A DNA stretch of 40,992 nucleotides from Candidatus Sulfotelmatobacter sp. (GTDB taxonomy: Bacteria > Acidobacteriota > Terriglobia > Terriglobales > Acidobacteriaceae): assembly GCA_030038255.1 (NCBI GenBank), contig JASHPH010000419.1, positions 1-40,992 on the forward strand, in the 5' to 3' direction. This document shows, in pieces, positions 1-40,992 of the stretch (within the stretch, counting starts at the first letter, position 1; every line of letters starts with the position of its first letter). Under the pieces are notes generated by a model. That model saw nothing but the letters and a program-made list of their open reading frames with translations, made no database searches and was not told the origin of the DNA. Position numbers and translations under genes: made by a program.

Positions 1-820
1 AGTGGCGGAACTCGAGCAGCTGCGAGTTGGCGTACTGCAGGAGCTGGATGGCGGTTTCGGCGCCGGCGGGCGTGTCGTAGATGAAGGCGGCGTTCCATCC
101 GATGACGGCGAGATCGTTGGGATAGTAGGAAATGCGCGACTGCAGCACTTCCTGGCGCTCGCCTTCGGAGAGCGGAGCGGTCTCGCCGCGGACGACCTGC
201 GCGATGCGGTCGCCGCGGGCGGCGAGGAGGTCAGCGGCGGAGGGCGCGGAGTTGGTTTCGTCGGGCGTTTTTTCGTCAAGCTGGATTTCGCGAATCTGGA
301 AGACGAAGTAGTCCTCCTGCAGCCAGTTCTCCTCGTTATAGGGCTTGATGAGCGCGGGCGCGGCGCGCTCGAGCCGCTGCCGGATGACGCGGCTGGCGAG
401 CTTTTCGAAGCTGGTGTCGGAGGTCCAGCGGGCGGAGAGTTCGACGAGCTTGTCCCAATCGCCGCAGAAGGGCAGTTCGAAGACGAGGCTGACGACGCCG
501 AAGTCGAAGTACTTGATTTCGCCGGCGAGGCGCTCACCGGAGTCGAGAACCAGAGGCTCGAGGCGGTCGGCTACCGGTGGGCGCTGGTAGCGGACGTATC
601 CGGGGGCCTGGCTGCTCTTGAAGGTGGCCTGGGCATGTCGGGCCTGCAGAAGCTGGCGAATAACGTCGAGGCGGATCTCTTCGCAGATGTCGTACTGAAT
701 GAGAACGAGGACAGATCCGCGGAGCGGGCCGGTGGCGTCGGGCGCAGCGGTCTGCTGGACAGCGGAGGTCAGCTCATAGGCGACCTCGGTGCCGACAATG
801 GTTGTGACTTCGCGATCCAT
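1..820 (-). CDS. Unrecognised protein, 5' part only (cut by window start)
   Basis: An open frame runs from ATG at 820 down to the window edge without a stop (about 273 codons). I checked the translation codon by codon from 820 to about 361; it is protein-like, with no low-complexity stretch, and begins MDREVTTIVGTEVAYELTSA. It has no signal peptide or obvious membrane segment. Visible features are a stretch KYFDFGVVSLVFELPF near residue 110, a charged central part, and YYPNDLAVIGWNAAF followed by YANSQLLEFRH near the edge. The FDFGVV stretch loosely recalls the RMND1/DUF155 family, but this is weak and I do not assign a function. The opposite-strand open frame here is Gly/Glu-rich and looks like a shadow. 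A small hairpin (855-874) lies in the presumed leader. Confidence 0.7.
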   Translation of the reverse strand, partial: MDREVTTIVGTEVAYELTSAVQQTAAPDATGPLRGSVLVLIQYDICEEIRLDVIRQLLQARHAQATFKSSQAPGYVRYQRPPVADRLEPLVLDSGERLAGEIKYFDFGVVSLVFELPFCGDWDKLVELSARWTSDTSFEKLASRVIRQRLERAAPALIKPYNEENWLQEDYFVFQIREIQLDEKTPDETNSAPSAADLLAARGDRIAQVVRGETAPLSEGERQEVLQSRISYYPNDLAVIGWNAAFIYDTPAGAETAIQLLQYANSQLLEFRH

Positions 821-854
821 AGGAGCACGCCTGCCGGGTAGGATTGCCCCGGAA

Positions 855-874
855 CGGCGCAGGAAGATGCGCCG
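855..874. other. Hairpin in the leader of the 820 gene
   Basis: CGGCGCA, a six-base loop, then TGCGCCG gives a perfect 7-bp stem. It lies 35 nt upstream of the ATG at 820 and could be a 5'-leader structure of that gene, or a terminator-like hairpin without a T run. Function unknown. Confidence 0.3.
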
Positions 875-950
875 GAGAGCTAGTTAGTATTGTCCCAGAA
901 AACGGTCGGGGCGGCTATAGGCGGGGCTTGGCCTGTAAGTGATTGATAAA

Positions 951-3900
951 TCAGTCCCTTCGGGAGAATTCCCACAACAGTAGGGCACCCGCGGCCACAG
1001 CCCCCAGGCCGATTCCGGCGCGCTTCATCGAGGCCTGGACCTCGGCCTCGCGCTGGCGGACGAGCCGGGATTCGGGGTAGGGCTCGGAGGCGGGGTGGCG
1101 CGCGGGTTCCAACGCCATCTGCAGGACTTCGGCCAGATGGAGAGCGTGGCGGCCGGTCGACTGGGCGATCTGTTCGCGGCAGCTGAAGCCGTCGGCAATG
1201 ATGAGCCAGTTGGGCGGGGCCTTGCGGACGGCGGGTAGGAGTTCGAGCTCGCCGATGGCGGCGGAGATATCGTACATTTCACCGGCATGGAAGCCGAAGG
1301 AGCCAGCCATGCCGCAGCATCCGGGGGCAGGCTGCTGGAAGTCGATGCCGAGGCGGCGCAGGAGCGACTCTTCGGCGGTCATCTTCATGATGGCTTTGTG
1401 ATGGCAGTGGCCATGGAGGAGCGCCTTGCGCGGGAACTGCGGAAGCGGGGCGTTTTGCGAGTTCTGCTCGAGGAATTCGCTGAGCAGGAAGGTCTGGCGC
1501 GAGAGTTTTCGGGCGCGCTCGTCGCGGGGGAAGAAGTTCGTGAGTTCGTCGCGGAAAACGGCGACGCAGCTGGGTTCGAGTCCGATGATGGGGATGCCGG
1601 CCTGAATTTCGGGTTCGAGTTCGTCGAGGATCTGGAGAAGAAGGGTTTGGGCTCGGTCGAGCATGCCGAAATCGTAGAGTGGGCGTCCGCAGCAGAGGTT
1701 GGCGTGCGGGACCACGACGCGGAAGCCGGCGGTTTCGAGGACTTCGACGGCGGCGCGCGGCGTGGACGGGAGGAAATAGTTGTTGAATGTGTCGGGCCAG
1801 AGGAGAATGGGCGGGCCCGCGGCCTCAGGGGCTGAAGCCCTTTCGCCTCTTGAACCGCTGTACGGCACGGCTGAAGCCGTGCCTTTCCCGTTCGTGCCCC
1901 ATCCATTGGCTCGGTGACGGCGGAACCACTGTTTGAAAGGTTCCGGGGCGAAGGCGGGGATGCTGCGTTGCTTCGGAATGCCGGCCACGATCTTCGAGAG
2001 GTCGCGCAGGAACGGCAGCTGCGTGGTCAGATTCACGAGGCCGGGGACGTTCGATGCGAGGCGCGCCCAGAAATCAATGTTGCCGAAGGCGTAGGCGCTG
2101 AGCGGGCGCAGGCGGCCTTCGTAATAATGCGAGAGAAATTCTGCTTTGTATGTGGCGACGTCCACACCGACTGGACAGTCGCTCTTGCATCCTTTGCAGG
2201 CTAGGCAAAGGTCGAGCGACTGCTTGACTTCTTCGCTACGCCAGCCGTCGCGAATGATGCCGTCGCTCCGTTCGGCCTGCGTCATCTCCCATAGCAGGTG
2301 AGCGCGGCCGCGGGTGGAGTGTTCTTCTTCGTGGGTGGCGCGGAAGCTGGGGCACATCACGCCGCCTTCGTCGTGGCGGCATTTGCCGACGCCGACGCAG
2401 CGTAGCGCGGCGTGCGACAGACTACCGTGATCGGCGGGGAACTGGAAATAAGTTCGCGGCTCCCATGGAGCATAGTCGGCGCCAAGGCGAAGATTCTGGT
2501 CGAGCTTGTTGGGCGGCTTTTCAGGCAAACCAATCAGCTTGCCGGGGTTCATCTTCCAGTCGGGATCCCAGGTGGATTTGAATTTGCGGAAGGCTTCGAT
2601 TAATTCCGGGCCGAATAATTTCGGAAGCAGTTCGCCGCGGGCCTGTCCGTCGCCGTGTTCGCCGGAAATGGAGCCGCCGTAGCTGACGACCAGGTCGGCG
2701 GCCTGCTCGATAAATTTGCGAAATTTGGCGATGCCGTCTTTCGATTCGAGATCGAAGTTGATGCGGGTGTGCACGCAGCCGTGGCCGAAGTGGCCGTAGA
2801 GCGAGCCCTTGTAGCCGAAGTCGGCGAACATTGCGCGCAGGTCGCGGAGATAGCCGCCGAGTTTTTCGGGAGCGACGGCGGCGTCTTCCCATCCCTCCCA
2901 ATTCAGCGGCTCGCCGGGCACGTGCGAGGTGGCGCCCAGACTTGACTCGCGCACTTCCCACACACGTTTCGATTGCTGGCCGGAATAGAGGCGCATGTTG
3001 GGGGGATTCGTGCCGCGGCTGATCGCGTTCATCATGGTGAGGGCTTGCGCCTCGGCTTCGGCCAGAGTCTGACCGCCGAACTCGACCATGAGCCATCCTC
3101 CGCCCTCGGGCAGAAGTGCGAGGCCTTCGGAATTGATTTGCTTCACGCGCGTGTAATAGACGAGGAGGTCGTCGAAGCCCTCGAGGCCGATGGGCTTGTG
3201 CGTCATGATTTCCGGCACGTGGTCGGCGCATTGGTAAACGTCGGGATAGGCCACGACGACGAGCACGCGCGCGGGAGGACTCTCGACCAAACGGCAGGTA
3301 GCTTCCAAAATCGTGGCGCACGTTCCTTCGGATCCGACAAGAGCGCGGGCGACGTGAAAGCCGTTTTCCGGAAGCAGATAGTTGAGGTTGTAGCCGGAGA
3401 CGCGGCGCGGAATATGGGGAAATCGCTGGCGGATCAGGTCGCCGTAGTCGGAGGCGATTTGCTGGAGGGAGGCCGAGATCTGGGCGACGCGGTCCGAGCT
3501 GTAGCCCGATACGTCTGGACCGCCTGGGCGGACCCGTTCGGCTCCCCCTCGGTTCCCTCGGGGTCGCTCAGGGCAGGCTTCTGCGTCCGCCCCTACACGA
3601 GCCGTGGAAGCGCCGGCTGCCTGAATCAAGTTCTCGCCGACGTGCATGCGGACGCCGTCGTAGGTGACGACGTCGAGCGCTTCGATGTTGTCGTCGGTCT
3701 TGCCGGCCATGACCGAGTGCACGCCGCAGGAATTGTTGCCGATCATGCCGCCGATGGTGCAGCGATCGTGGGTTGCGGGATCGGGGGCAAACGTCAGGTG
3801 ATGTTTTTCGGCGGCGTTGCGGAGATGATCGAGCACGACCCCGGGCTGCACTCTTGCGATGCGGCGGACGGGATCGATCTCAAGAATCTTCGCCATGTAC

Positions 3901-4208
3901 TTCGAGAAATCGAGTACGACGGCGACGTTGCAGCACTGACCGGCGAGAGATGTTCCACCGCCGCGGCAGAGCAGTGGCGCGCCGAAGCTACGGCAAAGAG
4001 CAATGGTGGCGAGAACGTCGTCGGAGTCGCGCGGGATCACCACGCCGATCGGGACCTGCCGGTAATTGGAACCGTCGGTGGCGTAGAGGGCGCGGGCGCT
4101 CGAGTCAAAACGGACTTCGCCGCGAATCTCATTGCGCAGCGATTCGGCCAGGCCGGAGAAGTCGCTCACGCGGGCGATGGGAACGAAATCTGCCACTCTG
4201 GAGGACAT
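951..4208 (-). CDS. FAD-linked oxidase / Fe-S dehydrogenase fusion (D-lactate or glycolate dehydrogenase type)
   Basis: A 1085-aa protein that fuses a GlcD-like FAD-binding oxidase to a GlpC-like iron-sulfur part, the architecture of YdiJ and D-2-hydroxyacid dehydrogenases that feed electrons to quinone. The FAD (PCMH) domain shows RGGGTSLAGQC near residue 85. The oxidase C-terminal domain shows YGHFGHGCVH and SGEHGDGQARGELL. Two ferredoxin-type clusters follow (CVGVGKCRHDEGGVMCP; CLACKGCKSDCPVG), then two Cys-rich CCG domains (NLCCGRPLYD; HGHCHHKA with PGCCGMAGSFG). The C-terminus has a hydrophobic stretch GAVAAGALLLWEF that could anchor it. The frame opens at 4298, but a TATACT box at 4257-4252 favours ATG 4208. 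Two segments, about residues 204-228 and 773-796, are encoded by dispersed palindromic repeats (3526-3598 and 1823-1890) and are unlike the rest of the protein. The exact substrate is not shown. Confidence 0.9.
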   Translation of the reverse strand: MSSRVADFVPIARVSDFSGLAESLRNEIRGEVRFDSSARALYATDGSNYRQVPIGVVIPRDSDDVLATIALCRSFGAPLLCRGGGTSLAGQCCNVAVVLDFSKYMAKILEIDPVRRIARVQPGVVLDHLRNAAEKHHLTFAPDPATHDRCTIGGMIGNNSCGVHSVMAGKTDDNIEALDVVTYDGVRMHVGENLIQAAGASTARVGADAEACPERPRGNRGGAERVRPGGPDVSGYSSDRVAQISASLQQIASDYGDLIRQRFPHIPRRVSGYNLNYLLPENGFHVARALVGSEGTCATILEATCRLVESPPARVLVVVAYPDVYQCADHVPEIMTHKPIGLEGFDDLLVYYTRVKQINSEGLALLPEGGGWLMVEFGGQTLAEAEAQALTMMNAISRGTNPPNMRLYSGQQSKRVWEVRESSLGATSHVPGEPLNWEGWEDAAVAPEKLGGYLRDLRAMFADFGYKGSLYGHFGHGCVHTRINFDLESKDGIAKFRKFIEQAADLVVSYGGSISGEHGDGQARGELLPKLFGPELIEAFRKFKSTWDPDWKMNPGKLIGLPEKPPNKLDQNLRLGADYAPWEPRTYFQFPADHGSLSHAALRCVGVGKCRHDEGGVMCPSFRATHEEEHSTRGRAHLLWEMTQAERSDGIIRDGWRSEEVKQSLDLCLACKGCKSDCPVGVDVATYKAEFLSHYYEGRLRPLSAYAFGNIDFWARLASNVPGLVNLTTQLPFLRDLSKIVAGIPKQRSIPAFAPEPFKQWFRRHRANGWGTNGKGTASAVPYSGSRGERASAPEAAGPPILLWPDTFNNYFLPSTPRAAVEVLETAGFRVVVPHANLCCGRPLYDFGMLDRAQTLLLQILDELEPEIQAGIPIIGLEPSCVAVFRDELTNFFPRDERARKLSRQTFLLSEFLEQNSQNAPLPQFPRKALLHGHCHHKAIMKMTAEESLLRRLGIDFQQPAPGCCGMAGSFGFHAGEMYDISAAIGELELLPAVRKAPPNWLIIADGFSCREQIAQSTGRHALHLAEVLQMALEPARHPASEPYPESRLVRQREAEVQASMKRAGIGLGAVAAGALLLWEFSRRD
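1823..1890. repeat. Composite palindromic repeat inside the dehydrogenase gene
   Basis: Two stem-loops: GGGCT-GA-AGCCC (1829-1840) and GGCACGGCT-GA-AGCCGTGCC (1864-1883, perfect 9-bp arms), followed by TTTCCCGTTCG. The same two-hairpin arrangement, starting CCTCAG and ending with CCTTTC or CCTTCC, occurs between genes at 15253-15390, 18715-18780 and 36699-36764. Here it is read in frame and encodes a Gly/Ala/Ser-rich linker between the Fe-S domain and the CCG domains. Confidence 0.8.
3526..3598. repeat. Palindromic repeat with nested element inside the dehydrogenase gene
   Basis: The outer stem GGGCGGAC (3526-3533) pairs with GTCCGCCC (3585-3592) and is followed by CTACAC, the tail seen at 13057-13084. 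In place of the short AATG-type loop there are 51 bases that contain CTCAGGGCAGGCT, the nested element also found at 15088-15120 and 15297-15337. The reading frame stays open and encodes Arg/Gly/Pro-rich residues (GADAEACPERPRGNRGG) within the FAD-domain region. Confidence 0.8.
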
Positions 4209-4251
4209 GGTTTCCGCCAGCAAACTGAAGTCAGGTGAGGTCCGACGCGCG

Positions 4252-4257
4252 AGTATA
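4252..4257 (-). promoter_or_regulatory. Candidate -10 box for the dehydrogenase gene
   Basis: Read on the minus strand the hexamer is TATACT (5/6 to TATAAT), 43 nt upstream of ATG 4208. A -35 match (TCACCA at 4280-4275) is weak. Its position between the two possible starts favours the downstream ATG. Confidence 0.35.
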
Positions 4258-4397
4258 CCGCAGATCGTCGAAGCTGGTGATTGATTACGCGCATACAAAC
4301 GAAGTCGCCAACAGAGGCATCGAACATGGAAGGTGGCTCAGGCGGGGTTAGAAAAACTTGGGTAACGTATCCTAGCTCGCCCCGACCGTTGTCAGAT

Positions 4398-5594
4398 ATG
4401 ACTATGGATAACGATCGACCAAAGTCGTGGATTTCCCGGGCGTTCACCTGGCGGTCTGTTCGACGAATCTGTTTTGCGGTGTTTCTGCTGCTCCTCTTCC
4501 TTGGGACAGCCGCCCATATTCGTTGTTATTTCTTAGCAAAGAGAATCGGAGCAGTCCTCGCGGGGCTGGAACGAGTGCGCGTGGATCAGACGACCGAGGC
4601 AGAACTACTACGTGACGTGCCGTACCTGAGTCGGTGCGGTCAGGATCGCCCCGCAGGTTCGAGCACGGAGCGGCGCTATGGAGTGCTCATTTCGAATGAA
4701 AAGGATTGGCTGCTGGGCGGACCACTGCTTTCCAGACCCGGGGACTGGCTTTACGATCTTGATGATTTCCTTGGGTACCGCACTCTCATCTTTGGCGCTG
4801 AGGTGCGTCTGCTCGATGGAAAGGTGTCGCACATTGGCTACGAAGTCGATCGGCGCGCAGACATATTTCCGCGTCATTCTGGCGCTATCGTTTCGGTGGA
4901 TAGTGCTCACGGATTCTGGAGTCCATCAGGATATGTTTATGTGTCAAGCACGGACGACGAAAGTCCGCAATTTCGGGTCAGCGGAGACGAGAAACTTCTG
5001 AGCGCTACTTACACTTCCGATGCGCCCGCCGAATTAGCCTCTTTGGCATTTCGGATTGACCTTGCCTGCTTTTGGAGCCCGCGCGGCGGATGCCATTCCT
5101 CATCGCAGGTCGCGCCGCTCTGGTGGCAGCGGAAGAGTGCGATTGAGGCTGCGGCTCTCGTGCGCCTTACTGGTCCAAATCCCTGCCCGGACCGGATTCT
5201 TGCGGCGCGTGTGCGCTACTACCCGGACACGAACGTCGAACTTCTAGATGTCTTAAGATCGCGGAAGATGGTAGTTAACGACGAAGCGGCGATCACAGGG
5301 GAAGAAACACTCACTGATTTCCGGCTTCGCTCGGTCCTCCGCGGGAGGCCGACGAAGGCCCTGAATAACGTTCGATACAGCCCTTTCATTTCGTCACCAA
5401 CCGAAAGGGGCGTAGGCATTTTGAACCCGGTTCCTGCTTTTCGTAACCCAGGCGCACAGGCATTGTTCTTCAGCGGGTCGTTCTTCGAATCCTGCCGTAT
5501 CATACCCGCGACTCCGTCGGCAATATCAGCCGTGCGAGCAACTGTTCCTGTTTCAAAGTACCGTGAGGACTTGACGCCGAAGATGTTCATATGA
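4398..5594 (+). CDS. Unrecognised membrane-anchored protein
   Basis: The open frame begins at 4281, but the first 39 codons overlap the probable promoter region of the divergent dehydrogenase gene and look non-coding; ATG 4398 (or 4404, six bases on) is preferred. It gives about 398 aa. An N-terminal membrane anchor (RRICFAVFLLLLFLGTAAHI) is preceded by basic residues, so most of the chain would be outside the membrane. The C-terminal two-thirds contain conserved-looking Trp/Cys/Asp patches such as FRIDLACFWSPRGGC and a Cys pair near GPNPCPDR. The last 65 or so residues change in character and may be an eroded tail. I recognise no family. The gene is convergent with the oxidase subunit IV gene, and no Shine-Dalgarno sequence is visible. 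Confidence 0.6.
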   Translation: MTMDNDRPKSWISRAFTWRSVRRICFAVFLLLLFLGTAAHIRCYFLAKRIGAVLAGLERVRVDQTTEAELLRDVPYLSRCGQDRPAGSSTERRYGVLISNEKDWLLGGPLLSRPGDWLYDLDDFLGYRTLIFGAEVRLLDGKVSHIGYEVDRRADIFPRHSGAIVSVDSAHGFWSPSGYVYVSSTDDESPQFRVSGDEKLLSATYTSDAPAELASLAFRIDLACFWSPRGGCHSSSQVAPLWWQRKSAIEAAALVRLTGPNPCPDRILAARVRYYPDTNVELLDVLRSRKMVVNDEAAITGEETLTDFRLRSVLRGRPTKALNNVRYSPFISSPTERGVGILNPVPAFRNPGAQALFFSGSFFESCRIIPATPSAISAVRATVPVSKYREDLTPKMFI

Positions 5595-5668
5595 CCGTCG
5601 ACTCTGTCCTATGAATCGGACATCGAACGAAGGTTGTCCCCACAACGACTCATTCTCTTCGAGATCGA

Positions 5669-5971
5669 TTAGCTCCAGACCCGCGTGCCGTAGTCGGCCA
5701 TGGAGAGCGCCAGCAGGATGAACAGGAAAAAGATGGTCGAGATCACGACGAGTTTCAGCAGCTTCTCGGAGGCGCCCCTGAGGTGCATAAAGAAGAGCGC
5801 GACGAGAAGGGCCTTGACGGTGGCGATGGTGAGGGCGACGGCGGCGTTGAATGGGCCGAGGTTGACGTGAGCGGCCACGACCGTCAAGATCGTGCCGACG
5901 AGCAAGGCCAGCCACACGGCAATGTAGATGTCCAGTGACGATGAGTGTTCGGATGATGAATGATCAGACAT
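5669..5971 (-). CDS. ctaF: Cytochrome c oxidase subunit IV (caa3 type)
   Basis: A 100-aa protein with a short Ser/His-rich N-terminus and three membrane helices (about residues 14-35, 40-62 and 70-92), including the family-typical helix ATVKALLVALFFMHLRG. Small three-helix subunits of this kind (prokaryotic COX4 family) are the last subunit of caa3-type heme-copper oxidases and stabilise the core complex in the inner membrane. It is the last gene of the act/cox cluster, 34 nt downstream of subunit III in the same direction. The convergent gene upstream of its stop ends at 5594; no strong terminator hairpin is visible in the 74-nt gap. Confidence 0.9.
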   Translation of the reverse strand: MSDHSSSEHSSSLDIYIAVWLALLVGTILTVVAAHVNLGPFNAAVALTIATVKALLVALFFMHLRGASEKLLKLVVISTIFFLFILLALSMADYGTRVWS

Positions 5972-6005
5972 GATGCCTCTTGTTCCTCAACGCAACCTCC
6001 CTCGA

Positions 6006-6725
6006 CTACTTTCGCAAATCAATCAAATACAGCAACGGAAACAGATAAATCCAGACAATGTCGACGAAGTGCCAATACAGGCCGCCGATTTCCAGCGGCG
6101 TGTTGTACTCGGTCGTAAAGCGTCCTCGCCACGACGCGTACAAGAGCCAGGCGAAAATGCCGATGCCGACGATCATGTGCAGCGCGTGCAGCCCGGTCAT
6201 GATGAAGTACAAAGAAAAGTAAAGCTGGGCGTGCGCCGGATTCGCCATCTCACCGGGATGGCCGGGTAGTGGGACGTTGGCGAACTGGAAACTCGGGCCG
6301 GGCACGTGGTGCTTTTCGAATTTTTCTGCGTACTCAACCGACTTGATGCCGAGAAAGGCGAAGCCCAGTATCAGCGTCAGCACCAGGCAGCCCAGCAGCA
6401 TCCCACGTTTTCCGCGCTGCACGGCCCAAATCGCCAGCACGACGGTCAAGCTCGAGCAGATCAGCACGAACGTGTTGGTCATACCGAGTTGCCAGCTCAG
6501 CGTCTGGCTGGCGGCGGCGAATTCGCCGAAATATTTGAGGCGGTAGATCAGGTAGGCGCAGAACAATCCCCCGAAGAACATGACTTCGGTGGACAGGAAG
6601 ATCCACATGCCGAGGCTGGCGGAGTCGCGCTGCTGCTCCTCGGTGGCGAAGTGATGCAGCAGGGCCGGGTTGTGGGTTTCGCCGTGGCTCTGGCCACTGA
6701 CTGCGACTACGGAGCTATCCGGCAA
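6006..6725 (-). CDS. ctaE: Cytochrome c oxidase subunit III
   Basis: A 239-aa integral membrane protein of the COX3 family with about six to seven helices. It shows [21 protein letters not shown] early in the chain, the Glu-containing family signature, and near the C-terminus [20 protein letters not shown], which is diagnostic for the family. Its start overlaps the end of subunit I by 11 bp, so translation is probably coupled. Subunit III does not carry metal centres; it stabilises subunit I and sustains proton uptake. Confidence 0.95.
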
Positions 6726-8367
6726 CCGGCACCTCCTGCTCGTGCTCGTCGAGCTGCTCGTAGTTGTACGCTTCCCAGGTCACGATGGGCTCTTCATCAA
6801 AGTTGAAAGTCGGCGGCGGCGACGCGGTCTTCCACTCGAGGCCGGCGGCATTCCAGGGATTGTCGGGCGCGGGTTTGCCGTAACGCATCGACCACAGGAA
6901 ATAAACCATGGGCAGCAGATATCCGATGCCGAGCACCGTTGCGCCGGCGGTCGAGAAGACATTGAGAATCTGAAATTCCGCCGGATAGGCGTAGTAGCGG
7001 CGCGGCATGCCGAGATAGCCGAGAATGAACTGCGGGAAGAACGTCAGGTTGAATCCGATGAAGACGATCAGCGCTGCCAGCCGCGCCCAGCCTTCGGGAT
7101 AGAGCTTGCCAGAAATTTTCGGCCACCAGAAATGCATGCCGCCGAGATATCCCATGAGCGCACCGCCGACCATGATGTAGTGGAAGTGCGCGACCACGAA
7201 GTAGGTGTCGGTGACGTGCGGGTTGATGCCGAGGCACGCGAGGAAAAGGCCAGTCAAGCCGCCAATCGTGAACAGGCCGATGAAGCCGAAAGCGTACAAC
7301 ATCGGCGCGTCGTAGCTGATCGAGCCTTTGTAAAGCGTCGCGGTCCAGTTGAAGACTTTGATTGCGGAGGGAACGGCGACGAAATAAGTGAGGAAGGAAA
7401 AAATCAGCCCGGCGTAGAGCGAAATGCCGGCGACGAACATGTGGTGCGCCCACACCAGGAAGCCGAGCACCGCGATCGCTATCGACGACATGGCGACGAA
7501 GTGGTATCCGAAGATGCGCTTGCGGGAGAAGCAGGCGATGATCTCGGTGACCACGCCCATCGAGGGCAGAATCATGATGTAAACCGCGGGATGGGAATAG
7601 AACCAGAACAGATGCTGAAACAGCAGCGGGTCGCCGCCGAGCTTGGGATCGAAGATGCCGAGATGCAGGAATCGCTCCACTGCGACGAGCACGATCGTGA
7701 TGGCGATGACCGGAGTTCCGAGGATTTGAATGATGCTGGTAGCGTAATGCGCCCAGATGAACAGCGGCAGGCGGGACCAGGTCATTCCCGGAGCTCGCAT
7801 GCGATGGATTGTGACGATGAAATTCAGGCCAGTGAGAATGGAGGAGAATCCGGCGACGAAGGCGGCAAGGCCGGCTTCGATGATTTTTGTGTTGGTGTAG
7901 GCGGTGCTGAAGGGGACGTAGAACGTCCAGCCAGTGTCGACGCCGCCGGTCAGCATGCAGTGCAGCATCAGGATGCCGCCGATGATGTACAGATACCAGC
8001 TCAGGAGGTTGATGCGGGGGAAGGCGAGGTCTTTGGCCCCGATCATCATGGGTACGAGGAAATTGCCCAGCGTGGCGGGAATCGAAGGGATGAGGAAGAA
8101 GAAAATCATCACCATGCCGTGCTGGGTGAAGAGCTTGTTGTAGGTGTCGGCCTGGACAAGATCACCGGGTGGCGTCAGCAATTCGAGGCGGATGAGCAGC
8201 GCAAAGAATCCGCCAATGAAAAAGAAGAACGTGAGCGAGATCAGGTAAAGCAGCGCGATGCGCTTGTGGTCGGTTGTGAGCAGCCATGAGCCGACGCCGT
8301 AGTGCTTATTGAGATAATTTTCGCGCTCGATCGTTTGACCGGCGGATTGAGCCGTTGCGGTAGCCAT
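6715..8367 (-). CDS. ctaD: Cytochrome c oxidase subunit I, A2-type
   Basis: The 550-aa catalytic subunit of a heme-copper oxidase, which reduces oxygen to water and pumps protons. It has about 12 membrane helices. The low-spin heme His is in FTQHGM (His83). The CuB ligands are His259 ([10 protein letters not shown]) and His308-His309 (VWAHHMF); Tyr263 is the cross-linked Tyr position. His394 and His396 (VVAHFHYIM) are the high- and low-spin heme ligands. The helix-VI motif is Tyr257-Ser258-His-Pro-Ala-Val instead of Gly-His-Pro-Glu-Val, so the Glu that ends the D-channel is missing and a Tyr-Ser pair is present. This marks the A2 subfamily known from Rhodothermus and Thermus caa3. The gap to subunit II is only 3 nt. 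Confidence 0.97.
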
Positions 8368-8370
8368 AAC

Positions 8371-9396
8371 TTATTCCACCTGACTTCTCTTTGGACTGGC
8401 CTTTTGACTTGCGTTTGCGGTCTCTGCCGGGGATGTTTGCGGCGCGGCCGCGGCAGTCTTCGTTCCCGGTTGGACTTTCGCCAGCGATTTCACGTACGCG
8501 ACCAGCGCGTTGACCTGCTCTTCGCTCACCAGTCCCTGGAACGTGGGCATGATGGGCTGGAAGCCTTTCACGCGCTTGGCTCCGGGGTCGAGGATGCAGT
8601 CGCGGAAGTAATTCTCATCAGCCATAACTGTGCGCCCGTCGGTCAGCGCGACCGGCTTGCCGAAAACTCCCTGCAGGTTGGGGCCGCGTCCGGTGCCGTC
8701 GCTGCGATGGCAGGTCGCACAGCCGAGCTCGGCAAACATCTTTTCACCCGCGACGGAGAGCGGGCCGCTCGGGGTGCCACTCATCCAGGCTTCGTATTGC
8801 GCCGGCTCCATCACTACGATGGAGCCGATCATGCCCGAGTGCTGCGTGCCGCAATACTCGGCGCAGAACAGGTGATACGTGCCGGGCTTGGTGGCGCGGA
8901 ACCAGGCCATGGTGTAGCGGCCCGGGAGCACGTCCTGCTTCATGCGGAACACGGGCACGTAGAAGCTGTGGATGACGTCCTGCGAAGTCATGATCAGCTT
9001 CACGTCGCGGCCGACGGGCACGTGCAGTTCGTTAATCTCGCGCTGGCCTTCGGCGTGTTCGAGCTTCCACATCCATTGCTTGGCGACGACGTAGACCTCT
9101 GTCGCGTCGCGCGGAGGCGTGCGGCCCTTGAAGTAAACCACCGCGCCCCAAAGGAAGATGACCATGAAGACGCAAAGCGGAATGATGGACCACGTCAGTT
9201 CCAGCGGTGTGGAACCTTCGATCTGCTCGGCCCGGATGCCGCGCCGCTTGCGATAGCGCGCGGCAAAATAAGTCAGCGCGGTGAAGATGAGGGCGATCAT
9301 CATCGCCGACACGATCACCAGAAAGATGTAGAGCGCATCGACGCCACCCGCCGATGTGGAGGCCTGCTGCGGCCACAATGGAAAATTATCGAACAT
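8371..9396 (-). CDS. ctaC: Cytochrome c oxidase subunit II fused to cytochrome c
   Basis: A 341-aa protein with two N-terminal membrane helices (about residues 20-43 and 66-89) and then the periplasmic cupredoxin domain. The CuA ligands are visible: His143 (VIHSFYVP), Cys178, Glu180 and Cys182 (CAEYCGTQHSGM), His186 and Met189. A C-terminal class I cytochrome c domain has CATCH at 226-230 and a candidate axial Met in GFQPIMPTFQG. The extra heme makes this a caa3 oxidase able to take electrons directly from ActE or ActA hemes. The tail is Ala/Pro/Thr-rich. It begins 93 nt after the SCO gene. Confidence 0.97.
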   Translation of the reverse strand: MFDNFPLWPQQASTSAGGVDALYIFLVIVSAMMIALIFTALTYFAARYRKRRGIRAEQIEGSTPLELTWSIIPLCVFMVIFLWGAVVYFKGRTPPRDATEVYVVAKQWMWKLEHAEGQREINELHVPVGRDVKLIMTSQDVIHSFYVPVFRMKQDVLPGRYTMAWFRATKPGTYHLFCAEYCGTQHSGMIGSIVVMEPAQYEAWMSGTPSGPLSVAGEKMFAELGCATCHRSDGTGRGPNLQGVFGKPVALTDGRTVMADENYFRDCILDPGAKRVKGFQPIMPTFQGLVSEEQVNALVAYVKSLAKVQPGTKTAAAAPQTSPAETANASQKASPKRSQVE

Positions 9397-9489
9397 AGTT
9401 AACTAGAACCGTTTAGCTATGACTCCTTCGTTCAGCCTTGTTTGGCCAATCTAATAACTCGTCTTGGCGTGTAAGCGCTACCCGATCTT

Positions 9490-10440
9490 CTAACTTCGTA
9501 TTACGCGGCTCCAGTCCTTGGGCCGTGGGGCTGCTCTTTCCAGCCGAAACAGAATGAGCAAGAGCGCGGCGAGAAACACGATCGTCGTCGCCGCTCCCAG
9601 CCGCAAAATGTTGTTCACCACCGCGCCGTATTTTCCGGTTGCGGGGTCGTAGTGATAGCAATACAAGAGCACCTGATCGGTCAGGTTGCCGATCTTGCCT
9701 TGCGAGGCTTCGACCAGCCCCATGCGCAAATCTTTCGGCGGAAAATCCACGCCATAGAAGTAGCGCGAAATGCGGCCCTCCGGCGTCAGCACCATGATCG
9801 CCGTGACGTGGGCGTACTCATTGGACTTCGCGTCGTACTGATACTGAAAGCCCACCGCCTTGGTGAGCGCATTGATCGACTCAGCCGGCCCAGTCAGGAA
9901 GTGCCAGCCGGAAGCGGCGCCGGAACGTCCGTAGCGCGCGACGAAATCTTTTTTCTTGGCGGCCGCGTCGGCGGTGGTCTCTTGCGGATTGAAGCTCACG
10001 GTGACGACTTCGAATTCCTTGCCCACGTCGAACTTCACCATCTTCATGGCGCCGGTGAGCCCGGCGAGGGCTTCACCGCAGAGCATGGTGCAGTGGTAAT
10101 AGACCAGGTTGAGGATGATGGGCTTCTTGCCGAAATAGTCGCCGAGTTTGACGCTGCGGCCCGCGTCGTCGACGAAGGCGAGATCGGCGGGAACCTGGGC
10201 GTCGAGATGCTGCTCGATGCCGACGTTCTCCAGCTTCGGCGGGCGGACGTTCGATGGCGGCGACATGATGCCCTGACTCATGCCCTGGCCGAAAGCTTGA
10301 GACGATGCCAGCGTCAGGAGGATGAGCAGGGTCATGAAAATCTTCACACGGCATTTGTAGGGGGGGACGCATTCGTCCGCCCCCGACCGCAGCGAGTCGA
10401 ATGGCTCCATGCAAAGCGAATTGTGATTTGTGCGACTCAC
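9490..10440 (-). CDS. SCO1/SenC-type copper chaperone
   Basis: A thioredoxin-fold protein that delivers copper to the CuA site of subunit II. It carries the copper-binding Cys pair (YYHCTMLCGEAL, Cys117 and Cys121 counted from the GTG) and His211 (EYAHVTAIMVL). It has an exported N-terminus (MTLLILLTLASSQAFGQG) and a C-terminal membrane helix (TTIVFLAALLLILFRL), as in other SCO proteins coded beside ActF. The frame starts at a GTG at 10440 that overlaps the upstream stop (GTGA), but codons 13-30 are encoded by a palindromic repeat (10354-10401). The functional start may therefore be ATG 10335, or GTG 10347, just before the signal peptide. Confidence 0.9.
   Translation of the reverse strand: MSRTNHNSLCMEPFDSLRSGADECVPPYKCRVKIFMTLLILLTLASSQAFGQGMSQGIMSPPSNVRPPKLENVGIEQHLDAQVPADLAFVDDAGRSVKLGDYFGKKPIILNLVYYHCTMLCGEALAGLTGAMKMVKFDVGKEFEVVTVSFNPQETTADAAAKKKDFVARYGRSGAASGWHFLTGPAESINALTKAVGFQYQYDAKSNEYAHVTAIMVLTPEGRISRYFYGVDFPPKDLRMGLVEASQGKIGNLTDQVLLYCYHYDPATGKYGAVVNNILRLGAATTIVFLAALLLILFRLERAAPRPKDWSRVIRS
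10354..10401. repeat. Palindromic repeat at the 5' end of the SCO gene
   Basis: Reading from 10356: TGTAG, then a G-rich arm ending GGACG, CATT, CGTCCGCCCC, then CCGCAGCGAGTCGAA. This is the reverse orientation of the unit at 13039-13084 (Ser/Arg-encoding GTCGAGC part plus a GGACG...CGTCC hairpin plus CCTACA). It lies between the translationally coupled GTG and the signal peptide of SCO and keeps the frame open. Confidence 0.7.
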
Positions 10441-10928
10441 TTCTTTTTTGTTTCCTTCGTATTCGTGCCTACAGTGTTCGAAGCGACTTCCGTGCTGCTC
10501 TGGTTACGGGTTGGCAGACCGCGCTCGGTGATCAAATCCATGGCGCGCTCGATCGGGATGCGTACGATGCCGGCCTTCTGGTCCACATAATCGTAGGTGC
10601 TCAGCGTCTCTTCCTCGTTGAGCCGGATTTTGTTGAGCTGTGTGCGCTCGTCAATTTCCAGCTGCGGGCTGGGAAAGTTCTGCTTCAGGTAATCCCGGTA
10701 ATCCACCGAAAGATGGCGGGTGTCCACCGGAGCGTTCGTAACCAGCGGGCTGACTGGAGCCTGCTCGGCTTCGGTGCGCTTTTCGAGATAGGAATAAAGA
10801 CCGGTCATGAGGAAGTGCGCGATCAGGCCAAACACGGCCAGCCCCAGCAGGAAATAAAGCACGCCGCTGGCGCCAATATCGCGGGGCTCGAAGCCCCCGT
10901 GGCCGGTCGAATTGTGTTCGTTCATCAT
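10437..10928 (-). CDS. Conserved one-helix protein of the ActF-SCO interval, function unknown
   Basis: A 163-aa protein with one predicted membrane helix (SGVLYFLLGLAVFGLIAHFL, about residues 20-40) and a soluble acidic/basic domain. The domain holds LSVDYRDYLKQNFPSPQLEI, a run LNKIRLNEEETLSTYDYVD, and near the end GIVRIPIERAMDLITERGLP; the tail is Thr/Asn/Lys-rich. It lies between actF and SCO in the same direction and overlaps the SCO GTG by 4 bp. Position and topology suggest an accessory subunit or assembly factor of alternative complex III or the caa3 oxidase. I know no named family for it. No Cys or heme motif is present, so it does not carry electrons itself. Confidence 0.8.
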   Translation of the reverse strand: MMNEHNSTGHGGFEPRDIGASGVLYFLLGLAVFGLIAHFLMTGLYSYLEKRTEAEQAPVSPLVTNAPVDTRHLSVDYRDYLKQNFPSPQLEIDERTQLNKIRLNEEETLSTYDYVDQKAGIVRIPIERAMDLITERGLPTRNQSSTEVASNTVGTNTKETKKK

Positions 10929-10940
10929 TTTTTGGTATGA

Positions 10941-11060
10941 GTGCCGTCCCTACGGGACTCGCTCAACTTTGTTTGCGTTTCCCGGCACTACCGTGCCGGG
11001 CTTTCATATCTCGCCGCTTCGCGGCTGGAGCCGGGCGATCAAGCCGTGCCCTTCCCAATC
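10941..11060. repeat. Palindromic repeat cluster between actF and the 163-aa gene
   Basis: The 139-nt gap is almost all repeat. It holds GTCCC-TAC-GGGAC (10946-10958), CCCGGCACTACCGTGCCGGG (10981-11000, perfect 8-bp arms), then CGCCGCTTCGCGGCTGG (11012-11028) and AAGCCGTGCCCTTCCC. The same order of elements appears at 15150-15195 and 18627-18710. Confidence 0.8.
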
Positions 11061-11067
11061 TCTTCCG

Positions 11068-12300
11068 CTAGGTGCCTCCGTGATGCGGGGCCGGCTCCAG
11101 AACTTCCGAGGCTTGCGCGTCGTACACGGGGAGCAACGGCAACGATGCCAGGTTGCGGAAGAACAACGCCATCCACAGGCAGCCGATCGCCAGCGGCACC
11201 ACAATGTCGGCCACGGTCACGCGGAACGTCTGCGAGAAATTCGGCTCGATGATCCAGAATAGGTCGACGAAGCGCATGCAGAGCAGCCACACCGCCAGCC
11301 AGAACAACTTGCGAATATTGCGCTTGAAGGGCCGCGACAAAAGAATCGCGAAGGGAATGGCGAAGTGGAAGATCACAATGAACAAGCCCACATATCCCCA
11401 TCCGTCATTCAGGCGCCGCATGTAATACGTGATTTCTGTCGGCAGATTTCCCGCCCAGATGATGAGCCACTGCGAGAAATTGAAATAGGCCCAGACCATG
11501 ATGAAGGTCAGCATCCACTTGCCATGGTCGTGGACGAACTCGGGCTTGAGCAGGTCCGACATGGGTTTGTAGTCGACCAGAATGCGCTCGACGAACACGG
11601 CGAAGCACATCGCCGCCAGAACTTCGCCGATCAGAATGACCAAGCCGAAGATGGTCGAGATCCAACTGGGATCAAGCGACATGACCCAGTCGATTGCGGC
11701 AAAAGAAATCGTAAATCCGCAGAGAATGAGTCCCGGGCCGCTGACGGCTTTGAAGCGCTGCGTGTTGTCGCGTGCCGAGGGGGAGTCTCCTTCTTTTGAC
11801 CACTTTGATAGCAGAAACGAAAGCAGATTCCAGATGGCGAAGTAGAAGACGGCGCGAAGGAAGAAGCCGCGCGGCGTCAGGTAGCTCTCGAGAATGAAAC
11901 GGTTCTTGTCAAGATGCTCTCGGATGTGCGCGTCGGTGATCGCGCCCAGCGGCATCGCCCACGGATACATTCTTTTCTGCCACACGGCAATGAGCAGCGG
12001 AAGGAAGAGCACTGACAGGAACGGCAGCGTGCGCATGGCCGCGCCCTGTATGCGCCGGATCACGACGCCCCAGCCCCCGCCCGTCAAATGCCTGATCATA
12101 ATGATCGCCATGGAGCCAAGGGCGACGCCGAGCCAATCCATGAAGCCGAGCAGGTAGGCCTGATAGAAGTCGTCGGGGCGTGTGAAGGCGAGCGCTGCCG
12201 CAGCGATCGCGAGGACGACGCCAGCAATCAGCAGCCGCTGTGCGATGGTCTTCACCACCGGCGGGGCTGTGAGGTCGAGTTTGGCGGTCGGCGCGATCAT
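11068..12300 (-). CDS. actF: Alternative complex III subunit ActF (quinone-interacting NrfD-like)
   Basis: A 410-aa integral membrane protein with about ten helices. It is one of the two membrane subunits of alternative complex III that resemble NrfD/PsrC; the larger one, ActC, is also coded here. Visible landmarks are the first helix LLIAGVVLAIAAAALAF, the loop DKNRFILESYLTPRGFFLR, and the middle helices SFAAIDWVMSLDPSW and FIMVWAYFNFSQWLIIWAGNLP, typical of ActF. The gene overlaps the end of actE by 4 bp (ATGA), consistent with coupled translation. The stop is followed by a repeat-filled gap of 139 nt. Confidence 0.93.
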   Translation of the reverse strand: MIAPTAKLDLTAPPVVKTIAQRLLIAGVVLAIAAAALAFTRPDDFYQAYLLGFMDWLGVALGSMAIIMIRHLTGGGWGVVIRRIQGAAMRTLPFLSVLFLPLLIAVWQKRMYPWAMPLGAITDAHIREHLDKNRFILESYLTPRGFFLRAVFYFAIWNLLSFLLSKWSKEGDSPSARDNTQRFKAVSGPGLILCGFTISFAAIDWVMSLDPSWISTIFGLVILIGEVLAAMCFAVFVERILVDYKPMSDLLKPEFVHDHGKWMLTFIMVWAYFNFSQWLIIWAGNLPTEITYYMRRLNDGWGYVGLFIVIFHFAIPFAILLSRPFKRNIRKLFWLAVWLLCMRFVDLFWIIEPNFSQTFRVTVADIVVPLAIGCLWMALFFRNLASLPLLPVYDAQASEVLEPAPHHGGT

Positions 12301-13157
12301 TTCGTTTCTTCTTTCTCAGGCGCGGATTTCTTTTCCGGCGCCAGGATGGGCAGTGTCGCTCCCGTGCCGGGTTCGGCGAATTTCGGCGGCTGCGACGGAA
12401 TCTGCCGTCCCACGGGCACGTCGGCCATGGTCGCGTTCTGGCTCAGTTGCAGGGCGCGAACGTAGGCAACGATGTCCCAGCGGTCCTGCGGCGGAATTTG
12501 CGACGCATAGTCGGGCATGATGCCGAAGCCGTTGGTGATGACGTCGAAGAAATATCCGAGCGGCGCTTTCTGCAGCCGCGGAATGTGGTACGACGGTGGC
12601 TTTCGCGAGAAACCGCGGGACGGGACGAATCCGTTGCCGTCGCCCAGACGTGAATGGCAGGGGGCGCAGAAAATGTTGAAGCGCTCGCGGCCGCGCTCGA
12701 GAACGGCCTTGGTGACGGGGAAGGGCATGAAGTCGCCGGGATTGGCGCCGATTTTGCCGGTGTAGAAATAGGTGTCGGCGCGGAGGTCGCCGCGGGCGAC
12801 GGCGCCTTCGACCAGAGGACGAGCTGAACGCCGGTCTGTGTAGAAGTCGCTGCGCGCGAGCGGATTCTGGCGCGGCTGCACGTGCATGTCGATGCGGCAG
12901 GCGGAGGTGAGGGCGATGGCTGCGAGCAGGATTGTGCAGGTGAAAATCGTGTGCAGTCCGCCGCCGGAATTTCCCACGTCTCGCAAAACCGGCGAGACGT
13001 GGGGCACCCCAATTTTATGGCTCTCCACCAGAGAACCTGTCGAGCTGCGCTCGACCGGGCGGACGAATGCGTCCGCCCCTACACGGCCGTCGAGCTGCGC
13101 TCGACCGGACAGCCGGGGGCGGCTGTCCCTACATGGATTTTGGCGGAGGCGAGACAT
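12297..13157 (-). CDS. actE: Alternative complex III subunit ActE (mono-heme cytochrome c lipoprotein), N-terminus repeat-expanded
   Basis: A mono-heme cytochrome c with CAPCH (residues 164-168 from ATG 13157) and a candidate axial Met in GIMPDYASQIPP. The export signal is a lipobox segment (HTIFTCTILLAAIALTSAC, Cys87), so the protein is anchored by lipid outside the membrane, as ActE is in Rhodothermus. It passes electrons from the ActA/ActB part to the oxidase. ATG 13157 directly follows the actD stop and has GGAGG 11 nt upstream, and MSRLRQ would be a fitting basic n-region. Yet about 60 codons between it and the hydrophobic segment are encoded by palindromic repeats. Alternative starts are TTG 12986 or GTG 12977. 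Confidence 0.88.
   Translation of the reverse strand: MSRLRQNPCRDSRPRLSGRAQLDGRVGADAFVRPVERSSTGSLVESHKIGVPHVSPVLRDVGNSGGGLHTIFTCTILLAAIALTSACRIDMHVQPRQNPLARSDFYTDRRSARPLVEGAVARGDLRADTYFYTGKIGANPGDFMPFPVTKAVLERGRERFNIFCAPCHSRLGDGNGFVPSRGFSRKPPSYHIPRLQKAPLGYFFDVITNGFGIMPDYASQIPPQDRWDIVAYVRALQLSQNATMADVPVGRQIPSQPPKFAEPGTGATLPILAPEKKSAPEKEETK
12973..13003. repeat. Perfect 12-bp inverted repeat before the ActE signal peptide
   Basis: CCCACGTCTCGC (12973-12984), a 7-base loop AAAACCG, and GCGAGACGTGGG (12992-13003) form a perfect 12-bp stem, followed by GCACCCCAATTTT. On the minus strand it lies immediately before the coding region of the ActE lipobox segment, and one candidate start (GTG 12977) is inside the stem. 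Confidence 0.8.
13039..13136. repeat. Two tandem composite palindromic units upstream of/inside actE
   Basis: GTCGAGCTGCGCTCGAC occurs at 13039-13055 and again at 13089-13105, exactly 50 bp apart. Each copy is followed by a second hairpin with a different stem: GGGCGGACG-AATG-CGTCCGCCC with tail CTACAC (from 13057), and GGACAGCC-GGGGGC-GGCTGTCC with tail CTACATGG (13107-13136). The second unit is nearly identical to 36371-36418 inside pgeF, in reverse orientation on the plus strand. Confidence 0.85.
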
Positions 13158-13697
13158 CTAGCTGGGCACCTCCGAGAGGGAGCGTGGATTCAGGCCCTCC
13201 ATGAACTTGCGCGTTTCCGCGGGATCGTATTTTTTGTCGGAAGAAAAGACGATCAGGAAAAAACGGTCTTTCGACGCGGACGAAAATCGCGGCACGTTGA
13301 ACACCGGGTGGTACGGCATGGGCAAGCCGTTGAGGGCGAGCATGCCGAAGACGGCGGAGATGCCGGCGAAGAGAATCGTCATCTCGAAGGTGATCACGAT
13401 GAACGCGGGCCACGAGTGGTACGGTTTGCCGCCGATGTTCAGCGGGTAGTCGACGGCCGACATCCAGTACTGCATCAGGTAGCCGCTGATGCCGCCGATC
13501 AGGCCGCCGATGAGTACGACCAGCGGAACTTCATCATGATGGAATCCGATTTCCTCCGCCAGCCCTTCGATGGGGAAGGGGCTGTAGGCGTCGATCTTCT
13601 TGTAGCCGGCTTGATGCGTCTTCTTGGCCGCGTCGAGGAGGGCCTGGGCGGAATCGAATTCCGCCATGATGCCGTAGATGGGATCGCGATGGGCCAT
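13158..13697 (-). CDS. actD: Alternative complex III subunit ActD (DUF3341)
   Basis: A 179-aa protein of the DUF3341 family. It has a soluble N-terminal part (YGIMAEFDSAQALLDAA; DAYSPFPIEGL, a family signature), two membrane helices (LVVLIGGLIGGISGYLM and FIVITFEMTILFAGISAVFGML) and a C-terminal soluble tail containing PRFSSASKDRFFLIVFSSD. In alternative complex III, ActD is a membrane subunit without cofactors that packs against ActC/ActF. Its ATG overlaps the actC stop by one base (TAATG). Confidence 0.95.
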   Translation of the reverse strand: MAHRDPIYGIMAEFDSAQALLDAAKKTHQAGYKKIDAYSPFPIEGLAEEIGFHHDEVPLVVLIGGLIGGISGYLMQYWMSAVDYPLNIGGKPYHSWPAFIVITFEMTILFAGISAVFGMLALNGLPMPYHPVFNVPRFSSASKDRFFLIVFSSDKKYDPAETRKFMEGLNPRSLSEVPS

Positions 13698-15067
13698 TAT
13701 TCCCTCACCTCCGCTTCAGGCAGAAGGGTGCGCATCTCGAAGATCGAAATGGCGGGCAGCACGCGCAGGAACAGGAACATGAGCATCAGGAACATGCCGA
13801 TGGTGCCGAAGTACGTCATCCAGTCCCAGCGCGTGGGGTAGTACATGCCCCAGGAAGAGGTGAGGAAGTCGCGGTGCAGGCTCAGGACGACGATGACGAA
13901 GCGCTCAAGCCACATGCCAACCAGAATGACGCCGGAGATGAAGAACAGCGCGACCGGGCTGGTGCGCAGCTTGCGAATCCACAGCACCTGCGGGATGAAG
14001 ATGTTGCAAATGAGAAGAGCCCAGTAGGGACCGGCGTAGGGCCCGTGCAGGCGGTTCCAGAGTGTGAAGGCGTCGTAGCGGTCGCCACCGTACCATCCCA
14101 TGAAGGCTTCGATCATGTAGCCGTAGGCGACGATGAGGCCGGTAGCGAGCATGACTTTGGCCGAGTTCTGCAGATGGCGTTCAGTGATGAAATCTTCGAG
14201 GCCGTAAATTTTGCGGATGGGGATGGCCAGCATCAGCACCATGGCGAAGCCGGAGTAAATCGCGCCGGCGACGAAGTACGGAGGGAAAATCGTGGTGTGC
14301 CATCCGGGGACGATGCCGACGGCGAAGTCGAAACTCACGACCGTGTGCACGGAGAGCACGAGCGGCGTGGCCAGTCCTGCGAGCAGCAGGTACATCGTCT
14401 CGTAACGGTGCCAGTGGCGGGCGGATCCGCGCCAGCCGAACGAGAGCATGCCGTAGACAATCCTGAGGCACTTATTTTCGGTGCGGTCGCGCAGCGTGGC
14501 GAGATCGGGGATGAGCCCAGTGAACCAGAAGAGCGCGGAGATCGTGGCGTAGGTGGAGACGGCGAAGACGTCCCACATGAGCGGGCTGCGGAATTGCGGC
14601 CACACGCCCATGGTATTGGGAATCGGGAACAGCCAGTAAGCAAGCCACGGACGGCCGACGTGGATAGCGGGAAAAATTCCGGCGCTGGCGACGGCGAAGA
14701 GCGTCATGGCTTCGGCAAAACGGTTGATGGAATTGCGCCAGGATTGACGGAGTAGTAAGAGAATGGCGGAGATGAGCGTGCCGGCGTGGCCGATACCGAT
14801 CCACCAGACGAAGTTGACGATGGCGAAGCCCCATCCGATGGGGATGGTCACGCCCCAGATGCCGATGCCTTTGAGAAACAGGTAGCCGATGGCGTAGAGC
14901 AGCATCATGGTGGCCATGAAGCAGAGACCGAAGCCGATGAACCATCCGTTCGACACCGGACGGGTCAGCACGATGGCCGAGATTTTTTCCGTGACCGTGC
15001 CGAAGGTGTGGCCGGGTTCGATGACCGGGGCGCGTTCGACCGTCGGCGATTTGTATTGATCGTTCAT
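13697..15067 (-). CDS. actC: Alternative complex III subunit ActC (NrfD-like quinol-binding)
   Basis: A 456-aa NrfD/PsrC-family membrane protein with about ten helices. It shows the family landmarks WGFAIVNFVWWIGIGHAGT, HVGRPWLAYWLFPIPN, LWDVFAVSTY-like PLMWDVFAVSTYATIS, HTVVSFDFAVGIVPGWHTT and LEDFITERHLQN. ActC is the main quinol-oxidising membrane subunit and lies against the Fe-S subunit ActB. ATG 15067 is preceded by a 403-nt repeat-filled gap after actB, so this half of the cluster may have its own translation or transcript start. The downstream actD overlaps the stop. Confidence 0.95.
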   Translation of the reverse strand: MNDQYKSPTVERAPVIEPGHTFGTVTEKISAIVLTRPVSNGWFIGFGLCFMATMMLLYAIGYLFLKGIGIWGVTIPIGWGFAIVNFVWWIGIGHAGTLISAILLLLRQSWRNSINRFAEAMTLFAVASAGIFPAIHVGRPWLAYWLFPIPNTMGVWPQFRSPLMWDVFAVSTYATISALFWFTGLIPDLATLRDRTENKCLRIVYGMLSFGWRGSARHWHRYETMYLLLAGLATPLVLSVHTVVSFDFAVGIVPGWHTTIFPPYFVAGAIYSGFAMVLMLAIPIRKIYGLEDFITERHLQNSAKVMLATGLIVAYGYMIEAFMGWYGGDRYDAFTLWNRLHGPYAGPYWALLICNIFIPQVLWIRKLRTSPVALFFISGVILVGMWLERFVIVVLSLHRDFLTSSWGMYYPTRWDWMTYFGTIGMFLMLMFLFLRVLPAISIFEMRTLLPEAEVRE

Positions 15068-15070
15068 CGT

Positions 15071-15470
15071 TGAATCGTGCCGTCCCCTTCGACGCGCTGC
15101 GCTTGCTCAGGGCAGGCTCTAGGGGACTGGTTCGGTGTTTCGCGTCTTTCCCGGCACTTCCGTGCCGGGCTTTCACATCCCGCCGCTACGCGGCTGGTGG
15201 ATCTCGGGGAATAAAGAGCCCCTCTGTCTCCAAAAGTCGCCTTAGCGCGACCCCTCAGCGGCTAAAGCCGCGTCGTTCATTCCGCTGTAACGGCACCCTT
15301 CGACTCGCTCCACTCGCTCAGGGCAGGCTCAAAAGCAAAAGTCGTGCCCTTCCCGTTCGTTCCAGCGGCGCGGCTGAAGCCGCGCCCTTTCAAAACAAGA
15401 TTGCGGCTTCAAAACAAAACTGCAGCCGCGCTTCGCGCGAGGACGGATGAATGCGTCCGTCCCTACATGA
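15071..15470. repeat. 403-bp actB-actC gap made of palindromic repeats
   Basis: No gene is credible here. Elements in order: GTCCCC (15082-15087) and GGGGAC (15122-15127) enclose a nested CTCAGGGCAGGCT element; CCCGGCACTTCCGTGCCGGG (15150-15169); CGCCGCTACGCGGCTGG (15181-15197); CCTCAGCGGCTAAAGCCGCG (15253-15272); CGGCAC (15291-15296) and GTGCC (15344-15348) enclose another nested element; GGCGCGGCT-GA-AGCCGCGCC (15367-15386); and GGACGGATGAATGCGTCC with tail CCCTACATGAC (from 15441). Confidence 0.85.
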
Positions 15471-18605
<3,135 letters not shown>

Positions 18606-18621
18606 GCGTTACGGATTTCTT

Positions 18622-18782
18622 GTGGCGTCCCTACGGGACTCGTTCTGCTTTTTCTATGCTTCCCCGGCACTTCCGTGCCGGGCTCTTACATTCCGCCGCT
18701 TCGCGGCTGCTATGCCTCAGCGGCTAAAGCCGCTCCTTATAATTCCCGCTTTCGGCGCGGCTGAAGCCGTGCCCTTTCAAAA
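18622..18782. repeat. Palindromic repeat cluster between actA and actB
   Basis: GTCCC-TAC-GGGAC (18627-18639), CCCGGCACTTCCGTGCCGGG (18663-18682), CCGCCGCTTCGCGGCTGC (18693-18710), AGCGGC-TAAA-GCCGCT (18719-18734) and GGCGCGGCT-GA-AGCCGTGCC (18754-18773) fill the 180-nt gap. Order and spacing match 10941-11060 and parts of 15071-15470. Confidence 0.85.
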
Positions 18783-18785
18783 CTC

Positions 18786-19484
18786 TCATCTATGACACGT
18801 ACTGCACGTCGTAATGTCTTTCACGCTGCGCACGTTGTACTTCTTCAACAAGGCTGTACCCAACTCGAGTTGATCTGTGTAGCTCTTGCCGTCGACTACG
18901 ACCGGGTTCGCGCTCGTCGGTTGCTGGTAGCGCATGTTGAACACCTGATCGCGCGGGCGGAGATTTTTCTCCGGGGCGCGATGGCAGCCCAGGCACCATT
19001 CCATCTGGAGCGATTCCTGCTGATACATCAGAGGCATCTGATCGACCGGGCCGTGGCAGGTGTTGCAGCCGACTCCTTTATTGATATGAATGCTGTGATT
19101 GAAATAGACGAAGTCGGGAAGCTGGTTGACGCGCGTCCACTGCAGCGATTCGCCAGATTTGTAGCTGGCGCGCACGGGCTCGAGCAGCTGGGCGTTGGTC
19201 CAGATCTGCGAGTGACAGTTCATGCAGGTGCGGGTCGGCGGAATGCCGGCGAAGCTGGAGGTTTCGACCGAGGTGTGGCAGTAGCGGCAGTCGATGCCGA
19301 GTCCGGTGACGTGGTGCTGATGGCTGAAAGGCACCGGCTGCGGCTTGCGCACGCCGGCATAGGTCACGTACGGCGAGCGCTGGATTTCCATTGCGACCCA
19401 GGCGAGGGCTGCAATCACGAATACTGCGCCAAAAATTGTGGCGCGCGACAGAGTATTAGTGCTGCGATGAAAGATCTGCGACAT
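18786..19484 (-). CDS. actA: Alternative complex III subunit ActA (pentaheme cytochrome c)
   Basis: A 232-aa protein with one N-terminal membrane helix (TIFGAVFVIAALAWVAM) and five CxxCH motifs: CRYCH (66-70), CMNCH (87-91), CNTCH (140-144), CLGCH (164-168) and CSTCH (227-231, at the very end). The heme spacing and the FSHQHHVTGLGIDC segment are typical of ActA, a periplasm-facing relay between ActB clusters and ActE. It is the first gene of the cluster, and a candidate promoter lies at 19603-19632. The Shine-Dalgarno sequence (AAGAGA) before ATG 19484 is weak. Confidence 0.96.
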   Translation of the reverse strand: MSQIFHRSTNTLSRATIFGAVFVIAALAWVAMEIQRSPYVTYAGVRKPQPVPFSHQHHVTGLGIDCRYCHTSVETSSFAGIPPTRTCMNCHSQIWTNAQLLEPVRASYKSGESLQWTRVNQLPDFVYFNHSIHINKGVGCNTCHGPVDQMPLMYQQESLQMEWCLGCHRAPEKNLRPRDQVFNMRYQQPTSANPVVVDGKSYTDQLELGTALLKKYNVRSVKDITTCSTCHR

Positions 19485-19602
19485 TCTCTTATTGCTTGAT
19501 GAAGAGACCCGGCGGATCGTCCGCTGCTTATTAGTGCTGGTTTAGTTACGGCGAAAAAGAAAACCACCCACAGGTTTTCTAAAGTTGGTTGTGAAACCAA
19601 AA

Positions 19603-19632
19603 ATTATAAACAGTCCTCCCCCACTTTGTCGC
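19603..19632 (-). promoter_or_regulatory. Candidate promoter of the act/cox cluster
   Basis: On the minus strand TATAAT (19608-19603) is an exact -10 hexamer; GCGACA (19632-19627) is a -35 candidate with 18-nt spacing. The leader to actA would be about 110 nt. The region is strikingly A/T-rich compared with its surroundings. Confidence 0.5.
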
Positions 19633-19638
19633 GCGCTG

Positions 19639-19656
19639 TTGGAAAAAATTTTCTAA
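19639..19656. promoter_or_regulatory. Candidate operator or UP element upstream of the act promoter
   Basis: TTGGAAAA-AA-TTTTCTAA is an 18-bp inverted repeat with 8-bp arms and one mismatch. It is centred about 18 bp upstream of the -35 candidate. It could bind a regulator or act as an A/T-rich UP element. Confidence 0.35.
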
Positions 19657-19733
19657 ATTGATGATGCCACGTTGGGAAAAAGGTACGAGGCTTCTTGCGG
19701 GCGACCTGGTTAATTTCGCGGAAAAGATCGAGC

Positions 19734-21179
19734 TTAGCGCAGGTTCATCACGAGCAGTTTGGGCTCGGTCATCTCTTCTATGGCGTAGCGCAGGCCTTCG
19801 CGGCCCAGGCCGGAATCTTTCACGCCGCCGTAGGGCATGTGGTCGATGCGGAAAGAGGGAATGTCTCCGGCGATCACCCCGCCGACTTCGAGTTCTTCGT
19901 AGGCCTGAAACAGAAGTTTCGCGTCGCGGGTGAAAACGCCGGCCTGCATGCCAAAGGCAGAGTTGTTGACCTGGCGAAGAGCCTGGTCGAAATCCTTGTA
20001 AGGCTCGACCGTGACGACGGGGCCGAAGATTTCCTGGCAATTGACTTTCATGTCGGGCTTGGTGCCGGTGAGCACGGTGGGTTCGACGACGAGATTCCTG
20101 CGGCCGCCGCCACAGAGCACGCGGGCTCCGCCACGGATGGCCTCTTCGATCCACGTGATCGTGCGAGTGGCGTCACTCTCGCGAATGAGCGGGCCAACGT
20201 CGGTGGAATCGTCGAGCGGATCGCCGACCTTCAGATTCTTCACTCCTTCCACCAGCAGATCGACGAAGCGCCCGTAAACCGAGTGCTCCACCAGAATGCG
20301 TTGCACCGAAATGCAGGTCTGTCCCGCGTAGGCGAAGCCGCCAGTGACGCAGCGGTCGGCGGCGTATGCGAGATCGGCGTCGCTGTGCACGATGACGGCT
20401 GCGTTGCCGCCGAGTTCGAGAACGACTTTCTTCTTCCCCGCGCGGCGCTTGATGTCCCAGCCGACGGGCACGCTGCCGGTGAAGCTGATGAGCTTGATGC
20501 GGTCGTCGGTGACGAGCAGGCCGGCGTCGTCGTTGGAGAGCGGCAGAACATTGAGGCCGCCATCGGGCCAGCCCGCCTGCTGGACGCACTCGGCCAGAAG
20601 CAGCGAGCAGAGCGGCGTTTGCGGCGCCGGCTTCAACACCATGGGACAACCGGCGGCAATGGCAGGTGCTACTTTGTGGGCGACGAGGTTGATCGGGAAA
20701 TTGAACGGAGTGATGCCGACGATTGGGCCGAGCGGGAAGCGGCGCACGATGCCCCAGCGCCCGGCGGTGAATTCCTGCCAGTCGAGCGGGAGATATTCGC
20801 CGTAGATGCGCGTGCTTTCTTCGGCGGCAACGTTGAAGGTGAAGATAGCGCGCTCGACTTCGGTGCGCGCGCCCTTGAGCGGCTTGCCGGCTTCCTGCGC
20901 GATGGTGCGCGAGAATTCTTCCTTGCGTTCGGTGATGTGGGCGGAAATTCGCCGCAGGACGCGCTGCCGCTCAAAGGCAGGCAGGCGGCGTGTGGTGCCG
21001 AAAGCCTTGACCGCGGCGGCGACGGCGACTTCGGCGTGCTCTTTGCGCCCTTGAACGACGCGGGCGATCAGGCTGCCGTCGTAGGGAGAGCGAATTTCAA
21101 CGAGATCGCCGTCTTCTTTCCATTGGCCGTCTATAAAGAACCCATGCGTCGCCACCGGCGCGATCGTCATCTCTGCCAT
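19734..21179 (-). CDS. NAD(P)-dependent aldehyde dehydrogenase
   Basis: A 481-aa ALDH-superfamily enzyme that oxidises an aldehyde to its acid in the cytosol. The NAD-binding part shows GPIVGITPFNFPINLVAHKV and the glycine motif FTGSVPVGWDI. The catalytic Glu is in VLELGGNAA and the catalytic Cys in FAYAGQTCISVQR. The sequence is closest in feel to the lactaldehyde/succinate-semialdehyde/GapN-like group (PFERQRVL-like start, MPYGGVKDSGLGREG near the end); the substrate cannot be fixed. An exact TATAAT (21210-21205, minus strand) lies 25 nt upstream of ATG 21179, giving a short leader. The gene ends 249 nt before actA and is probably a separate unit, since the act promoter lies between. Confidence 0.93.
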   Translation of the reverse strand: MAEMTIAPVATHGFFIDGQWKEDGDLVEIRSPYDGSLIARVVQGRKEHAEVAVAAAVKAFGTTRRLPAFERQRVLRRISAHITERKEEFSRTIAQEAGKPLKGARTEVERAIFTFNVAAEESTRIYGEYLPLDWQEFTAGRWGIVRRFPLGPIVGITPFNFPINLVAHKVAPAIAAGCPMVLKPAPQTPLCSLLLAECVQQAGWPDGGLNVLPLSNDDAGLLVTDDRIKLISFTGSVPVGWDIKRRAGKKKVVLELGGNAAVIVHSDADLAYAADRCVTGGFAYAGQTCISVQRILVEHSVYGRFVDLLVEGVKNLKVGDPLDDSTDVGPLIRESDATRTITWIEEAIRGGARVLCGGGRRNLVVEPTVLTGTKPDMKVNCQEIFGPVVTVEPYKDFDQALRQVNNSAFGMQAGVFTRDAKLLFQAYEELEVGGVIAGDIPSFRIDHMPYGGVKDSGLGREGLRYAIEEMTEPKLLVMNLR

Positions 21180-21204
21180 GTTTCGGGGACCCCCACCGGG
21201 AACA

Positions 21205-21210
21205 ATTATA
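21205..21210 (-). promoter_or_regulatory. Candidate -10 box of the aldehyde dehydrogenase gene
   Basis: An exact TATAAT on the minus strand, 25 nt before ATG 21179. No convincing -35 hexamer is seen. Confidence 0.4.
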
Positions 21211-21300
21211 GGACTTTTGGCGAAGGGTGGTGGCGCGGTTTAACGGGAAGACTGAACCACAGAGGACACAGAGGGACACGGAGGAGCGACCTTGAGCCGC

Positions 21301-21306
21301 TACAAT
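21301..21306 (+). promoter_or_regulatory. Candidate -10 box, leaderless amidase transcript
   Basis: TACAAT ends 8 nt before GTG 21315, so transcription would begin at or next to the start codon. No Shine-Dalgarno sequence precedes the GTG. Confidence 0.4.
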
Positions 21307-21314
21307 GAGCTCGC

Positions 21315-22703
21315 GTGGACATCACGACGATTTCTGAACTTGCGCAGCGGTTGCGGCGGCGGGAAATCTCGGCCGTCGAGATCACGCGCGCCTGCCTAGA
21401 GCGCATTGAGAAGTTCAACCCGGCGCTCAACGCGTTCATCACAGTTATGGCCGATTCTGCGATGGCCGAAGCGCGCATGGCCGAAAGTGAGATTGCGCTC
21501 GGGCAATGGCGAGGGCCGCTGCACGGGATACCGATTGCGCTGAAAGATCTGATCGACACGGCGGGCGTGCGGACGACGGCAGCGAGTCGTCTAAATAAGG
21601 ATCGCGCTCCGATGCAAGATGCCGAAATTGTTCGCCGTGTGCGGCAGGCGGGTGCGGTAATCGTCGGCAAGAATAACCTGCACGAATTCGCCTACGGCGG
21701 CAGTTCGCTGGTCAGCTATTTCGGCGACGTTTACAATCCGCGGGACATGGGACGCGTTGCCGGGGGATCATCGGGAGGATCGGCTGCGGCAGTGGCGGCG
21801 GGGCTGGCCTGCGCTGCCATCGGCACTGACACGGCCGGCTCGATTCGCGAGCCGGCTGCCCTGTGTGGGTGCGTGGGCTTGAAACCGACGTATGGGCGCG
21901 TGTCGAGCCGGGGCGTGATACCGCTGTCGTGGTCGCTCGATCACGTGGGGCCTTTGACGGTCTCGGTGGCGGATGCCGCGATCGTGCTGCAGGCGATCGC
22001 AGGATACGATGCGGCCGACACGACTTCGGCGGATGTTCCGATTGCGGATTACGCGGCGGCATTGCGCGAGGAGGCCAAGCAGCTTCGTGCCGGCGTTCCG
22101 CGGCAATATTTCTTCGAGGATCTTGACGGCGAGGTTGCCCCAGCGGTGGAACAGGCTTTGCAGGTGATTAAAACTCTGGTCGCGGAAGTGAAAGAAGTGC
22201 GGCTCGAGGTCCCGACCGACCGCAAACTGCAAGCCGCCGAGTCGTGGGCCTATCACGCGGAGAACGTTGCCAAATCAGCTGACATGTATCAGCCGGAAAC
22301 GCTGCGGCGCATTCGCGCGGGAGAGAATGTATCGGTGGTGGAGTACATCGAGCGACGGCGGGACCTGGAGGAGGCTCGCCGCACGATTCGCACGGTATTT
22401 GCGGATGTGGACGTTCTGGTTACTCCGACGACGCCAATCCCTGCGCCGACAATCGGGGAGCTGAAGGCGAATCCGGAGGCGCTGCGTCCCGCCGAGCTTA
22501 AACTGTTGCGCAATACCCGGCCGTTCAATGTGTGGGGATTGCCGGCGATCTCGGTCCCGTGCGGATTCACCGAGAAGGCACTGCCGGTCGGCCTGCAGAT
22601 CGCCGGGCCCCCGTGGCGCGAGGATCTGGTGCTCCGGCTGGCGCATGCCTATGAGCAGGCGACGGCATGGCATAAGCGGCGCTGCGACCTTTCGCGCCAG
22701 TGA
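21315..22703 (+). CDS. Amidase-signature family amidase (GatA-like)
   Basis: A 462-aa amidase-signature hydrolase that cleaves amide bonds in the cytosol. The Ser-cisSer-Lys triad is visible: Lys77 (GIPIALKD), Ser152 (AGGSSGGS) and Ser176 (DTAGSIREPA), with the usual 24-residue spacing between the two Ser. No gatB or gatC is nearby and the C-terminal part is short, so it is more likely a stand-alone amidase than the tRNA amidotransferase subunit. The start is a GTG whose only upstream signal is a TACAAT box. A downstream membrane protein follows in the same direction after 115 nt. Confidence 0.88.
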   Translation: MDITTISELAQRLRRREISAVEITRACLERIEKFNPALNAFITVMADSAMAEARMAESEIALGQWRGPLHGIPIALKDLIDTAGVRTTAASRLNKDRAPMQDAEIVRRVRQAGAVIVGKNNLHEFAYGGSSLVSYFGDVYNPRDMGRVAGGSSGGSAAAVAAGLACAAIGTDTAGSIREPAALCGCVGLKPTYGRVSSRGVIPLSWSLDHVGPLTVSVADAAIVLQAIAGYDAADTTSADVPIADYAAALREEAKQLRAGVPRQYFFEDLDGEVAPAVEQALQVIKTLVAEVKEVRLEVPTDRKLQAAESWAYHAENVAKSADMYQPETLRRIRAGENVSVVEYIERRRDLEEARRTIRTVFADVDVLVTPTTPIPAPTIGELKANPEALRPAELKLLRNTRPFNVWGLPAISVPCGFTEKALPVGLQIAGPPWREDLVLRLAHAYEQATAWHKRRCDLSRQ

Positions 22704-22806
22704 CTTTCGTTACTCTCTCGACCGGCGAATTCTGCCTGTAATCTGCCCGAGTCTGCGAGACTTGAGTGAGCGCCCGTCATTAATGCGGCGCATTCAAGTT
22801 TACGGC

Positions 22807-22812
22807 AAGGAG
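22807..22812 (+). promoter_or_regulatory. Shine-Dalgarno site that fixes the GTG start at 22819
   Basis: AAGGAG with 6-nt spacing to GTG 22819. It overrules the far-upstream start at 22528, which lies inside the amidase gene, and the ATG at 22783. Confidence 0.6.
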
Positions 22813-22818
22813 CAACCT

Positions 22819-25140
22819 GTGAGCGCTGGAACCATGCCGGCTCGGGTAGTTGTCCCCGTCCCGCAGATGGAAAAACCGAAAGTGGTGAGCACCAGCATGA
22901 GCTGGTATTTCGGATTCTTCTTCGTGTCGGGATTCTGCAGCATCCTGTATGAACTGATTTGGCTTCGTCTGGCTATGGCGCAGTTTGGCGTGACGACGGC
23001 GATGGTGTCGATTGTGCTGTCGAGTTTTATGGCCGGGCTGGGAATCGGTTCCTGGGCGGCGGGGCAGTTGGTGAGCAAATATGCAGAGCGCCTTACCGCG
23101 TCACCGCTGCAACTCTATGGCGTTGCCGAACTGATGATTGGTTGCTCCGCAGTTGTGGTGCCACTGGAATTGCTGTTGGGACGCGTGGTGCTCGAACACG
23201 TAGGAGCGAGCTTGTCGCTGTCTTCCGCCGGATACTACGTGGCCGCGGGCGTTTGGCTGGCATGCACGCTGATTCCGTGGTGCGCGTGCATGGGCGCGAC
23301 GATTCCGCTCGGCATGTTTGCGATTCGCAGCGACAAGAGTTTGGAATCAAAGAGGTCGTTCAGTTTTCTTTATCTCGCGAACGTGCTTGGAGCCGTGGCG
23401 GGCACGCTCATCCCGCTGGCGCTCATTGAATTGTTCGGCTTCAACCGCACCCTGCAAATCGGGATGGTGTTCAATCTGGCAATCTGCGGCACGGCGTTGT
23501 GTCTGGCGGGCAGGTCGGCGCGGCAGAAAGCCAACGCTGCTGCAAACGCAGAGCCGGATGAGAACAACGGTGCACGGGACGGACGGCAGGGCGCGACCAT
23601 GACATCGTCTTCGCCAGCACCGTCTTTGCCTTCGCTGCGGGAGATGCTCGGGAACGGCACGCTCTGGCTGCTGTTTGCGACCGGACTCACCAGCATGGGC
23701 ATGGAGGTGGTCTGGACCCGGCTGTACACGATTTATGTCGGCACGCTGGTGTATTCGTTCGCGCTGATTCTGGGAGTTTACCTGGCTGCGACGTTCCTGG
23801 GGTCGACGGTATATCGCTGGTGGAGCCGGCGGCACGGGAGCGAGGGATCGATGGTCTGGATGTACGTGTGGCTGGCGGCGTTGATTCCTTTGCTCACCGC
23901 CGATGCGCGGCTGGGGATGTCGGCCTGGTGGCGCGTGCCTGCCGGTGTGGCAGCGTTCAGCGGCCTTCTGGGATTTGTCACTCCGAGTCTGGTGGATCAT
24001 TTTTCGGAAGGCGATCCGAACCGAGCCGGCGCCGGTTACGCGGTCAACGTTGCCGGCTGCATTCTTGGCCCGCTGGTCGCGGGCTTTGGGTTGTTGCCGT
24101 ACCTTGACGAGCGCTACGCGCTCGTGTTGCTCGCGCTGCCCTGGCTGATCGTGGGATTGTGGTACGCATTCCGGCAGCCCGCGCCCGCAAAGCGCTTCAC
24201 GGCTCCGATTGCGATCGCTGTGGGTGTAATTCTGGCGGCGTCGCTCGGGCTGATCCTGGGGACTCGCAGCTACGTGCAGATGATCCCGGGCGCACAGGTG
24301 CGCCGCGACAGCACGGCTACGGTCATCGCGGCCGGCCAGGGAATGCACAAGCAGCTTTACGTGAATGGCGTTAGCATGACCGTGCTGACGCCGATCACCA
24401 AAGTGATGGCGTCGCTGCCGCTGGCTCTGCTCGATCACACGCCGCAGAAAGCGCTGGTCATCTGCTTCGGCATGGGCACCACGCATCGCTCGATGCTGTC
24501 GTGGGGGATTGATTCGACTGCGGTGGATCTTGTGCCGAGTGTTCCCGCGCTTTTCTGGTACTTCCATTCCGATGCGGCGCAAGTGCTGGCTTCGCCACAT
24601 TCACATGTCGTAGCTGACGACGGGCGCCGGTTCCTGGAACGCACGAATGAGCAATACGATGTGATCGTCATCGATCCGCCGCCGCCGATTGGCGCAGCGG
24701 GTTCGAGCCTGCTGTACTCGCGCGAGTTTTACTCAGCCGCCAAGAAACGCTTGCGGCCTGACGGCATTCTGGCGCAGTGGTATCCGGGCGGAGACCGGAC
24801 GACGACTGCGGCCGTGGCGCGCGCGTTAAAGGACTCCTTTCCCTACGTCCGCACGTTTGTCTCAATCTCTAACTGGGGCGTGCATTATCTGGCGAGCAAC
24901 CAGCCCATCCCCGTGCGGTCGGCGGCGGAGTTGGCGCACCGGTTGCCGCCGAGCGCGGCGGCGGACTTGGTGGAGTGGGGACCATTCCACACCACCGAAC
25001 AGCAGTTCGCAGCGGTGCTGAAAAACGAAGTTCCCCTCGACCTTCCGATCTCGCTGGATAGGAACGCTCCCGCCATGGAGGACGACCGGCCGGTCAATGA
25101 ATACGGATTTCTGCGGCACACGAGCTGGTGGCCACATTAA
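22819..25140 (+). CDS. Polytopic membrane protein with spermidine-synthase-like domain
   Basis: A protein of 773 aa. About 13 membrane helices fill residues 20-495 (for example GFCSILYELIWLRLAMAQFG and the later copy LTSMGMEVVWTRLYTIYVG, which suggests an internal duplication). A methyltransferase-fold spermidine-synthase-like domain follows. It shows ALVICFGMGTTHRSML in the nucleotide-binding loop, VADDGRRFL, and DVIVIDPPPPIGAAGSSLLY where true aminopropyltransferases have an Asp-Ser/Thr-Asp-Pro motif. The catalytic Asp is replaced, so polyamine synthesis is doubtful; the role is unknown. GTG 22819 is chosen because AAGGAG (22807-22812) lies 6 nt upstream; the frame itself is open from 22528. 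Confidence 0.88.
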   Translation: MSAGTMPARVVVPVPQMEKPKVVSTSMSWYFGFFFVSGFCSILYELIWLRLAMAQFGVTTAMVSIVLSSFMAGLGIGSWAAGQLVSKYAERLTASPLQLYGVAELMIGCSAVVVPLELLLGRVVLEHVGASLSLSSAGYYVAAGVWLACTLIPWCACMGATIPLGMFAIRSDKSLESKRSFSFLYLANVLGAVAGTLIPLALIELFGFNRTLQIGMVFNLAICGTALCLAGRSARQKANAAANAEPDENNGARDGRQGATMTSSSPAPSLPSLREMLGNGTLWLLFATGLTSMGMEVVWTRLYTIYVGTLVYSFALILGVYLAATFLGSTVYRWWSRRHGSEGSMVWMYVWLAALIPLLTADARLGMSAWWRVPAGVAAFSGLLGFVTPSLVDHFSEGDPNRAGAGYAVNVAGCILGPLVAGFGLLPYLDERYALVLLALPWLIVGLWYAFRQPAPAKRFTAPIAIAVGVILAASLGLILGTRSYVQMIPGAQVRRDSTATVIAAGQGMHKQLYVNGVSMTVLTPITKVMASLPLALLDHTPQKALVICFGMGTTHRSMLSWGIDSTAVDLVPSVPALFWYFHSDAAQVLASPHSHVVADDGRRFLERTNEQYDVIVIDPPPPIGAAGSSLLYSREFYSAAKKRLRPDGILAQWYPGGDRTTTAAVARALKDSFPYVRTFVSISNWGVHYLASNQPIPVRSAAELAHRLPPSAAADLVEWGPFHTTEQQFAAVLKNEVPLDLPISLDRNAPAMEDDRPVNEYGFLRHTSWWPH

Positions 25141-25162
25141 TCGCGCGTGATATCACGCGCGA
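25141..25162. other. Perfect 22-bp palindrome between convergent genes
   Basis: The 11-base arm TCGCGCGTGAT is followed at once by its exact reverse complement, with GATATC at the centre. It begins on the base after the stop of the spermidine-synthase-like gene and lies 57 nt from the stop of the convergent gene. It could be a bidirectional terminator without a T run, or a dimer-binding site. Confidence 0.55.
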
Positions 25163-25218
25163 CGACGGCGGGGAGCGGCGCGCTTTCCTTATGTGCGACC
25201 TCGATCGCGGGTCCGAAT

Positions 25219-28200
25219 CTAATCCACCGTTCGCACATCATCCGGCAATGTGAGCACGAACTCGCATTTGCCGCTGGTCATTGAACAGGAGAGCGTTCCG
25301 CGGCGGAGAATCTTCACCGGTGTGTCGTCGGGAAATGTCAGATGGTAGTCGGCCGTGCGCAGGGCGCCGCTGAAAGCTTTCAGTTTCTCGTCGCCGCTGA
25401 TGAATTTCACCGCATCCACTTGAGCGGCTGATCCCGTGCCGCGGCTCAGCAGGATGAAGAAATCGGCGCTGCCGGCTTGCGTGGCCTTGCCTAAGTCCAC
25501 GGTGCTGAGATGTTGCAATTCTCCCTTGTAGCGCGCGACAGCGGCATCAGCTTTCGCTTCGCCCCCCGCGAGCGAGGCCAACCGTTTGCGCGTCTCGGGA
25601 ATGGGGCGCAATCCGTCGAGCGAGAGGGCATACGTGCGCAGGGCCTGGTCCTTCTCGCCACGCTTTTCGTAAATTTGCCCCAAATGATCGCCGACTTCGG
25701 CGTGGTGGCCGAGCCCCCAGGCGGCGGCAACATATTTTTCGGCCTGATCGAGATGGCCTTCGGCAAAGTGCACCCAGCCCAGCGTGTCCCAGTAGGCGAC
25801 GAGCGACGAAGTCAGGGGCAGTTCCTGGCGCGTCAGGCGATCGAGCGAAAGATTGCGCAGGGCTGCGGCCGTCGCCGAAACCGCCGACTCGGCATACTGC
25901 TGCGCACGATCGAGGTGCGAGTTCTTGAGGGAGAGCTGGTAGGCGATATTGTTCCAGACCAGGGGCGTAGCCGCGAGCTCAACCGCGTGATCGAACGTAG
26001 CCAGCGCCTTGTCGTCTTGCCCCAGGTTGAGATAGGCATCGCCGAGACTGACCTGCAACTCCGCATTGTCGGGAGTGAGGGCGGCGGCTTTCTCCAGTTC
26101 GGCAGCGGCCAGATCGTACTTGTGCCACTCGGCGTACATGGCACCGAGGTTGGCGTGGGCGAACTTGTCGAGCGGATTGTTCTCAAGCTGTTTGTTGAAC
26201 GCCTTTACGGCATCGTCGTACTTGCGCTCGTTCCAGTAGACGCGGCCGAGATTGTTCCAGGCGTACTCGTCGTAGGGATTGACTTCGATCTGCTTCTGAA
26301 ATGCGGCAATCGCGTGCTCGTCGTCGCGCATCTGGAAATAGGCAAGCCCCAGATTGTTCCAGGCGAATTTGTTCTTGGGATCGATTTCGGTGGCGCGCTT
26401 GAGCAGTACCAGCGCAAGCGGCAAATCGCCGTTTTCCGTGGCGGCGCGGGCGCTGTCGACTAAATCATCGGCTTTCATGTCGGCGGGAGGTACAGGCGCG
26501 CCGGCGGTTGTGCTTTCCACCGAGAGCGGCTGCGCCAGATCGGCCCCGACGGCGCGGCGGAAGGACTCATAGTCGGTCGAGCGAGCCGCCGGGATCTCAT
26601 CCTGACGAAGCGTGAGCTTGCGGCCGGCGGTAAATATGTTGCCATCGAGCTTGTAGGTCGCTTCATATTCGGCGTAATCGCGCTTCAGCGAGAATGCCAG
26701 CGGAGTTCGCCCCGTATACCTGGCGGGGAGTTCCAGACGGATCGTATAGGAATATTCCGCCTTGGGCCCGAGCTTCAAGGGCTCGGGATCGGGGTCGCTG
26801 GTGTCGGCATCAACGTCGGGTAGCGTGAACTGCACCAGCGGAAGCACGATGTCCGCCTTCTTCTTGGACCAGTCAAGGAAGTTCACCTTCGATACGTCGT
26901 ACGACAGAGTGAACGCTTCGTGCGTAGCCGCAGGGTCGCTGACCTTGAGATTGGTGATCTCTCCGCCCAGGCCGACGTTGACGTTCTCAACCACGCGCTG
27001 CCAGTTGGCTTGCGGAACGCGGCGAAAGATGGAACGCAGCAGCAGTTCTTCGTCGCCGCGAAAGCGGTAGTGCACGTGCGCTTCCAGCTTGCCGATCTCG
27101 TTGATCTTGCCGTCGATCTCAGAGTCTTCAGTGTCGGGCATGGGCGTGTCGGCGGGAGTTTCTTCCAGATGCGGCGTAACGGGAGACGGCGGATCGGCCG
27201 GAGGAATCACCAGCGCCTGCTTCCTGCGCAGCGTGTAGGCGAGCAGGCGGAAGGGCGCGACTTCGGCTGTGGTGTCCATCCAGACTTCTTCTTTCGTGCC
27301 GTTTCGTTCCAGGGGCAGCACGGTGATGACGTGATCAAACTGCGAGGGTGAGGGGACGTCGGGATCGAGCTTCCGGCTCGAGTTGATCAGCACCGACGAA
27401 GCACGCAGACCTTCGGCTTCGAGCAGCGATTCCAGCAGCGTGTGCTTGTCCTTGCAGTCGCCGTACTGGTTGTGAAGCACGTCCGCGGCGGCATGCGGTT
27501 GATAGCGGCCAACGCCGAGCGAGAGGCTGACGTAGCGGAAATTCTTGGAGACAAAATCGTAGAGGGCCTCGGTCTTCCCGATGTCGCTGGCGATGCCCTT
27601 GGTCAACTCCTCGGCTTTGGCGCGAACTTCTGGTGAGGGCAACCGGCGGTCTTTCTCCAGGTTTGCGTACCAGCGCCCAACCTGCTCCCAGTTCTCGAAT
27701 GTGGTCAGTTGGATATCGGGCCGCTCGTCCTCGGGATGGTGCTTCTTCTTCTCTTGCTCCTTGGCTTTGGCGTCGTCTTCACGCTCGAGGTGCGAGCTGG
27801 ACCAGTGGTAAACACGGCGGCCGTTCTGCTCGCTGACTTGCGGATCCATCCCCGACTTCGTCTTGAGTTTCAAGAGCCGACCGGTGGGGACGTCGACATC
27901 GAAGGTTTCATCGAGCACGATGCTGTTCTTTTCGAATTCGTATTCGGTCCAGAATTGCCTGGGGGCCAAAGGGGTGTGAATCACGGTTACGGTTTCGTAT
28001 TCGAGCACCTCGCCTGGACGCAGTCCCGGCACCGTGACGTGCTTCTGGCGATAGTCCGTGTACACCGGTGCTTCGTGCTCGACGGGAGCGGTCAGATCCT
28101 GAACCGCATCGTCGCCGGCCCTGACTACGCTACCGTCGGCTTTGAGCACGCGCACGTAGGGAATCTCGACGCCCTCGTTGGCCGAGTTGTAGCCGATCTG

Positions 28201-28500
28201 CAGCTGTCCCCACTGCTGCACGCCGGCCTCGCTCTGCACGCGAATGCGCGCCGTGATCTCGCGGCTTCCGGTGCCATCGGACTCAAAGCGAAAGCGCGAG
28301 TGTAGTTGCTCGATGACAAACGATTCTGCGGAATAATCCGGCGTCTTGGCCACGGCCGCGGCGGCGTTAGAACTGGTCTGCGGGCTGGGTTGCTGCGAGC
28401 TGGGTTGTAAGGAGGCAGACTGCTGCGATGTTGACTGCTGCGCCGCGCTGCTTGACGCGATGACGCAGGTAAGGAGAGCGGAAATCAGAGCCTTACGCAT
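25219..28500 (-). CDS. Exported DUF3857 / transglutaminase-like / TPR protein
   Basis: A 1093-aa protein. A Sec signal peptide (MRKALISALLTCVIASSSAAQ) is followed by a Gln/Ser-rich spacer. DUF3857 covers about residues 60-230. A transglutaminase-like domain has the catalytic Cys in QYGDCKDKHTLL (about residue 347), His in FDHVITVLPL and Asp in EVWMDTTAEV. A long beta-rich linker follows, then about eight TPR repeats over roughly residues 690-970 (for example NKFAWNNLGLAYFQMRDDEH and YDEYAWNNLGRVYWNERKYD). Such proteins are common in Acidobacteriota and Bacteroidota; the enzymatic substrate is not known. The gene is divergent from the small membrane-protein gene at 28819. Confidence 0.92.
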   Translation of the reverse strand: MRKALISALLTCVIASSSAAQQSTSQQSASLQPSSQQPSPQTSSNAAAAVAKTPDYSAESFVIEQLHSRFRFESDGTGSREITARIRVQSEAGVQQWGQLQIGYNSANEGVEIPYVRVLKADGSVVRAGDDAVQDLTAPVEHEAPVYTDYRQKHVTVPGLRPGEVLEYETVTVIHTPLAPRQFWTEYEFEKNSIVLDETFDVDVPTGRLLKLKTKSGMDPQVSEQNGRRVYHWSSSHLEREDDAKAKEQEKKKHHPEDERPDIQLTTFENWEQVGRWYANLEKDRRLPSPEVRAKAEELTKGIASDIGKTEALYDFVSKNFRYVSLSLGVGRYQPHAAADVLHNQYGDCKDKHTLLESLLEAEGLRASSVLINSSRKLDPDVPSPSQFDHVITVLPLERNGTKEEVWMDTTAEVAPFRLLAYTLRRKQALVIPPADPPSPVTPHLEETPADTPMPDTEDSEIDGKINEIGKLEAHVHYRFRGDEELLLRSIFRRVPQANWQRVVENVNVGLGGEITNLKVSDPAATHEAFTLSYDVSKVNFLDWSKKKADIVLPLVQFTLPDVDADTSDPDPEPLKLGPKAEYSYTIRLELPARYTGRTPLAFSLKRDYAEYEATYKLDGNIFTAGRKLTLRQDEIPAARSTDYESFRRAVGADLAQPLSVESTTAGAPVPPADMKADDLVDSARAATENGDLPLALVLLKRATEIDPKNKFAWNNLGLAYFQMRDDEHAIAAFQKQIEVNPYDEYAWNNLGRVYWNERKYDDAVKAFNKQLENNPLDKFAHANLGAMYAEWHKYDLAAAELEKAAALTPDNAELQVSLGDAYLNLGQDDKALATFDHAVELAATPLVWNNIAYQLSLKNSHLDRAQQYAESAVSATAAALRNLSLDRLTRQELPLTSSLVAYWDTLGWVHFAEGHLDQAEKYVAAAWGLGHHAEVGDHLGQIYEKRGEKDQALRTYALSLDGLRPIPETRKRLASLAGGEAKADAAVARYKGELQHLSTVDLGKATQAGSADFFILLSRGTGSAAQVDAVKFISGDEKLKAFSGALRTADYHLTFPDDTPVKILRRGTLSCSMTSGKCEFVLTLPDDVRTVD

Positions 28501-28527
28501 AAATTGGACTGGGAACCCGATGCAAGC

Positions 28528-28533
28528 ATTATC
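28528..28533 (-). promoter_or_regulatory. Candidate -10 box of the DUF3857 gene
   Basis: GATAAT on the minus strand, 27 nt before ATG 28500. No clear -35 is seen. Confidence 0.3.
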
Positions 28534-28676
28534 CCATGCAATGGGAACGCTGGGCTGGTCTTGGCTGGTGTTCGACGTCGAGCCCGCAAAATGAGCGGTT
28601 GCCCTAGGCTAGGGTTTCCAGGCGGGACTTTTCAGCGGGCTTTCGCAACCTCAAGAAAAGACTAGCTGTTAGGGCT

Positions 28677-28692
28677 TGTGATTCCAATCACA
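28677..28692. promoter_or_regulatory. CRP-type operator (TGTGA-N6-TCACA)
   Basis: TGTGATT-CC-AATCACA is a perfect inverted repeat and matches the CRP/FNR-superfamily consensus TGTGA-N6-TCACA in all ten fixed positions. It lies in the 318-nt divergent gap, about 37 bp upstream of a TAAAAT box (28722-28727) for the 53-aa protein gene. The regulator is not coded in this window. Confidence 0.55.
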
Positions 28693-28716
28693 TTTTTCTT
28701 CTCCAAGCTTCAGAAT

Positions 28717-28731
28717 GGGGATAAAATCCCC
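28717..28731. promoter_or_regulatory. Inverted repeat overlapping the -10 region of the small membrane-protein gene
   Basis: GGGGAT-AAA-ATCCCC has perfect 6-bp arms and contains TAAAAT (28722-28727), a 5/6 match to the -10 consensus. It could be a repressor site over the promoter. The leader to ATG 28819 would be about 85 nt. Confidence 0.4.
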
Positions 28732-28818
28732 TCAGCAAGTCCTGCCGCGCCATGATGCGAGGCAGGCGTGACGCATAACGTACCTTGCGCCACGATCTTT
28801 CCGCGGGAGGTATTTTGC

Positions 28819-28980
28819 ATGGAAGATCGGGCCCCTGTCGTCTCTCCTACCGAGCAGTCTTCTGCATCCACCAAACATCACGAAGCCCGCGGCGCGTGGG
28901 TACTCACCGCCTATGGCATTTGCGGTCTGGCGCTGTTCGGGGTTCTCGCCTACTTTTTCTCGGACTTCATCGCCCATTAG
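28819..28980 (+). CDS. Small membrane protein (53 aa), unknown function
   Basis: ATG 28819 is preceded by GGGAGG (28805-28810) at 8-nt spacing, a strong Shine-Dalgarno signal; an open frame from 28768 is less likely. The product has a polar N-terminal half (MEDRAPVVSPTEQSSAS) and one membrane helix (WVLTAYGICGLALFGVLAYF), ending FSDFIAH. No family is recognised. It precedes purM by 170 nt and has an upstream CRP-type operator, so expression may depend on energy or redox state. The strong start signal and typical helix support it as a real gene. Confidence 0.7.
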   Translation: MEDRAPVVSPTEQSSASTKHHEARGAWVLTAYGICGLALFGVLAYFFSDFIAH

Positions 28981-29066
28981 TCCGGGCTGCGCAGTGGCGA
29001 GCGGGCTTGTGCGCGCGCGGCGCCGCCAGAGGTGTGCAGTGCGCAAGAGGGCTCCTGCGAACGTGC

Positions 29067-29072
29067 TACAAT
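29067..29072 (+). promoter_or_regulatory. Candidate -10 box of purM-purN
   Basis: TACAAT, about 78 nt upstream of GTG 29151. No convincing -35 hexamer. Confidence 0.3.
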
Positions 29073-29150
29073 GAGCGGCCTTAGGAACATTTGTCGCTTC
29101 GCCCGGCGCTGTCCCCACGCAACGACGAACAACACAGGAAAGAAGAATCT

Positions 29151-30203
29151 GTGGCCAAGCCCCCCACCAGCCCCACACCCGTCACTTACGCCGACGCGGG
29201 CGTGGACATCAGCCGTGCCAACCGCACCAAGCAGCGCATTAAATATCTCGCCCATAAGACCTTCACCAAGGGCGTGCTGAGCGAGATTGGCGGCTTCGGC
29301 GGAGTGTTCGCCGTGGACAAGGCGAAATACACCGACCCGCTGTTGGTGTCGAGCGTGGACGGCGTGGGCACAAAGCTGAAGGTCGCCTTCGAAATGAAGC
29401 TGCACTCCACTGTGGGCGCCGATCTGGTGAACCACTGCGTCAACGACATCGCGGTGCAGGGCGCGGCGCCGCTGTTTTTTATGGACTACCTGGCGACGGG
29501 CAAGTTGGAGCCGAGCGTTGCGGAGCAGATTGTCGAGGGCATTGCCGACGCCTGCAAGCACAACGGCTGCGCGCTGATCGGAGGCGAGACTGCCGAGATG
29601 CCCGGGTTTTATCCCGACGGCGAATACGACCTGGCCGGATTTATTGTGGGCGTGGTCGAGCGCGACCGCATCATCACCGGCAAAGATGTGCAGATCGGAG
29701 ACATCATCCTCGGGCTCGCGTCGAATGGCCTGCACACCAACGGATATTCGCTCGCACGCAAGCTTTTGTTTGAGGTGGCGCATTATTCGCCGGAGACGTA
29801 CGTCAACGAGATCAAGAACAAAGTCGGCAACGAGCTCATGCGCACGCACAGGAGCTACTGGCCAGTTTTAAAGAAGCTGATTGACGCGCAATGCGTGACG
29901 GCTCTGGCGCACATTACCGGCGGCGGCATCACGGAAAATCTGCCGCGCGTGCTGCCGCGCGGAACGGCGGCGGCAATCGAGTTGGGATCGTGGACCGTGC
30001 CGCCCATCTTCGAACACCTGCAGCAGTTGGGCAACGTTCCGCAGGACGAGATGCTGCGCACCTTCAACATGGGCCTGGGCATGCTACTCGTTGTTCCGAC
30101 CGCGAAGTTCAAGAAAGCGCAAACCGTGCTGGAGCGTGTGGGTGAGAAAGCCTTCACGATTGGCCGCATCGTCAAGGGCGAGCGCAAGGTCATCTACAGC
30201 TGA
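29151..30203 (+). CDS. purM: Phosphoribosylformylglycinamidine cyclo-ligase (AIR synthetase)
   Basis: Closes FGAM to AIR with ATP, step 5 of purine synthesis, in the cytosol. The product is about 350 aa, the usual length. Family motifs are TYADAGVDI at the start, GFGGVFAVDK, DLVNHCVNDIAVQGAAPLFF, ALIGGETAEMPGFY and LVANGLHTNGYS-like LASNGLHTNGYSLARKL. GTG 29151 (protein beginning VAKPPTSP) is preferred because AGGAAAGAAG lies just upstream; the frame is open from 29091. Two bases separate its stop from purN, so the two are a transcriptional pair. Confidence 0.97.
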   Translation: MAKPPTSPTPVTYADAGVDISRANRTKQRIKYLAHKTFTKGVLSEIGGFGGVFAVDKAKYTDPLLVSSVDGVGTKLKVAFEMKLHSTVGADLVNHCVNDIAVQGAAPLFFMDYLATGKLEPSVAEQIVEGIADACKHNGCALIGGETAEMPGFYPDGEYDLAGFIVGVVERDRIITGKDVQIGDIILGLASNGLHTNGYSLARKLLFEVAHYSPETYVNEIKNKVGNELMRTHRSYWPVLKKLIDAQCVTALAHITGGGITENLPRVLPRGTAAAIELGSWTVPPIFEHLQQLGNVPQDEMLRTFNMGLGMLLVVPTAKFKKAQTVLERVGEKAFTIGRIVKGERKVIYS

Positions 30204-30205
30204 GC

Positions 30206-30811
30206 ATGCATTCCCTCGGCATTCTTCTCTCCGGACGCGGCTCGAATTTCGTCGCCATCGCAAACAGCATTGACGCAGGCCGCATTCCCGACGCCCGAAT
30301 CTCCGTTGTCATCTCAAACAGGGCTGATGCACCGGGGATCGCGACTGCCCGCCAGCGCGGATTGAACGCGCTCGTGATTCCGTCGAAAGGCAAGGCCCGC
30401 GAGGAGCACGACCGCGAAGTTGTCGCTGCGTTGAAGCAGCACAAAGTGGATCTAGTCTGCCTGGCGGGATACATGCGCCTGCTCTCGCCGTGGTTTGTGC
30501 AGCAATTTCCGCAGCGCATTCTCAATATTCATCCATCGCTCCTGCCGGCGTTTCCGGGACTGGAAGCGCAGGAGCAGGCATTTGCCTATGGCGTGAAGAT
30601 TTCCGGCTGCACGGTGCACTTCGTGGACGAGGAGCTCGATCACGGAGCAATCATCGTGCAGAAAGCCGTGGCCGTGCTCGACACTGACGACGAGCACACG
30701 CTGGCCGCGCGCATCCTGGAGCAGGAGCACATCGCTTACACGGAAGCGATCAACGTTGTGCTGCAGGGAAAATTCAACGTAGTTGGAAGACGGCTCGTGA
30801 CGACTCCCTAG
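30206..30811 (+). CDS. purN: Phosphoribosylglycinamide formyltransferase
   Basis: Transfers a formyl group from 10-formyl-THF to GAR, step 3 of purine synthesis. At 201 aa it is the normal length. The catalytic residues Asn107, His109 (NIHPSLLPAFPG) and Asp145 (ELDHGAI) align with E. coli Asn106, His108 and Asp144. The N-terminal phosphate loop is LLSGRGSNF. It follows purM directly. Its TAG stop shares the palindrome CTAG with the stop of the convergent acetyltransferase gene. Confidence 0.97.
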   Translation: MHSLGILLSGRGSNFVAIANSIDAGRIPDARISVVISNRADAPGIATARQRGLNALVIPSKGKAREEHDREVVAALKQHKVDLVCLAGYMRLLSPWFVQQFPQRILNIHPSLLPAFPGLEAQEQAFAYGVKISGCTVHFVDEELDHGAIIVQKAVAVLDTDDEHTLAARILEQEHIAYTEAINVVLQGKFNVVGRRLVTTP

Positions 30812-31359
30812 ATTTCCTTCGCCATCTTCACGATGGGCAACGATTCACCGTTGCCAAGCGGGGCCCACTGCTTCTCAACTTCTGCGTAACCCATGGCGCG
30901 ATAAAACGGCACGCCGCTGAGCGTTGCTCCCATTTCGAGGCGCGTGAAGCCGGCGGCAATAGCGGCCTTTTCACAGGCTTCGAGAATCATGGTTCCAATC
31001 CCCCGCCGCGCCCAGTCCGGATGAACGAAGAACGCGCGTATTTTGGCGGCATCGCGCGAAGGGTCGAGCAGCGAGTCTTCGCGGCCGGAAAACTGATCGC
31101 CGCCATACAAAGTTTTGCGCTTGCTCCATCCGCCGCACGCGACAATTGCTGATTCCTTCGTTCCCGGCTCGCCGGCTTCTACGGCAAAATAGGTTCCGTC
31201 CGCGATCAGCTGGCTGTCCACGCCGTACACGCTGGCGAGCGCGCCCTCGATCTGCGCCGGAGAGTAATCCCGCGCCTGCAATCCGCGCACAGACGCCTCG
31301 ATGACTTCTTTCAGTCGAGGGATATCGTCCGGCACGGCCTTACGCAGGCGCAGATTCAT
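30808..31359 (-). CDS. GNAT-family N-acetyltransferase
   Basis: A 183-aa GNAT-fold enzyme that transfers an acetyl group from acetyl-CoA. The acetyl-CoA loop is visible as HPDWARRGIGTMILEACEKAA, preceded by the beta-strand IRAFFVHP. The substrate is unknown. A TAGAAT box (31371-31366, minus strand) lies 6 nt before ATG 31359, so the transcript is probably leaderless. It shares a 61-bp divergent promoter region with tyrS. Confidence 0.9.
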   Translation of the reverse strand: MNLRLRKAVPDDIPRLKEVIEASVRGLQARDYSPAQIEGALASVYGVDSQLIADGTYFAVEAGEPGTKESAIVACGGWSKRKTLYGGDQFSGREDSLLDPSRDAAKIRAFFVHPDWARRGIGTMILEACEKAAIAAGFTRLEMGATLSGVPFYRAMGYAEVEKQWAPLGNGESLPIVKMAKEI

Positions 31360-31365
31360 GGCGAC

Positions 31366-31371
31366 ATTCTA
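31366..31371 (-). promoter_or_regulatory. Candidate -10 box, leaderless acetyltransferase transcript
   Basis: TAGAAT on the minus strand ends 6 nt before ATG 31359; no Shine-Dalgarno sequence fits between. Confidence 0.4.
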
Positions 31372-31404
31372 GCGGCCGGATTCGGCCTTTCGCAGCACGT
31401 TCCT

Positions 31405-31410
31405 TATAAT
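31405..31410 (+). promoter_or_regulatory. Candidate -10 box, leaderless tyrS transcript
   Basis: An exact TATAAT ends 10 nt before ATG 31421. It overlaps the alternative ATG at 31409, so that ATG would be outside the transcript. Confidence 0.5.
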
Positions 31411-31420
31411 GTCCTTTCTC

Positions 31421-32755
31421 ATGTCAGCCTTCAAACCGGTAGACGACCAAATTACTTATCTCATGAAGGGTGCGGCGGAGATCATCCGCGAGGCCGACCT
31501 GCGCGCCAAGCTCGAAAAGTCGCGCGCCACGGGCAAGCCGCTGCGCGTGAAACTCGGCATGGACCCGACCGCTCCCGACCTGCACCTCGGCCATACGGTC
31601 GTGCTGCGCAAGCTGAAACATTTTCAGGATCTCGGCCACACGGCGATTTTCTTGATCGGCGATTTCACGGGCATGATCGGCGATCCTAGCGGGCGTTCGG
31701 TAACGCGACCGCCGCTGAGCCGCGAGCAGATCGAGCAGAATGCCGAGACGTACAAGGCGCAGGTGTTCAAGATTCTCGATCCGAAGAAAACGGTCATCGA
31801 CTTCAACCGCCGCTGGTTCGGCCCGATGAGCACCGATGATTTTGTGCGGCTGGCGGCAAAGTACACGGTTTCGCAGCTGCTCGAGCGCGAGGACTTTCAC
31901 AAGCGCTTCCAGGAGGAGAAGCCGATTTCTGTGCACGAACTGCTGTATCCGCTGGTACAGGGCTACGACTCGGTCGCGCTTGAGGCGGACGTGGAACTGG
32001 GCGGCACAGATCAGAAGTTCAATTTGCTGGTCGGCCGCGAACTGCAGCGCGCTTACGGACAGGAGTCGCAGGTCGTGCTGACCACGCCGATTCTCGAAGG
32101 CCTCGACGGCGTGCAGAAAATGTCGAAGTCGCTGGGGAATGCGATCGGCATCCACGAGCCTCCGCTCGAGATGTACGGCAAGATCATGAGCATCTCCGAT
32201 GAAATGATGTGGCGCTATTACGAGTTGCTGACGGATGTGCAGGTCGCTGAGATTGAAAAAATGAAGCGGGAAGCACACCCGATGCAGGCGAAGAAAGACC
32301 TGGCGCGGCGGATCGTGACGGATTTTCATTCCGCGGAGGCGGCGGCGAAGGCTGGAGAGGACTGGGCTAAGCAGTTTCAGAAGGACGAGGTGCCGGAGAA
32401 TCTGGCGCCTGTTGCTGTTGAGGCGGCTGCTTTAGGTCTAACTCAGATTCAGGCTGGAGCCGTTCAACCCGAGCCCGGGGAGGAACGGGCACGATATGGG
32501 ACCGCGGCGGGGCCCTTGGACGTTCACTTCCTTCAAGACCACTACTCGAACTTCTTCTTCGTTGTGAAGATCGACAAGTTGCTCGCTGAGGCTGGGCTGG
32601 CCGAATCGGCAAGTGATGGAGCCCGGAAAATCAAGCAGCGGGCCGTGCGCATCGGTAGCGATCAGATAGACAAGTTCAAGCTCGCACTGCCTCGCATACC
32701 TTACCAACTGACAATTAAGGTCGGTCGCCTCCTGAAAGAGATCCGAATTGCGTAA
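31421..32755 (+). CDS. tyrS: Tyrosyl-tRNA synthetase
   Basis: Charges tRNA-Tyr in the cytosol. The product has 444 aa from ATG 31421. Class I signatures are present: a HIGH-type motif in [20 protein letters not shown] and KMSKSLGN ([10 protein letters not shown]). [15 protein letters not shown] is the tyrosine/ATP-pocket strand. An S4 RNA-binding domain ([20 protein letters not shown]) ends the protein. The linker between catalytic and S4 domains (about 32420-32560) is some 25-30 residues longer than I expect for the family, is Ala/Gly/Pro-rich at first, and may be an insertion. The ATG at 31409 is inside the -10 box and is rejected. Confidence 0.95.
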
Positions 32756-32804
32756 TCATTAATCTCTATCTCCCGGATGAATTCTGCTACCCTCATCCCC
32801 GCAC

Positions 32805-33749
32805 ATGCGCGCGGCGGCGATTCTCGGGCTGGGATGTTCTCCGCGGGACCTTGCGCCCTTTCAGGCGGACGAGAACCAGTTGCAGAAAATTGAATGGCGC
32901 ATGGGCTTGCCTGCCGCGGGCGACGAAGCGGACGTAATTCTGCTGCTAGGCGGCGACGGCACCATTCATCGCCATCTCGGGCCGCTGGTCGGGCTGGGAT
33001 TGCCGGTTCTGGTGGTGCCTGCGGGAAGCGGCAACGACTTTGCCCGCGCGCTGGGCCTCGATAGCGTGCGCGACTCGCTCAACGCGTGGCGAAAATTCTG
33101 CGGTGGCTCGGGAAATGTGCGCGAGCTCGATCTGGGCGTGGTCGTTTCTCTGAACAGCACGGCTACGAACAGCGCGGATATGTACGGCAACTTCACAAGC
33201 AGAGAGGGCGGGGCGCCCGCGCGACACAGTACGTATTTTGCCTGCGTCGCGGGCGTGGGCCTCGACACCGAAGTTGCCCGGCGCGCCAACCAGCTGCCAC
33301 GCTGGCTACGCGGTCACGGCGGATATGCGCTCAGCCTGGCCCCGACCATCTTCCGCTTCGCCCCCTTGCCGATGAAGATTCTCACGGCCAGCGACGCAGA
33401 AACTCAGAGCTGGACTGCAAAGAGCGACCAGCCCACGCTGCTCGCCGCGTTTGCCAACGCGCCTATCTACGGCGACGGAATGAGAATCGCGCCGCGCGCG
33501 AAGATGGACGACGGCCTGCTCGATGTGTGCATCGTTGGCGGAGTGAATCCCGTCAAGCTTTTCTGCATGTTTCCGACGGTGTATTTTGGGCTGCATTTGA
33601 AGATCCGCGACGTTAGCTATTTCCACTCCCCGCGCGTGCGTATCGAGACCGAGCATCCCGTCGACGTGTATGCCGATGGCGAATTTGTCTGCCAAACGCC
33701 GGTCGAAATCAGAGTGCAGAAGGCTGCGCTGAAAGTGATCGTGCCATAA
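32805..33749 (+). CDS. Diacylglycerol/sphingolipid-kinase family lipid kinase
   Basis: A 314-aa DAGK-catalytic-domain protein (YegS/DgkB type) that phosphorylates a lipid at the membrane face. The nucleotide-binding motif is GGDGT at 49-53 and the second conserved loop is AGSGNDFARALG. The C-terminal beta domain shows YGDGMRIAPRAKMDDGLLDV, a family signature, and near the end DVYADGEFV. The exact lipid is not determined. It starts 49 nt after tyrS. A weak TACCCT box (32788-32793) sits 11 nt before the ATG. Confidence 0.92.
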   Translation: MRAAAILGLGCSPRDLAPFQADENQLQKIEWRMGLPAAGDEADVILLLGGDGTIHRHLGPLVGLGLPVLVVPAGSGNDFARALGLDSVRDSLNAWRKFCGGSGNVRELDLGVVVSLNSTATNSADMYGNFTSREGGAPARHSTYFACVAGVGLDTEVARRANQLPRWLRGHGGYALSLAPTIFRFAPLPMKILTASDAETQSWTAKSDQPTLLAAFANAPIYGDGMRIAPRAKMDDGLLDVCIVGGVNPVKLFCMFPTVYFGLHLKIRDVSYFHSPRVRIETEHPVDVYADGEFVCQTPVEIRVQKAALKVIVP

Positions 33750-33754
33750 ACCCC

Positions 33755-33800
33755 GTCGAGCTTCGCTCAAGCCGGACGGGTCGAAGACCCGTCCCCACAC
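33755..33800. repeat. Composite palindromic unit between the lipid kinase and sppA
   Basis: GTCGAGCTTCGCTCAAG (33755-33771) then GGACGGGTC-GAA-GACCCGTCC (33774-33794, perfect 9-bp arms) then CCACAC. It has the same two-part plan as 13039-13084 and 13089-13136, but a different stem sequence. Confidence 0.8.
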
Positions 33801-33851
33801 AGTCCTTGCATACTCGCATGTAGGCTTTACATTCTCCTTCCGATCTGGTGC

Positions 33852-33857
33852 TAAACT
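33852..33857 (+). promoter_or_regulatory. Candidate -10 box, leaderless sppA transcript
   Basis: TAAACT ends 6 nt before ATG 33864, with no room for a Shine-Dalgarno sequence. Confidence 0.35.
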
Positions 33858-33863
33858 TTTCTC

Positions 33864-34778
33864 ATGTCTGAAGGACGCTCGCGCACCTGGCTGTGGGTTC
33901 TGATCGGAGGAGGAGCTTTCTTCCTCTTCGTGCTGGCGGTGTTTACGATGGTGTACCTTACGCTGCACGCGGGCGGGGGCGAGACCACGAGCATAACCAG
34001 CTTCGGCGACCGCATCGGCGTGGTCGATCTCAGCGGCGTGATCCTTTCGCCACAGCCGGTCGTCGACCAGCTGAAGAAATTCGCCGACGATTCCTCGATC
34101 AAGGCGATCATCCTCCACGTGAATTCACCCGGCGGAGGCGTGGCAGCGTCGGAAGAAATTTACCGGGAAGTCAAGCGCATCCACACGGAGAAGAAAAAGA
34201 AAATCGTAGTTTCGATCGAGACGGTCGGGGCCAGCGGCGCGTATTACGTGGCCTCGGCGTCCGACAAGATTTTTGCCGACCAGGGCAGCATTGTGGGTTC
34301 GATCGGCGTGATTGCGCAGTGGTTTAACTACGGCGACCTGCTGAAGTGGGCCAAGCTGAAAGACGTGGTGATCAAGACCGGCGAGTTCAAGGACACGGGC
34401 AACCCCGCGCGAGACCTCACTCCGGCCGAGCAGGCCTACATGCAGGAGTTGATCGACAACATGTTCGGGCAGTTCGTCAAGGCGGTGGCGGACGGGCGCA
34501 GCCTGAAGTACGACGACGTGAAATCCATGGCCAACGGCAAAGTCTGGACCGGCGAGCAGGCCAAGAACCTGAAGCTGATCGACACGATCGGCGACTTCCA
34601 AAGTGCAGTGGACGACACGGCCAAGTCCGTTGGCATCAAGGGTGAGCCCACGCTGGTGCGTCCTGAGAAGGAACGCAAGACGCTGCTCGATCTGCTGCTC
34701 GGGGATGTTTCCCAATATCTTCCCACCCGCGAGAAGTTGATGGAGCAGCAGGTGGGATTTTATTATCTGTGGAAATAA
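33864..34778 (+). CDS. sppA: Signal peptide peptidase SppA (short, S49 family)
   Basis: A 304-aa membrane-anchored serine protease that degrades cleaved signal peptides at the outer face of the inner membrane. It has one N-terminal helix (WLWVLIGGGAFFLFVLAVFTMVYL). The catalytic Ser124 is in VGASGAYYVAS and Lys176 in GEFKDTGNP, the Ser/Lys dyad of the short Gram-positive-like form. VNSPGGGVAASEEIY forms the oxyanion region. It is followed by the HU gene after about 200 nt. Confidence 0.93.
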   Translation: MSEGRSRTWLWVLIGGGAFFLFVLAVFTMVYLTLHAGGGETTSITSFGDRIGVVDLSGVILSPQPVVDQLKKFADDSSIKAIILHVNSPGGGVAASEEIYREVKRIHTEKKKKIVVSIETVGASGAYYVASASDKIFADQGSIVGSIGVIAQWFNYGDLLKWAKLKDVVIKTGEFKDTGNPARDLTPAEQAYMQELIDNMFGQFVKAVADGRSLKYDDVKSMANGKVWTGEQAKNLKLIDTIGDFQSAVDDTAKSVGIKGEPTLVRPEKERKTLLDLLLGDVSQYLPTREKLMEQQVGFYYLWK

Positions 34779-34979
34779 GGGATTGACCATCCGGCTCGGG
34801 CGAAATCTCTCTGCAGGGCGCATACACCCCGTAACTTGCATCCAACCCCTGAAATTTGAGAAGGTTATGAGAGTTAAAGCCGGATTTCGCCAGGCCGCGA
34901 AACCCCGCAGGCGCTCAATTTTCGCGGAGCAATCTCGTTGCGAGTGTCGATTCCGGACAAGAAAGGGACTAAGGGACTT

Positions 34980-35309
34980 ATGACCAAGGCCGATCTGATT
35001 GACGAAGTGTCGCGTTTGGCAGAACTTACGCGGAAAGACAGCGAAGTGATCGTGGAAACGATCTTCGACAGCGTGGTGCGCTCGCTGCGTGCCGGCGACA
35101 AGATTGAGATCCGCGGCTTTGGCAGTTTTCGTACGCGCCAGCGCAAGCCCCGCGTGGGGCGCAATCCGAAGACCGGTGAGCGCGTCGACGTCCCCGCCAA
35201 GAAGATTCCTTTCTTCAAGCCCAGCAAGGAGTTGAAGGATCTGGTGAACGAGACGACTCCGGCCGCGGCTCCCGCTTCTGCGCCACCAGCGAGTTCGGCA
35301 CCCGCGTAA
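34980..35309 (+). CDS. HU/IHF-family DNA-binding protein
   Basis: A 109-aa histone-like protein that binds and bends DNA as a dimer. It begins MTKADLIDEVSRLAEL and carries the HU arm GRNPKTGERVDVPAKKIPFF and the core GDKIEIRGFGSFRTRQRKPR, closest to the IHF/HimA side of the family. The C-terminus has an extra Ala/Pro/Ser tail of about 17 residues (PAAAPASAPPASSAPA) that plain HU lacks. ATG 34980 is preceded by AAGGGA; the frame is open from 34938 but lacks HU homology there. It is convergent with the decayed gene at 35324. Confidence 0.95.
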   Translation: MTKADLIDEVSRLAELTRKDSEVIVETIFDSVVRSLRAGDKIEIRGFGSFRTRQRKPRVGRNPKTGERVDVPAKKIPFFKPSKELKDLVNETTPAAAPASAPPASSAPA

Positions 35310-35323
35310 GCGCTGGGTAGAGC

Positions 35324-35638
35324 TTACTTCTCTGCCTGACCCGAATCGCGTTTCGGCCGCATCCAGCGATTTGGTCCGAGGCCCAGCACGACTCCCCAGC
35401 TTGCGATCAATAGGAACGTAAGGATTCTGGGCCATTTCAAGTCGGCGATGAGAACGATGAGGTAAGCCTCGCCGATGATGAAAGTGATCCCCTAGAGCAG
35501 AATCAAGACCAGCATTCGCGGCGTCACGCTGCTTTTCGGCAAACATCAGAGCGCGAACCAGCTCACGAAGACGACGGCAAAGCAGCAAGCGGCAAGTAAG
35601 GTGCCGCGCAACGCACTCCATGCAGCCGCGGCGGTCAT
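35324..35638 (-). pseudogene. Decayed small membrane-protein gene with two in-frame stops
   Basis: From ATG 35638 (GGAG upstream) one frame reads MTAAAAWSALRGTLLAACC and a hydrophobic segment to TGA at 35548-35546, then SSVTPRMLVLILL to TAG at 35494-35492, then FIIGEAYLIVLIADLKW, a further hydrophobic segment LTFLLIASWGVVLGLG, and a basic end to TAA at 35326-35324. All pieces are in a single frame, three to four membrane helices long in total, about 104 codons. This continuity across two stops indicates a gene recently lost by point mutation. The original function is unknown. An overlapping 498-codon open frame in another phase is rejected as a shadow. Confidence 0.6.
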
Positions 35639-35711
35639 GGCTCCATCATAGCTTCACTCGGCAATTCCCCTGGCGAGTCTGCTCGGCTGCGCAGCGTCTT
35701 GCCGTTCTCAG

Positions 35712-36632
35712 TCAGCCCCGGATTCCAGCCACGCCCATCATCCGCCCGGTCTTGCCCTTCTCGGCGCGATAGGAAAAAAGCAGTTCCGGATGGCAGTTCG
35801 TGCAGAGCGGAGACGCTTCTATATTTTTCGCCGGGACTCCGACGGCCAGAAGCTGCTGGCGGTTGGCCTCGACCAGATCAAGGAAGATCTTCGGCGGCAG
35901 CTCGCCGTGACCCGGAGCGCGCGCCGTAAGAAACAGCAGAGGATATTTTTCCCGCACCGGATCCGATTCCTTCACCTCGCGAAACAGTTTGGCCGCGTAG
36001 GCAAATTGCGATTCGAACTTGGTACGCACCTCTTCGCCCACTGTGTAGCAGCAACCGTGAATCCCTGGCCCCATCGCGGCTTTCAGATCGCGCGGATGGC
36101 TGCCAAAGTGACGGAACATTTCGCCCACACCTTTTTCCACGATGCGCTTCACCGTGCCGCGCCAACCCGCGTGAAACACGCCGACAGCGCGGTGTTTCGT
36201 GTCGGCCAGAATGATCGGAAGACAATCCGCAGTCTGGACTACTAGCAGCAGGCCCGGAGCGGAGGTCAGCAGGCCATCTCCGACCAGAGGTGCTTCGGAA
36301 CCCGATTCCACGCGATGAATGATATCGGAATGAATCTGGCGGAGCGTGATCAGCTGCCAGGCAACCGTTTCATGTAGGGACAGCCGCCCTCGGCTGTGCG
36401 GTCGAGCGAAGCTCGACCGCAATGCCTGCAGAAATGCCGCCCGGTTACGTTCGACCGCGGCGCCGGAATCATCCTTCGTGAATCCGAGATTGAGATCGCC
36501 TTTTCCATATACACGGGAGAATCCCCCAGCGCGCGTGGAGAATCCATGCACGAGCCAGGACAGCGCGACCAACTTGTCAGCGCGAAGAACATTCAACTTG
36601 TCGATTGATTTCCGGCGAGCCCGAGTGACCAC
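35712..36632 (-). CDS. pgeF: Peptidoglycan editing factor PgeF / YfiH (purine nucleoside phosphorylase fold)
   Basis: A 306-aa member of the former multicopper-oxidase-laccase family, now known as PgeF (YfiH). It prevents wrong amino acids in cell-wall precursors and has nucleoside phosphorylase activity in homologues. Zinc-site motifs are visible: VQTADCLPI (Cys), FHAGWRGTV (His) and LRQIHSDI (His). GPGIHGCCYTVGEEV is a family signature. About residues 71-88 (RSSFARPHSRGRLSLHE) are encoded by a palindromic repeat at 36371-36420 and lengthen a loop before the first zinc ligand. It starts at GTG 36632; TAACAT (36644-36639, minus strand) is 6 nt upstream, so the transcript is probably leaderless. 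Confidence 0.93.
   Translation of the reverse strand: MVTRARRKSIDKLNVLRADKLVALSWLVHGFSTRAGGFSRVYGKGDLNLGFTKDDSGAAVERNRAAFLQALRSSFARPHSRGRLSLHETVAWQLITLRQIHSDIIHRVESGSEAPLVGDGLLTSAPGLLLVVQTADCLPIILADTKHRAVGVFHAGWRGTVKRIVEKGVGEMFRHFGSHPRDLKAAMGPGIHGCCYTVGEEVRTKFESQFAYAAKLFREVKESDPVREKYPLLFLTARAPGHGELPPKIFLDLVEANRQQLLAVGVPAKNIEASPLCTNCHPELLFSYRAEKGKTGRMMGVAGIRG
36371..36420. repeat. Composite palindromic unit inside pgeF
   Basis: From left: CATGTAGGGACAGCCG, CCCT, CGGCTGTGC, then GGTCGAGCGAAGCTCGACC. It matches the reverse complement of 13089-13135 with only a few base differences and, read in the pgeF direction, has the same order of parts as that copy. It stays in frame within pgeF. Confidence 0.9.
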
Positions 36633-36638
36633 GCTTTC

Positions 36639-36644
36639 ATGTTA
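36639..36644 (-). promoter_or_regulatory. Candidate -10 box, leaderless pgeF transcript
   Basis: TAACAT (4/6) on the minus strand ends 6 nt before GTG 36632. Confidence 0.3.
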
Positions 36645-36698
36645 CAGGAACGTGATGTTCCGAGCGGGCACTCATTCGAGAGAGGCGGCGCGCCGTTC

Positions 36699-36764
36699 CC
36701 TCAGCGGCTAAAGCCTGCATCGTTGTGCCTGCGAGCGGCACGACTAAAGTCGTGCCCTTCCCAA
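36699..36764. repeat. Composite palindromic repeat between the esterase and pgeF genes
   Basis: CCTCAGCGGCTAAAGCC (36699-36715) then GGCACGACT-AA-AGTCGTGCC (36737-36756, perfect 9-bp arms) then CTTCCC. Relative to the copies at 1864 and 15367 the stem changes G-C to A-T on both sides, keeping pairing. Confidence 0.85.
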
Positions 36765-36780
36765 ACGCTGGGAAAGCCTG

Positions 36781-38538
36781 CTAATACTTCCAGCTCTTCA
36801 GGTCCGCGCCCGGAGGAACCGTCTGCTCCATGTGTTTGACCATCTCCGGCCAGTAGTGCTGGTTCAGGCCCACTTCGTGGTCATACTCGCCGGTGTAGCA
36901 ATGCGGCTTGCGCACGCCGAACTCGAACGTGCCGTGGTAGTACGGGTCGGTGGTGGACTCAAGAAAATCCTGCAGCAGGTGGACAGCGCGATCCAGATAG
37001 AACGTATCGGCTTCGCCCACGTACAAATGCAGCTTGCCCGAGAGCTTGGGGCCGAGCGTCTTCCAGTCGCGCTGCAGGATGGCGCTGAGGTCGTAGTGCT
37101 CCTTCCAGTACTTCGCCGTTTCGTGATCTATCTCGCCGGTGCGCTTGTCGAAGATGCGGCGCGGATAGCCGTCGTCTCCAACGGGGCTGAACACAGCTTC
37201 CCAGATGTCGAATTGTTCGCCGGATCGGCTGTGCGTGCCGCGCACGAGTTCGTAGCGGTTCATCTGCTCCATGGTGGAGAGCAGGGTGCCGTCGGACTGC
37301 CGCATCGCGGGCCGGGGCACGCGCGCCCAGGGGGTTTCGATCCAGTAGGCGTTCTTATCGTCGTAGACATTCGTGGTCGGATATGCGCGGAAGTCGACCA
37401 CGTCCGGACAGAACACCCACGCGCCGTTATAAAAGTCAGGATAGAAAACCTGCGAGGCCAGGCTTTCCCAGCCGCCGGTTGATCCACCATAGACGGCGCG
37501 CGCCCATCCCTGGCCGATGGCACGGAATTGCTTTTCGACATACGGAATCAGCTCCTGCGTGATGGCGTCGCCGTAGGGGCCGACGTTTTCCGAATTCACC
37601 GCGTAGGAATCGTCAAAGTAAGGGTTGGCGTGCTGAATCGTCAGCACGATGACGCGCGGCAGGCGGCCGGCAGTCCAGTCCTGATAAAGCTTGTATCCGT
37701 TCTTGGCGCGACTCAGCGCGCCGCCTTTCAGGTCGTCCGTGGGAGGAGTGGTGCGAAACCCGATTACCCACGGCAGATCACGCGCAAAGTGATCCTGCTC
37801 CACGATCAGCGGATAGTGCGCGTCAGGATGTTCGTCCCATCCATCGGGCAGCAGAACGACTGCGCCAAGGTAAGTCGGCCGGCCCCAGAATTTGGTCAGC
37901 AAGTCGCTCTGAATGCGAATGTGCTTGACCCACTTGTTGTCAGCATGCTCGTCAGGCGACCAGTTCCGGCCGGCAGCCGAGGCAGCGGCTTTATCCTGCT
38001 CTTCGAGTGACGGAATCTTGTCGGCGAGCGAAATGCGGATGGTCTGCGGCGCTTTGGGATCGAGATGGATCTTCTGTGGCTTGCTGTAGAGATTGCCTGG
38101 TTTTTTCTCGAGCTGCTGGCCCTCGCCATGATCAGGCGGCAGCTTGACCGTGTGGCCGTTGCTTAGGTGATACGTCTCGTAGATGTTGAGTACAGCCTGC
38201 ACCCAGTAATCACCAGGTTTCAGATCGTTCAGACTTTCGGCCGGATAGCCCAGAGTTGACGCATCAACCACGGCCGCGGCGCCGGGCGCGAACTCGTCGA
38301 CATCGACGCCGAATGCCTGCTGCGAGACAGTCGTGTCATAGCTGAGCTGGAAGCGAGGCTCTTTCTCGTTGTTGTTGGAAATTGCCAGCACGATATGGCC
38401 CTCGAGGGGCGTTGCGCTCATTTCCTTCGGGAACGAGATTTCAAACCGCAAGCCGGCGGGAGCGGCGGGCTTTTTGTCGGCGGCATGAGCGGGAATGCAA
38501 AGCAGAAGCAGAAAAAATGCCAGCAGTCTCTTGACCAT
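36781..38538 (-). CDS. Exported esterase (putative esterase family, alpha/beta hydrolase)
   Basis: A 585-aa protein with a Sec signal peptide (MVKRLLAFFLLLLCIPAHAA). The N-terminal 200 or so residues form a beta-rich region, and the rest is an esterase-D-like hydrolase domain. The nucleophile Ser is in VYGGSTGGWES; a likely acid is the Asp in YVGEADTFYLD and the His in RKPHCYTGEYDHEVG. The substrate is unknown. ATG 38538 has GAGGAA 9 nt upstream. A TTATAC box (38571-38566, minus strand) gives a normal leader. The gene between this one and the small unknown protein is separated by a repeat-rich divergent gap. Confidence 0.88.
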   Translation of the reverse strand: MVKRLLAFFLLLLCIPAHAADKKPAAPAGLRFEISFPKEMSATPLEGHIVLAISNNNEKEPRFQLSYDTTVSQQAFGVDVDEFAPGAAAVVDASTLGYPAESLNDLKPGDYWVQAVLNIYETYHLSNGHTVKLPPDHGEGQQLEKKPGNLYSKPQKIHLDPKAPQTIRISLADKIPSLEEQDKAAASAAGRNWSPDEHADNKWVKHIRIQSDLLTKFWGRPTYLGAVVLLPDGWDEHPDAHYPLIVEQDHFARDLPWVIGFRTTPPTDDLKGGALSRAKNGYKLYQDWTAGRLPRVIVLTIQHANPYFDDSYAVNSENVGPYGDAITQELIPYVEKQFRAIGQGWARAVYGGSTGGWESLASQVFYPDFYNGAWVFCPDVVDFRAYPTTNVYDDKNAYWIETPWARVPRPAMRQSDGTLLSTMEQMNRYELVRGTHSRSGEQFDIWEAVFSPVGDDGYPRRIFDKRTGEIDHETAKYWKEHYDLSAILQRDWKTLGPKLSGKLHLYVGEADTFYLDRAVHLLQDFLESTTDPYYHGTFEFGVRKPHCYTGEYDHEVGLNQHYWPEMVKHMEQTVPPGADLKSWKY

Positions 38539-38565
38539 GAAAGTGTTCCTCAGAGCAGGGGTTCT

Positions 38566-38571
38566 GTATAA
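38566..38571 (-). promoter_or_regulatory. Candidate -10 box of the esterase gene
   Basis: TTATAC on the minus strand, about 27 nt before ATG 38538. Confidence 0.3.
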
Positions 38572-38604
38572 CAGCGCCTTCCAGTGAGGGTCAAGGCGCC
38601 CATT

Positions 38605-38704
38605 GCGCGCTTTGCGCGCAACCCCGGACGAATGCGTCCGGGGCTAAATTCGTGTAGGGGCGGACGCAGCAGCTTGCCCTGCGCGCAGTCGAAGGGTCCG
38701 CCCC
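38605..38704. repeat. Palindromic repeats in the esterase/117-aa divergent gap
   Basis: GCGCGC-TTT-GCGCGC (38605-38619), CCCCGGACG-AATG-CGTCCGGGG (38622-38643, perfect 9-bp arms), then TGTAG and GGGGCGGAC (38657-38665) pairing with GTCCGCCCC (38696-38704). The last stem encloses a 30-nt nested element (reverse orientation, containing CCTTCGACTG and CAGGGCA). Confidence 0.85.
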
Positions 38705-38759
38705 GCGAGCGAGGCGAGCGTGTGGCGAAACGCGTTTGCTCGTCACGCAGCCGGTCCGC

Positions 38760-38765
38760 TATGAT
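38760..38765 (+). promoter_or_regulatory. Candidate -10 box, leaderless transcript of the 117-aa gene
   Basis: TATGAT (5/6) ends 8 nt before ATG 38774. Confidence 0.35.
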
Positions 38766-38773
38766 TTCCTGTC

Positions 38774-39127
38774 ATGTTTGAGAACTTCACTGCTACCAAC
38801 CGCTGGACGAAAAAGCCCGTGCATTGCGTTTATCAGGCGCAGATCGTCGCCATTGCCACGCGGCATGCCGATGCCGTGGACTACAAATTCCTCGTGGATG
38901 GGCGCAAGGTATGGGTAGCGCTGCCGCATCCGGCGTGGGTGGAGTACAAGAATCGCTCGGGCCGGATTATTACCGACTCGCTGGGCGTGGAGATTGCCGG
39001 ACACTATCTTAAGAGCGCGCTCGAATCGGGCGAGGGCCTTGGGCGCGAAATGTATTCGCTGACGGTGGAAGAGACGCTGGCGCATCTGAATGCCGCCGTG
39101 GCCGAAATGCAAGCTCAACCTGCATAA
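38774..39127 (+). CDS. Small soluble protein of unknown function (117 aa)
   Basis: A 117-aa protein with no signal peptide or membrane segment. It begins MFENFTATNRWTKKPVHCVY and has a beta-rich core VDYKFLVDGRKVWVALPHPA and a C-terminal helical end (EETLAHLNAAVAEMQ). I recognise no family. Amino-acid composition and the absence of shadow-like bias support a real gene. The start is ATG 38774, preceded by a TATGAT box. The exonuclease gene is convergent with it. Confidence 0.65.
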   Translation: MFENFTATNRWTKKPVHCVYQAQIVAIATRHADAVDYKFLVDGRKVWVALPHPAWVEYKNRSGRIITDSLGVEIAGHYLKSALESGEGLGREMYSLTVEETLAHLNAAVAEMQAQPA

Positions 39128-39205
39128 TCGTTCTTATGTGGAACGGCCCACCGGCCGCTGCTTAAGGGCTTCGTTGATTCCTGACTAACAACTGCTCCGT
39201 TTCCC

Positions 39206-39721
39206 TCAAATCCTCAGGCCAAGCTCTTTCATTTTTCTCAAAGCCTCGGCGTTTCCCTTTGCATCATCCACTGGGTTATGGGTGTGGGCGGTAATCCTAT
39301 ACTTCTTCCATTCAGATCCTTTAGATGCGTCCTTAACTAGGCCCGAGTAGAGGTCGCCAATTCGCCGCGCCGAGAATCCGAACGGGTTGTGGCCAAGGAA
39401 ACGATGAAAATAGTAGTTGACGAACTGCCAATCGAAGGCTGGATTATCGGACACAAATATCGGTCGTCCTTTACTGTGCTTCTCAAGCCACTCCTCAAAA
39501 TTCTCCATGACGTTCTTGGGTTCGTCGAACCCTAGGTGCTGTGCGCGAGAGAAGCCACTCACGGCTAGAGCCTCTGGGATAAAGCGTTCCGAAATCGGAC
39601 GTGTTCTCCCGTAGAAAGTTTGGTTGAGCAGTTCATCCAAAATCACCGCGCCGAAGCACACGATAGAAAATTCTGCTGGAATCGGGCCATCAGATTCCAC
39701 GTCGACAACGACATAGCTCAT
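39206..39721 (-). CDS. DEDDh 3'-5' exonuclease (DnaQ/RNase T-like)
   Basis: A 171-aa exonuclease-fold protein. The DEDDh motifs are visible: YVVVDVESDGP (Asp/Glu), DNPAFDWQFVNYYFH (Asp) and HNPVDDAKGNAEAL (His/Asp). This suggests metal-dependent 3'-5' exonuclease action on single-stranded nucleic acid; DNA or RNA specificity is not clear. ATG 39721 has GGGGG upstream; an alternative start at 39748 adds nine residues. The gene looks more A/T-rich than its neighbours (not computed), hinting at later acquisition. Confidence 0.85.
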   Translation of the reverse strand: MSYVVVDVESDGPIPAEFSIVCFGAVILDELLNQTFYGRTRPISERFIPEALAVSGFSRAQHLGFDEPKNVMENFEEWLEKHSKGRPIFVSDNPAFDWQFVNYYFHRFLGHNPFGFSARRIGDLYSGLVKDASKGSEWKKYRITAHTHNPVDDAKGNAEALRKMKELGLRI

Positions 39722-39777
39722 GAAGACCCCCGTTCGTCGTGCGGTCAATCCGGTCGCACAGTCTCGTGTCCATCGAC

Positions 39778-40992
39778 CTAAATCACCACGGCTTCCTTGT
39801 ACTCCCCGAAGATACGCCGCATGGCGTCGGCGATCTCACCCACAGTGGCCGAGGCCTCGACAGCGGCCAGAATCCGCGGCATGACATTCGCGCCCGACCG
39901 CGCGGCGTCCTCCACGCCAGTTAGAGCCGCCTTCCACGGGCCGGCATCCCGCTTGGCCCGCAGGGCCCGAACGCGCTCGATCTGCTTCGGCTCGAGTGCT
40001 GGATCAATGCGCTGAATCGGAATCGGCTTCTCTTCTTCGACCTCAAACCGGTTCACGCCGACCACGATCGCCTCCTGGCTGTCCACCTGCCGCTGGTATT
40101 CGTACGCTGCATTCTGAATTTCCTGCTGCACGAAGCCGCGCTCGATCGCCTTCAGCATGCCGCCGAGAACTTCAATCTTGCCCAAGTACTCGGCTGCGCG
40201 CTTCTCGATTTCGTTGGTCATAGTTTCGACGTAATACGAGCCGGCCAGCGGATCGATAGTCTGCGGGGTGCCGGATTCGTAAGCGATGATCTGCTGCGTG
40301 CGCAGCGCGATGCGCGCGGCCTGCTCGGTGGGCAGGGCGAGCGCCTCGTCGTAGGAATTCGTGTGCAGCGACTGCGTCCCGCCGAGCACCGCGGCGAGCG
40401 CCTGAATCGCTGTGCGAACGATGTTGTTCTCCGGTTGCTGCGCGGTCAGCGTCGAGCCGGCGGTCTGGGTGTGGAAGCGGAGCATCCACGAACGCGGATT
40501 CTTCGCCTTGAAATGCTCGCGCATGATGCGCGCCCACATGCGTCGGGCGGCGCGGAACTTCGCGACTTCCTCCAGAAAATTGCTGTGCGCGTTGAAGAAG
40601 AACGAAAGACGCGGCGCGAATTTGTCGACATCCAGCCCGGCCTTGATCGCCGCTTCCACATATGCCATGCCGTTCCCCAGCGTGAACGCGACTTCCTGCA
40701 CGGCGGTCGATCCCGCTTCGCGCATGTGATAGCCCGATATCGAAATCGTGTTCCAGTCGGGGACGTTTTCGTTCGTCCAGGCGAACATGTCGGTGATGAC
40801 GCGCATGGCCTGGTGCGGCGGGTAAATGTAGGTGCCGCGGGCGATGTACTCCTTGAGCACATCGTTCTGCACGGTACCGGAAAGCTGGCGGATGTCGCCG
40901 CCCTGCCGCTTCGCAACGGCAACATATAGCGCCAGCAGAATCGAGGCCGTCGCATTGATCGTCATCGAAGTCGAAATCTTGGTGAGCTCGAT
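39778..40992 (-). CDS. Methylmalonyl-CoA mutase large subunit, partial (N-terminus beyond window)
   Basis: The frame continues past the window edge ([17 protein letters not shown] before and at 40965). The visible 404 or so residues belong to the mutase (MCM) TIM-barrel domain: [35 protein letters not shown] and a normal C-terminal end EYKEAVVI. The Arg before GTYIYPP matches Arg207 of the Propionibacterium enzyme, which contacts the methylmalonyl carboxylate, and His of SGYH matches His244. No B12-binding domain follows before the stop, so it is the two-chain type whose B12 subunit is coded elsewhere. It interconverts methylmalonyl-CoA and succinyl-CoA. The other isobutyryl-type mutases have Gln at that Arg. 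Confidence 0.93.

What the first reader, a model, noticed from the sequence alone, without database searches (positions are those of the whole stretch)
3526..36420. Palindromic repeats inserted in frame inside protein-coding genes
Repeats that otherwise sit between genes also occur inside open frames without breaking them: 3526-3598 and 1823-1890 in the FAD/Fe-S dehydrogenase, and 36371-36420 in pgeF. The pgeF copy matches 13089-13135 with a few differences. They add Arg/Gly/Pro/Ser-rich linkers (about 17-25 residues each). Apart from Rickettsia palindromic elements I know of few families that do this; these seem a different, GC-rich set.
Basis: partly seen in the sequence, partly recalled or inferred. 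Interest (0 to 1): 0.8.

Follow-up and report, generated by a model that had tools for sequence, protein, structure and literature searches.

The report
Mobile hairpin repeats inside bacterial genes
Short, probably mobile DNA hairpins sit inside working genes of a soil bacterium and its relatives without breaking them, adding linker stretches to the proteins; this kind of event is already known, but here several hairpin families share the same spots and even nest inside one another.

Summary
The PgeF copy (36371-36420) is a GTAG-type REP, 92% identical to 13086-13135. 3526-3598 is composite: a GTAG REP with a second element in its loop; sister genome G007 has the REP without it. 1823-1890 is two palindromes of another kind.

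The clade is Candidatus Sulfotelmatobacter-like. In 30 orthologues the two dehydrogenase linkers carry many different in-frame palindromes; most distant relatives keep a short linker A. Further in-frame REPs lie in MutS, MnmE, RsmI, LolC/E, UvrD (three) and others. Of 103 REP copies classified automatically, 16 were in frame within coding flanks; the 5 flagged as frame-broken proved to lie outside gene interiors.

Transposase loci: 16 of 33 have flanking inverted repeats against 2 of 3000 controls; 5 of 33 share sequence with in-gene linkers.

Best reading: mobile palindromes of RAYT/TIRYT type, surviving only in frame in tolerant linkers. Intragenic GTAG REPs were published in 2013 (PMC3733652), so this is a variant of a known kind. 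Extra here: several families per linker, loop nesting, a MutS hairpin kept by paired changes. Expression and mobility untested.

The parts
951..4298 (-). Fused FAD oxidase / Fe-S / CCG dehydrogenase with two decorated linkers (A after FAD_binding_4, B just before CCG)
   Evidence: PF01565 83-219, PF02913 341-588, PF13183 631-712, PF02754 841-915
3526..3597 (-). Insert A: outer GTAG REP, in frame in the dehydrogenase; GTAG head at the high-coordinate end
   Evidence: sequence; 48-nt-type REP without the loop element in G007
3534..3582 (-). Second element nested in the loop of the insert A REP (CTGCCCTGAGC... type)
   Evidence: net +45 nt against G007; similar copy at L076:13955; 16 nt shared with the flanking repeats of transposase locus L117
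1829..1840 (-). Insert B: palindrome GGGCTGAAGCCC, in frame; the type is in linker B of 12 of 30 orthologues
1864..1883 (-). Insert B: palindrome GGCACGGCTGAAGCCGTGCC (9-bp stem), in frame; relatives between genes at 15366, 18753, 36736
35712..36632 (-). PgeF-type (Cu-oxidase_4) gene
   Evidence: PF02578 E 2.5e-64
36371..36420 (+). GTAG REP in frame in pgeF, head on the + strand, i.e. opposite to the gene
13037..13083 (-). GTAG REP, probably upstream of the cytochrome c gene
13087..13134 (-). GTAG REP, probably upstream of the cytochrome c gene; closest window copy to the pgeF insert
15423..15468 (-). GTAG REP beside a gene
10356..10399 (+). GTAG REP beside a gene
33753..33799 (-). GTGG-headed REP beside a gene; stem similar to the palindromes flanking the RAYT gene in L072
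38650..38700 (+). Composite REP outside the two genes, 80% match to 3550-3600 of insert A

Best explanation
The inserts belong to several families of small mobile palindromes: GTAG/GTGG-headed REPs, and palindromes like those at the ends of Y1 tyrosine transposase genes of the RAYT/TIRYT kind. Single-strand transposition by such enzymes scatters them (inferred). A copy that falls in a gene survives only if it adds a multiple of three bases without a stop and lies in a tolerant linker; other copies are purged (the in-frame pattern is shown, the purging inferred). The GC-rich, nearly stop-free repeats are then translated as basic Pro/Ser-rich linkers (inferred, not measured). A tolerant linker goes on collecting palindromes, beside earlier ones or inside their hairpin loops, so the same two linkers differ between most species of the genus.
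For: Copies: 44 matches in own genome; REP pattern in 45 of 45 genus genomes, reversed-pattern control 0 in all. Linkers: 119 examined (29 A, 30 B, 30 PgeF, 30 MutS) with 0 stops; hairpins well above codon shuffles in A, B and MutS. Linker A is 52 residues between wide anchors in 58 of 79 measurable of 81 rows, including Chloroflexi, Pontibacter and Methylobacter, and longer in 21. Independent events: the pgeF REP of own has the opposite orientation to those of G007, G001, G012; REPs are read in two frames in linkers A and B. Clean loop gains of 24, 24 and 45 nt. In frame within coding flanks: 5 of 37 own and 11 of 66 G001 copies, against 788 and 743 of 1500 random placements, i.e. genes are depleted. 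Transposases: PF01797 in 43 of 45 genus genomes; 3 of 4 own copies are NCBIfam REP_Tyr_transpos over cut-off; 16 of 33 loci have inverted repeats on both sides against 2 of 3000 control positions, and 5 of 33 against 0 of 3000 share a 13-mer with in-gene linkers. L071's flank (up to 33 nt, with few differences in most) recurs in linker B of five species.
Against: No transposase was found whose flanks carry the main REP family itself (GGGACAGCC stem); the L072 palindromes have another stem, and L071-type palindromes are not in the own linkers. 17 of 33 transposase loci show no such repeats (some are cut by contig ends). No target-site duplication was looked for or shown. Several linker palindromes have a single frame across species, which fits inheritance as well as repeated insertion. 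The stretches for the REP counts were chosen around REP hits. Copies classed noncoding or one-sided (29 of 37 and 51 of 66) were not all inspected, so a broken gene could hide there. Expression is untested; nearly all material is draft MAGs.
Confidence: 0.8

Rival explanations
1. The in-gene palindromes are kept because the hairpin itself works, e.g. as mRNA structure slowing the ribosome between domains, or as a DNA structure or binding site.
For: In MutS the insert has one frame in 11 of 30 orthologues picked for a recognisable motif; its two hairpins stay 90.9% paired over 176 cells, 9 cells changed on both sides, 0 of 500 shuffles reach the covariation score, slid controls 28-46% paired.
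Against: Rows were picked by motif and are related; the tool warns that such sets can exceed every shuffle, and the measure 'pairs with a change on both sides' is reached by 30 of 500 shuffles. Other MutS orthologues (e.g. G018, G015, G063, 42-residue linker) lack it. Gene conversion from other REPs would look the same: arm variants CCGAGC, CGGAGC and GCGAGC coexist in G001. Template-switch repair of palindromes is a further recalled possibility.
Confidence: 0.15
2. No insertion: these linkers are ancestral low-complexity stretches that drifted into GC-rich palindromes by codon bias.
For: The linkers vary in length and are Arg/Ser-rich even where no palindrome is seen, notably in PgeF; the PgeF hairpin count is not above codon shuffles.
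Against: The in-gene DNA is near-identical to dispersed copies (92% over 50 nt); hairpin counts in A, B and MutS far exceed codon shuffles; loop insertions of 24 and 45 nt between relatives.
Confidence: 0.03
3. The palindromes are not translated: the ribosome hops over them or they are removed from the RNA (bypass elements, recalled).
For: Hairpins in coding sequence; nothing here measures the protein.
Against: 0 stops in 119 linkers and open frames on both sides; bypassed or removed elements need not keep the frame.
Confidence: 0.03
4. Assembly artefact of repeats in draft MAGs.
For: Nearly all genomes are drafts; one dehydrogenase locus (L198) has a run of N over linker A.
Against: The pattern recurs in separately titled MAGs from different projects, in frame, with shared species-specific variants.
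Confidence: 0.01

Closest known systems
Intragenic GTAG and CGTC REPs (Di Nocera et al. 2013, PMC3733652; abstract, sections 15-16, passages seen)
   Same: GTAG-headed palindromes inside genes without breaking them, DNA repair genes among the targets (UvrABC, UvrD, RecBCD there; MutS, UvrD here); REPs that supply a TAG stop
   Different: Other phylum; here also transposase-end palindromes, several families per linker across a genus, and nesting in loops. These were not in the parts I saw; its Additional file 3 was not read
Rickettsia palindromic elements (passages of the review PMC10969869)
   Same: Palindromes inserted in frame in many unrelated genes
   Different: The review gives about 150 bp for RPEs; the main family here is about 48 nt and GC-rich. 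No sequence comparison with RPEs was run
RAYT / TIRYT tyrosine transposases and their REPs or TIRs (PMC3733652 section 16; passages of PMC8266576)
   Same: NCBIfam REP_Tyr_transpos genes flanked by inverted palindromes; Acidobacteria TIRYTs are named in PMC3733652
   Different: Partner enzyme of the main REP family not identified
IS elements that insert into REPs (passages of PMC1525189)
   Same: A REP serves as target of another element
   Different: Here the guest is itself a short palindrome of about 24-49 nt

Membership tests
GTAG-type REP | GTAG-like head next to a short hairpin | tested here: met
   29 seeds, 37 nhmmer copies in 412 kb; many copies have GTGG instead of GTAG
GTAG-type REP | Many dispersed copies, mostly outside genes | tested here: met
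   45 of 45 genus genomes; 5 of 37 and 11 of 66 classified in frame in coding flanks
GTAG-type REP | Partner RAYT flanked by the same REP | tested here: inconclusive
   RAYT genes present and one (L072) flanked by GTGG-headed palindromes of another stem
TIRYT transposase ends | Palindromic inverted repeats on both sides of a Y1 transposase gene, with copies elsewhere | tested here: met
   16 of 33 loci against 2 of 3000 controls; copies in in-gene linkers for 5 of 33
Rickettsia palindromic elements | About 150 bp size | tested here: not met
   Main family about 48 nt; size of RPEs from PMC10969869 passages
Rickettsia palindromic elements | RPE sequence | not tested
   No RPE sequence was compared
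Mobile element | Empty sites and transposition | tested here: inconclusive
   Empty loop sites between species; transposition not testable here, target duplications not looked for

The most novel reading that the evidence does not exclude
Tolerant linkers in this genus act as landing pads where palindromes of several transposase systems pile up and nest in frame, and some older ones (MutS) have been taken over as working hairpins or linkers, so that mobile repeats steadily rewrite conserved housekeeping proteins.
Probability: 0.15. Interest if true: 0.75.

Novelty: new variant of a known kind. Interest (0 to 1): 0.5.

Why it matters
It shows at genus scale, with outgroups and some empty sites, how small hairpin elements add sequence to conserved proteins without breaking them, and ties several in-gene palindromes to the ends of transposase genes. 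The orthologues form a natural series (linker B from 26 to 127 residues between fixed anchors) for testing whether such linkers are neutral.

Tried and rejected
Structure prediction of PgeF and the dehydrogenase from 10-sequence alignments gave mean pLDDT 39.7 and 39.8: unusable. That inserts lie in surface loops is inferred from linker variability and Pfam limits only. Solved-structure searches: the best PgeF alignment (6dzd_A) starts at residue 95, after the insert; in the best MutS alignment (7ou2_A) the insert region is largely gapped.

A first census by regular expressions found 29 GTAG copies and did not class pgeF's as in frame; nhmmer replaced it. Three own and two G001 copies looked frame-breaking; on inspection they lie between genes or, once, in a C-terminal tail. 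One G001 in-frame case (L250:3088) lies in an ORF without a Pfam match and may not be a gene. Two dehydrogenase loci (L190, L192) have a real frame change near residue 185, upstream of linker A; a third (L198), which I first took for one, has a run of N there.

Rejected: bypass or RNA removal; chance palindromes for linkers A, B and MutS.

Literature searches. No held paper has both 'Sulfotelmatobacter' and 'palindromic'; the library is open-licence PMC papers only. Papers seen: PMC3733652 (abstract, sections 15 and 16, passages), PMC10969869, PMC1525189, PMC8266576 (passages); the rest only as listings.

Full report
What is there. The window is a whole contig (C166) of a 5.1 Mb draft genome of 423 contigs. 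Titles of the nearest named relatives are Candidatus Sulfotelmatobacter, Acidobacteriaceae, Terriglobia and Acidobacteria MAGs; the G001 contig C1 has the same length, 65,704, as one titled Acidobacteriaceae bacterium SbA1. In pgeF (35712-36632, minus) 36371-36420 is a GTAG-headed REP, 92% identical to the reverse complement of 13086-13135. In the dehydrogenase (951-4298, minus; domains) 3526-3597 is a GTAG REP whose loop holds a second element, and 1823-1890 holds two palindromes of another type, one with relatives at 15366, 18753 and 36736 (family D3).

The repeat. The main family is about 48 nt: head (A)TGT[A/G]G, a hairpin of the GGACAGCC...GGCTGTCC or GGGCGGAC...GTCCGCCC type, and in most seeds a second small hairpin (GTCGAGC...GCTCGAC and variants). 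The GTGG form of the consensus is open in six frames, the GTAG form in five. A pattern for it occurs in 45 of 45 genus genomes, with no reversed-pattern match.

Relatives. PgeF: 58 of 61 genomes searched match; the 30 fetched loci, own included, have a naturally variable linker at the insert; four (own, G007, G001, G012) hold GTAG-REP DNA there by inspection, own in the opposite orientation to the other three. Dehydrogenase: 59 of 61 genomes match, 30 loci fetched, own included. Between narrow anchors linker A (29 measurable) is 25 residues in eight and 30-63 in 21, with a perfect hairpin of 8 or more pairs in 17 of 29; linker B runs from 26 to 127 residues with such a hairpin in 18 of 30; codon shuffles give means of 0.66 and 0.76. 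In a second, named set (the best 80 of 349 relatives, plus own) linker A between wider anchors is 52 residues in 58 of 79 measurable rows and longer in 21. Against a strict contrast: two rows with a 52-residue linker A also hold one hairpin (L183, L226), and neighbouring acidobacterial clades have short palindromes in linker B.

Nesting. Own and G007 (92% protein identity) differ by a net 45 nt inside the REP loop of linker A, plus 3 nt outside it; G026 MutS has 24 nt more than G028 in a REP loop; G023 linker B has 24 nt more than G035 at a REP loop, with some neighbouring mismatches. All are multiples of three. A similar copy of the own nested element lies beside a gene at L076:13955. Of seven matches to a pattern for this element in the own sample, one is nested in a REP by my test, so nesting is not its usual state there.

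Other genes. In 412 kb of own sequence (window plus 20 stretches chosen around REP hits) 37 REPs were found, 5 in frame within coding flanks: LolC/E-like permease (its NCBIfam match is under the curated cut-off), RsmI, MnmE, MutS and PgeF. The dehydrogenase composite is not in that list. In 396 kb of G001, also chosen around hits, there were 66 REPs, 11 in frame, 10 of them in Pfam-supported genes: UvrD (three), PurL-type, PgeF, MFS, PD40 protein, MutS, aminotransferase, xanthine-dehydrogenase type (MutS and PgeF by identity with the earlier loci). Two G001 copies lie too near a stretch end to classify. Random 48-nt placements score as in-frame coding in 788 and 743 of 1500, so REPs in genes are depleted three- to fourfold. 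The five copies flagged as frame-changing lie between genes or in a C-terminal tail. Copies classed noncoding or one-sided were not all inspected.

Transposases. Y1_Tnp (PF01797) genes occur in 43 of 45 genus genomes and four times in the own genome; three of these are REP_Tyr_transpos over NCBI's cut-off, one is IS200-type. Of 33 loci (4 own, 29 of other genomes), 16 have inverted repeats of 14 nt or more within 300 nt on both sides, against 2 of 3000 random positions; some loci are cut by contig ends. Five of 33 share a 13-mer of these repeats with the in-gene linkers, against 0 of 3000. L071's flank recurs in linker B of G007, G025, G018, G024 and G010: all 33 nt in G024, with a few differences in the rest. 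The L117 flank shares 16 nt with the nested element of insert A, and the L104 and L118 flanks match a palindrome in G016 linker B. No locus was found with the main REP family itself on both sides.

Age and pairing. In MutS 11 of 30 orthologues, picked for a recognisable motif, have the insert in one frame; another (G011) has a REP-like head in a different frame, and several have the short linker. The two hairpins form standard pairs in 90.9% of 176 cells, with 9 cells changed on both sides, above all 500 shuffles for the score, though 30 of 500 reach the number of pairs with double changes; slid controls give 28-46% paired. This suggests, but does not prove, maintenance; gene conversion from other REPs is a plausible neutral cause.

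Mechanism. Shown: repeat families, open frames through them, gains between relatives, transposase-end matches. Inferred: transposition by RAYT/TIRYT enzymes, purging of frame-breaking copies, translation and neutrality of the linkers.

Novelty. REPs inside genes are published, with repair genes among the targets and Acidobacteria TIRYTs named (PMC3733652, parts seen). What I did not meet in the parts read is REPs and transposase-end palindromes in one linker, their genus-wide turnover, and in-frame nesting in loops; I did not read its supplementary list.

Noticed in passing
window 12297-13157 (-): The cytochrome c ORF stays open through two GTAG REPs and a third palindrome (12973-13003) ahead of a lipobox-like motif; the true start is probably downstream, but an N-terminal extension is not excluded.
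   Followed up: partly
L190 and L192: Two dehydrogenase orthologues have a frame change near query residue 185, upstream of linker A, in separate MAGs.
   Followed up: partly
L234:11476-14193 (-): A UvrD-type helicase gene of G001 carries three separate in-frame GTAG REPs.
   Followed up: partly
L233:18351-18388: A REP begins where an ABC-transporter-like ORF ends and seems to supply its stop codon.
   Followed up: partly
L178, L182, L187, linker B: A neighbouring clade carries another recurring linker peptide (AGVSPAVxRASRPL) with a hairpin at the same site.
   Followed up: no
window 10900-18800: Several palindrome families sit between consecutive genes of a cluster that looks like alternative complex III (recalled, not tested).
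   Followed up: no
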